This document shows positions 1-64,000 of a stretch of DNA of 64,000 nucleotides, piece after piece. The stretch spans positions 10,377,001 through 10,441,000 of the forward strand of contig CM076143.1 in assembly GCA_038025085.1 (NCBI GenBank). The letters run 5' to 3'. The translations under genes were made by a program, and so were the position numbers. The notes under the pieces are model-generated. The model saw only the letters and a list, made by a program, of their open reading frames with translations. It did not search any database and was not told the DNA's origin. Source of the DNA: Tetragonia tetragonoides. Lineage: Eukaryota > Streptophyta > Magnoliopsida > Caryophyllales > Aizoaceae. How positions within the stretch are numbered: the first letter of the stretch is position 1; each line of letters starts with the position of its first letter.

Positions 1-1134
1 AAAAAAGGTAATCAAATTGATTGAAGCTGCTTGTAGATCGTTCTTATGGACTGGAAGTGCAGGCTCAAGGAAAGCTTTGGTGGCTTGGTCAAAAATCTGC
101 CTTCCTCATTCTGCAGGAGGACTAAATCTTATTGATTTCCAGATTTGGAACAAAGCTGCGATATGTAAGCATCTTTGGGCTTTAGAGCATAAAAAAGACC
201 GAATGTGGATTCTTTGGATTCATACATACTACTTGAAGAACAAGACTCTAGCTGAGAGTGAAGTGCCTACACAGGCTAGTTGGGTTGTAAAGAAAATTTT
301 TGCTGCAAAAAATTGGTTACATGGCAGTAGCTTCTGGAGTTCTGCTTTGCAGACTTGTGTTGCAAATGGGGAATTCTGTATTAAAAAAGCTTATCAACTG
401 ATGAGCTCACCTAATGTTGCTGTAACCTGGAAAAGGGCTATTCAGATGAAGGGAATTCTTCCCAAGCATAGATTTATTTTGTGGATTGCTTTCTATGGCA
501 AGTTGCAGACTATGGACAAGATTATTAGCTGGAACAATCAAGCTTGCCCATAGTGTGTGTTGTGTACCACTGGGCAAGTTGAGACAATGAAACATCTGTT
601 TTTTGAATGTAGTTACTCCAAAACTCTGTGGGGTTGCATTCTTAACTGGTTTGGAGAAGGAAGACAAGTAGGGGACTGGACTCATGAGAGAGCTTGGGCA
701 ATTAAGAGATTTAAGGGAGAAAAGGCTCGTACTGAAATCCTTAGCCACCTATTTGCAGCATCATTGTATCACGTCTGGACTGAGAGGAACCACCGGAAAT
801 TTCAGAACTAGGAGAAACAGATTCAGCAAAGAGTTAGACAGATTGTCCAAGACTTGCACCTTGTTGGCAGGAAGTATGGTAGATGGGCAACTAGTTTCGA
901 GAAGTTAAATAGCTATCCTATATGATTCCTTGTATTGAAGTACTACTGCTTGCTGCCTGAGGGGTGGGGAGTTGAACCTTTCCTAGAAGGTGGCAATTCT
1001 TCCCCTGATGGGAGTTGTAGTGCTGGTAGTAGTTATTTCTTTGTGATCTGGTTGTGTTGTCCTCACGCCAGTTGTACTTAAACGTTTTACTTGGTTAAAT
1101 AAAAGCAGTCTAATTTGACCAAAAAAAAAAAAAA
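1..1134 (+). mobile_element. LINE (non-LTR retrotransposon) 3' end
   Basis: The window opens inside a plant LINE. The coding remnant (17-925) is followed by about 195 bases of 3' untranslated sequence and a run of 14 A (1121-1134), as expected for the poly(A) tail of a LINE. The 5' part lies outside the window, so the left target-site duplication cannot be checked. Confidence 0.8.
17..925 (+). pseudogene. LINE ORF2 C-terminal part with zf-RVT domain
   Basis: One reading frame runs from about 17 to a final stop at 923-925 and is interrupted by in-frame stops at 551-553 (TAG) and 809-811 (TAG). The protein has the look of the region after reverse transcriptase in plant LINEs: W- and K-rich segments such as GGLNLIDFQIWNKAA, then the zf-RVT zinc-binding pattern CVLC...ETMKHLFFEC just after the first stop. 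In LINEs this part lies downstream of reverse transcriptase and is thought to help target-primed insertion. With two nonsense codons this copy cannot make a full product. The catalytic domain is not in the window. Confidence 0.8.
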
Positions 1135-1485
1135 CTCCCATCAAGATTCGTAGCATTGGAGATGCTCTAAGAGAAGTTTTATCTCCCCTAAAAAAAATAA
1201 TAATAAATTAAATTGTCAATTTCTATATTACTTTCCCATTTCCTTATTTTTTTCACCATTAGAATGACCGGCTTTGTTATTTTGTCACTTGTTAATTGTC
1301 ACAAATTGACTAAAACTTAAGCGATCTATTCAGTTGAGTTCAATTTAGTTCAGTTCATACTTTTTGGCTAAACTTACAACTATTTCATAGAATAATAAAT
1401 GAAGAGGGAGATCAATTTTTTGTTATTATTTATGTTTGAGTCCAACAAACTCAAATGGAAAAAAAATTCAGAAAATACTCAATTT

Positions 1486-2036
1486 TAGAGCTAGCAAATA
1501 GGTCGTGTCGTGTCATAATTGTGTTCGTGTCAAAGTTAATCGGGTCAGAAACCTCTCGACACTAACCTGACCCATTTATTAATCGTGTCGGAAACCTTCA
1601 ACACTAACCCAACCCTCTTAATAATCGTGTTATTCTTGTTGACCCGCTTAACTTTTTAAATCTAATTTCTTTTTAGAAAACAAAAAATATAACGTAAAAA
1701 ACTAATAAAAAATATAGTAAATAAATTTTGAAACATCACTTTTAAGTTTTCATTGGTGTATTAGTCAATTAAATTAATGAATATCATATATTTGAACTTT
1801 ATTTTCTGATATTATCATTAGTTAAGTGACTTATTTCTCAACATGTTTGAATAATCGTGTCAGAGCGTGTAAATTTCGTGTTGAAAGTCTCAACACTAAC
1901 CCAACCCATTTAACTAAACGTGTTACTCGTGTCGACCTGCTTAAGTTAATCGTGTCGAAAAGCTCAACACTAACCCGTTTATTTCGTGTCCGGTTCGTGT
2001 CGTGTTATCGTATCGTGTCAGCTTTTACCGGTTCTA
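1486..2036. mobile_element. hAT-type MITE (GTGTCGTGTC-rich)
   Basis: This 551-bp non-coding element is full of CGTGTCG and AACACTAACCC motifs. It begins TAGAGCTAGCAAATAGG and ends in a diverged inverted copy (...ACCGGTTCTA). Both sides carry the same 8 bases, CTCAATTT (1478-1485 and 2037-2044), the target-site size of hAT transposons. No transposase is present, so it is non-autonomous. Confidence 0.75.
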
Positions 2037-2388
2037 CTCAATTTGAAGGTAAAAGGCTACTCATCCAAAATCTGTGTAAAATACTGCATGTTGAATGTAA
2101 TGGGCCGGGCAACTGTGTACGAGTACTGGACTGAGCCCAGATCATAAAATGAAGTAAACTCAAACTCAACTAACTACCCAGACTTTAAAATTCAGTTTCT
2201 TTCCCTCCCTTCTACCCTTTTCTCTCTATGTCTCTATCTAATGGGAGTATATATGGGACTATAGCCATCAACAATCGAACAAAAGTCCTGGGCACTTTAG
2301 CCTTCAGAGACTGAATCTTCTTCGATTTTCAGAAGGGATTATAGCTTTACTACATAATACATGATAAACTCCTATACCTGGACTTTTA

Positions 2389-2537
<149 letters not shown>

Positions 2538-3188
2538 TGAGTTTTTTCTGCTTGTTCTTAGCTTTGCATTGAACATCCTACTCTTAAGCCATCCACAGGC
2601 AACAAGAAGGAATTATAATTAGTGCCCTCTAAGCTTTGCGTAGGCAATGCGCGGTGAAATGTTTCTTATGTTGCTAAGTAATTTGGTCTGAGTGCCACCA
2701 TCGATTATTGTACTTTTGGCAAGAAAAAAGTTTAAAATCAAAGCATTAGAACATGCCTGTTGGCTGTTGGTTCATTATTTGAGAGGTTTTCGATGGCTTT
2801 TTCATTCCTGTTCAAAACCAATAATGTTAACAGTTTGTTCAAATCCTTAAGCAATGTCTATAAATTTGTAATTACAGTTGTTATAATGAATCTGAAAACC
2901 ATAGATATTCATGTTCATCTACCTATTACTTTTCCTTTAACAATGTTCTAGTACGATGCTGATTAATCTGGTCTGGTTAATATTTATGTTTCCTGTAGGC
3001 CTGTGGTAGAGTCATTCTATGTTATAAGATCCATAAAAAAGTTACTCCTTGGTCTTAATGAACTTAAGCAACTTATTAAGCAATACACGTTTCGAAAAAC
3101 AGAAAACAAATCAAAACACGCGCACACACACTGAGAATAAGTTGCATAAACTTTTTCACATAATTTATCATCAATAAGTCACAACTAA

Positions 3189-3451
3189 GGGCGTGTTCTT
3201 TTCAACTGGTTTCTAATTTTATCCAATTTTGTCCAATTTTGCCCAGTTTTGTCCAGTTTTGCCCACTTTTAATATTAATGATAACAACAACAATAAAAAC
3301 TAATAATCATAACAATAATAATAATAATAATAGCATTTATTATTATTAATAATAATAATAATAGTAATATTATTATTATTAATAATATTATTGATATTAT
3401 TATTATTATTGTTGTTGGTATTATTATTAAATATTATTATTCTTATTATTG

Positions 3452-3518
<67 letters not shown>

Positions 3519-3663
3519 TAAAACAATTTTCAGTTTTTCCCAGTTTCCCCCAGTTTGACCCAGTTTTTCCGAGTTTCTCCCAGTTACCAGTTAGACTTTC
3601 CAATTTTCACCAGTTTTGTCCAGTTTCTCCCAGTTACCAGTTCCAGTTGAAAAGAACGAGCCC
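3189..3663. mobile_element. Tourist-like (PIF/Harbinger) MITE
   Basis: This 475-bp element has terminal inverted repeats: the left end reads GGGCGTGTTCTTTTCAACTG and the right end is its complement with two changes. It is flanked by TAA on both sides (3186-3188 and 3664-3666), the 3-bp TWA target site of PIF/Harbinger elements. The inside is CAGTTT/CCAATTTT repeats around a long (ATT/AAT)n tract at about 3290-3513. There is no coding sequence. Confidence 0.72.
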
Positions 3664-5157
3664 TAACATATTGTTAGGAACCATAACAAATTGCAAGAAT
3701 AACATTAGGCCAAACAAACTAAACTGACCTTCAACAACCGACAACAACATGGCACAATTGTGTCTTAAGATACGAGTCATATTTAGAGTTGTCAAAAGCT
3801 AACCTGATCTGAAATCTCGACCCATTTTTCCAGGGTCCAAACACAATTGTCTCAACTCAAATCCGTTTACATTATCTCGAGAAAATGAACTACAAATTGG
3901 ATTTGACCCAAAAACCAACCCGACCCGAAATGACCAAACTCATAACCCGACTTGAATCAAGCTGTTTGATAGGTTTAGTACTCATATTTCATTATTTCTT
4001 TTCTAGCTCACCACAAGAGTAAATTCTAATTTAATATTAGGGCTTGCCTTCTGTTGGAAAAAGATGATATTTGCATAATTACTTTTTCCCTGTTATTAAA
4101 ATGGGCTAAATAATAAATTTGTGGAATAATGACAGAGATAAAGACACTGAAAATTTCGCATGGAAAATCCTCCAAGATGAAGGGAAAAACAACGGGACCT
4201 TTTAGTCCGATAAAAACTTCCATTATACTAGTAAGATTACAAAATGTCGTCTCTATTATAATTTTTTTTTCTTTTTCCTCTGGTATAAATTAGAGGATCA
4301 CTCAAAAATGTCATCCACAAAAGAATGGATTATAATACTTAATTATAACCTCACCAAAATGGAACTCTCAAATTACCTCACTTTGTTTTCACCCACTCAC
4401 TTTGTCCCTATGAGCGGACACTTGTTAACTCACACTTGTGTGTTGCTTGCTACAAAATATGGATACTTTGCCTCTACCAAACATCTATTAGCAATTAGCA
4501 AAAAAACATCTATTAGCAATGCCAAAGAACTCTTAAAGTCCTTATTAACTAATGAGCTGTGGACTTTCAAGTTTCAACCCATCATGAATGGTCGGTAGTG
4601 TAAAATTGTCTGCAAAGACTTCATGCCATGGCTTGATGATCAACGCATGACTAAATCATGTTGGGATATACCTTTGCCGACCACATTTATTATTTATACT
4701 CCATGACAAAGAAGTCAAAGAGTTACTAAGTGACGAAAGAACCATTAATTAGTATTATTTTTTTCTCATATACAACCACGAACATATCACACTAATTGAA
4801 CAACCAGCGCAAATACCAACCCGTCAACGCACCACCAATAAATAACCATTGAACTTACTTCAACAGCTTATCACGTTTTTGTTGTTGATTGATTTTTTTT
4901 CTTCTCCTCTGGTGGCCCACCAAAAGGAGGGGCCCCAACGGCCAACACCTTCATTTGCTTGATATATATACCTATCTTTTCAAAAGCCTTTTGCCCTGTC
5001 GCTATATTCATGACACAAAAACACCAACCACTTCAGTTGAGAGTGAGATTGTTGTTGAGAGTATAGTGAGAGAATTATTCATTGTTAAATCGCTGCTTAT
5101 ATATAATATGTTACGATTAATTTGTTCGTCCAAAGTAGCGATATTTCGTACTAAATT
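3664..5157. other. Non-coding stretch
   Basis: No convincing gene. At about 3785-3965 there is a degenerate CCCGACC-rich stretch like the ends of the hAT MITEs elsewhere in the window. The sequence just upstream of 5158 should contain the 5' LTR of the copia remnant, but I could not fix its boundaries because no second LTR is present to compare. Confidence 0.5.
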
Positions 5158-7207
5158 GGTATCAGAGCCTTGGTTTATGATGCGCTAGGGTTTCGAATTG
5201 TATTAACACAATGACAATCACAAAATCTGACATCAAAAACCGCGATATATCGGCCAATTTGGGGGAAATTATATTAGAAGCTATATGGAATAAGCTGGAA
5301 TCACTCTACATGACGAGATTTGGAGCAAATCTTCGATTGTTGAAGAGCGTACTGAATTATTTGAAACTTAGTGAAGGTAAGCAAATTAAACCCTTTCTTG
5401 ATGAAATTGATTCTATTGTTAAGGATCTGCGGAATTTGATGTTGAATTAGATGATGAGGACTTGGGTATGCTGTTACTGTGTTCGGTGCCTGTTAATTGT
5501 AGAAAACAGTTTAGAACTATGGTATATAGTGGACTTGATTGTGGTACTTTTGAAGATGTTAAATGTTTGTTGCTGAAATGTGAAAGGATTAAAAATTGTG
5601 TAGCTGGAGAAAGTGATGATGGAACTAATGATAATAATAAGAAGAAGAATTCTAGGTCAAAATCTGGAGATAATGATGTAATATGTTATAATTGTCGCGA
5701 GAAGGGTCATATTAGAAAGAATTGTCTTAACAAAAATCGGAAAGGTGATGAAGCTATTGTTGCTAAAAATGATTGTGATGGTGACCTTTTATTTGTTTGT
5801 GATGAGGATGAATGTACATCTTATTATGATAAGTGGATTTTTGATTCGGGGTGTGGTTATCATATATGTACACGTCGAGATTGGTTTTTTACGTATGAGA
5901 CAATTGAAAGGGAAGATGTGTTGATGGGTAATGGTTCTTCTTGGGAAGTTGTTGGTACTGGGACGGTCAAGATAAAGATGTTTGATGATGATGTTGTGAG
6001 AGTGTTAGCTAATGTCAGATATGTTCCGGATATGAAAAGGAATATTATTTCAGTGGGTATCTTGGATAGCAGGGGGTGTCAATGCTCTTTTGGAGGTGGA
6101 GTGCTTGAAGTCACCAAGGGTGAACTGGTTGTGATGCAGGGAAAGAAGATCGGAACTCTATATGAGCTTGTCGGTTCTACAGTTGTAGGGTCTGTATCTG
6201 GAGCAACATTGTTGATGTCAGATTCAGATGCTACAAAACTTTGGCATATGCGGTTGGGTCATATGAGCATCAAGGAGATGGCAGGGCTGTCAAAAAGAGG
6301 TTTACTGAGTGGTCAGCGTATTGGGTCCATGGAAGTCTGTGAGCACTGTGTATTTGTCAAGCACACTGGGGATAGTTGTGGTACAACTGTCAAAAGAGCA
6401 AATGGAATTCTTGAGTATATACATTGTGATGTGTGGGGTCCATCTACGGTGGTCTCCAAAGGCGGTTCACGGTATCTGCTGACCTTTGTAGATGATTATT
6501 CTAGGAAGGCTTGGGTTTTTTTTTTGAAAAACAAGAATGACGCTCTTGAAAAATTCAAACAATGGAAGATTCTGATAGAAAAGCAGACTGGCATGCAAAT
6601 TGAACAGCTGAGAATTGAGAAAGGCCTTGAGTTTGTTGAAAAGGACTTCACAAAGTTCTGTAGAGCTGAGGGCATTGTGCAACATAATGCCTGTGGTGGA
6701 AGACAAAAACAGATTGGGGTTGCTGGGGGAATGAATAGGAATCTAATTGAGAAAGCTCGATGTATGTTGTCACATGCTGAATTAGGTAAGGAATTCTGGG
6801 CAGAAGCAGTTAATACAGCATCTCACATTGTGAACCTTTCTCCAGATACTTCTATTGGGTTGAAGACCCCGGAAGAGTTATGGTTGGGTTCACCTGCAGA
6901 TTATTCAAATTTGAAGATATTTGGTTGTCCTGCCTCTACTTATGTTAATGATGGGAAGTTGGAGTCAAGGGCCAAGAGGTGCATTTTTATTGGTTATAAA
7001 TCTCGAGAGAAGGGTTTTAGACTATGGGATCTTGATGCATTGAAGCTCCTGATTAGTACAGATGTTACCTTCGATGAGTCTGTGTTTCTTCATGGAAAAC
7101 AGTCTTCTGCACGAAGATTGCATTTTAACAAGGTACAAATTCCAAAAATATCACTTAAATCTCACAATGAAATACTAATTTGTGGTCCAAGCATTTGGAT
7201 ATGTTAG
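5158..7207 (+). mobile_element. Ty1/copia retrotransposon remnant (gag-protease-integrase)
   Basis: TGGTATCAGAGC at 5158-5169 is the primer-binding site (initiator Met-tRNA) typical of plant copia elements. A short gag piece follows (5211-5450, stop), then an open frame at 5462-7207. It carries in order a CCHC knuckle (CYNCREKGHIRKNC), a protease motif (DSGCGYH), the integrase HHCC zinc region (LWHMRLGH...CEHC) and the integrase core start (DVWGPS...FVDDYSR). The second catalytic Asp region, normally D-N-G, reads RIEKGLEF, so the integrase looks inactive. Reverse transcriptase, RNase H and the 3' LTR are missing after 7207. This is a truncated, dead copy. Confidence 0.88.
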
Positions 7208-10200
7208 TATGATGAACTGTATCATAACAGGTCATTTCTTGAAGCATAAATTCTGGAATTGACATGGAAACCACCAATTTAGGAATTTGTTGTCTAACCT
7301 TTCTGTTTAAAGTATAGTTTTTAGAAACCTTTGTTCCATTTAGAGGTTTGAGAAGGTTTTTTCCTTTGAAATTCATATGGTCAATATGATAAGTTTCTTA
7401 GAATCCTAAGCATTCTGCCTCATAGTAACTTAAAGCTCAGTTTCACGGAGAGCTGAGTTGCACAGTACAGTTCACTTAGTTGCCCTTTTAGGTGCAAACC
7501 CGTTCCAGTAGGCTGTTTCAATGAATTTGAAGACATTAGTAGGTTTCTTCTTGCCATTGAGCTGAAAATTCCATCTAAACCCACTCCAAACAATGGTTAT
7601 GAATATTTTTCTCTTTTTCTCCCCCCCCCCCTAATGAAACGAGCACATCTTGTGATCCCTATTTCTCCATTATGAAGTTTGAACCAAAAAGAGCAAGGAA
7701 GCAGCTCTCGTACTGCCCAAGTCTCTACTGAATGAAATTGAAGTAGTGCTTGGGTTACTTGGGTACCTACCTTACCTTCACTAATATGAGAATCAGAATA
7801 TATGATACATTTCTGGCTTTATAGTGGTAAGACCATAAAGGGAATTTGTCAAATGCTTTCCAATATCATCCAGGAGAGAAATAGTTGCAATGCGTATAAT
7901 GCTAAAGAGAATTCACATCTCTCCATTGCTTACGCATTTTTAATCTTCTTGTTTGATGCTTATTATTCTGATTGGGATTATTAGTACTTAGCAGTTACTA
8001 CTTTTGCTGTAGGTCCGTTGTTGAATCATCTAATGATATAAAGTCCATACAAAAAAAAAGTCACTCCTTGGTCTCTGAAAGCTTAAGAAATGGCTTGATG
8101 TTGTTAAAATGGTAGCAAGTGGGCAGTGGCAACTGCTTTTTTCCTCAACTTTTTTGCACTGTGGATTGAATGATCTGGCTCATTCAGATATTTGAAAAGC
8201 TAAGGTTACATTAGTCATAACTCACAAGGTTCCAGGGTTGTCGATTTAGAGGCAACAAGGCATTATAGGTAAAAGAGGGATGTAATATCCCACCAGAATG
8301 TTGAACTGTTGAAGGTATTTAAAAGTCAGTTTCTGAGTGAATTTGTTTCTGTGGTGGTTGTGCATATTCTCTGGTGGCTGTGCATAACATATGTTACCAA
8401 TTTTTTGTTTCTTGAACATTTCTTTGGCTAGGCCTAGGACTTATCCACAAAACAATCAAGCGAACATATAAATCACATACCCACAAGCCACAACATCATT
8501 TGAGGGGAGTTGACAAGCATTCTTCACCTCCTCACTTGTACCATTCTACAATAATTTGATTCTACAAAATACCTCAATTTACGTTCAATGAACCAAATTG
8601 TGGTAGTGCATATTGTGTGTAAGAAAATTTATGTTGTGTAGTATCAGGTTCAGGTTGTAATTTGCCGTGTAATTTGTGTGGTCATTCTGAGGATACATGG
8701 AGAGCACATATTTGCATTTCTGGAGTAGCACACAAAGTGTTCTATAAAATACCGCAAAGAAACCAAAACTTACTTTCAGCTAATCTCCTTCAGTAAGGGC
8801 CATCTCCACTTCAGAAAGCCGTTTATTTCCTCCCTGTTATTCACCAACAAACTCCTTTCAGTCATCATATCCCTTCTCTCCCAAAATACAAATAAGCTGC
8901 AACTTTGGAGGATCCATCCATGGCAGACCTATAGAAAAAGCTCCTATTACTGAATCTTTGAGAGATTCGTCCGTGGCAGAACCTGGAAAAGATAATGCAG
9001 TTACTGAATCTTTGGAAGAGAACCTGGAACCTCCAGAACAGAACCCTGAACCTTTGAATGATACAATCCTACTGTCCTACACATTGAAATTGTGCTATGT
9101 TTGTATTTAGCTACTTGTTCTGAATTTTGCATGGAACACCTTGCTCTCTGCGAGTCTGCGGTGACAAGCGGTGACAAGAAAAAATTACACCTAGGGCCTG
9201 ATGTTAAGCAACTTGCCATGGTTTGTTTCTTAATTGTTACCCCTTAAATTAATCTTCTGTGGAGAATACATATCCTTCATTGTAGTTAGTTCAAACCAGT
9301 GGATCATCTTTTTGATCAGATTATGCACAGTTGCTTATTAGGGATTCAGAGCTTTCTTTTCGACACTGATTGCTATTGGTAAAGAAAAATGACACTAGTT
9401 CACAGGGTTACAGTCACATAGTTTTACTAGTATTTTTCCAACCCAAGCTTTATGGTTACTAAACATGTTATCTGGGAATCTCTGTGTTAGAGTCCAGATT
9501 ACAATTTTGTTGGGCGTCTTGTATTAGACGGACTAGTCAGCAATATATCACTTCGTATCTTGCACGTATACCCTACATCTAAATTTCTAATTTGAGGTTT
9601 GGGTGCTCAGACAAGTCCCATATGGTATCAGGTCATTCTAGGAGGATAAGTTCTGCAGTTTACGAGGAAACTCTGCACCCAAACTTGTACTAATTTGAAT
9701 CATCAGATGCACGAGTCACATTCTTTCTGGACTCCAAACTTGTGTGCGCAGAATGTCTACCACTCTGCTAGCAATTAGCCTCCCTCCTCCGAAGGACAAA
9801 GCTTATTTCTTTGATCGTCTTCCTAGCTGCATAGACCTAGGCTTTGTTGTTTGCATTAGATAACGTCACTGGCATTAACAAGATGCATCACAATTTTGCT
9901 GCAGAATTTCGTTATTACTCATCTAGTCATCTGTGTCCAAGGTGAATTGTGACCCAACAGAACAGAGATCTTTTTATCAACTGTAGCGGTGCATGAACTT
10001 GATATGCTTCTTAGAGGACTTTTGTGTGAATTATTATTAATATTGTGCTTTATGCATAAATTTACCAGAAGATGGCCAGAAATGGAAAAAAAATAAGTAG
10101 TTTTGCTGAAAATCTGTACTGATGCAGCTGGTGTACTTGCAACTGTTGCAAGTAATAGTTCAAAAAGTCTAGTTGAACAGATCAAGACATGAATAAAATT

Positions 10201-10925
10201 AAGATATTAGTCGTCAATCTGCCTCATGTTCAAAGAGATCAGGTTTTAGTTTGTTTTGGTAGGGATAAGATGTATAATGGTCTTAAACATGAAGTCCTCT
10301 AATAAATACTTCAGGGTTTTCACTTTTTCTTGTGGATCGGAGTTCTCATATTAGATCAAAGCTATTGAAAGTTTACTGATGTCCTAACTCCTAAGGACAG
10401 TCTCACATTACTTCCAGGCTCAGTTTCATTGATTGATGAAGTACGCACTAGAGTTCACCTAGTTTCCTCGATGCAGGTACAGACCTGTTCCAGCGGTTGT
10501 TCAATGAATTTCGGACCTAAGCAGGTTCCTTTGGACAATTTCAGAATGCATGTAGTTAATCATAAATATGTTACAAGTGTTTGAAATCCAACTTCATGTA
10601 TAAACTATAAATATCCAATTAATTGAAAAGTTAGGTAGGTCTAACCTTATTGCTATTCTGAGCAGTTGCAAATCTGTACTGACAACTGTTTAGGGGAAAT
10701 TACAGATCGTAGTCGTTATTTTATAATAATATTGAGTTTCCTTTTATGATCTGTTGTTACTTGATTGTGATAACTAATTTGGAGTTTACCCGATATCTCA
10801 ATTAGGTAGTCTTTTCTAAGTAGCATTTGACAGCCAAAATGTGTATTAATCATATTGGATTCATTATGCAGAGAGTGAAGCAAATCGAAAAGGCCATGAA
10901 TGACAATGTGATCACGGGGCAACGT
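7208..10925. other. Non-coding stretch with diverged duplications and gene debris
   Basis: No intact gene. Two segments resemble each other at low identity: about 7400-7560 and 10380-10545 both carry variants of ACCTGTTCCAG...TTCAATGAATTT. About 7995-8100 resembles 2990-3085 (CACTCCTTGGTCT and flanks). Two places recall the clamp-like gene family: 7681-7722 resembles its GAGCAAGGAAGCAGCTCT linker repeat, and 8780-9062 resembles its upstream block and N-terminal coding sequence. Confidence 0.5.
8780..9062 (+). pseudogene. Decayed 5' end of a clamp-like/B-box family gene
   Basis: 8790-8850 resembles the upstream block found before the family genes (cacttcagaaagccgtttat, then TTCCTCCC). It is followed by ATCCATGGCAGA twice (near 8917 and 8971) with CCTGGAACCTCCAGAACAGA-type codons, like the Glu/Pro-rich N-terminus of the family. 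The segment at 9028-9062 recurs at about 34985-35020. No frame stays open and no clamp domain follows. Read as a fragment, with modest confidence. Confidence 0.45.
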
Positions 10926-11464
10926 GCAATATTTGTTTGCTGGATTGGTCCGAGAGAAGGATGGGTCTGCCTCAACACCGATGGGGCGTCTCGTGGTAAT
11001 CCAGGCCCAGCAGGCGCAGGTGGAGTTATTCGTGGACACTTGGGCAAATTCAAAGGTGCCTATTCTGTCAGACTGGGTCTTTGCTCTTCATTTGAAGCTG
11101 AACTACTAGCAGTATTCAGAGGGCTGCTTGTCACTTGGAATTTGGGATATAGACGGGTTCTGGTGGCGATGGACGCCGAAGCAGTAATATCCTATTAAAC
11201 ACTCCTCTGACCACAGATAGTGCTAACTTCGACTTGATCAAGCAATGCAAGAAACTAATAGATAGAGAAGGATGGGTGATACAATTTACTCATTGTTATC
11301 GGGAGGCGAATCAAGCTGCGGATTGGCTCGCAAACTTTGGGATTAATTTACCACGTCACACAAGCTTCAAGTTTTTCTTTGACCCACCTTCTGAACTCTG
11401 TAGCATCCTCTCTGAAGACTCAAGCGGTGTTGCTTGGCCTAGAATTGTGGGCAATTCAGTTTAG
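10926..11464 (+). pseudogene. RNase H-like (RVT_3) domain, frameshifted
   Basis: The frame ending at 11198 gives GWVCLNTDGASRGNPGPAG (the first catalytic Asp in NTDG), then SFEAELLAV (catalytic Glu) and VAMDAEAV (catalytic Asp). The domain continues in another frame at 11234-11464 with YREANQAADWLANFG, the last conserved Asp. A frameshift near 11195 separates the two. Such domains are the C-terminal RNase H of plant LINEs, and also occur as stand-alone RNase H-like genes. No reverse transcriptase is visible upstream. The family assignment is firm, the parent element is not. Confidence 0.78.
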
Positions 11465-11472
11465 AAGTATTC

Positions 11473-11503
<31 letters not shown>

Positions 11504-11596
11504 CCACCACCACCCAGTAAGTATCAACAAACAGTCATGTGAGCTAGTTAGAACATACTTTCCTTTTTTTTGGTAAACTGAATACTTCTAAACTGA
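11456..11596. repeat. (CAA)n tract inside an 18-bp perfect inverted repeat
   Basis: TCAGTTTAGAAGTATTCA at 11456-11473 is exactly complementary to 11579-11596. Directly after the left arm comes a (CAA)n run (about 11473-11502). The left arm overlaps the end of the RNase H-like frame. This could be the terminus of a small foldback element or a 3' tail structure of the retroelement. Confidence 0.7.
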
Positions 11597-11599
11597 TTT

Positions 11600-12982
11600 T
11601 ATTCCATGGGATCATTCAATAGGCATCTTGGTATATAATCTTTCCTTTGCGGTACACAAAAACGCATTGCAGCATGCAAAATGGTTCAAATTTGTGTGTC
11701 TACAGTAGATAATTACATTTCATTGCATACTATCGGTCTATTCCAACTTAATTGGTTGGAATTGTTTAGGGGAAATTAAGGATCCTACCGATTATTTATG
11801 ATAACTAGGAAATAACCCGTGCTACTTACGGACTTTCCGTTTATTACTTATATCCATATTATTATCCGCTAAAATTGTGAAGTTTTTTAATTTTTAAAAA
11901 GGTATATATAAAATAATAAGTATAGTGATTGACCAAAAAGTTACATGTCATATTACTTATCATTGTCCTATAAAAAACTAATATCTATAGTTTGTCACCT
12001 AACTTGCAATTGTACATCTAAAATATAACTTAACAAATTGCATTATAAATGTGAGACATGTCATTTTATTTTCGCTTATCCGTGCAAAATTTAGTCACAT
12101 GTCTAACCTACGTTTTATACCCTCAAATATAAATCTTAATTAAAATTTGAACACTGTCATATTAACAATGATTATCCCCACAAATAATAGTACATTTTCA
12201 CGTAACATACGTTTATACCAATTAATATAGTTTTTGTTATTAAACAATTATTAGTTTGATTAGACCGTCCCTTAATGTGTATTTCACTAATTCGGATTTA
12301 GAAATTGGAAGACTAACTTCCTTTCAAATGAAAAAACAATTGCAAACAATTCACCATTTAAGAAAATGAAAAATAGTAGGTAAGTCCTCAAAGTGTGACT
12401 ATTGTATGTTACCTGCGCTTATACCCACAATTACGTAAAACTTGTTATATATTATGTACATCTACACAAATATTCAACATCTATACTTAATTAAAGTTTT
12501 TATAATTTTGATAACGTTAAAATTGGACGTTAATGTCATTTTAGATTTATTAAATTATGACACTTGTACGTCACATGCACTTTTACCCACAACTATATAA
12601 CATTTTTTTATATACCGTGTGAAATATTCATCCTCTATAACGAATTGATTAGAAATTTTAATTACTTTTTTAATTGCAAATATACTTTTTTTATAGACAA
12701 CTAATTGTCAAGTCAAGCATCCTTACAATACCTGAATAGTCAAAAGTTATAATTGACAACATTAATGCGGGAGAATGATGCTATTTTAGGTTGTATTAAT
12801 GTAATTTTAATATTAAATAAAAATAAGAAATATGAATAGGTTATAGTAATTATTATATGATATTTAATTTTAACAATTCATTACTCGCCATAATAAAAAT
12901 CAAAATAAAAAAATAAATAGTAACCAATCAATGTAGGACACTTGTCACGTTACCAGCGATCTTACCCAACTTTTTATATATA
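11600..12982. other. AT-rich non-coding stretch with one possible Helitron end
   Basis: No gene seen. Near 11806 the minus strand shows a GC-rich hairpin (CCGT...ACGG) followed by CTAG, the layout of a Helitron 3' end. The remainder is AT-rich filler with several short recurring phrases such as TTATACC. Confidence 0.4.
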
Positions 12983-13320
12983 CTGGATTTCGTGCCCGTG
13001 CGATGCACGGGTTCTTGTTTATCATCGTTCATTATTAGAATCACTATAATAAAAAAATTAATCATATCAATATATAAAGTTGAATAATAGGAGTAGCAAG
13101 GAAAATAATAATCTTTTTATGAACAAAAAAACATGTTTAATAAAGAAACTACATTTTTAGTGAATATATAACATATAGTTTTAGGATAATGAATCTTATG
13201 TTAGTTATTTTTATTCAAATAAAATAAAATTATTTTTAATTTCTTTTTAGTCACCCAAGCATTTATGACTATTGATTACATATTCAATGCCACCTTGGTG
13301 AGAACTCGATTATACACACA
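12983..13320 (-). mobile_element. Helitron-like non-autonomous element (copy 1)
   Basis: Read on the minus strand the end is a perfect hairpin CCCGTGCATCGCACGGG (12995-13011), a short spacer, then CCAG (12983-12986). Helitron 3' ends have a hairpin 10-12 bases before CTRR. The body (to about 13320) is closely similar to 14494-14820, including TATAAAGTTGAATAATAG and CACCTTGGTGAGAACTC. The 5' end is not defined. The terminal CTAG is altered to CCAG in this copy. Confidence 0.5.
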
Positions 13321-14493
13321 TATGTAATCATCCTATATGTTTGAGAACCCGTTTTCCATCATCCTATATGTAATTTATATTCTTTCTTTCAAATAGAAAG
13401 TTTACTTTTTGTCTACTAATTGTGATAACATTCAAAACTTAGGATCTCGTATAGTTTAACTATCAATATGCAGGTAGTCATATTTTGTACGGTAGTATTC
13501 TTATGCATTTTGTTTCCTTGTGGAGGGGACTACAAAGAAAATAAGGTAGTCATGACCGAAAAAATGTTTTAGTTCCATTTATACCACACATCAATAATCT
13601 TTCCAAATATTATAATTTTTACTCTTAAATCACCTACAAAGCATTAGCAAATTATAAAGAATTACCACTCTTATGCGTAGAATATTGGAGTTGATTTGGA
13701 ATCTGAGTGAATCTTGGATCAAGTGGAAAACTAACTAAAAATGCTAGTAATAAATTGCCAACCACTGCGTCTAAGGAAGAGAGCACAAAACTCAAATGAT
13801 TGGAGGAAAGAGTATAAATTCGTAAAAGCCTTGATTGAGATAAAGGAGCATAGAGCCAACTACACCAATATTGAACTAATCAAACAACATGTAATGAGCA
13901 AATGCTACATAGTACAATACATTATTTTAAGGGAAAATGAAAATACTAATAAACTCGTGCCCAATACAATGCAAAGGAAAAACGCTTTGTTGAATCATCA
14001 GTTGTACTTCACATCTATAATCAAACAGCTTGATTTATTTAATTGGTTGGAGTATAGTAATCGCTGTTGTAGTTCCGTCGTAGTAGTGTTGGTGGCCAGT
14101 TCCTCTTGATGAGCAGAGAGAAATGGAGATAGAGGAAGGATGCCAGAACAATTTGCTAGAGAGACATTTGCCTTTCCTAATCCCTTGCTTGTTGAATGGT
14201 TTTTTGGATGAATTCCTTGTTGAAGAGTTACGATAATGAACTCATTTAAAAAGTACCTTGAATTTGTACAGTTTTTTTTTTTTTTTTTTTTTTTTTTGTC
14301 TACCTTGGATATTCAATGCTATTGATACTGAATTTAATTTTGTTCTCAAAGTAACAACTGAGTATATTCTTCATCTTATTGTGCTCTCCAGATTATTATT
14401 ATTATTTTTTTTATAATTCTTTATCTAATTATTTAAGATCACATTTATAACTATTTAATACCACCTTGTTGAGAACTCAATTATACATATATA

Positions 14494-14820
14494 CTAGATT
14501 TTGTACCCGTGTGATGCACGGGTTCTTGTTCATCATCATCTGTTATTAGAATTAATATAATAAATTTTTTTTAATCACATCAATATATAAAGTTGAATAA
14601 TAGAAGTAGCACAGAATAATAATAATCTTTTTCACACATTTAACAAAGAAATTATATTTTTAGTGAATAAATAATATACCTTTTTTAGGACAATAAATAT
14701 GATACTTATATATTACCTTTTTTTAGGATAATAATAAAAGTATTTTTAATTTCTTTTTAATCACCCATGCATTTATGACTATTTATTATTTATTCAATGT
14801 CACCTTGGTGAGAACTCTAT
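14494..14820 (-). mobile_element. Helitron-like non-autonomous element (copy 2)
   Basis: The minus strand ends with hairpin CCCGTGCATCACACGGG (14506-14522) and CTAG (14494-14497), followed by T, the AT target expected for Helitrons. The body matches copy 1. A third partial tail of the same family (CACCTTGTTGAGAACTC) lies directly upstream at about 14461-14480, so copies are stacked. No Rep/helicase coding is present. Confidence 0.55.
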
Positions 14821-14992
14821 TGATATATTAGATTAGATTTGATCCTATTAATGTTTCTTACTTGTTATGAATTACTCCTACTAAACCTCATTTCTCAATT
14901 TGTAGCAAAAATAAACTAGTACATACAGTATATTTCTAGAACATTCAACCAGGAAAGCCAACCAGGTGTTTTAGGTTTCAATAAATAAATAG

Positions 14993-15192
14993 GGTTTTTT
15001 TTGGGTTCACGACTAAGGGTATCCACCGTCGACCACAGTGACTATTTTCCCGCGCTAACTTGTAGGTACCTCAAAGGGTGGGACAACTTGCCAAGGATTT
15101 TAAAGTTGCTCCATGTCCAAGGCGAAATTCGAATCCTCAACCTTGGTTAAGAATTGATGAGTCCCTACCACTCAACCACACCTCCTTGATTA
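14993..15192 (-). mobile_element. tRNA-derived SINE
   Basis: On the minus strand the 5' end carries TGGTTGAGTGGTAGGGACT, matching an RNA polymerase III A box, and further in GAGGATTCGAATTTC, matching a B box. The 3' end is a run of A (plus-strand T, about 14995-15002). Direct repeats AATAAATAAATAG flank it at 14980-14992 and 15193-15205. About 200 bp in total. The tRNA-like part is a SINE head, not a functional tRNA gene. Confidence 0.75.
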
Positions 15193-15205
15193 AATAAATA
15201 AATAG

Positions 15206-17690
15206 TGTGGGCCTCGAAATCCAATATAAATCCAAATCCCGTTGTCTGAAAAATATTGGGTTAAACCCGATTTGGATCCGAAAATATAAATATATATGAT
15301 TGCATGAATAGAAAGAAAAACTGCCCTAAAATTGGTATCTAATAGATGTATTGGCTTTTTGTGGCATTTTCCATGCTCCTTACTTTTGAAATTTGGCAAA
15401 CTTGACACCGAGCAAATAATTTTTTTTTGGGTGTACCAAATAATTTTTTGAATAATGGATTTGAGCCCTCTTCTTTACTACCCTCTCCGTTTCCTCTTTA
15501 CGTTGGTAGTTTGACTTGGAACGGAGTTTAAGATAAGAAAACTTTGATTGAAAAATGACTCAAACATCCTTGCTTTAGTATGAGAGAGAATATGGTGGTC
15601 CCTTGTGGTCCACTAAGTATGAGAGAGAATATACTGATCCCTTAAGTGAGTATATAAGTAATCTCATTACTTTTTTCTTACTTAAAACGGAAGTACCAAC
15701 GTAAAAGAGAACAGACTAAAATGAAAACTACCAATATAAAAAGGGGACGAAGAAAATATCTATTATTATTCTTTTCGATTACAAACTTGTTGCATGTGTA
15801 TATGTTGACAAGCACTAGTTAAAAACCTAAAGAGTCTACAAGTAGACGTTTATTTTGGGAAGCACAACACTTTTCTAATATCATTATACTTCGCTCTTAG
15901 TTGGAGCGAAAAACTTATTTATATTACGTTCTCTGTCTCATTATATAAGTCGTTTTAGAGGATTAGATTTTTTTCCATAATATAAGTCACTAGTTTTAAA
16001 ACGCGTGCAATGCACGGATTCATTGTTAATACACTCGTACATGATATTTAATACATTAAATACTTTATACTATTATTTCATTAGCTTATATAATTTTGTT
16101 TTAAGAAAAAAAGAGTATAATTCAACACTTCCAAATTAATATATAGAGTAATAAAGTAACTTTTATTATTACATATACCAAAGTTGAATCCTTTATTTGT
16201 AAAAGTATAGAGTGATATTTATATGTATAAAAATTAATATATAAACATGAAAAAAGAAATACGTCTAATGGAACGTAGAGGGCTACTGGATGAGGCAAAT
16301 GTGAATGAAGAATATCAATTTTATATGGAGTAGGTTCTCATGCATACTCATATTAGGACTCCAAGTGTTTATAGACCTTTAGAGTTAAAATTTCTCGCTA
16401 TATGAGTATAATTTATTTTTTTTCTCACCGTCTAAATTGTTTTGTTGTTAATGCACATACAAAACATAAGTGGGGGGAAGACCGACCGGAAGTGGTGAAA
16501 TTCTTTATTTTTTTATTTTCAAAATCTCACACACTTTGAGTTTAAATAACTCTCTAATTGTTAAAAGTACTATCAAATACCATAAGAAGTACTAATCAAC
16601 GTAGGCACGTACTTTACATTTTTTTGTTGAGTACTATGCTTTTGGAAAATACTTCCTTATCGAACACTTTTATCATTGCTTACTTCCCCTTCAATTATAA
16701 GGTTATATTTCCATCAAAAACATTTTTTGCCCTGCATATTAAAAAATTGTTCATCCATAAAGTTGAACGTTATTACATTCCAACACTTTAGTGGTCCCAA
16801 AATCTGCAAAAGTATGTAGTCAAATTAATCAATATACACTTAAAAAAAAAGCTACTATTTTTTCAAGGTAAATAAACTTATCGAACCTTTTTACCATTCC
16901 GTAACTCCCCTTCAACTATATGGTTATATTTCTTCCAAATATATAATTGAAATTCAACAATCTTTTAAGTATAAAAATACTATAAAAACTAAAAACTTAC
17001 TTTAAAATTCATGAGCAATCTTGAATACATTCTCAATACCTGCAAGTATATATAATGAAGTCGTATTGATAAGAGTTACATACATAAACATAAAAAACTA
17101 TATAAACTAATAAGACATTCGAGTAGAGATAAAAAAAAAATAAAAAATAACAACCAGTGACAAAAAAAAAGTAACGTGAAGGGGGAGGGGAAGGTGCATA
17201 TCAATTATCATTATGGTTGGAAAGATATGTAGGATAGTTATAGATTGAAGAGTCTTCTATTAGAACCACAATTTTGCTACATTTGATAACTACACTTTCT
17301 TTTTCTTAACTCATAGTCTTTCTTTTAAAGCTTTTTCTTAAGTCCTAGTCTCCTAAGGACTACAAATACAATGCTTTTTGTTGAGTACTTTTTAGTGGGG
17401 GAACATCCGTTTTTTTTTGTTTTTTTTTTTTTTTTTTTGCAAAGAAAGAGAAATGTTAATTGGGTGACTGACTTTATCTTTGCAAGTATTGAAGCTTGAT
17501 CAAAATTCATCAAACTAATGATGCGGAGTACTGGTTATTGGCTAACCTCTTTGATTTTTTTTTTTCATATTACTAAAAATCACAAAACAAAATTGTTATA
17601 AGTGATTATATTTACATATATGACCTTATCACATTCTTTTTAGGTATCCTACTTTTATTATTATCTTCTGTTAATAATTTATCATTTTTA
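15206..17690. other. AT-rich non-coding stretch with a third Helitron-like end
   Basis: No gene seen. At 15990-16016 the minus strand shows a hairpin CGTGCATTGCACG followed by CTAG (15990-15993), another Helitron-like 3' terminus. Poly-T and poly-A runs at about 17400-17440 give spurious short frames. Confidence 0.45.
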
Positions 17691-18370
17691 CTACGCTTAG
17701 GTAACGCTTTCTATGCTCTTTTTCAAGTTGGCGTGCCTCATTGCTCCCGAAAAATGTCTCCTAAAAGATGACTAAATATATTATATATGCATATCATTTT
17801 AAAGTACTTTTCGGGCCAAACATTATGGTATAAAATTTAAGATTTTTTAATTTGTATAAGCAAAGTTATATTTGATCATTTAAAATTTAATAATTTTAGT
17901 CCTAATATACCATTCCAAATCAAACTCTATTTTTTGTCATTATTCTCACTTAGGTGACGCGCTCTTTTATTTGATTTAAATTTTATTTTATTCCTAAGAT
18001 TTATAGAAAGTGTTTTTTTTTACTTAGTTGGCACGCCTCATTGCTCCGAAAAATGCTTACTTATGTTCTAAACATATTGTAAATGCATCTTGTTCTGAAG
18101 TATTTTTTGATCCGAATCTGATGGAGTAACTTTTGTTATTTTTTGAGATGTATAGAAAACGTTATATGTGATTTTGAATATTTGTCGAAAATCTGTTATA
18201 ACCCTTTTAAAATTCTAATAGTTTATCAATATCTAATTCTACACCAATAAAGATGCTAAAACTACTAAACGCTTTATGCCAATTATTTTTTGTCTTTATC
18301 TTCGCTTAGGTGGCACACTCTTAAATTTTTTGCCTATGTGGCACGCCTCATTGCTCCCCGAAAATGCATC
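17690..18370. repeat. Three-copy tandem repeat
   Basis: The phrase GGCACGCCTCATTGCTCC and its upstream CACTTAGGTGACGC partner occur three times (near 17700-17750, 17950-18050 and 18300-18355). Each is followed by a run like GAAAAATG...CATATTGTAAATGCAT. Spacing is about 250-350 bp. The origin is unknown. It may be a satellite-like expansion or part of a larger transposon. Confidence 0.6.
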
Positions 18371-18977
18371 CTTTATATATATAATAATAATATATATTGA
18401 TTGATTGATTGATTTTAGAGTTCCAATAAATCATTTATTATTTTTTACCCGTTTACCATTCTTTCACATTATTTCATTAATTGTTCACCTACTTTATCAA
18501 ATCTAAAGTCAAAGGGTAATCTAGTAAAATAAAACTATTTTTTGTTAAAATTGAGACTATTTAATGACTTTTTTAATTTTAATGCAAAAATCCTAAATGA
18601 CCTATATTATGAGACGGAGGAAATATAGTCTAAGCATATCATAACTTAGTTTCCAGCGTTAGCTTCCTAGAAGTTGAGAGAAGTAACTACTTTAATGCTA
18701 TTTAGTAGACTTTTAGAGTATATGATGGTATAGTACACTGCACAAAATTTCCTAAGAAGTAAAGTTGACTATTGAGGTGCAAAAATCATATGCCTTATTT
18801 ACAAATCAAATTGGTACTTGTTTTTTTTTTGACGGGCAAATTGGTACTCTACAAGACTACAACTACTCAAAAAACAATAAAATTGGTACTGTAACACCAA
18901 CGCTCACTTTACTACTCTCGCTCAACCCACAATTCGCCACTCACTCTCTCTCTCTAGCAGTAGCTGCTCCAACATCG

Positions 18978-19638
18978 GTTCCAAACCCAGTAAATATCCA
19001 TGTCGAAGCTCATACAATCTCACCCCGTTTCATCTATAATGGAAAATCCCATCAAGTTTCTTGCTTTGTGTAATTTCTTGGGGTATTTATATTTTCATGC
19101 ACACCAACTGTTCGACGAAATGCCCCATCCACTTGATGTACTCTGTTTTGCCCAATTAACACTTTCACCTTCTTTTCTTTACTTTGCGAAGTTCAACCCA
19201 TCCAAGAAAAAGAAAGAAAGAAAAGAAATAAGCTTTAGCTAACTGCTTCCAACAGAAATAACGACCCACTTCAAAAAGCTGTTATTTCCCTCATTCCCTC
19301 CCTTTTCTTTCCCTTAAAAGTAAACCAAGTTACCAAGCCTTTCTCTTTCTTCACTCACTCACTCACTCTCTTTATTCTCCTCTAAATTTCTCTCTCTCAC
19401 TGAAACTTAAAACATCCATGGCAGAACCTTCAAACAAAAACCAAGAAACTACAAAAGAACACCCAGAAACTCCAGAAATTCGGCAAACTTGCGAGCTATG
19501 CAGCATAACGGCGACTCATTACATTCCCTCAGATGAAGTTTTTCTTTGCCCAGAATGCTTTGCTGTATCCATGTTAACGAATTCGCTTGTTCATGGAGAG
19601 ATTAATCCTTCAACGGAGAACTCAGGAATTCTGTACAA
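18978..19638 (+). repeat. Recent segmental duplication, copy 1 (partner 38631-39291)
   Basis: This 661-bp stretch matches 38631-39291 in the same orientation with a constant offset of 19,653 bases. I saw one mismatch (TTTATTCTCC here, TTTCTTCTCC there). It covers the leader and the first 220 bases of the B-box gene coding sequence. Homology stops abruptly at TGTACAA, inside the codons that lead into the second B-box. Confidence 0.9.
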
Positions 19639-19642
19639 CTAG
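19418..19642 (+). pseudogene. Truncated B-box gene (first B-box only)
   Basis: A 74-codon frame, MAEPSNKNQETTKEHPET and onward, carries the first B-box (C-x2-C ... C-x2-C) of the gene at 39071. The duplication ends at GILYN, just before the second B-box, and a stop (TAG) follows at once. Everything downstream (second B-box, clamp domains, linker, LSm part) is missing. The sequence is otherwise the same as the intact copy, so the truncation is recent. It may be transcribed, since it keeps the same 661-bp leader, but a useful product is unlikely. Confidence 0.85.
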
Positions 19643-19958
19643 ACAAGGAAAAAAGAAAGAAAAGTAGCATATGAACTAACTGCTTCCAACAGAAATGACG
19701 ACCCACTTTAAAAAGCCGTAGTTTCCCTTTTCTCTCTTAAAACCCCAAGATGTTCCCTTTCTTCGTTAACCATTTTAAATCACAAAAAACATTTCTCTCA
19801 CTAAAACAGCTAATCTCTCTGTTAATTCTATCCTGACTCACAATCTCTCTCTTCTCTCTCTCCCTCTCTCTCTCACTCTCTCTCTAAGCCTTTCATCCAT
19901 GGAAGAAAACCAAGAACCTTCTGTAATAACGGGATCTACGAGCCAAGGATGCTCCTAA
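19640..19958 (+). pseudogene. Leader and 19-codon start of another clamp-like gene
   Basis: After the duplication break a second family leader begins: the block ACTGCTTCCAACAGAAATGA / CCCACTTTAAAAAGCCG (about 19680-19725), a CT-rich tract (19845-19885), and ATG at 19899. The frame reads MEENQEPSVITGSTSQGCS, then stops at 19956-19958. MEENQEP is also the start of the intact gene at 60216. The rest is replaced by a minisatellite and a CACTA element, so this is a beheaded copy. Confidence 0.7.
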
Positions 19959-20105
19959 GTCTAAGAGCCAGAATTACTTGTAAGTCTACGAGCCCAAATT
20001 GCTTCTCCTAAGTCTAGGAGCCCCAGCTTGCTCAGAAATTTAGGAGCCCAGATTTGTTCCTAAGTCTAGGAGACCCAAATCTGCTCCTACGTCTAGGTGC
20101 CTCCA
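19945..20105. repeat. Minisatellite of about 25-bp units
   Basis: Six or so diverged copies of a unit like GCTCCTAAGTCTAGGAGCCC are separated by AAATTTG-type spacers. Each unit is itself partly palindromic (CTCCTAAG...CTAGGAG). It sits between a truncated clamp-like gene start and the end of a CACTA transposon. Confidence 0.75.
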
Positions 20106-20694
20106 CCTTATCACCTACTGCAACAACAATAGTAGAACCTTGTACACTACTACAAAAGAGAGATACCACGTCGCCCATACCACGTCGGTTTGGAAAAAAC
20201 CGACGTGATATACTAGGCGGTGGTAAAATTGTGAATACTATGAAAGAAATTTTCGTGGGTTTTCTCAAAAAGCCGACATTATAGAGCCAAATTTGAGAAC
20301 CGCATGTTAACGCCGGTTTTCCTACCAAAAACCGGCGTGGTAGCTCACCATGTAATGTCGGTTTTCCTACAAAAAACCGGCGTGGTATTGGTGTATGTGA
20401 AATTAGTCGTATGAGGTCGGTTCAACTTGAAAACCGACGTTATATACTTAAACGAAAACCAAAAAGTAACCCTGTGTTCTATCCTCCCTTATTCTCACTT
20501 TCATTATTTTCGATCTTCACCTCACCTTAGCTCTCCCCCCTCCCCACCCTCTATCTCTCACCAACTTACCACCATCATCAAGGTCTCCAAGCAAGAACAC
20601 CGCCATCGTCACCTCCAATCAAGATCACCACCACCACTGTCGGCGTCACTCCTCCGCATCTCAAGCGCGGTCGCATCTCCAGATCTATAATCTT

Positions 20695-22454
20695 CACTAG
20701 TACAAAAGGTGTCATAGGAGTCGATCAAAACACCTAATAGGCGGTTTCAACCGACATTTCTAGAGTTGACGCCAATGCTGAGGACTATAGGCGTCGGTTA
20801 TTAAGCCGACGCCAAAGAGTTATAGGCGTTGGTTGTTTAGTTCAACCGACGCCAGTTCGAAGCCATAGGCGTCAGTGCTTTAATATAACGACGCATGTTC
20901 AAAGCTATAGGCGTCAGTGCTTTAATATAACCGACGCCAATTTTATGAGATAAGCATCAGTTCAATAGGAGAACCGACGCCAGATATGATTTATAAAATA
21001 AAAAAAAAAGACAGTGAATTACTTCGAAGGAAAAATTATTTAAAATGAGGAGTATATTAGTACTGTACTCTCAAATCACCAAAAACAGATTGGTATGAAA
21101 CATACAAAGCATTAAATTAAAAATCAAAGACAAGTACAACAATTGTAGATGGCGTCAATTTACTAGTTACAATCTATCCCATATTCTCATTCATCTCTAT
21201 TTTCCCAAAAAAAAAATAAAAATTAGATGGTGTCTCCCTCAATCTGGTTCCTCCTTCAATTCGGTGTTCTTTGGATCTCTATTTTTTTGTTCAGTTCTTA
21301 GTCTTTTTGCTTTGAGTCCAGATCTGCAAAAAGAGAAACCAATATCTAGGGAACAATGAATATAATAATTCAACCATTCAACATATCTAGGGAAGAACAT
21401 AATACCTTCATAGAGAGTGAAGAGCGGATTTGTAGCCACAAGTTAGGCCCAATTGTCTGAAGTTTAGTCAAGATGAAAAAATCATCAAAGTTTGAACCAT
21501 CAGAATATTGAACAAAACAGAAGGATGAAGAACAAACCAAACTAAGTAGTAGCAAATCCTTCTTTAGTGGTGTTCTCCAGAACATTGAGTTAATTTTCTC
21601 CACACTAGAAAAATAATATATAAAAACCACCAAAAAGAAGCCTAGATCTAGAAATTTAAATTTAATCAAAGCCCCAAATTTACAAAGCAAAATTAACGAG
21701 CACCTTGTTAGTCATCTTCTTCAAACGCCGCCGTTCAATCGCGGGAGAAACCAGAGCCATTCACCTAAATTGGCTGTCAAGTTGACAACCCAATCGATTT
21801 CCATGAACAATAATCGATTTCCATGTCAAGACTATGCCATTTAAATTACCCAGAAAACAAAAACTCTAACAACAAGCTTGAAGTACCCATGGACAAAGAT
21901 AACCTGAATTGGTAGAAGGTTCCAGATGAGAGACATGAAAAATCAGAAAGGGGCCTAGTTAGTGGAGAGAGAGAAAGCAAGAAAGAGAGTATACAGGCTC
22001 ATTGGCAGAGTCAGAAATCGATTCAAGTGGGTTCACTCTCTTGGAACTTATAAGTCAATTTTTAAATATTACACCAAAAAATTGATTTTTATAAAGGATT
22101 TTTGTTAAAAAAAAAATAAAATCCAAGAGGGTTCAACTGAATACTAAACCTATTAAATAGGTCCGTCACTGTACAGACTAGAGGCGGACGAAATGAAATG
22201 AAGTTTAGGGTTGCTTTTTGCACCGAGATTTTTTTAATTATATTTTCATTAATTAGGTGTGCGTCGGTTCAGTACTTCGAGGAGATGCCAATTTCCAGAA
22301 GCGAGTGTTTTTTTTTTCATTTTTTTGTTTTAGGCATCTGTTAAGCAATTCAACCGACGCCTAATCGTCACAATTTAATTACCAGATTGCCACCGTGTGC
22401 GTATATGCGTCGGTTGACCAATAACCGACGCCTATGACTTCTTTTGTACTAGTG
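20695..22454. mobile_element. Nested CACTA-type element (1.76 kb)
   Basis: Ends CACTAGTACAAAAGGTGTCA (20695) and the matching complement (ending 22454) are flanked by CTT on both sides (20692-20694 and 22455-22457). Subterminal copies of GGCGTCGGTT / AACCGACGCC occur in both ends. No transposase is evident. It inserted into the larger CACTA element and is therefore younger. Confidence 0.88.
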
Positions 22455-22773
22455 CTTGCAAAGGATTCACACTTACATTCAAATCAAACTCGCAACAAAA
22501 GGCATCACAAGCATCTCCAATATTCGCCGATTTAAATTTCAGGTACTTTCCACAAATTTTTCCTAATTTCTTCAATTAGATTTAGGGTTTCAGATTCACT
22601 TTTTTTCTTCATGCGGCCGCTTTCAATTAGGTTAGGGTTTGACTGAATTCCTCTTCAATTATTAAGTTACAGTGTTTTTCGAATTAAATTAAAGTGTTGC
22701 TGGGCTAATTGGGTGGAGAAAGTGAAGCAAGGTTTGTGATTGTTCAACCTATGGAATTTGAAGCACTTATAGT

Positions 22774-22960
22774 CTATGTTACATGGTGTCTTCATTTCAC
22801 CTTGAGTACCCGTGTCGGACACTCGACACTCGGACATGGGTATGGACACTCGACATTTCATTTTCAGCCAAAAACATGCTAAAATTTCAAAATATTGCCG
22901 AGTCCGACACTTGGATACGTATCCATGTTGGACACGTCCAGCCGAGTCCATGTAACATAG
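22774..22960. mobile_element. Small hAT-type MITE (187 bp)
   Basis: Perfect 13-bp terminal inverted repeats CTATGTTACATGG are flanked by the 8-base duplication CTTATAGT (22766-22773 and 22961-22968). The inside is built from GTCGGACACTCGACAC-type repeats. It is non-coding. Confidence 0.82.
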
Positions 22961-22968
22961 CTTATAGT

Positions 22969-25900
22969 TGTACTGGGCTAGATTTTAACTATTCTACAAA
23001 TTTGGGGTTCATATGAGTTCACTAGGTAACCATTTTGCATTTCCAAAGTTTGACCCTCTTTTAATTCGAGTAAGCGCCTTTCATTTTTGGGTTTGTGATT
23101 TATTTGGGTCGTTTGCCAAGTACGGTTTATTTGGGTTTCTTTGTTGTTTGCAAATTTACAGTAGAAAGTGCTGGGTATTAATCTAATTTTTGAGTCTTAG
23201 TGAGTAAGAAAATTGTTGGATTCAAGTTTTGAGGTTGAGTACTGACTTAATTTCTAATGTTCCAATATCCAAAGAGATGGCAGACAAGGTGAATGGAGAG
23301 GAGTGTCAAGAGCATCAAAGGCATTTAGTTGTGATCAATAATTTAGTGAGGCTGGGTTAGTTTATGCGACTTCAGTGGGTGGAAAGTTTAATTGCATTCA
23401 GTATAGGTATTTTCCGTACTTTGATTTCATTAAGTTTGTATTTCAATTAATGTTCAAATTTGATGTAGTTCAGATCGTAGTTTGTGCATTGTCATGGTTT
23501 TTTTTTTGCGTTTTATACTTGAGCTACAATCTGGTGTTAGTATTTAAATGGCATAGTAACAATCTAAGTGAATGTTTAATTGGTATAAGCCAGACTTTGC
23601 AAGCTGTTTAAATGCTAAAACTCGCTAAATCAGAAGTTCTATCTACTGCTGCAATCTGTTTTTGTTGTTTATTACCTACTTGTTTCTCTATAATCTCAAC
23701 ATGTTCTTCAGTTATTACTTATTAGTCTCTACTGATCTTAAATAATGGGGAAATCAAGTTAGACAGATAAGCTCTCTCTCACTGTTTTTCAATTTTTCTC
23801 TCTCCTCCTTCTTTAATTCTGTCTGTCGGTGATGGTGTTCTGATGGCCAGAGACCCTACCAGTGGCCAGAATACAGCAACGGACTGGCTGGCGATGGCGA
23901 TAAAATCAATGGCTAGTCAGCGACGGTGCTAAATACCATTATATTAAGGTTAGATTGATTTCTTCTTTCTCTCTCTACTTCTAGGTTTTCTTTTTTTAAA
24001 TTATTGATTTTCTCATTCTTTAAGAACTTATAGGTCAATGTTGGGCATGAATTGAGGTTTGATCAATTTTGGTCTTTAACTTGTTGTTTTGTTTGTTGGA
24101 ATTATTAGATTCTGTAACGCCATTTGTGAACTATATTTATGACCAGTGAATTACATAGAGGACAAATGCTTGTTTTAGTGGAGTTGGTAATCTGAATTTG
24201 GTCTCCTTGTTGAATTGGCCTATTGACCTATTGTATCATCGCTGTACATATCAATTCACTTTCAGAATTGTTACTAGTAGTTTCTCTAATATTTTGTTAA
24301 TTATGCTCTGTTACCAAAAGTTTGATGTCAATTTGCCATGTCTAATTAAAAACTGAAAAAGGTGGAGTGTCTGGTGATGGAAGAACTTGGTACTAGTAAT
24401 TTTGTCAAGGTAGAGGGGAAGCATATGTTTGATAAACTACTCCTAGGAGTATAATAAGCATGGCCATTTATTAGCTAATGGAATAGTGCAAAGGTATGCT
24501 TTTTTGTATCATCAGGGTGAGAGGTTGGATGATAATGATGTTGTTTAGTGATCAAAACACTACGCCAGAATTTAGCTTTCACAGCACATTTTTCACAACT
24601 TGCGGCTTGAAACTGCAATGAAAGACCTTTTAGTAAAAAAAAAAAAGAGCGTAATTTTGTGATTGAGTTCTTCATTTCTTTTGTGATTTTGTGAGTGGTG
24701 TTATGAAAAATCATGGTTGAAGAAGCCAGTTGCGTATAGGGTCAAATGGGATGTGTTATTCCAGGCAACTAGTCCAGAGATTGTCTACTTGTTTGAGACG
24801 AGAGATGTTCTGATTTTAGGCTGTATACATTGATTAGACAGCAAACATAATCAGGTTACGTGCAATGTTGGTTGATGGTAGGTAATAGTCTACCTTATTT
24901 CACACTTTTAGATGTTGTACCATGTGCGATAGCACTTTGGTAAATCTTATTGACATTGGTTCATGTGAATGGCTCTGATGTACTTGGTACATCACGGTCA
25001 AGACCAAGTAGATAAATAGGCTGTTAGTTTAGTTATCACTTTGGTATATGGGTATGGTGTTTAGCACAAGGTTATTTCGCTCCCTAGACAGCCATGATTT
25101 AATGTGTTATGTCATTTTCCGTTGTCTTTAATTGGCTTTCATATCCGCGGCCACGACCCATAGATTTCTTTGCTCAAGCATTTTCTCTGTAAGGTGTATA
25201 TATAAAAGAGAAGTGCCGATTCACCCAAGTATAATACAGTTATAATGAATTTTCGATCTTCTTAAAGGGCAGCTAAATTCTCTTTCTTATTGTCAGTTAA
25301 GCATGATTTGAGGTTATGAGCAAACCTATATGTAACTAAAATTGTGTTTGTTTTCTAGAGCACCGAATGACTTCCATAGAAGCTAATTGAAGTCGTAAAA
25401 GATAAACAAGCTGACATTTTCCATTATGTTTCTCTACTCTGAGCCTCCCATTTTCCAAGTGCATGCATGTACTGCCACAATGCAACACAGTAAATCAGCA
25501 ACAACAGGTGAACAATTGCATACTGTCACAACCAGCCAGCAGGTCGTCGCTGCTGCTATCACAGTCAGCCAGCAGGTCGTTGCTGCTGCTGCTGTCACAT
25601 CCAGCCAGCAGGCCAACCATACCAATGCAACAGTTGCATCAGCTTAGGAGACTTGTCGAAGTTGCATATATGTTAGTTGTTACGGTGTATCTATAATTAC
25701 ATAGATATCTGCTTGAAAAAAAAAAATTACATAGATACCATTTTTTTTCCAACTTGGCGTATGTACAAGTACAAGGAACAATGTCAAGTTTGTTGGTGAT
25801 TTGTAATTAATAAAATGAGGATGTTTGTAGAGGGGTGCACACTTGTATATTTAATATATATTGTTTTTTGAAAAATTTCTTAACCTACAACATCGGTTTT

Positions 25901-26134
25901 TTCAGAATAACCGATGTAGTAGTTGCACCTTTCACGCCAGTTTTTTAGAAAAACTGATGTTGTTGGTGAACCTTTCACATCGGTTTTTTAAGAGAACCGA
26001 CGTTAAAGTGTGACCTACAACATCGGTTTTCTCACAAAACTCACGTGAAAGGTTCACCTACAACATTGCTTTTTTCGAAAAAACCGACGCTGTATCATGG
26101 CTTTCCGAGTCGGTTGAAAAACTGACGTTGTACC
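22969..26134. other. Interior of the CACTA element, no recognised gene
   Basis: This mostly AT-rich sequence has no frame I can assign. A 34-35 bp tandem repeat (three units of CAGCCAGCAGGTCGTTGCTG) lies at 25532-25614 and gives a short Gln/Ala/Val-rich frame of doubtful meaning. The subterminal ACATCGGTTTTTT repeats of the CACTA right end occupy about 25885-26125. Confidence 0.5.
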
Positions 26135-26142
26135 CCTACCCC

Positions 26143-26813
26143 TAGAGGTGACAAACGGGTCAGTCAGGTCGGGTTTAGGTCAGGTCAGTTTCGGTTGGGT
26201 CATTTACAGGTCGGGTCGTTTCGGTTTCGGGTTGGGAAATGCTTGTTAATGACCCAGAGTGTTCGGGTTCGGGTTGACCCAACGGGTTATGCATTTATTT
26301 TCTAATTAGGTTATAATTGCATAATTAATTCTATTTTCAACTTTAAAATAAAAAAGTTGCACACTATAATGTTATTAGACATAACATATATGGTTCTAAT
26401 CTACTTGAAAACTATTTAGTAAAGTTTTTACAAGTTATTATGTTTTTAATAATGCAATACGAAGTTTTAAACCGCTACCTATGTAACAATTAGTTAAGAT
26501 CGTTCCACAAGGATTCGAAAAACCCTTATTAAAGAGAAATCTGAAACTACATATGTCAAAATTGGTTGATATGTAAGAAATTCTGATATGATTAAGCTTT
26601 TTGTCATTCACTTTTCTCATGCTGATATGTCTTGTTTTGAAAGCCTCAACCCAACGGGTCAACCCAGAGCGAGTTCGGGTTTGACCCAATAAATGTCGGT
26701 TTTTCGGGTTCGGTAAGTATCGTGTTTCGGGTTGGAATTCTTTGTTCAAGACCCAAACTTTTCGGGTCGGTATGGGTCGGGTTCTCGGGTCGGGTCAAAT
26801 TTTGCCAGCTCTA
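26143..26813. mobile_element. hAT-type MITE (GGGTCGGGTC-rich, 671 bp)
   Basis: It begins TAGAGGTGACAAACGGGTC and ends with the diverged complement (...TTTTGCCAGCTCTA). It is flanked by an exact 8-bp duplication CCTACCCC (26135-26142 and 26814-26821). The ends are rich in CGGGTCGGGTT and the centre is AT-rich. It inserted in the right subterminal region of the CACTA element. Confidence 0.85.
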
Positions 26814-26942
26814 CCTACCCCTACTACGTCACCTCCCTATTACGTCGGTACCAAAACCGATGCTAAACGCCCTAAAAAATCGACGTGGTTGCCCCTTTCT
26901 GTAGTAGTGGTAGTATGTACAAAGTACTATATTTAAACCCTT

Positions 26943-28186
26943 TCAGAACAACAGACGAGCATTTACTGATGCACAACTCTCCATTTTCTCCCTTGAAACT
27001 GAAACCCTTTCATCCAAAAGTGGAAGTGATATCAGATTCTTAGTCATGTGAGGAACGTGCATGAATTGGCTCAAAGTAGCTACTCTTCCCGCATGTGTCT
27101 TGATCTTGATGTAGCCGATCCCAACAACCTTGTAGACAACATCATTAGCAGTAGTAACATTACCGCCATCCACCTGCTCATAAGTAGAAAACCACTCCCT
27201 CTTCAGACATATGTGAAAAGATACCCCAGAATCAAGAACCCACACATCAGTTTGATGTGTTTGTTCATTCGCAGCTAACACCAAATCTTGTTCTGAACTA
27301 CGGTCATATTCTGCAACAGCAACAGAAGATTGTTGCTTTTCCAAATTTTCCTGCTCTCTCTTAGGACACTCATTTTTCCAATGCTCCTTTTCTTTGCAGT
27401 AATTACAGATGTCATCTGGTTTAGGACCCCTGAAAACATGCTTATTCTTATTAAAAAATTTCCTGCCTCTTTTATGTCCATTACCCCCAGTGACTACTAA
27501 CCCAATAGCCTGATTTTCTGTAATTTTACCATTCGCCTTATGGCGCAGTTCTCTGCCGCAGACCTAACTTCTTCCAGACTAACTATATCTCTACTCCCAA
27601 TAAATGACTAAACAAAATTCTCAGATGATGATGGTAAAGAAACTAACAGAATTAGGTCAACATCCTCATCTTCCACGTTAACATCAATATTACACAATTC
27701 GAAAAGAATCGTACTTAATCGTTCTAGGTGTTCTCTAAGAGGCATACCTTCTTGCATACGAAGACCGAATAGACGTTGCTTCAAAAGCAACTTATTGGTT
27801 AAAAGACTTTGTCATATACAGACTTCCAAGCTTTGACCACAGACCAACAACAGTTTTCTCAGTTGCACCATCAGTAATGACGTCGTCAGCCAGACACAGT
27901 ATGATCGTTGAATGTGCCTTTTCCTCTAGACTCGTCATATCAACATCATCAGATCCAGATTTCGCTGCACTTTTTCACTAAAGGTGCCCAGAGTCCATGT
28001 TTCTTTAACAAGGAACGCATCTTGTTCTGCCAGATAGAAACTGTTGCTCCCAGTGAATTTGTCGATCTTGGTATTCATCCCAGACATTTTTCTTGAAACT
28101 CTGATAGCGAAAATACAAACTCTGACGAACCCGAATCTCTGATCCGATTACAATCCCAAATGACCGAATCCGAAGCTCTGATACCA
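26943..28186 (-). pseudogene. Reversed copia fragment (gag-protease)
   Basis: Read on the minus strand from the primer-binding site (28186-28175, TGGTATCAGAGC) leftwards, gag pieces (27790-27608), a CCHC-knuckle region in a shifted frame (27481-27275) and a protease/pre-integrase start (27344-26943, VWVLDSGVSFHICLKREW) appear. Several frameshifts and stops break it. Integrase, reverse transcriptase and RNase H are absent. It lies between the CACTA element and a clamp-like pseudogene. Confidence 0.82.
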
Positions 28187-28189
28187 GTT

Positions 28190-28560
28190 TGTTATAATGG
28201 GGTTCATTCTAATAGTAGTTTGTTATATCAGGTGCAAGAAAGATTAACAGAAAATAGGAAAATCAACACAAAGATTTAACGTGGTTCACCAATTAGTCAA
28301 TTGGCTACGTAGCCAACCAAAAAAGGAGACAATATTGTATTGAGATAGTTATGAAGGTTACAAATTACGGTATATATAGGAGATAGAAAATTACTAACTT
28401 GCTAAACCTAACCGGACTGAGCTTACTTTAATGAACCCGAATAGTATATGGAATAACATAACGTAATATCCCATAACCTAACATACCGTAACATAACCTA
28501 ACGTACAATAGCGTAACATATCGTAACTCAAATACCGAAGACTTCAAGTCATACCCAACA
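28190..28560 (-). repeat. LTR of the reversed copia fragment
   Basis: This 371-bp segment begins TGTTATAATGG and ends CATACCCAACA, the TG...CA (here TGTT...AACA) LTR pattern. It sits directly next to the minus-strand primer-binding site, so it is the element's 5' LTR. Its outer end lies only 54 bp before the ATG of the clamp-like pseudogene at 28615 and replaces that gene's upstream region. Confidence 0.75.
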
Positions 28561-28883
28561 CCTTCAACACGACCCAAACTGGATTAGAGCACTCAAACTT
28601 CAAATGCACCTTCCATGGCAGAAGTATCAGAGCAAAACCTAGAAACTAAAATCCTTTCTTCGATTGGCTCAAACATGAATTTGGGCGGAAGTTCTCACTT
28701 CTTGATCAACCTTTCAAGGGCTTTATCATCAATGACAATTGATGACCCTTCAAAGAATAAAACGTTTACGATTCAAGTTCCTGTGGGTATGCTGAGAGGT
28801 TCTTTAACAACTCTTGCTGATGAAGTCTTCAACCCATCAGGGCAGGCAATGTTTGAAGTTGAATCTACTGGTGTGGTTATTAC

Positions 28884-29638
28884 TGTTGGGGTCCAGCTCC
28901 AATTAAATTGTTATTTACTATTCAAGTATTTATTTTCAGCAAAAAGAAAAGAAAAAAAACGAAACAAAAATGATGAAGTGAGCTGCCGATGAAAACCGAA
29001 TGTTTTCGATTTGTTATACTGGTGTTGGACTATAATTGGCCACATGGGCCATTATTTCCTTGTGCCAACTTGAGCCCACTTTGGGGCTTTGACTTAGGCT
29101 TCCAAGAGAAGCTTCTCAGGGGCTTTGTAAGTCAGAATTGTGATAGAGAGCAACAGACGCACAAAAGGAAAACAGAGCGAGAGAGAGGAAAAGTGAGGGA
29201 TCTCAACTCAATCTGTAGGAGACAAGCGGCAGATGACAAGTAGCTGTGAGGAATTCAACTTTGGGTCGTGGCTCAGTTCTCAAAGGTGTGTGAGTGCTCT
29301 ATTGGTTGTTTATTCAACAAAGGTATTTTTCTAAGGTTTGTTTATTTGGGAGTAAAATTGATAGAGTGTATCAATTTACTTGTTTCCTAGAATTGGTGAG
29401 TTACCTATTGTTGATTGTTGTCGGTTTCAAGTCTAGTTCCTTGAGACGATTGACTTTGACGTTGTAATCACTATTTGAGATTATTAGTGGATTAATAGTC
29501 GGTTTGGTCCGTGATTTTTACCCGTTTGGGGTTTTCCACGTTAAATCTTGTGTTGGTTATTTTGTTGCTATTTTCTGGTTGTTTGTGTGTGATTATTGGC
29601 TTGGTGAATTTGGTTGAATTTTGTTGTCGATCCCAACA
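28884..29638. mobile_element. Solo LTR in exon 1 of the clamp-like pseudogene
   Basis: This 755-bp block begins TGTTGGGGTCC and ends GATCCCAACA. It is flanked by ATTAC on both sides (28879-28883 and 29639-29643), the 5-bp duplication of LTR retrotransposons. No internal region or second LTR is seen, so it is a solo LTR left by recombination. It sits exactly inside the family's conserved V-x-I-T-A-R codons. Confidence 0.85.
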
Positions 29639-29792
29639 ATTACAGCTAGAAAATGATATGAAAAACAATGCCCTTGGAATATCTTAGTTTGAATGCTGTA
29701 CGACTAGCTGAATTTAAATTCCAAAAGGCGATGAAGAAGATACTGACCGTTGCATGACATTATGAAGAATCTGAGTGAAGGTGAAGTACCGG

Positions 29793-30165
29793 TGATAAAA
29801 TATAATAGACTAATAATATTGCTTCTTGTTATTGATGTTGAGGAGACCTCATATTTATAGACCCTAATGACTTGCCCTCCAAGTCCGTCCTAATAATATC
29901 CTAATAATACTAGTTTCCTAATTACATAAGATCTCTATAATAGCTTAACCATTTAATATATTAATCATATAGTCTAATATATTATATTTCCTAAATAGAT
30001 GGGGAAAATATATTCTTAAAATATTTTCCCGATATCTTATCTCTAACACCCTCCCGCAATCGTAGCGGTAGGATCATCACAAACGGCTACGATTGGAACA
30101 ATACAATACGTAGTGTCCTTGTATTCAGTGAGTCCTCGATCTGCACATCGAGTCTAATAATATTG
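29793..30165. mobile_element. Second insertion in exon 1 (LTR-like, boundaries approximate)
   Basis: Alignment to the other family members leaves about 370 unexplained bases between the codons for the end of domain 1 and TTTGGCATATTGACG. The block contains CACCCTCCCGCAATCGTAGC, a phrase I associate with plant copia LTR leaders. The words CTAATAATATTGC occur near both edges. I found no clean target-site duplication. Confidence 0.5.
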
Positions 30166-30596
30166 CCACAATTTGGCATATTGACGATTCTAATAAGCTG
30201 TCCTTTCAGCTTGGTATGATCTATAATCCAAATTTAATCAAGAAAATTGTATAGTTATGTCCTGTTGTTTGTTGTTTTTTATTTTCTGAATTTAGCTGCT
30301 GCTTTTTATTTTGATAGCTTTCTTGAACCTGTTATTTGTTTGATATATATTTACGATAAAATAACCCTGTTATTTGTTCCCTGCCTAGAACCCTTGTTCT
30401 TGAATTTTATGAACAAAACCAAGTGTGGTTGATGATGTTGAGTTTTGCTGACTTATTTCAGGGCCACCCTTGGGAGATACTTTTACCGTATTTGCAACCG
30501 AAGATTGTTCCCCAAAGTTTGAAAAGGCTCCCGTGATCACCAATTATGAGTGTGAATCTACTATATCCGCTGAAGCTCTTGAGGCGTTGATTAAAC

Positions 30597-33500
30597 TGTT
30601 GGAATGTTTGCTTCAAAGAAAAGATATTGGACATTATTATTGTCCTATATTGGTAGCTTACAAGAGGTAAGCTGTGTAGTTATCTATATATGGGATGACT
30701 CCTTAATTCCCCACATTGATCAAGTTTGACTGGAGAAAATTAATTGTTTTCCGTTACACAAATCAATAAGTGTTACAAATATCAATTCCCTTGATATTCA
30801 CCATTTATTACCTCCAAATTAATTTGTCTTTGCCATCAAGATTCTCCTTTGTTTTCCTCTATATATTGGAGACTTCCCATTTCACAAAGGAACACAGACA
30901 CACAAAATACTCTCTCTGATTCGTTTGGCAGTAGTTCAGTGTGCTCTCAAAACCATTGCGCCGTAGTACACCGGAGCTTTGGTCGCCGTGTATTCTTGAA
31001 GGTCGGTTGCCGGAAATTTCCTAGTGTACGTGTGGGGGCAAATTCGACTTTAGGGCAGTGATTTATCACGCCATGACTTTCATTCGAGATAAGTTTATTT
31101 TTCCATTAGCCTTTATTTCTAACATTCTAAAGTCGAATTTTATTTTTACCATGGCATATGATTTAGAGACATATTGATATACATTGGGGAAAACCAAGTG
31201 TGTCAATTTTTTTTTAATGATTTGTCAAAATCAGTGTGTAATGTTAAGAGATGACTCATTTGCAATAGACAAAGTGCATCAAGTAACCATATAAATTAAA
31301 GAAAAATTGTTCATAGTTTTGTTGTTGAATCGTCGAGGGGGATGAGTCTTAAAACCCTTAGATTGAGGAAATCATGGAGGACACCCAACTTTTATTGGTT
31401 CAATGTGGTCAAACGAAGCCATGAGATTACTCAACATGCACCTAAACAATGGTATGATAAGTTTCATTGCACTTTGATTTAGATGGTTTCAAGATTGATG
31501 ATCATAATACTTGTGTTTATTATAAATATGATGAGCATGAATGTGCCACAAATTGTCCGGTTGTGGATGACATGTTTGATTTTAGTATAAGTATTGATGT
31601 GATAAACACAACATGGACTTTCTTGAAATCATGCTATGCTATGAAAGATAAGGGTAATGATGTTGTAATTCATTCTTGATATTAAAATCACTAGAACTTC
31701 TGAGAGTTTGAGTTTGAATCAGTCTCATAAAGTTGAGAATTTTTTTTTTATTATTTAAAAAAAAAAGGAGTTTAGTCAATTTCGATTCTACTCTCGTTTA
31801 TAATTCTAACATTCAGTTAGAAAAGAATAGAGGTGATAGTGTATTACAAGGGGAATATGTTAAGAGTGTTGGAAGCGTTTGATGAGTTATACCATACCAA
31901 ATATAGCATATGATGTATACAGGTTGAGTAGATATACTTATAAGCCCAAACGTGATTATTGAAATACTTTGATTATTTTATTGAAGTATTTATAAGGTAC
32001 TATTAATTTGGGTTTAATTTGCACTACAAGAATTTTCCTTGTGTTTGAAGGAATTTTTCATGCCAACTAAATCTGCATGAATGATGAAATACTCTTGCTA
32101 GGGCAGGTTACAAAGTCGAATGACTAAGAATGATGACATTTTTTTGTCGCAATGTTTCACATTGGAATCTAAGTTTTTATTCAAGAATGTGGCAGGTTAC
32201 AAAGCCGAATGACTAAGAAGTTTGCCTGCAGATATCCCATTGTGTGGGAGACCGGCTCCGCTAGTATCCATGTGTCGTGGTTGTAAATTGTGATTGTCAA
32301 TTGTGTTTGTCGAGTGGCTAATAAAGTAGCCCACAACTATTCTTTCAACAGAAAGAGAAGGCATGCACGCCTTAGACATGGAATTGTGAAAAATCTGATC
32401 AGATATAATGTGATATCACTCGAGTGTGTTAAGTTGGAGAGGAACTTGCAAATCCTCTTCCAAAGGCCTTTGTGGAAAGATAGTGCTTGAGTCAGCACTA
32501 GGAATGGGGCTTCAGCCTAGTGGGAGTGAATTGTGATAGATACCCAACCTGAAATATTTCCAGGTTCAATGGGTCAAATGAAATCACAAAACAACTCCAA
32601 TTATGTGTACTACAAACCCCATTCCTCTATTAATAAAGTGATGTAGTACTTTTCTGTATACTGTCATGTGTGTGAGGTTGAACATTTTAGCTCTTAATGA
32701 GTTCATAGCCTTGTAAGGTGGTGTGAGACAGTACACACTTGATGAACTCACCTATGTGAATGTGGGGAAATTGCCCGCCCCCTATGAGAGCATTTGGGCT
32801 AATGACTCTCTAGAGCGTTCGCAGAAATATCCAGGCACGTAAGGGGCTAATGTATATATGTTTTTCGCGAGAGTAAATCTGATTTTGAGGTTAAACAAGT
32901 GCGCAGTTTGTACTGAACAAATACCGTGAAGGTTCAAGGAATTTTTTCCACCTAAATGGTTGTTGGGCAAACTTGTAAGCACAAGGTACTAATTCAAGTC
33001 CACAAGACATTAGTATCGTAACGTGCGACCTCCTACTGCCGCTCGAACCTTGTTCCTTTCTATCTTTCCTTTGAATCATGCGGGGGATTGTTGGAATGTT
33101 TGCTTCAAAGAAAAGATGTTGGACAATATTATTGTCCCACATTGGTAGCTTACAAGAGGTAAGCTGTGTAGTTACCCATATATGGGATGACTCCTTAATT
33201 CCCCACATTGATCAAGTTTGACTGGAGAAGATTAATTGTTTTCCGTTACACAAATCAATAAGTGCTTTCCGTTACAAATATCAATTCCCTTGATATTCAC
33301 CATTTATGACCTCCAAATTAATTTGTCTTTGCCATCAAGATTCTCCTTTATTTTCCTCTATATATTGAAGACTTCCCATTTCACAAAGGAACACAGACAC
33401 ACAAAATACTCTCTCTGATTCGTTTGGCAGTAGTTCAGTGTTCTCTCAAAACCATTGCACCGTAGTACACTGGAGCTTTGATTGCCGTGTATCCCTGGAG

Positions 33501-33623
33501 GTCGGTTGCCGGAAATTCCCTAGTGTACTTGTGGGAGCAAATTCGACTTTAGAGCAGTGATTTATCACGCCATGACTTTCGTTCGAGATAAATTTATTTT
33601 TTCATTATCCTTTATTTCTAACA
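30597..33623. mobile_element. LTR retrotransposon (copia, internally deleted) in exon 2
   Basis: The 5' LTR is 30597-31124 and the 3' LTR is 33089-33623. Both begin TGTTGGAATGTTTGC and end TTTCTAACA, and TAAAC flanks both sides (30592-30596 and 33624-33628). A polypurine tract (GCGGGGGA) lies just before the 3' LTR. The 1.96-kb inside keeps only a degraded end of copia RNase H (near 32340-32480: RRHARLRHGIV, then NLANPLPKAF in another frame). No gag, integrase or reverse transcriptase is legible, so it must have moved with help from another element. Confidence 0.88.
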
Positions 33624-33811
33624 TAAACAACTAACTACTGATAGATGGGGTACTTATTTCTTCTCTTGGGAAAAATTTGCCCTTTTCATGTATATTCCAC
33701 AGCCTGTTAAAAAAATCTTATCTTAGGACTCTATATATATCTCAGTTACCTTTGAAGTTGCAGTAAAAAAAAGAGTGTCCATCGGGATCATGATGGGTGA
33801 CGACACTGGCG

Positions 33812-33926
33812 AGGGAGTGAGGTACATAGATAGGGTGTAAACGAGCCGAGTCGAGCCCGAGTCAGGCCTGGCTCGGGCTCGGCTCGGCTCGGCTCGTTTA
33901 CACCCTATCTATGTACCTCACTCCCT
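33812..33926. repeat. 39-bp perfect inverted repeat containing exon and element sequence
   Basis: 33812-33850 is exactly complementary to 33888-33926, around a 37-bp GGCTCG-rich loop. The left arm consists of the last 19 bases of clamp-like exon 3 before the transposon plus the transposon end (TAGGGTGTAAACGAGCCGAG). The right arm is an inverted second copy of both. This can arise when a transposon end is re-inserted or copied back during aberrant repair. Confidence 0.9.
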
Positions 33927-34388
33927 GCTGGCTCGGGCTCGGCTCGGTTTGTTTTGACTCGGTTCGGGCACGGCTCGAAGCTTGTCGAGCCGGAAAAATC
34001 AAGGTTTGAGCTCGACTTGATTTAGGCTTGTGGCTTGACTCGGTTTGGCTCGGCTCAAATTCAAACTCATCATTATAAACGTTAAAAAAAATTTGATTTA
34101 AAATAATTGCAATTGAATTTTACTATAAGTGATCTCTTGCACGTTCTCATATGAAAAAAAAACCCTTAAAAAATAAGAAATCTCTAAAAATATTTAATGA
34201 TTTTATTTGAATAGAGAAGAAAATCAACTAAATCGAGCCAACCAAGCCGATCGAGCCGAGCCATCGGCTCGGAAAGCATTTGAGCTGGCTCGGGCTCGGC
34301 TCGAGCTCGATTTGACCCAAGATCGAGTCGAGCTTTGACCGAGCCGAGCCCGAGGACTCAACGAGTCGGCTCGACTCAGTTACACCCT
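33831..34388. mobile_element. GGCTCG-rich hAT-like MITE at exon 3/intron 3
   Basis: It starts TAGGGTGTAAACGAGCC and ends with the diverged complement (CGACTCAGTTACACCCTA). The inside is GGCTCGGCTCG repeats around an AT-rich core. No matching 8-bp duplication flanks it, which fits the rearranged left end. Its first bases now supply the GG|GT that follows exon 3. Confidence 0.72.
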
Positions 34389-34703
34389 ATATTAAATTAA
34401 CCTTAATTTTGTTGCTATTATGTTATTAGATGCTAATATCCTATGCATAAAACTCTTTGCCAGAGGTATAATGCATCTATCCAATTGCCTTACTATGGCT
34501 GTTTGCGAAAGGCCTCCTTTTTGGGAAGAGGTATTTCATTCTTCGTTAGGAAGAACCCAACGCCCAGCATCAAGTGGTGTTTCAGACTCAAAGAACTTGG
34601 TGATCTGTGCTTTATATATAGCTGGTGTGATAGGTTTGTTTGTCTGCAATCTGCATACTATTTGTTGGCTCATAGCTTTAGTCTCATATTCACCATATGT
34701 TAG

Positions 34704-35823
34704 ATATTTGGATGATTTTAGCCGTTATGAACATGGTGACTTGAAGAACTACACCTTGATCTGTATGAATTTTAGTGATTTGCTGTGATGCGCTCTTTCA
34801 TCAATAATATGATTCACTTTTATATGTTAGATAATCTGATCCTATTGTGCTATGGTTTGGGATGGGGCGAGGGTGGGTAGGAGGGGTGTGGCAGTCATTA
34901 CTACACCACCAATCCGAAATAGACTAGAGGTTTCAGGCTTGATATGAGCTATTAAGTAGTTTTGACAGAAACATTGACAGAGAACTGAACCTCCAGAACA
35001 GAACCCTGAACCTTTGAATGTTACACTCCTGCTGAGGGTTCTGATTATGTTCTGAGGGCGGCTATAGGTTCCGACAAGAAAATGCTTACTTTGCAACAAT
35101 TCCATCTTGGAGGTTTCTAAAGTATAACTTCTGACGACGTAGATTCTAGTTTTTTTTGGAGACAAGTAAAGAGTTCTACCAGCAGCTTAAGTATTAAGTA
35201 GTTTTGAGAAAAACGCTCTCTCTTTCTCCTCTCCTTGCTCGGCCACCCATTGCGGTTTGCAGATCAGACGTCGACGAGAAGAGGCTCCATTGCTAAGGTA
35301 ATTGGGTGTTTCTCTTTTGGGTTTAATTTGGGTTTTTGTTTGTTTTGTTGGGTTTTTGAGTTTTTCTTTCAGGCATTTCGTCGAACACCTGGTGGTTGTG
35401 TGGGTGGTGGTGAACTGGTGATTGATTGATTAGAGTTCGTGCTTTTTTAGTGATGTTAGATGCTGTATGCTTAATCTGAATGTGATCATTTATTTACTGT
35501 TCTTTAGAAATCTTCCATAGTTTTGGTTTTTAAGGAGATATTTTACCCAGAAGAAGAAAATAAAAATGAAATCTTTCGTGGTGAACTAATTAATTAGATT
35601 CTACTTCAATTTAGCTAATAACAAGAATTCGACAACTTGATGATATGAATTTTAAATCAAAAATCTGGAAGAAAATAACATCACAATGTGTTTCTTTTTT
35701 TGTTGTTCGAATAACATCACTATGTGTTTCTTTATTTATTTTTTGTTGTTCTTAGCTTCCAGTCCGAGTAGTTTTTTCTATTCTTTCTAAATCTTCCATC
35801 GATTGGTAACATCGAACAGAAAC
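34704..35823. other. Intergenic: family 3' flank and F-box gene leader
   Basis: 34680-34870 resembles the 3' flanks of the copies at 49.9 and 62.1 kb (ATTCACCATATGTTAGATAC and neighbours). 34980-35040 repeats the Pro/Glu-codon fragment at 9028-9062. About 35215-35297 could be a 5' untranslated exon of the F-box gene, ending in AAG|GTAATT, with a matching acceptor (TTGTTCTTAG) at about 35757. Confidence 0.45.
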
Positions 35824-37029
35824 ATGGCAAAGACGAGGCCTTATTGTGAAAGCATCACTCATAATAAGCAAGAACTGCATGATGATGTATTGATGGAAGT
35901 GCTTGCGAGGCTTCCCAGCAAGTCTCTTATGCGATTCAAGTCCGTATGCAAAAGTTGGTTCTCTCTCATCACGCATCCTGTCTTTGTTGAGATGCGTCAA
36001 ACTCAATCTTATGCCAAACAGGGTTTTGTCATCCTAGTAAAATCTCGTTCACAGAACAATGAGAATTGCCGTTTCATTGTTATCAATAGGAAGAAGGAGA
36101 CCGATCATAGTGCTAGGGCGAGCGGCCACCATCTGCAGACATTGCACATTGTTCTCAATATGAGAAGTACTGTTAATGATATGACAAATATTGTTAATGG
36201 TTTGATATGTTTCTATGCCGATGATTGTTGCGGTTGGCAATACCTTTATAATCTCACAACTCGTGAACTCATGCATCTCCCTTCAAATATAACAGTGCCG
36301 ACTAAAGGTATTATTCCTTATGTAGCAGGGAGATGCCTCTTAGGCTTTGATCCTTCAAACAAAGAATATAAGGTGTTCTGTTTTTCGGAGGATGAAGACT
36401 GTCACAGTCCTGTTGTAAAATGTGAAGTCTTTACCGTTGGAAGCCAGAATTACAATAGATGGAAGCAGATCAACATGTCCTGTATCTGTAATTTTAGGCT
36501 TACAGAATCCATGGGTGATTGCATTTGCATTGATGGGGTCCTCCATTGGCCTGCACGGGACATAAGATCTAACAAAATATCCATGATTTTGTTCGATGTT
36601 GAGCAGGAGAAGTTTAAAGTTATCGAGTACCCAAGAGATATAGGTCACTATTCAACCGTAGCATATATTGAAGGTCATCTTTGGCTGGTCGAATTTGATC
36701 ACATGAGTGAGATTACTTTCTGGAAATTAATAGATGCTAGAGACAATGACAATGTGTTGTGGATAAAACAAGTTACTAACTGCAATGAGTTTCCTTGGGC
36801 AAGTGGTTCTTGGTGCAATCGTTCTGTCCAAGTGTTATCATCCTTTCATCATCCAACTGCGGATGAGTTCGTTATTGCTTCCCTTGATCTTGAAACTGGT
36901 AATTGTCAGGAGCTGCGAATAAATATTGCTCAAGAAGTACTTCCTGATAAAGACTGGTATGTTAGTTTAATTCATCCTTCCTTAGTGGTTGAGAACATCA
37001 TTCCTATCAAGTCCAGTACTGTGGTTTGA
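35824..37029 (+). CDS. F-box protein with F-box-associated domain
   Basis: A single open frame of 401 codons starts at ATG 35824 and stops at TGA 37027-37029. Residues about 16-58 are an F-box: HDDVLMEVLARLPSKSLMRF, then KSVCKSWFSLITHP. Such motifs bind Skp1/ASK proteins and make the protein a substrate receptor of an SCF ubiquitin ligase. The rest fits the plant F-box-associated (FBA/kelch-like) fold, with marks such as LLGFDPSNKEYKVFCF, GVLHWPAR and ILFDVEQEKFKVIEYP. The target is unknown. Length and layout are ordinary for this very large plant family. The gene has no intron in the coding part, and a 5' leader intron is possible. A truncated copy lies 1.1 kb downstream. Confidence 0.93.
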   Translation: MAKTRPYCESITHNKQELHDDVLMEVLARLPSKSLMRFKSVCKSWFSLITHPVFVEMRQTQSYAKQGFVILVKSRSQNNENCRFIVINRKKETDHSARASGHHLQTLHIVLNMRSTVNDMTNIVNGLICFYADDCCGWQYLYNLTTRELMHLPSNITVPTKGIIPYVAGRCLLGFDPSNKEYKVFCFSEDEDCHSPVVKCEVFTVGSQNYNRWKQINMSCICNFRLTESMGDCICIDGVLHWPARDIRSNKISMILFDVEQEKFKVIEYPRDIGHYSTVAYIEGHLWLVEFDHMSEITFWKLIDARDNDNVLWIKQVTNCNEFPWASGSWCNRSVQVLSSFHHPTADEFVIASLDLETGNCQELRINIAQEVLPDKDWYVSLIHPSLVVENIIPIKSSTVV

Positions 37030-37909
37030 TTTTCTGGTTGTCACGTAATTATACTCGCATTAGTTATACTCGTATTAACTAAACTTGCATTATTTTTGGC
37101 AATAGTTCCCTTGTATTCTTGTACTACTGTTTGAGTATTCATTTTGACATGGAAACTTTTCAAAGTTGGAGTTTGTTCTTTAGAACTGTGCTCCTTAAGG
37201 TGGTTACTTTCAAATTGAAGTAGTAGTGTTTATTGATCAAATTCTTATATGTGCTTGTAGTTTCAAAGTCAATGTCAGGCTTGGTAGCTTGCAATACTAT
37301 GCAATGACCATCTGAGGCCTCACTCACTAGCTGATTAGAGTGAAGAACAAACTCGATCTGAGGTGTAACATCCCTGTATAGTCTTCTTAAGCAGCTTCCT
37401 ACAATTATCTAAGGGCGTTATACAGCAGTAAGCGAGGCTATTAATGGAGGCAATCACCGAAGATCTGTTCTGTTCTGTTCTTTTCTTTTTCCCCCCAAAA
37501 TTGTAGTCTCCCGCCCCTCTTGCCCACTCCCAAAAGTCTAGATTTCGCCCCTACAAAATGGTACCGGTATGAGGCGCTATCCTTGTCACCTCCTTCCACA
37601 AAGACTTCTTAGACAATTGGTACTTTATTCTTGAGGGTTACAGATGATAATTTAAGCACAAGTTGAACAATTGACATAGACTAATTGTTGATTTAATGGC
37701 ACTGCATCAAATCGAATCAAACAACGCGAGTTTTATTCTCTATCACCGTCTTTTTGGTACTTGGCCGTGGTTCATATTACATAAGCTGTGGATTCTGGAT
37801 TTGTTGTCTCAGTGGCTGTTCGAGTTGGTTTGTGATTCTATCACAAGAATACCAAAGATCCCTGATCATTTATGTCATCTAAAAGGCACTAAAAATTTAT
37901 AGTATGTTT

Positions 37910-37973
<64 letters not shown>

Positions 37974-38119
37974 TAAATCACGATTGTTCTGAGAGCAAAT
38001 CACGGAATAAAATCTAAGCAATTTATTCCTTTTTATTATAGATGCATTCTAGTCAAGATCTAGAAGTATAAGTCTTGTAGGTCTCTATCACACCTGGGAA
38101 CATAAGAGCCTAGTTTAGA
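37030..38119. other. Intergenic, with (AAT)n microsatellite
   Basis: No gene seen. An AAT run of about 20 units occupies 37911-37972. The remainder is the 3' flank of the F-box gene and unassigned sequence. Confidence 0.6.
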
Positions 38120-38440
38120 CCGTCTATGTTTTAGCAACATAACTTGGAGCATCAGAAAGTTTTGTAGAAGTCATGGAAAGAGGCATCATTGTCAAAGCAT
38201 CACTCACAAGGAAGAGTTGCCTAATGATGTATTGATGGAAATGCTTGCGAGGCAAGTCTCTTATGCGATTCAAGTCCGTATGTAAAAATTGGTTCTCTCT
38301 CATCACCCATCCTATCTTGTCAAGATGCATCAAACCCATTCTTATGCCAGAGACATTCTTAGTAAAATCCCGGTCACGGATCAAAGAGAATTGTCGTTTC
38401 ATTGTTATCAAAAGCGTATTTCCAGCCAATTTTCATCTGA
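38120..38440 (+). pseudogene. Truncated F-box gene copy
   Basis: This segment resembles the first 250 bases of the F-box gene: GATGTATTGATGGAAATGCT, then AAGTCTCTTATGCGATTCAA. The phrase TTCCCAG is missing between GAGGC and CAAGTC, a 7-bp deletion that breaks the F-box frame. Homology ends at about 38440, and the FBA domain is absent. It is joined to the CT-rich leader of the B-box gene, so the leader may have arrived together with the duplication at 38631. Confidence 0.85.
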
Positions 38441-38630
38441 ACACCGATTTGTCCCTGCCCTGAAGTTGCAACCCGCAAAATTAAATGATGTTATTTTCCA
38501 ACATGTATTACTAGTGGATAGAAAGTCCAACCCTCTTTTCATTGTTCTCTCCTCTAGCTATTTCCCCCCACCGTCTCTCTCCTCTCTCTCTCTCTCCTCT
38601 CTCCTCTCTCTCTCTCTCTTTCTAGCCCAT

Positions 38631-39291
38631 GTTCCAAACCCAGTAAATATCCATGTCGAAGCTCATACAATCTCACCCCGTTTCATCTATAATGGAAAAT
38701 CCCATCAAGTTTCTTGCTTTGTGTAATTTCTTGGGGTATTTATATTTTCATGCACACCAACTGTTCGACGAAATGCCCCATCCACTTGATGTACTCTGTT
38801 TTGCCCAATTAACACTTTCACCTTCTTTTCTTTACTTTGCGAAGTTCAACCCATCCAAGAAAAAGAAAGAAAGAAAAGAAATAAGCTTTAGCTAACTGCT
38901 TCCAACAGAAATAACGACCCACTTCAAAAAGCTGTTATTTCCCTCATTCCCTCCCTTTTCTTTCCCTTAAAAGTAAACCAAGTTACCAAGCCTTTCTCTT
39001 TCTTCACTCACTCACTCACTCTCTTTCTTCTCCTCTAAATTTCTCTCTCTCACTGAAACTTAAAACATCCATGGCAGAACCTTCAAACAAAAACCAAGAA
39101 ACTACAAAAGAACACCCAGAAACTCCAGAAATTCGGCAAACTTGCGAGCTATGCAGCATAACGGCGACTCATTACATTCCCTCAGATGAAGTTTTTCTTT
39201 GCCCAGAATGCTTTGCTGTATCCATGTTAACGAATTCGCTTGTTCATGGAGAGATTAATCCTTCAACGGAGAACTCAGGAATTCTGTACAA
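38631..39291 (+). repeat. Recent segmental duplication, copy 2 (partner 18978-19638)
   Basis: This is the leader and first 221 coding bases of the intact B-box/clamp-like gene. It begins right after CTTTCTAGCCCAT and ends where the second B-box starts. The leader includes a short open frame (38653-38895) reading MSKLIQSHPVSSIMENPIKF and, later, HAHQLFDEMPH, which recalls a pentatricopeptide-repeat motif. Confidence 0.9.
38900..38990 (+). promoter_or_regulatory. Conserved upstream block of the clamp-like family
   Basis: The series CTGCTTCCAACAGAAATAAC, CCCACTTCAAAAAGC and TTATTTCCCTCATTCCCTCC lies about 80-170 bp before the ATG. Versions occur at about 8790, 19250, 19680, 45830 and 46985, in most cases before a family coding start or fragment. 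It contains a short inverted repeat (AAATAAC...GTTATTT; AACCG...CGGTT in the 46985 version). I infer a shared promoter or leader element. The bound factor is unknown. Confidence 0.5.
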
Positions 39292-42200
39292 TTGCAAAGT
39301 ATGCGGCCAAAAGGCGGCGTTGTACTGTCCCACAGATGACTCTTTGTTTTGCTTGAACTGCGATCATGGGGTTCATGAAGAGAGTCCTTTGACTCGTAGT
39401 CATACTCGCTACTTGATTTACCTAGAAACTTCAAATGCTTCATCATCATTGGGGGACACTTCAAAGAAGATTGACCCCAAAACTCCAAAACCCTCAAAAG
39501 ATACCCCAAGAACTTCAACCCAGAATGAAAAATTGTACAACATTAGCTTTCGAATTCGCCCTGCTAGTAAACTGAAGTCTCCTCTTCAAGCTTTAAGCTA
39601 TCTCAATTTTAAGGAACATGATTCTGGTATTTTCCAAGTGACAAAAAAAGGATTGATGATTAGTACTGGTCTGAGCAAAGAAGTGAAAATCTTGGGCAAT
39701 TTACAGTTAGAAGTTGGTGATTTCATCTGTTTCTGTTGCTACAATCCAATCAGGAGCCTTATTGACTTTACCCAATTTTCAAATCGAGTTTTGGCAGCAG
39801 CTGATGATGATGAAATCAATGTCTACCACGATGATGGGTCTGATGTAATCCAGCTCGTAATTGGTATCATCTCTACCTTTCCTTCTAAATTCTATGAGTT
39901 TTGCTATTTCTGGTTAGTTCTTTATTGTAATATTTTCTTGATAATGGCTGAAAATGATCAATTTCAACGTTTCAGAACTGATTTGGTCATTTTGTGTGAA
40001 TTCATTTTATAAAGTTTCATTACAGAATAATTTTCAACGTCTTGAATTTATTGCAGAAAGATGGAGTAGTACTTAATCCTCATTTTTAAGCATAAGTAGT
40101 ACTTGATATCTTTCATTACTAGGATGTTTTTCAGGCATCAAACTGTGTTGCATGAGATATATTAATCACCCATTTTCTTCTTCTTAAGTTCATTACTTGA
40201 ATCCCTTTCAGAATTCCATTGAATACCAAGTTTCTGTGACTATTTCAGGAACTTCTGATCGTACAAGGGTTAAAGTGCAATTACATGCCATAACTGGGTT
40301 TGGAAAAGATTACCGGGTTACCTGCTGGATATCGGCTTATATAGCTTCTGACAATTTGCGGCAGATCATTGAAGATATAGAAGCTAGTGCAGTAAATGCT
40401 GGTGCTTCCTTACTGTTCTCTTAATAATAATATATTTGCTGTCCCTGTTTACATACATACCCACTTTAAGTTACAGCTTAAATCAGTCAATATTATTGCA
40501 TTACTAACAAATGCCCTCTCTTTTTAATCTATGACTCAAGCTCAATTTGACCTACGAGTTGATGGTAAATTGTATATCAATGTCGAAGGAAACGTACGGA
40601 AGTATGAGTATGAATTTACGGTATAATATTTTTTCAAATTACAGTACTAAAAAGACATGATTTGCTACCACTGCCATGAAACTCCAAAAAAATGTTCAAT
40701 TTTATTTTAATGGTGTTTTGCAGGCTGCTCGTTTAAGGGCGAGTGACCCATCGGTGAAGTACCCTATAAAGATTGAGATGCCTATACCCCGATATCCTCA
40801 TTGTGTGTCTTTGAAAATGGCGTTATCTCTAGGAAAAGAGTTTCAATGGGGCCTTTATACATCACCACCCAACTGCATTGCGTTGCGCTGCCCCATCTCA
40901 GAACATGGGCGTCTGGAGTATGTCATTGGACCAAATCTGACCCTCCCTGAATTCAGAAGTTTGAAAGAGAGCGTAGAGTCTTCCAAACAGAACCTTGAAG
41001 ATTCAAAAGACACTACAATGGCCAAACCATCAATAGCTCCACTCCTTATAGAACAGAATTTTAATAAAAGCGTGCAACCTTTGAAGCAACAGCCTCAATC
41101 TTCAGAGCAAGATAGCACCTCTGGTACTGACAAGCAAAAGATTGAACCAGGAGAGCAAGTAAGCAGCTCGAGTACTGACCAACCAAATCTTGAACCAGGA
41201 GAGCAAGGAAGGAGCTCTACTTCGAAGGCCACCAAAGAACCTTCGAAAGACAAGCTTCAATCTTCAGAGCGAGACATCTTCTCTGGTATTGACGAGCAGA
41301 AGTTTGAACTAGGAGAGCGAGAAAGCAGCTCTGGTACTGACCAATCAAATATTGAACCAGGAGAGCAAGGAAGGAGCTCTAGTTCGATGGACACGAAGGA
41401 ACCATCGAAAGACAAGCCTCAATCTTCAGAGCGAGGCAGCACCTGTGGTACTGACAAGCAAAAGTTTGAACCAGGAGAGCGAGAAAGGAGCTCTGGTACT
41501 GACCAGTCAAATCTTGACCCAGGAGAGCAAGGAAGGAGCTCTAGTTGGAAGGACATCGCAGAATCTTCAAAAGACAAACCTCAAACTTCAGAGCGAGACA
41601 ACACATCTGGTACTGAAAAGCAAAAGTTTGAACCAGGAGAGCAAGAAAGCAGCTCAAGTACTGACCAAGTAAATCTTGAACTAGGAGTACAAGAAAGGAG
41701 CTCTAGTATTGACCAGTACAATAATGATCCAGGCATGGACAAAACCTTGATAGATAGCAAAGGACCTTCAACCCAGAACCCACTACCTTCAAAACAGACC
41801 CCTGAAACTTCAACAAATCCATCCATCTGCGAATTTTCAAATGATAAAGGTCCAGCCATAGATGAGCCTTCGGAAGAGAACCTAGAGACTCAGATACATA
41901 ACCCTGAAGCCTCGCAACATCCACAAATGGGCAAAGCTTCTGAAGATAACATAGAAACCAATGACAGAGATTTCACAATCGGGTCTGTGCTCTTAATCAA
42001 AACCACTCCAGGAGAAGTATTTGAAGCCCGCGTTATTACCTTTGACCGACCCAGAAACATGCTGGTGCTTCATATCCTTTCTCCCCCACTCCCCCTCTCT
42101 ACCCTTTTCCTTCCCAATTTTGGTGTTTGGTATATTCATTGCAGGTTAAGTTTTGAGCTCCTTAACTTATTTTATTGGTGAGCTTACAAAAGGGTCCAAG

Positions 42201-42321
42201 ATCAGGACCAAACAGGGATACAACAACTTTGAATGCCAAGCATATTGAAAAGTTCACCTTGTTGCACCAATCAGAAGACCCTCTCAAGAGCTGTAATCTC
42301 GAAGCTTTGTCCAAGACGTAA
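39071..42321 (+). CDS. B-box / PCNA-like clamp / LSM12-like fusion protein
   Basis: Proposed exons: 39071-39863, 40249-40401, 40541-40620, 40724 to about 42076, and about 42193-42321. The first three splice in phases 1, 1, 0 like the other family members. Residues 25-60 form a degenerate B-box. Residues 75-111 form a full plant B-box (C75, C78, C86, C94, C97, H102, H111). From about residue 155 comes PCNA-like domain 1, ending DDDEINVYHDDGSDVIQLVIG, next to the clamp's own DDGSD signature. Exons 2-4 supply the second domain and C-terminal part. A linker of three and a half exact 162-bp repeats (54 aa each, from 41101) follows. The end (IGSVLLIKTTPGE, then FDRPRNMLVLHI, next exon TTTLNAKHIEKFTLLHQSED) matches the LSm half of LSM12. 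About 835 aa. The last junction is uncertain: a stop and no clear donor near 42080. Role unknown, perhaps a nuclear scaffold. Confidence 0.72.
41101..41748 (+). repeat. 162-bp coding tandem repeat (linker)
   Basis: TTCAGAGC recurs at 41101, 41263, 41425 and 41587, exactly 162 bp apart, so the unit is 54 codons and the frame is kept. Each unit holds sub-units of about 20 residues with the pattern SSS(T/G)TDQ-NLEPGEQ. Low-complexity, Ser/Glu/Gln-rich and likely disordered. Confidence 0.92.
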
Positions 42322-42373
42322 TTTACTCTTTAATCTCTCTCTATTATGATTACTTATCTTTTTGGACATGTAA

Positions 42374-42683
42374 GATTTATGCATTCACCCTGCCAGTAAG
42401 CTGAAGGATGCAATTGAGGCTCTGAGGGATGCCAATTTCAATGAACACGGCAAGGGAATCCTTGAAGTGGGGCCTGAAGGATTGGATATTACAGCTGTAA
42501 ACATTGAAACCAACGTCATGGGGTGTGTTCATTTGATGGCTACTGGTTGGATCAACTTCAATTACAAGAAGATGGTTGATTTGAATCAGATTTCCCAGCA
42601 TCTTTCTGCTGCTTCTGAAGATGAATCAGTTACTATTCACCATGTTAATGGCTCTAATGAGCTCTCCTTGATGTTTGGTATCA

Positions 42684-42740
<57 letters not shown>

Positions 42741-45115
42741 GATATTGTTCTGCTTTGAATTGTTGTGGCACCTTTTATGTTTATTCCATCAACAATGATA
42801 TTTGGTCATTTTCTTGGTTCTATATTTGGTCCTTTTAAGCTGAATGAAATCTTCAAAATATTCAGAAACACAACTTTCCTGATTAGTTCTTCAAGATAAT
42901 GCTCGAAATATTTAATTGGATAATAATTACTGAAGGTTTTGTTGAGCATAGCATCATTTGATAATGAGGATAAACCAGAATCTACTCATCTTGGCACCAG
43001 AGCAAGGTTGTGCTGACATTTTAAGAATCATATCCTCCTCTATCTTAAACCGATTCTTAAATGCCCTATAAGTTGGAGGTCAATGATGTGTAATCAACTA
43101 TTGAACAGTTACGATCCACTGAAAGTATTTTCTGCTTCTTATAATTTCCTATAATACTGTCATAATGCTTGCTATTGCTAATTTAAATTTAAAAATTGTT
43201 TCTGGCCTGGAAAGGGTTGTAGTTCATCACACACCATGATGGTCGTCTTCTCCTCTGTTTCATGGATATTAGTTGTATCAATAATGTGGCTAGCACACTC
43301 AGTAATTTTTTTTTTTGAATTACTCAAAAGATCCCAGAATTTGGAGGTTTGGTTAATTTTGATGTTTTGAGATTCACTTCAGGAGAACGTCCAGACCAAA
43401 AGTTTCCTGTAAAGACACTTCAAATCAATGATGAATTCGAAACAATTCCCAAAATCGCCTATTCATTTGAGGTTACTATACCATCTGCACGTCTGAAAGA
43501 AATCATTCAAGAAGCTGAGGCCAATTCAAATAGCTATGGTGCTTATTTCACATTCTCTTTCAAAAGAAAAAAAAGGCTTTTGTGCTTTCACTCATATCAA
43601 TATTATTACTACTTTAACAATTTCCTTTCATTGCAATTGCATATCTCAGTTTCATTTTCCCTCACAAAAAGCAATGTCCAAGTCAATGCTGGCAAGCGAA
43701 CATGGAAGTGTAACTATTCCAAAAAGGTGCGTAAAAGTCTCTATTTTGGTGCCATTTGCTACCACCATTGATGGAATCTACAAAAAGTCTTACTTTTGTC
43801 TTCTTGAGGTTTTGCAGGATAATACGATTAAACTAACCAAGAAGTATCCTTTGAAGTTCCAATGGCGTCACTGTGACTCCCTAAAGAAGGCGACTCTGGT
43901 GGCAGAGAGGGCCCTTTTCTGCCTTAACAAAGATCAGTCCAAGTGCATGATGCTGCGATTCAACATCCAAAACCAGGGTCATCTGGTTTTTAACATGGGA
44001 ACAAACGTGGTCCTCCCCGTACTTGCACAATGGGAACAAGGGGGAAGCTCTTGTACCGAGGAACAAAGATCAGTCCAAGAGCAAAGAGGTAGCTCTAGCA
44101 CTGAGGATCCAGATTTGGGAGAAGGGGAGCAAAGAAGTAGCTCTGCTGTTGACCAACAAAATATGGGACAAGGGGAGCGAGAGGGCAGCTCAAGTATTGA
44201 TGAATTAAAGTTGGGAGAAGGCGAGCAAAGAAGAAGCGCTGATACTGGCCAACCAGATATGGGACCTGGAGAGCAACAAAGCAGCTCAAGTACTAAAGAA
44301 TTAGATTTGGGACAAGGCGAGCAAACAAACATCCCTGGTACTGACCAGCCTGTTATGAGACCAGGACAGCAAAGAAGCAGCTCCAGTACTGAAGAACCAA
44401 ATTCGGGACGAGGGGAGATAAGAAGCAGCTCCGATACTGACCAACCAAATATGGGATCTGCGGAGGTAAGAAACAGCTGTAGCTCTGAAAATTGTCAAAA
44501 GTGTTTGAAATGTGGAGAGTCAGGGCATGATCCCTTCTCATGCAATTACGACCACTCTCCTGATGTTCTCAATGTGAGTTTGACTGGCTAAGGCCAGCAT
44601 GCTCATGATATGATGTCTTTTCGTTCTCTGTGTTATATGGATTTCTTGGGTCTAAATCATAGTTGTTTTGACATACTTTTGTGGGCAAATAATCCTTTTC
44701 CTTGACAGAATTCCCAATATTGTGGTTGCAACGAACTTGGGCATCTCTTGTTACAACTGTGGGGAGTCTGCACGTTGAGGCTCAGTAACTTGTTCAGCCC
44801 AGCAACAGTATCTTGTCACAACTGTGGGGAGTTTCGACATTCAGGCTCGGTAAGTTGTTTAGCCTTGCACTAATAACTTCTTTCCATTTTTGGTACTATA
44901 ATTCAAAGCTTATCTTTTGCCTTTTCCTTGTAAATCTTCCTTAAAAGCAATGCCCGAAACCACACATGGATGAGTCGAGCTCAGGGCAAGAAAGTTACTC
45001 CGGTACTGACCAACCAAATTTGGGACCAGGACGGCAAGGAAGCAGCTCTAATGCTAATTTGGATAAATCTGAACCAAGAAAGCCAGAAAGCAGCTCCAGT
45101 GCTACCCAAGGGTAA
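42374..45115 (+). CDS. PCNA-like clamp protein with C-terminal CCHC zinc knuckles
   Basis: Exons 42374-42677, 43383-43538, 43650-43726, 43818-44573, 44709-44849 and 44948-45115 join in frame (533 codons). Domain 1 reads IHPASKLKDAIEALRDANFN and ends GSNELSLMFG. Exon 2 has LQINDEFETIPKIAYSFEVT, the connector and domain 2. Exon 4 has the C-terminal domain, then about eight 20-residue SSSTDQPNMGPGEQ-type repeats. After these come CLKCGESGHDPFSC (C-x2-C-x4-H-x4-C), a degenerate knuckle (CGCNELGH), and CHNCGEFRHSGS, whose last Cys comes from the next exon (QC), making a perfect knuckle across the intron. CCHC knuckles usually bind single-stranded nucleic acid. No start codon is visible: a stop lies just upstream (42371-42373). 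It may be a continuation of the preceding gene through splicing I cannot fix, or it has lost its first exon. Confidence 0.68.
42689..42736 (+). repeat. (TC)n microsatellite in intron
   Basis: A run of about 23 TC units lies directly after the splice donor of the exon ending at 42677. Similar CT-rich runs occur in the leaders of several family members (38575-38622, 47680-47693, 60170-60200). Confidence 0.9.
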
Positions 45116-45879
45116 TACAGAAACTGAAAGCAGCTCCAGCTTTGGCTATCTGGCTTCTCTGCACTGATCCTAAAATGTATGCTTAATCAAATTCTGAAAT
45201 CGCTTCTTGTTCTAATGTTGGTATTCTGAGAAACCTGTAAAATTTGAAGGCTTTACTTTTGAAAAGGAAATATGTTGTTGACATCTTGACATGAGCTGAA
45301 AACAAAGCGATTCTATACTGCAGAAAATGGCAGCACCCAAGTTTAGCAGTGACTTTTCTAATGAGCCTCCTGAGTTACTAGAACTTTTGGGAATCTGTAC
45401 ATTCTACAGATCAGTTCCAACCTCACTTTTAATTATTATTGCTAAAGAGCGAGCTTTCAAAACTATAATCAAAGTCACCACATCAAATAGTGACTTGTTT
45501 TCCAGCTGTTCGGTGACTGTATTTTCAAGAGACTATAGAGCTAGTAGTATAAGTTTCTAGGAAAACAGAACCATCCAATCTCTTATTCTCTTATACCTGC
45601 AAAACTACATTTTGTAACGCATGCGGTTGACAATTAAAGAACGAAAATAATACCTACCATACTCAAATCAATTGTGATATATCCCAAACAGACCACCATC
45701 GACCGTAAATATCTTGAAGGCATTTTTCTCTAAGAGCTAATTAACGCAAACTTAGTCATACAGGGGCAAAAATGCCCCATCCAGATGAGAAAAGATAAAG
45801 ATAAAAAGAAAAGAAAAATGACTAACTGCTTTCAACAGAAACAACAACCCACTTCAAAAAGCCGTTGCTTCAAACAGCC
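45116..45879. other. Intergenic with one unassigned small frame
   Basis: A 77-codon frame at 45327-45560 begins MAAPKFSSDFSNEPPELLEL and follows a CTGCAG that could be a splice acceptor. I do not recognise it. It may be a diverged fragment or chance. 45825-45870 carries the family's upstream block (CTGCTTTCAACAGAAACAAC, then CACTTCAAAAAGCCGTTGC). Confidence 0.4.
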
Positions 45880-46384
45880 ATGGAAGAAAACCAAGAACCT
45901 TCAAAACCATCAAAATTTGGATCCTGTTTCTCTACGTGTCAGCCATGGAAGAATACCAAGCCCAAATCTTCGAAACTGAAACATAGCCCTGAAACTTCAA
46001 AAGATCCTACCCAATTTTTGGATCCTGTTTCTCTGCGTTTCAACCCCAACTTGACGAAACATCCATGGCTGCACCCTCTTCAAAGAAACCATTTGAGACC
46101 AAACCTTTATTAAAAGCCATTTATAATGACTATAGCTTTCTCCTTCAACTGGGTCCCGCGAGTACGCTGAAAAACTCTATACAATCTCTTCAAGGACTTG
46201 AATTACAAGCCACCACACTAACTCCTTGTCCATGTTTTCAGGTCTAACAAGTGAAGTCCACTTCTCTTTGGACCCTAATGTGGACCTAATGCGGTGGTCT
46301 GAGCTCCCACAGCTAGGGTTGATGGGTTACATGATGGAAGGACAGCTTAGTGGTCTGATCTGGGACTTTAATGAAGAGCTCTGA
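45880..46384 (+). pseudogene. Truncated clamp-like gene (half of domain 1)
   Basis: The start ATGGAAGAAAACCAAGAACC (45880) matches other family members, but the frame is broken. A second in-family start at 46065 reads MAAPSSKKPFETKPLLKAI, then LLQLGPASTLKNSIQSLQG, which is domain 1 of the clamp-like protein. After a frame slip near 46240 the domain goes on as SGLTSEVHFSLDPNVD, then LGLMGYM and GLIWDFNEEL, and stops at 46382-46384. The rest of domain 1 and exons 2-4 are missing. A dead fragment between two larger copies. Confidence 0.7.
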
Positions 46385-47704
46385 TCGGTCTTGATTTTAT
46401 ACTTTGGTGTTAAACATCATCGTTAAATGTCATGTTACAATACTGTGTCTATATATATATAGTATGATATTAAACTGCAGTTAATAGTGGTTTGGTTCAC
46501 TTCACTATGAAAAAAGAATGGATGCAACAATTAAGTGATCTGAGGGAGCTAATTGCATGGCTTATGATTGCTTTTTGTTGTTGAGTACAATTTGGGAAAA
46601 GGATTTGTTTTATGATCGAGGTGAGTGGAAAGGTTGTGCGATATTGGCTTCATGGTTTATTTGGAGTTATCTGATGAACAAGCTTGGTCTTTTCTTTGGT
46701 ACTTGACGAACAGTTGGTGTGCGCCATTCTTAAATTCAAGTTTGCAATCATTATAAATTCGAACCTCAAAGTAGATATATAGTTCTTTCACAGTTTCACT
46801 GCGTTGCCAGTGCAATTAAACCAACCTTGCATAGCATGATATAAAGAGGATGAATTTGTTCTACAAGAACTCGTGGCAAGAGCATATGCTACTTGAGGTG
46901 CATCTTAGTGTGTCTTGGACTATTTTACTTGAGACCTTCCAGTCTTATTCGGTCTCTCAGAAGCCAAAGCAAAGCGGGGAAATAATTAACAACCGACTTC
47001 AAAAGGCGGTTGCTTCCTCATTCCCTCCCTTTTTCCTTTCACTTTTAGTAAACCAAGCCTTTCCCTTTCTTCTCTAATACATTTGCCATTGGTCGTCTTA
47101 AGAGAATGTTTCAAGTTTGGCCTAGTTTCTTGAGTGCTCCAAGTTCTCGCTATTGATGTTCGAAAAAATTCCAAGAATATAGGCCAAATGGACCCTAAGA
47201 CAATAAAGCAGTGCTAACACTTCAGACAAGTGAATTTAGACTGCCAAAGTTAATTTGTGGTTAACCAGTAACAAAAGAACTTCATTCACTGTGATATCCT
47301 TAAGTAGCTTAGCAGTATGATGTTTGAATCGCAACTGAATAATTAGTAACTTTTCTTGATGATATCGATAAGATAAGATGAACTCGCCCATTACTGTTTA
47401 TCATCCTTTGCAACATATATAGCCTAATAGCCCCAAGAAAAAGAAAAAAAAAAGGAAAAAAAGAAGAAACTGAAAGTAATAAGGCATAACAGAATTAAAG
47501 CTTACAATGATTTTTTTTTCTTCTTTTTTTAACATTTCACAATAAGTTAAGAGTATTCTGATCAATTTGTAAAAACAATGGCAAACAGTTAAATAAGAGA
47601 AGAGCTAGATTCTTTGTAAGTAACTCCCCTTTTTATATTGACACTGACTAACGGTTTCAGATATTTCCACTTCAACTCTCTCTCTCTCTCTCTGCCTTTC
47701 AGCC
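46385..47704. other. Intergenic with a second upstream block
   Basis: No gene seen. 46985-47060 holds the family block (CAACCGACTTCAAAAGGCGG, then TTGCTTCCTCATTCCCTCCC), without a coding start behind it. The leader of the next gene has CTAACGGTTT (47648-47657), close to the plant MSA element (core AACGG) that drives G2/M genes, then (TC)n at 47680-47693. Confidence 0.5.
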
Positions 47705-47743
47705 AGGGAAGAAAATCAAGAACCTCCAAAGCAACCGGCCACC

Positions 47744-49878
47744 ATGTCTAAACCTCCAAAACATCCGGGCACCAGTTCTAAATCTCCGAAACATACCGCC
47801 AAACCCGAGCCTCCGAAACAAGCCCCCAAAGCATCCATGGCTGAACCCTCTTCAAAGAACCCATCAAAGACCAAACCTTTTGTAAAATTTGATGAAAACA
47901 TGAGCTTTATTCTTGAACTCGGTCCTGCGATTAAGCTGAAACACTCTTTATTTGCCCTTGGCGATCATGGATTCAACTTACCAGGTACAGCAATGATTGA
48001 AGTGGAGCCTAAAGTTGTTGAGATTACAGCTCGAAATACTGAAAACAAAGTGTTTTACCAATACAAAGCCTTGGGATATCTTCGGTTGACTGCTTCGGGT
48101 TTCGTGAGATTCGAGTTTCGAAAGCCCTTGAGGAGGATGAAGATCCTATTGAACAAAGTTTATGACAATCTGGATATGGCTTCTGATGAGGATACTGTCA
48201 CCATTTGGCATATCGACCATTCTGATGAGCTCTCCTTTCAGTTTGGTATAATCTCTTACTCAAATTTTATCATAGTATACTTTGCTGTTTTCTTCTGAGT
48301 TTTAGCTGCTTCTTTTGATTTAATTGTTTTCTTGAACATGAACTTTTGAGAAACAGATGTTCCTTGTATGTTTTCTTGGTAGATAGATTCAATGTTGCAT
48401 CTTGACAGTGTTATGTTAAAGAGATAACCCTGCTGTTGTCATTCTGCTGTTTGTTCAGATTTCTTGACTAATTTGCTCATTACACATTTTGAGGGTTAAA
48501 GCCTCTATTACCATTTCGCATGTCCACGAGTCTAATCAGCTGTCGTTCAAATTTGATATGGTCTCTAATCCAAGTTTTAAGACGATACAGGAATGGGATA
48601 GGACGATGGTGAAGCTTGTGATCGAGTATTTGGTGTTCTTTGTAATCTTCTTCTCCTTGAAGATTGATATTTAATAAAATGAGAGCGATACGAGAATGTA
48701 TAATTGTGTTCATATCTGTTCTTATGTTCTATGTTTAGGAGCTTTTTTAGATTTTGTTCACTTTCTTGAGCCTCAAATTAACAGAGTTGCCCTGTTCATT
48801 TTATTGGAAGAAAGTTTTGATGCTGCATATACTGCATTGTGACAGCTTAATTTGTACACCATTATATTTATTTCAGCCAAAAAAATTGTTGTTTCTGTTA
48901 TTAGTTGCCCTCAAAAGTTCAATAGGCATCTGTTACCCTTGTTCTTGAAAATCATGAACAAACCCAGCTTTTCAGGAAGGGCATATCACATCTGTTGCCC
49001 TTGTTCTTGAAATCATGAAGAAACCCAACTTCGAAGTTCAAGGGTTAAATGATGTTGAATTTTCCTGACTTATTTCAGGAAGTATACCTGTGATAAATTT
49101 TGGCGTACAATTACACGAAATTGATGCTGAGTTTCGAAAGGTTCCGGACATGACCCATGCGTGTGAATGTATTCTACCGATTCCGCATCTGCAAAAGTTC
49201 CTTACACTAGCAGGACAAACCACAAATAAATTTGGTACTTATTTCTCCTCCTTGTAAAATCTGCTCTTTTTCATTGATCACTTGAAAACCCAATTTATAT
49301 TTCAGCTTTTACTGTTCAATTCCACTGCATGTTTAACAAATTCCTGTCTTGTTAACTGTTTGTATTTCTCAGTTTCCTTTGAAGTATCAGACAACAGTGT
49401 GTGTTTGCTTGTGGGACAGAATAAAGTGGAGTATATCTATGATACAAAGGTATATTAAATAAACCTCAATTTTTTTATTATTATTTTTTTTTACTTCTTA
49501 GATATTAGGTGCTAATAATATGCATGAAAATCTAAGGGACTTTTGCAAATTTCAAAAAAATTTCTCTTGCAGAAAGGTGTAGTCCGGGGGATGGAACGTG
49601 GCCTGAAGCATCGTGCATATTTCCGCTGGCCTTACTTAGAGGCTTTGAGGAAGGCCTCCAGTTTGGCGAAAGGGGTTGTGATATGCCTTGTTACCGAACC
49701 AAAGGACAGCATCATGTGGCGGTTCAACCTCAGAGAACTTGGGGATCTGGTGTTTATCCAGGAACTGGATCTATTACTGCCTAATTCTCAGCTTCGTGAC
49801 GATTTTATTGACCCATTTAGTAACTTCAAAGTGCTTGTGCCGCTTGACAAACTCCCTTCTACAGAGACTACCATCTGA
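47744..49878 (+). CDS. PCNA-like clamp protein (346 aa)
   Basis: Exons 47744-48245, 49079-49234, 49373-49449 and 49573-49878 have GT-AG borders and phases 1, 1, 0. The usual family start MEENQEP is lost, ATG having become AGG at 47705, so translation must begin 13 codons later at MSKPPKHPG or at M32 (MAEPSSKNP), which is conserved in the family. Residues about 52-168 are clamp domain 1, ending ASDEDTVTIWHIDHSDELSF. Exon 2 carries the connector QLHEIDAEFRKVPDMT. Exon 4 holds LEALRKASSLAKGVVICLVT, then WRFNLRELGDLVF, in the place of the clamp's last beta strands. It ends in the family tail FKVLVPLDKLPSTE. If it folds like PCNA it would be a ring subunit around DNA. That is inference: sequence identity is low. 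The position aligned with PCNA K164 is not clearly a lysine. Confidence 0.75.
48489..48580 (+). pseudogene. Relic duplicate of the exon 1 end inside intron 1
   Basis: ASITISHVHESNQLSFKFDM repeats the end of exon 1 (TVTIWHIDHSDELSFQFG) about 250 bp downstream of it, within the intron. A shorter relic is at about 60975-61010 in the 60216 gene. No clean splice acceptor stands before it. Confidence 0.6.
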
Positions 49879-50526
49879 AAAAATATGTTAGGATGGATTT
49901 TAGTCATAGGATGTTAAACGATTGCGTTGTTTTTAGTAGTTTGTGTATATAGCTGCTGCGATATGTTTGTTTGCTTGTTTGCATACTATCTGTCAGTGCA
50001 AGCGCAACACAGCATATTCAACGTATGTTAGATACTTGGATCATTTCGTCATTAATCAACATGGTGATTAGAAGTAATATACTTTGGTCTGTGTAAAATT
50101 TTAGCGAGTTCTTGAATTGCTGCGACATACCCTACTGTTTGTTAGCTAACCTGATCATACTGTCTTATGGTAGAATGTTACACCCCACCGTGCAGTTAGT
50201 TTGTGCGAGTGCATATATGTTCTTGTCTTACATATATCAGAAGTGTATCATGAAAAAAACATTACTACCATATAGTTTGGTTCCCTTCTTTGTATATGAT
50301 CAGTTGATCACCTGATAGCTAAAACACTTTCTTTTCATGTTATAAGTATCTTACAGAAAAGTTCAGGTATTTAGACTAGATAATAAAGATGACATTAACT
50401 CTATTAGCACTAAACACCAGATCACTTCCTATTTTTATTCTCTCCTCTGGCTAACACCCCCACCGCCTATTTGCTTTCTCTCTCTCTCTCTAGCTGTAGC
50501 TGCTCCGTCATCGGTGGGCTAAACCC
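49879..50526. other. Intergenic: 3' flank shared with other copies
   Basis: Sequence at 49900-50400 recurs, diverged, at 34680-34870, 62100-62400 and especially 63660-64000 (CCGTGCAGTTAGTT..., CAGTTGATC...). No gene. Confidence 0.6.
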
Positions 50527-50766
50527 ATGTTCCAAACCCAGTCGATATCCATGGCGAAGCTCATACAATCTCACCCTCTTTCATCTATAATGGAAAATCC
50601 CATCAAGTTTCTTGCTTTGTGTGATCTTCATACAGTTCGTAATTCTAACACTAATAGTAACAAGGGTTTGGGACATCTTCATCTGAAAGCTAAAGTTTTT
50701 ATTAAATTCGACTTTCGAAAACCCTTGAAGAGGAAGATGATCAACTTGGTACATATTTCTGAGTAG
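50527..50766 (+). pseudogene. Chimeric fragment: B-box gene leader joined to clamp domain 1
   Basis: The frame starts in the same leader as the B-box gene (MAKLIQSHPLSSIMENPIKF) and passes straight into NKGLGHLHLKAKVF and FDFRKPLKRKMINLVHISE, the middle of clamp domain 1. It stops at 50764-50766. No B-box, no start of domain 1 and no later exons. It shows that leader and body have been recombined between family members. Confidence 0.7.
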
Positions 50767-51263
50767 TTAAGGAATTACAGTATGTAAGTATATAGTGGTT
50801 AAGGAAGTCAAGGTCTCATACCAAGAAATGGGATCATTCAGTTCGGTAAATCTATCCTAATTATCTTTTAATCTTATCTAAAACAAAAGTGGAAGAATTA
50901 AACTTGTATGTAATTACTGTAAGATGTAGGACTCTCTTCCCTTCCCTGTCTATCTCAAACTCTCTGCCCTCAATCCATGGAAGAAAATCAACAACTTTCT
51001 CTCTCCTTGCTCTCTCTTTCCATTTCTTCCACCGTTTCTGAGCCTTCGAAACAAAGCCCCAAAGCATCCATGGCTGAACCTACAAACAACAACACATCAA
51101 AGATCAAGCCTTTCAAAGATGATAAAAACAATAGCTTTAGCTTCCAACTGAGTGCCGCGAGTAAGCTGAAACACTCTTTATTAGCTCTAAGCGATGTCGA
51201 ATTCAACGAACAAGGTATAGCCATGATAGAAGTTGAGAGCAAACTTGTCGAGATTACAGTTCG

Positions 51264-54200
51264 TGTTAATATATGGCTCATATTCACCACTATTATTTAT
51301 CTATTCCTCAAATAGAAAAGCAAAAGTTTGAAAGGGGATAATTGCTTCTTACAAAATAAACACACAGCTTATTGGTTAGAATAGATTTACTAAAATAAGT
51401 TTTGTACTTTGTTTAGCAAATGAAAACATTATATAAGTCACGATTTGTAGAGAGATAATTAAATCTATTATTTGTTAAAAGTGTTGTTTCATCTGAGTGG
51501 GTTTATAATTTTCTTTGAATTGTTGTCTTTAGAAAATCGTTTTTCGTAAGTGTCGTCAGTCAGGGAGTGAATTTCCTAACAAGTGGTATCAGAGCTCCAG
51601 GTGCAAGGGCATTATCAAGTTTCAATTTTTTTTTGAAATTCCACAAGACAGAATGTCGACCAGCACGGCGAAGTACGATATTGAGCCATTTGATGGTAAA
51701 TCCAATTTTAGCATTTGGCAAAGTACCGTGAAGGACATATTGGTTCAGCAAGGACTTCTAAAGGCATTGAAAGGAAAAGAGAATAAACCAGACACTATGA
51801 AGGATGATGAATGGGAAGAGTTAGAGGCGAAGGCCGTGTCCTGTATCAGGTTAAGTTTGGCACCGCAAATCAAATATCAAGTTTTAACGGAAACGTCTGC
51901 CAAAGATCTGTGGGAGAAATTGGAAAATGTTTATATGTCCAAGTCTCTTTCAAACAGATTGTATTTGAAGAAGGATCTGTATCAGCTAAGAATGCGGGAA
52001 GGTTCAGATCTCAATGATCACATAAATGAGTTCTGTCGGCTGACTACTCAATTATTGAACATTGACGTCAAACTTGAAGAAGAAGACAAGGCCTTATTGT
52101 TACTCTCCTCTCTTCCAGAGTCATTCTCAACACTTCAAACGACTCTACTCGTTGGGAAGAGCACGTTATCAGTTGATGACGTAACGTCAGCGCTGTTGGA
52201 CGCAGATAGATTCAGAAGTACGAATTCCAACAGTCAAGGTGAAGGTTACGTAGCCAGGTCAGCTGGACGTGGCAGGAGTCAATCTCGAGAAAAGAGTTCA
52301 AGACGAGGTAGAGCACGGTCAAAGTCTCACATTAGGAATCGAGACAAGTCACAGATTGAATGTTTCCGTTGTCATGAGAAGGGACATTACAAGAACCAAT
52401 GTCCAAACTTCAGGAAAGACACGGGTGAAACAAAAAGTGACAGGAGACCAGGAAATTATGCTCATGTCGCACATGTCAGCGACAATAATGAAGCAGAATT
52501 ATATGTTGCAGCTGCTAGAGAGGATTCAGGAAATTTACTTTCAGTTCGAGATGACACATCTGGGAGAGATTGGTTCATTGATTCCGGGTGCACGTTTCAC
52601 ATGTGCCCAAACAGGGATTGGTTCGAGACATTAACACCATGTAGTACTGGAACCGTGTTAATGGGCAATGATGCTGCTTGCAAGGTTGCAGGAGTCGGAA
52701 CAATCAGAATTAAAATGTTTGATGGTATGGTGAGAACATTGGGGAATGTTAGGTATATTCCAGATCTAAGGAAAAACCTGATATCCATGGGTACGCTTGA
52801 TTCATCAGGTTGTACAGCCTCGATCAGAGGTGGAATCATGAACATCTGCAAAGGCTCAATGATAATCATGAAGGGCCAGAAGATGGGTAACCTTTACAGG
52901 TTAATAGGGACTACAATTGAAGGTGGAGCAGCGGTCTCTACTTCAGAAGAAGCCAAGAATGATGACACAGACTTGTGGCATAAACGGCTAGGCCACCTTA
53001 GTGAAGTAGGCATGAGAGAACTGTACAAGAGGGGGTTGCTACAAGGTGTGAAAACATGTAAGTTAGAATTCTGCAAGTTTTGCTTGTATGGAAAGCAGAG
53101 GCGAGTTAGCTTCAAAGTAGGAGTTCATACAAGCAAAGGTGTCCTTGATTATGTTCATTCAGACGTGTGGGGTCCACTTACGGATGTCTCCATTGGAGGA
53201 GCGTAGTATTTTATCAGTTTCATAGACGACTATTCCAGGAAGGTATGAGTATATTTTATGAAACACAAGTCAGAGGTTTTCAATATTTTTAGACAGTGGA
53301 AAGCCAGGGTTGAAAACCAGACGGGAAAGAAATTGAAATACTTTAGGTCAGACAATGGAACGGAGTTCAAGAAAACTAGGTTCTTAGAGCTTTGTAAAGA
53401 TGAGGGTATCATCAGACATTTCTCCGTTAAAAGAACTCCACAGCAAAACGGAGTAGCTGAAAGGATGAATAGGACATTGCTAGAGCGAGCCAGATGCATG
53501 AGATTAAATGCAGGCTTGCCAAAGAAGTTTTGGGCTGAAGCAGTTAATACAGCCTGTTATCTAATCAACCGCTCACCATCAGCTGGGATAGATCACAAGA
53601 TTCCAGAAGAAGTGTGGTCAGGGAAGCCAGTAGACTTTTCAGTTTTGAAAGTATTCGGTTGCCCAGCTTACGTTCATATACAAAGTCCAGAGAGATCCAA
53701 GCTTGATCCTAATTCAAAGGAATGCATATTCCTTGGTTATGAAGACGGGGTTAAGGGTTATAGGTTATGGGATCCAGTGAGTAGGAAGAAAGTAGTGAGT
53801 AGAAATGTTGTTATCAACGAGAAACAAATGTTGAATAAACAGATAAACGAAGAAGAAATAGTTAGTGAAAAGCCAAAACTAACTATTGTGGTAGATAGCC
53901 GCAACTCTGAAGTTCAAGAGGAACTAGGAGCAGAGTCGCAGGAGAAGGAACTAGAGGATGAACTAGTTTCAAATGAAGTTATAGAGGAACAACCCATAGT
54001 GCAACCAGGAGATACATACATGCTTGCAAGAGATAGAGTCAGACGCACCATCAAGCCAGTACAAAGGTTAGGCTTTGAAGATACGGTAGCTTTTGCGTTA
54101 ATGACGGGCAATGGAGAACCAGACACTTACAGAGAAGCAATCAGTTCGGATGACAGTGGTAAGTGGGTGACTGCCATGACAGAGGAGATGGAATCTCTCC

Positions 54201-56088
54201 AGAAGAACCAGACTTGGGAATTAGTTAAACTTCCTAAGGGTTCTAAAGCAATAGGTTGCAAGTAGGTGTACAGGAAGAAGGAAGCGCTCTCGGAGACAGA
54301 GGGTGAGAAGTATAAGGCCCGGCTAGTGGCGAAAGGATTCTCTCAAAAGGAGGGAATAGACTATAATGAAATTTTTTCCCCAGTAGTGAAACACACTTCT
54401 ATTAGACTACTTCTATCTATTGTAGCATCACAGGATATGGAGTTGGAACAACTGGATGTGAAGACAGCCTTCCTCCATGGTGATTTAGAAGAAGTAATCT
54501 ATATGCAACAACCAGAAGGCTTCAAGGAATCAGGAAAAGAAGACTTAGTATGCAGATTGCAAAAGTCTTTATATGGTTTGAAGAAATCACCTCGTCAGTG
54601 GTATAAGCGTTTCGATGTATTCATGACAACACACGGTTACTCCAGGTGCGAGTATGATCCTTGTGTTTACTTTCGAAATCTTGAGGACGATTCTCTATTG
54701 TTGTTAACTCTCTATGTGGATGATATGTTGATTGCCTCTAGAATCTAGAGAGCATTATCCACTTGAAGACATTATTAAGCAGAGAGTTTGACATGAAAGA
54801 TCTTGGAGCTGCCAAGAAGATCTTAGGTATGGAGATCCAGAGGGATCGAAGAATTGGAAAATTATGGTTGACACAGAGAGGATATGTTCAGAAAGTGCTG
54901 GAAAGGTTTAGTATGCAAAAAGCAAAACCTGTAAGTTCACCACTTGGTGCGCATTTTCAGTTATCTTCACAGTCTTGTCCGAGTACAGAGGATGAGGTGG
55001 AGTATATGTCTCGTGTCCCATATGCAAATGCTGTTGGTTGCCTCATGTATGCCATGATATGCACAAGACCAGATATCTCACATGCAGTCAGTGTGGTAAG
55101 CAGGTATATGGCGAATCCAGGAAAGGATCATTGGAATGCAGTTAAATGGATTTTTCGCTACCTAGCAGGTACCACAGATTACGGGATCATGTTTAATCGT
55201 AATGGAGCAAGAAGTGAGGTCATAGGATTTGTTGATTTAAATTATGCAGGAGACTTAGACTCCAGGAGATCCACGACAAGGTTCGTGTTTTGTTTTAATG
55301 GAGGACCCATTTGTTGGAGGTCAGTACTACAGTCTACTGCAGCGTTATCAACGACTGAGGCGGAATACATGGCGATAACAGAAGCATGTAAGGAGGCATT
55401 ATGGTTAAAAGGTTTGGTTAAGGAACTTGGTTTCAAGCAGGATAGTGTTCAGATACAGTGTGATAGTCAAAGTGCTATGAATTTAGCAAAGAATCAAATA
55501 TTTCATGCCAGAACCAAACATATCGATGTTCGATATCACAGAATTCGAGAATGGGTAAGCTCGGGCGATATAAGCTTACAGAAGGTTCACACTAAGGATA
55601 ATGCCGCAGATATGCTAACCAAGCCCGTACCAATAGAGAAGTTCAAACGTTGTTTGAAGATGATACATTTTACCTCGTTATGATTTCAGGTAGAGTACCT
55701 TCGTCAAGGTTGATTATTAATAAAGTCAAGGTTGAAGAAATCATCGTAGAATATGATCCAAGGTGGAGATTGTTAATATATGGCTCATATTCACCACTAT
55801 TATTTATCTATTCCTCAAATAGAAAAGCAAAAGTTTGAAAGGGGATAATTGCTTCTTACAAAATAAACACACAGCTTATTGGTTAGAATAGATTTACTAA
55901 AATAAGTTTTGTACTTTGTTTAGCAAATGAAAACATTATATAAGTTACGATTTGTAGAGAGATAATTAAATCTATCATTTGTTAAAAGTGTTGTTTCATC
56001 TGAGTGGGTTTATAATTTTCTTTGAATTGTTGTCTTTAGAAAATCGTTTTTCGTAAGTGTCGTCAGTCAGGGAGTGAATTTCCTAACA
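51264..56088 (+). mobile_element. Full-length Ty1/copia retrotransposon
   Basis: LTRs 51264-51581 and 55771-56088 are both 318 bp (TGTTAATATA...CCTAACA) and differ at two positions by my reading. GTTCG flanks the element (51259-51263 and 56089-56093). The primer-binding site TGGTATCAGAGC is at 51584-51595 and a purine-rich tract lies just before the 3' LTR. Near-identical LTRs mean a recent insertion. It sits in a coding exon in the same direction as the host gene. Confidence 0.95.
51653..55683 (+). pseudogene. Copia gag-pol polyprotein with nonsense codons
   Basis: The frame starts MSTSTAKYDIEPFDGKSNF and carries gag, a CCHC knuckle (CFRCHEKGHYKNQC), protease (WFIDSGCTFHMC), integrase (LWHKRLGHL, then DVWGPL and DNGTEF), reverse transcriptase (LYVDDMLIAS) and RNase H (TEAEYMA, CDSQSAM). 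It is broken by stops at 53204-53206, about 53246-53248 and 54263-54265, and a frameshift near 54745. Two of the stops sit where copia proteins usually have Trp (KV-W-VYF, K-W-VYRKK), i.e. TGG to TGA/TAG. Any recent movement must have used proteins from another copy, or the stops arose after insertion. Confidence 0.93.
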
Positions 56089-57793
56089 GTTCGAAACAAT
56101 ACTAAAAAACAAGGCCTTGGGATATCTTCGGTTGAATGCTGAAGGTTTAACTAAATTCGAGTTTCGAAAGCCCTTGAAGAGGAAGATGATCAACTTGCGT
56201 CACATTTCTCAGTATCTGGAGATGGCTTCTAAATCTTCTGATGAGGATACTGTCACAATTTGGCATGTTCATGAGTTTAATAAGCTCTCCTTTGAGTATG
56301 GTATTGCTCTAATCTGTTAGAATTTTTAGAAGCAAGAAATTATTGATAGAATACTCTGTGTTGCTTACTTTTTTCGTGTCATACAAATTTTTAGTAAAAT
56401 GATGATAAAATGATTCTTTGTGTTGCTTACTTTTTTCATGTCATCTTTGATAGATCTAGGCTTGTGTCTAGGTAATTATTATTATTATTATTTTTTTTTT
56501 GGTTTCGGTAACAGGATTTTGAACATCACTTCCAACATAATCCGAACTTTGATGACTAGTATGTATAGTTTTAGCCAGATTTGTTCTTGACTTTCGAGTC
56601 TTAGCTGCTGCTTTTGATTTGATCACTTTCTTCAACTCAATCTTGAGAACAGAGTTGCCCTGTTTGTTTTAGAAAGATTCAATGTTGCATAGTGACAGCT
56701 CTATTTGTACACCAACATAGTACTTGGACAAATATTTAGTGTCTCTTAACTACAATACATTATGTAACAAAGGCGATGTGAGTCAGACCACAGGCTTCTT
56801 CCTAGGCGGGCCATCATCAACCGAGTAGAAGGAGCTCTTCATGAGGGAGTTTCAGACCTCCTGATTTTAGTTAGTTTCCTGTTTGCTTTAAGTTTTCGAG
56901 GAAACTAACAGATACGAGTGAATCAAAAGTTTATCACCCTTTGTGGCCTAAAGTTTGAAAGATATTGACTTTTCCTGACTTAGTTCAGGAACCAGAAGCA
57001 AACATGTGATAGAGTTTGGTGTAGAATTACATGAAATTGATGCTGCGTTTGAAAAAGTTCCCGACATTACCTATGCGTGTGAATGTGTTATACTCACAGA
57101 AGATTTGTGGAAGTTCCTGGAACGAGTAGAAGCCACTACAGCGAAATTTGGTACACATGTTTTTCCTCCTCAAAAACAAATTTGCTCACTTTCAACAGTT
57201 GTGAATTATCTCTAGGTGCAGGTTTAAATAGTCAATTATTCCACTACCTGTTTAACAAATGCTTATCTTGTTTACTGTATATATGTCTCAGCTTCCCTTG
57301 AAGTATCAGACAGTTCCATGACTGTGTTTGTGGGAAAGACAGAAATGAAGTACAAATATGACACAAGGGTATATTAAACAAACATCAATTTTCTTTCTAC
57401 TAGAATACTAGTGCTAATATGCTATGCATGACAAACAAGGAAATTTACAGTTTCAAACAATTTCTCTTGCAGAAAGGTGGAGTTAGGGGGTTGGAACCTG
57501 GCCAGAGGCATCGTGCATTGTTCCAGTGGCCTTACTGTGATACTTTAAAAAAGGCCTCCATCTTGGCGAAAGGGGTTCTTTTATGCCTTGTTACGGACCC
57601 AAAGGAGAGCATCATGTGGCGGTTCAACCTCCGAGAACTTGGGGATCTGGTGTTTATCAAGGCACTAAATGTGTTCGTCCCAAATTTTCGACCTGGAATG
57701 CATGAAGGCAACTCTGGTACTAATGATAAGAAGCCACCAAAGAAGTTTGAAATCCTTGTGCCGCTAGACAAAGAACCTTCCAAAACTATCTGA

Positions 57794-58483
57794 AAATATC
57801 TCAGCATGTATATTAAATGTTTGTGTTGTCAACAAGAACCAATGTTGAACCACCTACGCCAGTTTGTCTACCTGACCTTAGTTTCACCCAAGTGCCAGTT
57901 TTAAACATTTGAGTTTGACAATGAATGTAATGAGCTTGAGCTAACCATAGTGTGAACGGATATTATGGTAGTCTGCTCCTTTACGCCATGATCCTTCATC
58001 CTTCTGTATGAAAATTTTACCAAGTTTGGTCCCATAGGAACATAAGCGTTCAAGTTCATGACAGAAATTTTATCCCATGATGCATAGCTAGAGATAGCGA
58101 CAAACTGATATTTTGGCAGATTGCTCCTTCAAATCATTGATCCTTCTTTATGAGCAAATTTGGTCCTTCTTTATGAGCAAATTTGGTCCAATATGAACAT
58201 AAGCCTTCTTGACTGAAAGATTATCATGTGTTTAGTCCTCTCCAAATAAGAAAATATCAGGTGTCCTGTTATGCCCAGCTGTGACAGATGAAATCTGACA
58301 AGGTATTCTCATTTTCTCATGGTTCAAAGTCCACACTACATATTTTCACAAATACACTTTGCAGACAATAAGCTATGTTTCAATAAGGCACATGACAAAC
58401 AGATAAGATGTTTACATAATCGTAGTTTGTTCTGTGTATGACGGGACTAAGTACGATGTTCAAGTAAAGGAATTTGCAGATTA
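57794..58483. other. Intergenic
   Basis: 3' flank of the clamp-like pseudogene, with a short internal duplication (TCCTTCTTTATGAGCAAATT occurs twice near 58140-58175). No gene seen. Confidence 0.6.
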
Positions 58484-58502
58484 ATCAAGATCCATACTGG
58501 TT

Positions 58503-59533
58503 TGTTTTTTTTTTTTGATAAATCAGCGTTCTCATTAAAATGAAAAGGATCATTACAAGAATGCAAGATGCTACTCACGGTATCAAGAGACATCATACCC
58601 CCACCTTCTAGGAAGGGTTTGGTATAAAGTGAAAATCATCTACCAAGAAATAGCCAAGAAAAACAAAACAACAGTACACAGAAAAGAAATTACAGCCATG
58701 TTACAAAATTTTCTCCTCTAGTGAGACCTTGTTTAGCCAACCCATCTGCTATCGCATGTACACTCCTAGGACGATGTTGAACTGAAAATTTTGGCCACCT
58801 CACCAAAGTACTCCTAATAATATTGAGGTCAAATCTTGCATTCCACGGACCTCCCTTTCGCACATTACACCAATTGACCGCATTAAGAGAATCCGATTCA
58901 AAGACTATATCAAAATTTGACAACCATTCCTTCGATATCGTTTCCATAAGAGCCCTCCCAATAGCACTGATTTCGGCATGATTTATCTCAAGACACCTCA
59001 CACGAGCTGAAAACACGCATCTAAACTTGCCCTCCCAGTCGCGCAAAACACCCCCCACCGCTGCTACCCCATCCTTGAAGGAGGCGTCAGTATTCCTCTT
59101 CAAACACCTTTTTTTGGAGCTTCCCAATCGATCACAGGTTTACGTCTTGGTGCAGGACAATATATTCTCAAGCAACTTGGTGTTAAACTGACCTGTTGTG
59201 GAGAGTATGGAAAGCCTTCATCCCAAGCTTTGATCCACCATCCTAGCCTCAACAAAACAAGAGCAAAAACCTCTGCACCATCACAACGTTTCCCCTTAAA
59301 AATTCTAGTGTTCCTTTCCTTCCAAATCGACCATGCCATCACATAAAGAAAGGTCATATGCACCTTTTTAAAGTGAGGGCTTGCTGTCAATGAACCCCAT
59401 TGCTCATAGAAATCCATCATTCCCCAAGGTACACACCATACCATATCCCATAGAGTAAGCCAATGGTTCCATATACCTCTCGTAAACGAACAGTGAATCA
59501 GCAAATGAAAACACGACTCATCATCACTCCCAC
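58503..59533 (-). mobile_element. 5'-truncated LINE insertion
   Basis: A 19-bp duplication, ATCAAGATCCATACTGGTT, flanks it (58484-58502 and 59534-59552). A poly-T run at 58506-58519 is the poly(A) tail of a minus-strand LINE. Only the 3' kilobase was inserted, which is usual for target-primed reverse transcription. Confidence 0.92.
58690..59504 (-). pseudogene. LINE ORF2 end: zf-RVT and RNase H domains
   Basis: On the minus strand 59504-59100 encodes the zf-RVT-like part (LIHCSFTRGIWNHW, then MAWSIWKERNTRIFKG), and 59127-58690 encodes an RNase H domain. Its catalytic residues are visible: Asp in KRNTDASFKDGVAAVGG, Glu in NHAEISAIGRAL, Asp in FESDSLNAV and in HAIADGLAKQG. The two frames are offset by a slip in a homopolymer near 59112. 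Reverse transcriptase is not included. Confidence 0.88.
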
Positions 59534-59721
59534 ATCAAGATCCATACTGGTTACTACCTTAAAATTCGTTACTGTATTCAGCAAACAGTTTATGATGTGC
59601 CAAGTAATGTTTCTATTTCCTGGTGCAACAAATAGTAGTACAGAAAAATGGCCCAACCAATATTTTTTGCTAAGACAACTAATTTAACTCATTAGTTCAG
59701 AACACTACATTAAGTTGTCTA

Positions 59722-59904
59722 GGCTTGAACGCTTCTGGTTCAATCGACTTCGATTTTCACAAGCCTATTGAGAAGAAAATGATGATCAATTTTGAAGAAA
59801 CTGATCATTCACCCAGAAGACAAGGAAGCAATTCACATGTTACTAATCCAGATAATGAACCTGCTATAATCAGTAACAAACAATTCAGCTCTTGTTCTCC
59901 CTAA
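59722..59904 (+). pseudogene. Fragment of clamp-like domain 1 with linker
   Basis: A short open frame, GLNASGSIDFDFHKPIEKKM and then MINFEETDHSPRRQGSNS, matches the middle of domain 1 (LNASGFIRFEFRKP in the next gene), and then changes to linker-like sequence resembling the Ser-rich repeats. It stops at 59902-59904. No start or further exons. Confidence 0.65.
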
Positions 59905-60080
59905 GCTTAAAAGATAAGCTTATCTTTTAAACTCAGGTAAATATGTAACAAACAATTCTAGTTTTTAACTACAAGAGTAAATGCTAACTAAAGTAACTGC
60001 AGATAAACAAGGGAAATTTAAACAAAAACAAAAATGAGAAAACAAAAATGCTGTAACTAACTCCCCTCTTTCTGCCACTG

Positions 60081-60167
60081 ATCATAACGGTCTCAAATAT
60101 GATAGGTAAAACTCATCTTCCCTCCCTTTCATCCTCACCAACTTCAAAACCAATATTTCCACTTTAA

Positions 60168-60204
<37 letters not shown>
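60081..60204 (+). promoter_or_regulatory. Leader of the intact clamp-like gene: AACGG motif and (TC)n tract
   Basis: AACGG at 60086-60090 lies about 130 bp before the ATG, as in the leader of the 47.7-kb gene. It is the core of the plant MSA/MYB3R element for mitotic expression. A (TC)n run of about 15 units (60170-60200) follows. CT-rich leaders are common in plant core promoters. The functional reading is inference. Confidence 0.4.
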
Positions 60205-60215
60205 GCCTTTCAGCC

Positions 60216-62100
60216 ATGGAAGAAAATCAAGAACCTCCAAAACAACCATCCACCATTTCTGAACCTCCAAAACATCCGGCCACCAGTTCTAAACCCCCGA
60301 AACATCCCGCCAATCCCGAGCCTTCGAAACAAACCGCCAAAGCATCCATGGCTGAACCCTCTTCAAAGAACCCATCAAAGATCAAACCTTTAATAAAATT
60401 TGACAAAAACATGAGCTTTATTCTTGAACTTGGTCCTGCGATTAAGCTGAAACACAGCTTATCTTCTCTAACCGATCAAGAATTCAACTCACTTGGTACA
60501 GCAATGATCGAAGTGGAGCATGACGTTGTTGAGATTACAGCTCGAAATACTGAAACCAAAACCTTGGGATATCTTCGGTTGAATGCTTCGGGTTTTATTC
60601 GATTCGAGTTTCGAAAGCCCTTAAGGAGGACGAAGATCAACTTGGTTAACATTTTTCAGGAATTGGAAATGGCTTCTGATGCGGATACTGTCACCATTTA
60701 TCATATTGACTATTCTGATGAGCTCTCCTTTCGATTTGGTATTATCATCTCTTATTCAAAATTTAATTACAAATTTTTTTTTTCTTCTGAGTTTTTGCTG
60801 CTTCATTCTTTTGATTTGATCGCTTTCCTGAACATGAATGATAAAGAAACAAATTTGCCCTCGTTTCAGTTTGGTGTCAGTTTTGCTGTTTCTTTGGATT
60901 TCTTGAGACATTTCCATCACATTTGTATCGCGATAAATTTACTCGTTAAAGACATTTGAGGCCTAATTTCACATGTCGACGAGTCTAATCAGCTGTTGTT
61001 CAAGTTCTGTATGTTCTGCAAAGGTCTTTTCTGTGTTTAGCAGCTTCTTTTGATTTTGATCACTTTCTTGGAAGACAGATTCAATGCTGTATACTTCATA
61101 GTACACAAATAGACATACTGAATTTCATGAACACACCCAAGTGTAAGGGTTGGATGCAGGGGCGGATCAAGGATTTTACAACTGGGTATGCACAAATCAC
61201 AATTAGAAAATCGACCTGGGTATGCACTTGCATAGGTATTGTTCAATGTGGATCCGCCACTGGTTGGATGATGATGAATTTTCCCGACTTATTTCAGGAC
61301 GCAAACCTGTGATAAACTTTGGCGAAGAATTACATGAAATTGAGGCTGAGTTTGAAAAGGTTCCAGATGTTACCTACGCGTGTGATTTTGTTCTAGGCAA
61401 TCCACCTCTGAGGCACATCCTTAAAAATGTAGAAACCACTACAAATAAAATTGGTACTTAATTCTGCTCCTGAAAATCTACTCTTTTTCCTCACTAGAAA
61501 AGTATTTCTGCACTGCAGCTTTTACTATCAAATTTCATTTGCCTGTTTAACAAATTCTTACCTTGTTAGCTGTATATATTTCAGTTTTCTTTGATTTATC
61601 ATACAACAAGGTGACTTTTGTTGTGGCACTGAAGTTAATGCCAAATGAATATGACACAAAGGTATGTTAAACAAAAGCTCAATTTTGTTGCTACGAAGAT
61701 ATTAGGTGCTATTATGATGTGACTGTGCATGAACAAATAATTAAGGAAATTTTGCAATTTCAAACAATTTCTCTTGCAGAAAGGTGGAGTTAGGGGGATG
61801 AAACCTGGCCAGAGGCATCGTGTATGGTTCCAGTGGCCTTACTGTGAGGCTTTGATGAAGGCCTCCTACGTAGCAGAAGGGGTTCTTTTATGCCTTGTTA
61901 CGGACCCAAAGAACAGCATCATGTGGCGGTTCAACCTCCGAGAACTTGGGGATCTGGTGTTTATCAAGGCATTAACTAAGTTTGAACCTAATTATCAACC
62001 TGGAATGCCTGAAGGCAAATCTCATACTGATGATAATAACCCAGCAAAGAAGTTTGAAATCCTTGTTCCACTTGACAAAGTCCCTTCTACAGCTACCTGA
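60216..62100 (+). CDS. Intact PCNA-like clamp protein (358 aa)
   Basis: Exons 60216-60738, 61298-61453, 61585-61661 and 61780-62100 keep one open frame with GT-AG borders and phases 1, 1, 0. A Pro/Lys-rich N-terminal tail (about residues 1-58; PPKHPATSSKPPKHPANPE) precedes clamp domain 1: FILELGPAIKLKHSLSSL, then LGYLRLNASGFIRFEFRKPL and DADTVTIYHIDYSDELSF. Exon 2 begins domain 2 with the connector ELHEIEAEFEKVPDVTY, the surface that in true PCNA docks PIP-box partners. Exon 4 gives CEALMKASYVAEGVLLCLVT, then WRFNLRELGDLVF, and the family tail KKFEILVPLDKVPS. Canonical PCNA is about 263 aa, so this has extra N- and C-terminal tails. It is the best candidate for a working member. Ring formation and DNA binding are inferred. 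Confidence 0.82.
61157..61262. mobile_element. hAT-type MITE in intron 1 (106 bp)
   Basis: Its ends CAGGGGCGGATC and the complement of CAGTGGCGGATCC are flanked by the 8-bp duplication GTTGGATG (61149-61156 and 61263-61270). It lies about 30 bp upstream of the exon 2 acceptor of the intact clamp-like gene and leaves the acceptor untouched. Confidence 0.88.
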
Positions 62101-63330
62101 AAATACATCAGGATGGATTTTTAGTCATATGATATTAAATGGTTCCGTTGCTTTTAGGAGTTTTGAGTAACTAGATATGTTGGTTTGTCTGCATACTATC
62201 TGTCGGCACAAGCGCAACATAACTTAGTCACTATATTCACCATATGTTTGCTACTTGGATGATTTGGTGAGTAGTTTTAAGATGGTGACTTAAAGAACTA
62301 TGCCATGTTCTGTATGAAATTGAGCAATTTGCTGTGATATGCCCGTTCAATATATGATTCACTACTATTTGTTCGATAATCTGATCATTGTCATCATACT
62401 CATGTTGTAGAATGTCCACTGACCCTGAAGTTAATTCGAGCAAGTGAAAGCACTAAATGGCTGTTTAATAAGATGAAATGGAGCAGAAATGATGTCTATT
62501 GTGTGGTACTCCAGAAATCATACGAGAACTTGTCAGACTAATATTTCATCTTCATATGCATCTTAGGAAAAATTCTTCATCATATTTTGCTAGGAATAAG
62601 CATGGTGGTTCAACATCGAAGCAAACTATAGAGAACAACAAGAACAATGGTCAACAAGAACAAAAATAACAAACGAAATCATTCGGCCCCAACTCAATTG
62701 GCCTACATCCACAATGAACTTCACGTTTGTGGTTTCAATGACCATTTTCCTGCAGTATATCTATCATGCACCAACTGCATCAGTCGACTTCTCTAATTTG
62801 AAATGTATGTTACCAATGTAACTGCTTCCTGTGAGTCCGTGCTAATGTTCACATTATTCCATCCAGTCCTCTTGAATTATTCATCTTAGTGCCAGGAAAA
62901 TGCTCCTGACCAATGTGTTATTGGTGGGTAAAGCCTTCATTCCAAGTTCCTTTCCAATCCCAGTTGCCTAAACCTGCACAGTCAGTAGACCAATTCTACT
63001 TTTTCAAGGAGACATCCACATTAATTTTCGCGAAGCCCATCTCAGGTGGTTCCCAAAGTCACAAATGTGGGAAGGAGTATTACCTAGTTGTTGGTAAGGT
63101 GGTTTTGTTTAAAAGGAATAGAAGGTGGTGGGGGTAGGGAGCGGAAAAACTCACAGGCACTATAACAGATTCTGGTTTTCATTATTTGTGGAGATCAACT
63201 AGGGAAAAAAAACATGAATCAGGTCAGTTTATAGGAGGAGAAGTTCATGGATTTGCTGTCTAAACTTTCCATATAAGGATACAACTTTGGCTCCATCTTT
63301 GCTGATTAGCAGGTTTTCACAAAAACTCGT
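62101..63330. other. Intergenic
   Basis: The first 300 bases resemble the 3' flanks of other family members. Beyond that I see no gene. Confidence 0.6.
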
Positions 63331-63332
63331 AT

Positions 63333-63420
63333 GAGGCGGCCTCAAGGTGAAGCCCGAACAAGCATGACGTCGTTCTTATGTCAAGCTTGGGTATAGAGGA
63401 GGCCTCACCTTGAGGCGGCC
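63333..63420. repeat. Stem-loop element (GGCCTCAAGGTGA)
   Basis: About 16 bases (63339-63354) are complementary to 63401-63416 (GGCCTCACCTTGAGGC) with one mismatch, around a 46-bp loop. It looks like a small palindromic MITE. No target-site duplication was found. Confidence 0.6.
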
Positions 63421-63559
63421 TTATAGGAGACCTTTTGCACAAGTTTAGTCATAAAGAGGCAAAAGAAGTATAATGACCAAAACAAACAAGTTGCCTTATT
63501 TTTTATTTATATATTGTGCAAACAAGTAATCCTTATTAGTAACTCAACACTCAAGTAAT

Positions 63560-64000
63560 CCAGAAACCTCTCTCTCTCTTTCTCTCTAAATTGGCACTCC
63601 AGCTTGAGCTCCAGCATCGGTAGGCGAAGCTGATACAATGTCACCCTCTTTCATTAATCGAAGTAATATACTTTGGTCTGTATGTATAAAAACTTTGGCG
63701 ATTTCTTGAATTGTTGTGATATGCCCTTTCATCAATATTATGATTCCCTACTGTTAGTTGGCTAATCTGAACATACTGTGCTATTTTAGAACGTCACACC
63801 CGACCGTGCAGTTAGTTCATGCCAGTGCATATATGTTCTTGTTTTACATGCTTCAGCACTTCTCTTGTAAATCAGAAGTGTAGCATGAAAAAAGTACCCA
63901 AATAGTATATAATCAGTTAATCTGCTGATTGCTAAAACATTTTCTTTCCATGTTTTATCTTACAGAAAATATCTAGTATTTAGAATAGATAAATAGAGAT
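63560..64000 (+). pseudogene. Fragment of family leader and 3' flank
   Basis: CTCTCTCTCT...AGCATCGGTAGGCGAAGC and GATACAATGTCACCCTCTTT (63570-63655) match the leader of the B-box gene and the 50.5-kb fragment. They are followed directly by sequence like 50070-50390 (3' flank). The coding body is missing. It runs to the edge of the window, so more copies may lie beyond. Confidence 0.6.

Follow-up and report, generated by a model that had tools for sequence, protein, structure and literature searches.

Multiplied PCNA-like Divergent Clamp Genes in the Genome of Tetragonia tetragonoides

Introduction

The PCNA ring normally keeps the DNA polymerase on DNA. The subunits of the 9-1-1 checkpoint clamp (RAD9-HUS1-RAD1) are eukaryotic paralogs that have diverged from one another and taken on specialised tasks, and their genes are ancient and conserved. 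PCNA is strongly conserved across eukaryotes; one or two genes have been reported for the plants covered in two sources (PMC6728418, PMC4550699), and plant PCNAs are reported to be more than 85% identical among each other (PMC4550699). Among the papers listed in literature searches of open-licence PMC text, there was no described plant family of PCNA-derived divergent clamps.

A stretch of 64,000 nucleotides of Tetragonia tetragonoides (contig CM076143.1, positions 10,377,001 to 10,441,000), here called the window, was analysed in order to follow up an earlier note that had proposed a tandem cluster of such genes. Copies are named after their first position in the window, and all features described within it lie on the plus strand.

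Results

Five divergent clamp-like copies following the 1, 1, 0 splice plan are present between 39 and 62 kb of the window, and the clamp frame is open in four of them, one of which has no start of its own. The earlier note had counted at least five copies here, with a four-exon plan and phases 1, 1, 0, and g60216, g42383, g47744 and g39071 agree with this description. Its placement of the cluster was correct but too narrow, as clamp pieces reach C5:10486645, about 46 kb beyond the window end, and the whole cluster is approximately 90 kb long.

The copy g60216 (60216..62100; exons 60216-60738, 61298-61453, 61585-61661, 61780-62100) is an open divergent clamp gene; spliced as had been proposed, it gave an open protein of 358 aa, the introns having GT-AG borders and the phases being 1, 1, 0. 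The gene g47744 (47744..49878; exons 47744-48245, 49079-49234, 49373-49449, 49573-49878) has the same phases and encodes 346 aa from a downstream ATG, with AGG at 47705 where the sister copy has ATG. The copy nearest to canonical PCNA is g42383 (42383..44591; exons 42383 (or 42375)-42677, 43383-43538, 43650-43726, 43818-44591; phases 1, 1, 0). Its clamp frame is without a start codon of its own, and its repeat-rich tail carries a CCHC pattern (CLKCGESGHDPFSC) recognised by eye, with a Pfam score far under the cut-off. In g39071 (39071..42181; exons 39071-39863, 40249-40401, 40541-40620 and 40724-42181, or to 42071 if a U12 intron is used) a B-box (about 39290-39406) and a clamp occur together with a long repeat linker.

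The fifth copy, g50977 (50977..57793), is a clamp pseudogene. Exons 2-4 (56989-57150, 57292-57368, 57473-57793) are open, but a Copia element (51264-56088) interrupts exon 1, leaving two exon halves that are each open in a different frame. The LTRs of this element are identical at 316 of 318 positions and the target duplication is of 5 bp (GTTCG); the insertion is recent. The copy reported at 28.6-34.7 kb does exist, only as a broken pseudogene in pieces with several insertions (28615..34688). Several fragments had also been reported, and matches were located at 46047..46220, 50632..50757 and, weakly (E 0.005), 59698..59790, all of exon 1, and at 19418..19639, a copy of codons 1-74 of g39071 within a 661-bp duplication. 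The motif DDGSD before the first intron, cited as typical, was present in g39071 and absent from the other window copies, which have DYSDE, DHSDE, NGSNE or EFNKL at that position; L-x-E-I-[DE]-A-E-F-x-x-V-P-D was found in g60216 and g47744 and, with one change, in g50977. The earlier note had not described the B-box and LSM12 run-in of g39071, the break in g50977, or the start defects of g42383 and g47744.

The genome search yielded 116 exon-level matches, including 52 domain-1 rows and 52 last-exon rows. At least 44 domain-1 exons are near-complete, a lower bound that rises to 52 with fragments, and stops occur in 15 of the 52 rows; canonical PCNA is found at four loci. Open four-exon models were obtained at 8 of the 10 dispersed loci fetched, nearly all chosen from stop-free rows, and a full model was absent at L032 and L038. 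The exon modeller imposes phases 1, 1, 0. In four control copies its exons 2 and 3 agreed with those defined by hand, but it set the first donor of canonical PCNA 9 bases off, added extra residues at two L029 junctions, and gave low scores to exon 3 of L037 and L030.

Searched alone against solved PCNAs, g42383 matched at 3e-8 over residues 5-224 of 245, covering both domains, and the best 60 of its 74 PDB matches were all PCNA. A family profile reached 3.3e-12 for a single-copy chain, with PCNA in all of the best 60 of 88 PDB matches. At the sequence level, these results establish similarity with PCNA across both domains. The protein P0002 alone had no match in the PDB, and g39071 alone had 11 weak ones (9 to PCNA; best 0.14). 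The curated cut-offs of PF00705 and PF02747, with which a comparison had been suggested, were never reached (PCNA_N best 18.1 versus 20.3; PCNA_C best 16.0 versus 23.0). Of nine proteins scanned across the family, P0001, P0002, L036 and L037 had no PCNA Pfam match. Identity to Arabidopsis PCNA2 was 15-24%.

The AlphaFold model of the clamp had a mean pLDDT of 49.8, with residues 190-271 mostly below 50, and its global rmsd to PCNA was 13.6-16 Å; a quinoa protein modelled from a single sequence gave a pLDDT of 31.5. All 50 matches listed in the VIA-align structural search were clamp entries, 8xla_A being titled just Mismatch Repair Complex. The fold predicted for domain 1 supports homology to PCNA. 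Resemblance to 9-1-1 subunits was limited, among the matches listed, to a Rad1 Pfam match (E 0.12) and one tied structural row.

The intron columns are 130/181/217 in canonical PCNA and 127/182/210 in the divergent genes, with phases 1, 1, 0 in all five copies compared, the canonical genes being those of the T. tetragonoides genome. Intron positions and phases are thus those of plant PCNA, and the family therefore arose from it by DNA-level duplication. Retrotransposition of PCNA was rejected since all three introns are retained, and chance similarity was rejected on the basis of the g42383 PDB match (3e-8) and the intron match. The PCNA-family identity put forward earlier is therefore upheld by the sequence matches, the predicted domain-1 fold and the intron plan common to the family and the genome's own canonical PCNA genes. 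Two observations go beyond the earlier note: the shared phases correspond to the ancestral PCNA gene plan, and the family is genome-wide.

Additional modules were found in the two neighbouring copies g39071 and g42383: the B-box, an LSM12 segment with a U12 intron, and the CCHC pattern. The zf-B_box score was 28.5 (cut-off 24.1) when the N-terminal 129 aa of g39071 were scanned alone and 23.0, slightly under the cut-off, in the full 827-aa ORF. An LSM12-like LSM domain (41969..42318) lies in frame behind the B-box/clamp exon; it comprises an exon part ending at 42071, a U12-type AT-AC intron (42072-42187) and a next exon from 42188, whose end at about 42292-42318 is uncertain. The U12-spliced piece scored 43.1 bits (cut-off 29.5) and the unspliced ORF 29.3. 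The genome has two further LSM12 loci, which are taken as the parents of the segment. A B-box/clamp query retrieved zero homologs at E ≤ 1 among 3049 candidates.

A nine-exon model from 39071 to 44591 is open throughout, with the donor of the fifth exon chosen by hand to suit the frame, and a C12 copy of this gene is 97.3% identical with one stop in the linker. A single protein from 39071-44591 was not adopted because of this hand-picked donor and the linker stop; a double-clamp protein is possible.

The PIP-box pocket, which we take to consist of residues 40, 44, 45, 47, 126, 128, 129, 133, 234, 250, 252 and 253 (human numbering), was compared in seven sequences. Residues 40, 44, 45, 126 and 250 are changed in all seven; 128, 234, 252 and 253 are identical in one each, 133 in three, 47 in four and proline 129 in six. 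Most of the pocket is hence replaced, a loss consistent with the altered partner choice that the earlier note had raised as a possibility. On the inner surface, K13 is kept in 7/7 and K217 in 6/7; the absence of K77 and K80 from all seven would weaken a DNA-encircling role. K164 is lost in 6/7.

For three pairs of open simple cluster copies dN/dS was 0.77-0.97, with intervals spanning 1, versus about 0.06 in four of five non-identical canonical PCNA exon-1 pairs (0.28 in the fifth), in agreement with the fast evolution previously proposed. The strong conservation and low dN/dS of PCNA were accordingly not seen in the divergent copies. In a listing of 30 of 66 pairs, from which those below 45% identity were left out, L034-L035 had 0.50 (0.32-0.88), seven pairs that joined a member of the quinoa-like clade to a copy outside it had 0.36-0.47 with all intervals below 1, and several cluster-type pairs also had intervals below 1, e.g., L029-L031 (0.68; 0.52-0.92). 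Clamp 1 of the C12 copy and the 39071-44591 gene had 0.91. Under neutral simulation with 0.20-0.30 changes per site, 5-8 stops were expected and the probability of none was 0.0002-0.006. Judging from these ratios, one clade (L034-L036) is under purifying selection and the cluster evolves much faster, with many copies broken.

The search of 5.8 billion proteins found just two close relatives, both of quinoa (LOC110708464 and LOC110737058), 38-41% identical to g60216 and grouping with L034-L036 (92/93).

Discussion

The reading preferred here, with a probability of roughly 0.7, is that these genes derive from plant PCNA by DNA-level duplication, have multiplied, and encode clamps that fold and assemble without the usual PIP clients. 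A PCNA gene was duplicated with its three introns and their phases, and its derivatives then spread to dozens of loci. The proteins would still take the two-domain clamp fold and form assemblies with themselves, each other or canonical PCNA; the usual PIP-box clients would no longer be recruited, and the outer surface of these specialised or competing clamps may bind other partners. Counted against this explanation were the Pfam shortfall together with the proteins lacking a PCNA match, the weak AlphaFold model, the window-cluster dN/dS indistinguishable from 1, the many broken copies, and the loss of K77 and K80.

The retained clamp sequence, with the PIP pocket gone and K77 and K80 lost in 7/7, is also how a competitor would be expected to look, so that monomeric or hetero-assembling inhibitors capping or poisoning canonical PCNA rings, or sequestering loaders, have to be weighed against working clamps; with lysine 13 kept in 7/7 and lysine 217 in 6/7, this appears somewhat unlikely. 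A largely dead family, in which PCNA copies decay after amplification without protein function and the open ones are recent survivors, would account for the common broken copies, the intervals spanning 1 in the cluster, and the linker stop and clamp 1 ratio of the C12 pair. It is nevertheless improbable in view of the open models obtained for most dispersed loci fetched (8 of 10, even if the picks favoured stop-free rows), the purifying signal within the L034-L036 clade and between clades, the cluster-type pairs with intervals below 1, the grouping of the quinoa proteins with L034-L036, and the rare survival of an open frame in the neutral simulation. Origin from a 9-1-1 subunit (RAD1, HUS1 or RAD9) instead of PCNA is highly improbable, since all matches listed in four PDB sequence searches were PCNA and the introns, compared with those of canonical PCNA genes, follow the PCNA plan.

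For PCNA-derived clamps, the turnover, the high cluster dN/dS and the added B-box and LSM12 modules would be more in keeping with a role exposed to changing selection than with replication itself; such a role could lie in the germline or in a conflict with viruses or mobile DNA. That dozens of interchangeable subunits, some fused to B-box or LSM12, form mixed rings or PCNA caps for genome defence or germline control, making the clamp an arms-race protein, is a speculative and quite doubtful extension. Dozens of PCNA-derived genes with the plan kept and the client pocket mostly dropped would show a clamp freed from replication and remodelled, which may do a job not yet described, and the role of a clamp without PIP pocket becomes directly testable. 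The Pfam scores under cut-off and the deposition of the quinoa members as uncharacterised suggest why such genes are unnamed.

Comparison with Known Systems

The family resembles the 9-1-1 clamp as a set of diverged clamp paralogs and in the structural match of domain 1, and differs from it as a multiplying family with PCNA introns. Like B-box zinc finger proteins, g39071 has a zf-B_box in its N-terminal part, but here a clamp follows. Its LSM12 segment has the U12 AT-AC intron where both parental LSM12 loci have theirs, whereas just the N-terminal part of LSM12 is seen, in frame after the B-box/clamp exon. The Chenopodium quinoa proteins LOC110708464 and LOC110737058 are members of the divergent family, although deposited as uncharacterised and without a Pfam B-box match. 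Plant PCNA (PCNA1/PCNA2; PF00705 and PF02747) shares with the divergent copies the similarity over both domains, the IDCL proline (6/7) and three introns with matching positions and phases 1, 1, 0. It differs in having an intact PIP pocket and K164, mostly lost and lost in 6/7 here, respectively; in number, with dozens of divergent copies against the one or two genes reported (PMC6728418); and in identity, which is 15-24% between the divergent copies and AtPCNA2 against the more than 85% reported between plant PCNAs (PMC4550699).

Clamp Copies in the Window and in the Genome

In the window, which covers C5:10377001–10441000, every clamp-like piece lay on the forward strand. Four copies, named by their start positions in the window (g39071, g42383, g47744 and g60216), had open frames with GT-AG sites and the intron phases 1, 1, 0 that the earlier note had read; g42383 had no start codon of its own. 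That note had also counted at least five copies between 39 and 62 kb; beside these four open frames the fifth is g50977, broken by a recent Copia LTR element (51264–56088) that splits its exon 1 (LTRs identical at 316 of 318 positions, target duplication GTTCG). The copy at 28.6–34.7 kb was fragmented, and a direct repeat within it (30597–31125 and 33089–33624, 93.8% identical) perhaps represents the ends of an element. The window also contained a Copia-type pol ORF of 581 aa (5462–7207), an RNase H-like reverse-transcriptase fragment (RVT_3; 58690–59127, reverse strand) and an open F-box/FBA_3 gene of 408 aa (35803–37029), part of which (35835–36086) recurred as an 81% copy at 38180–38411.

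When the region was extended by 20 kb on its upstream side and by 200 kb on its downstream side, clamp pieces spanned C5:10396418 to 10486645, on a single strand throughout. The flanking region held one additional open copy with phases 1, 1, 0 (h74601, from C5:10451601), further broken copies and two more B-box stretches, recognised from their similarity to g39071 and by visual inspection.

A search of the genome (752.8 Mb, 27 contigs) with g60216 gave at least 116 exon-level matches. We sorted these into 52 domain-1 rows (37 stop-free), 52 last-exon rows (32 stop-free) and 12 middle rows. Some domain-1 rows were halves of a single exon; at least 44 were near-complete, 31 of these 44 being stop-free and 40 lying outside the cluster described above. 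They were spread over C5, C12, C10, C8, C11, C16, C6, C7 and C3. Two matches at C5:16.07 and 16.11 Mb, on opposite strands and with equal or nearly equal scores, were arranged as in an inverted duplication. Ten dispersed loci were fetched, nearly all picked among stop-free rows, and eight yielded open four-exon models, the phases being imposed by modelling. Their exons 2 (141–159 nt) and 3 (68–110 nt; 77 nt in five of eight) were near those of most window copies (156 and 77 nt).

Similarity to PCNA and Gene Structure

The Pfam comparison of g60216 proposed in the earlier note did return PCNA_N, but at 14.2 bits, under the cut-off of 20.3; g39071 (16.9), g42383 (14.1) and g47744 (12.8) also stayed under it, as did the PCNA_C score of g42383 (16.0 bits, cut-off 23.0). 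Among four dispersed members scanned, two matched PCNA_N below the cut-off (18.1 and 13.5) and two gave no PCNA match. The Pfam scan also gave no PCNA match for two uncharacterised Chenopodium quinoa members, P0001 and P0002 (from LOC110708464 and LOC110737058, in either order), P0002 matching Rad1 at E 0.12.

Against PDB sequences, all 31 matches of g60216 were PCNA (best E 0.0028). With g42383 alone 74 matches were obtained, each of the 60 listed being PCNA; Schizosaccharomyces pombe PCNA matched at 3e-8 across residues 5–224, and a chain holding three PCNA copies reached 1e-10. A six-sequence profile gave 88 matches, the 60 listed again all PCNA, with 3.3e-12 to a single-copy chain, and a ten-sequence profile gave 30 matches at or below 1e-10, every one PCNA. 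Speaking against this, P0002 alone had no match in PDB, and g39071 alone had weak matches only, nine of 11 being PCNA. When 5.8 billion proteins were searched with a profile, the hits were the two quinoa proteins, the only close relatives found, and an unnamed protein, P0003 (4.3e-6; labelled PCNA_N, PCNA_C and Rad1), that looks archaeal. None of the open-licence papers listed in literature searches pointed to such a plant family. The PDB searches agree with the PCNA-like identity first proposed, and, judged from sequence, the divergent family is PCNA-derived.

Four canonical PCNA loci (L001–L004) scored above the Pfam cut-off in this genome, with exon 1 83–87% identical to Arabidopsis PCNA2 (AtPCNA2). 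Their first two introns sit 1 nt beyond ESP and 1 nt beyond GDT, and the third follows the lysine of VDK or TEK, giving phases 1, 1, 0 (junction sequences of all four loci; computed for one). Aligned intron columns were 130, 181 and 217 in the canonical genes and 127, 182 and 210 in five divergent copies, the offsets of 1–7 columns adjoining alignment gaps. Since three introns match in phase and place, the gene was duplicated at the DNA level, and this matching plan is the strongest single result of the analysis. Exon 1 of L001 and L002 (C4 and C3) was identical in DNA across 106 codons, which suggests that the gene was duplicated recently.

Added B-box and LSM12 Modules

The N-terminal B-box of g39071 scored 28.5 bits scanned alone (cut-off 24.1) and 23.0 in the whole ORF. 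A 661-bp duplication containing the 5' end of the B-box gene (18978–19638 and 38631–39291, 99.85% identical) is either a very recent copy or an assembly effect. In g39071 the reading frame of the last exon continues into an LSM domain of LSM12 type, interrupted by a U12-type AT-AC intron (ATATCCTTT, TCCTTAAC, AC; 42072–42187), whose removal raised the LSM12 score from 29.3 bits (ORF) to 43.1 (spliced piece). Two other LSM12 loci, C10:41475327 and C8:3827964, treated as parents of the captured segment, had the same intron in the same place, so the segment also looks to have been captured at the DNA level. The captured arrangement is also present at C12:6909279 (97.3% identical across 5.57 kb), where the linker had one stop and both clamps were open in the exons compared. 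Between C12 and the window, dN/dS was 0.33 for clamp 2 (nine differences) and 0.91 for clamp 1 plus B-box (36 differences).

Selection and Phylogeny

The three pairs among g60216, g47744 and h74601 had dN/dS of 0.77 [0.54–1.10], 0.97 [0.72–1.45] and 0.92 [0.60–1.55], against 0.057–0.063 in four of six canonical exon-1 pairs (dS 1.7–1.9, near saturation), bearing out the fast evolution claimed at the outset. One canonical pair was identical, and L003–L004 gave 0.28 over a stretch extending upstream of the start. Per-exon values varied widely (maximum 2.6, exon 3, 25 codons). Two introns of g60216 and g47744 differed by about 0.25 per site, corrected; neutral simulation at 0.20–0.30 changes per site predicted 5–8 stops in a free frame, with a probability of no stop of 0.0002–0.006, a figure uncorrected for the choice of open copies.

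Within the quinoa-like clade, dN/dS was 0.50 [0.32–0.88] for L034–L035, 0.55 [0.37–0.86] for L035–L036 and 0.72 [0.34–1.70] for L034–L036; against other copies it was 0.36–0.47 (dS 0.9–1.3), with all intervals below 1 in the seven pairs listed. Cluster-type pairs among those listed gave 0.67–1.12, several with intervals below 1 (e.g., L029–L031, 0.68 [0.52–0.92]). Constraint was clearer in the quinoa-like clade than in the window cluster. In the tree, the quinoa proteins joined L034–L036 with support of 92/93, under the threshold set by the program, and a group of eight cluster-type copies had 99/99; these groupings suggest that at least two clades existed before the split from quinoa.

Residues and Possible Function

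Seven divergent sequences were compared against canonical PCNA of this genome as the reference, the residues of the partner (PIP-box) pocket being those of human PCNA. M40, H44, V45, K77, K80, L126 and Y250 were altered in all seven; the placement of g39071 around 40–44 differed between two alignments, with the same result. I128, P234, A252, P253 and K164 were each retained in one sequence, Y133 in three and L47 in four, and K13 was kept in all seven, K217 and the interdomain connector proline 129 in six. The block RFNLRELGDLVFI was identical in g60216, g47744, h74601 and both quinoa proteins, which suggests constraint there.

Descent from PCNA, multiplication, loss of pocket residues and constraint on part of the family are shown by the analysis as a whole; the proteins would fold as clamps, and their partner surface is probably altered. 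They might encircle DNA, form mixed assemblies with canonical PCNA or obstruct it; simple encircling is disfavoured by the two missing inner lysines and favoured by the kept K13 and K217. Some DNA viruses use host PCNA, and a role in conflict, for example against such viruses, may be guessed at from the turnover of the family.

The family is filed as PCNA-derived and not as PCNA, because Pfam scores, pocket and conservation were tested and all departed from PCNA. Identity to AtPCNA2 was 17–24% in the four window copies and 15–17% in the quinoa proteins; plant PCNAs are reported to be more than 85% identical among themselves, with two genes each in Arabidopsis, maize and carrot (PMC4550699) and one each in rice and pea (PMC6728418).
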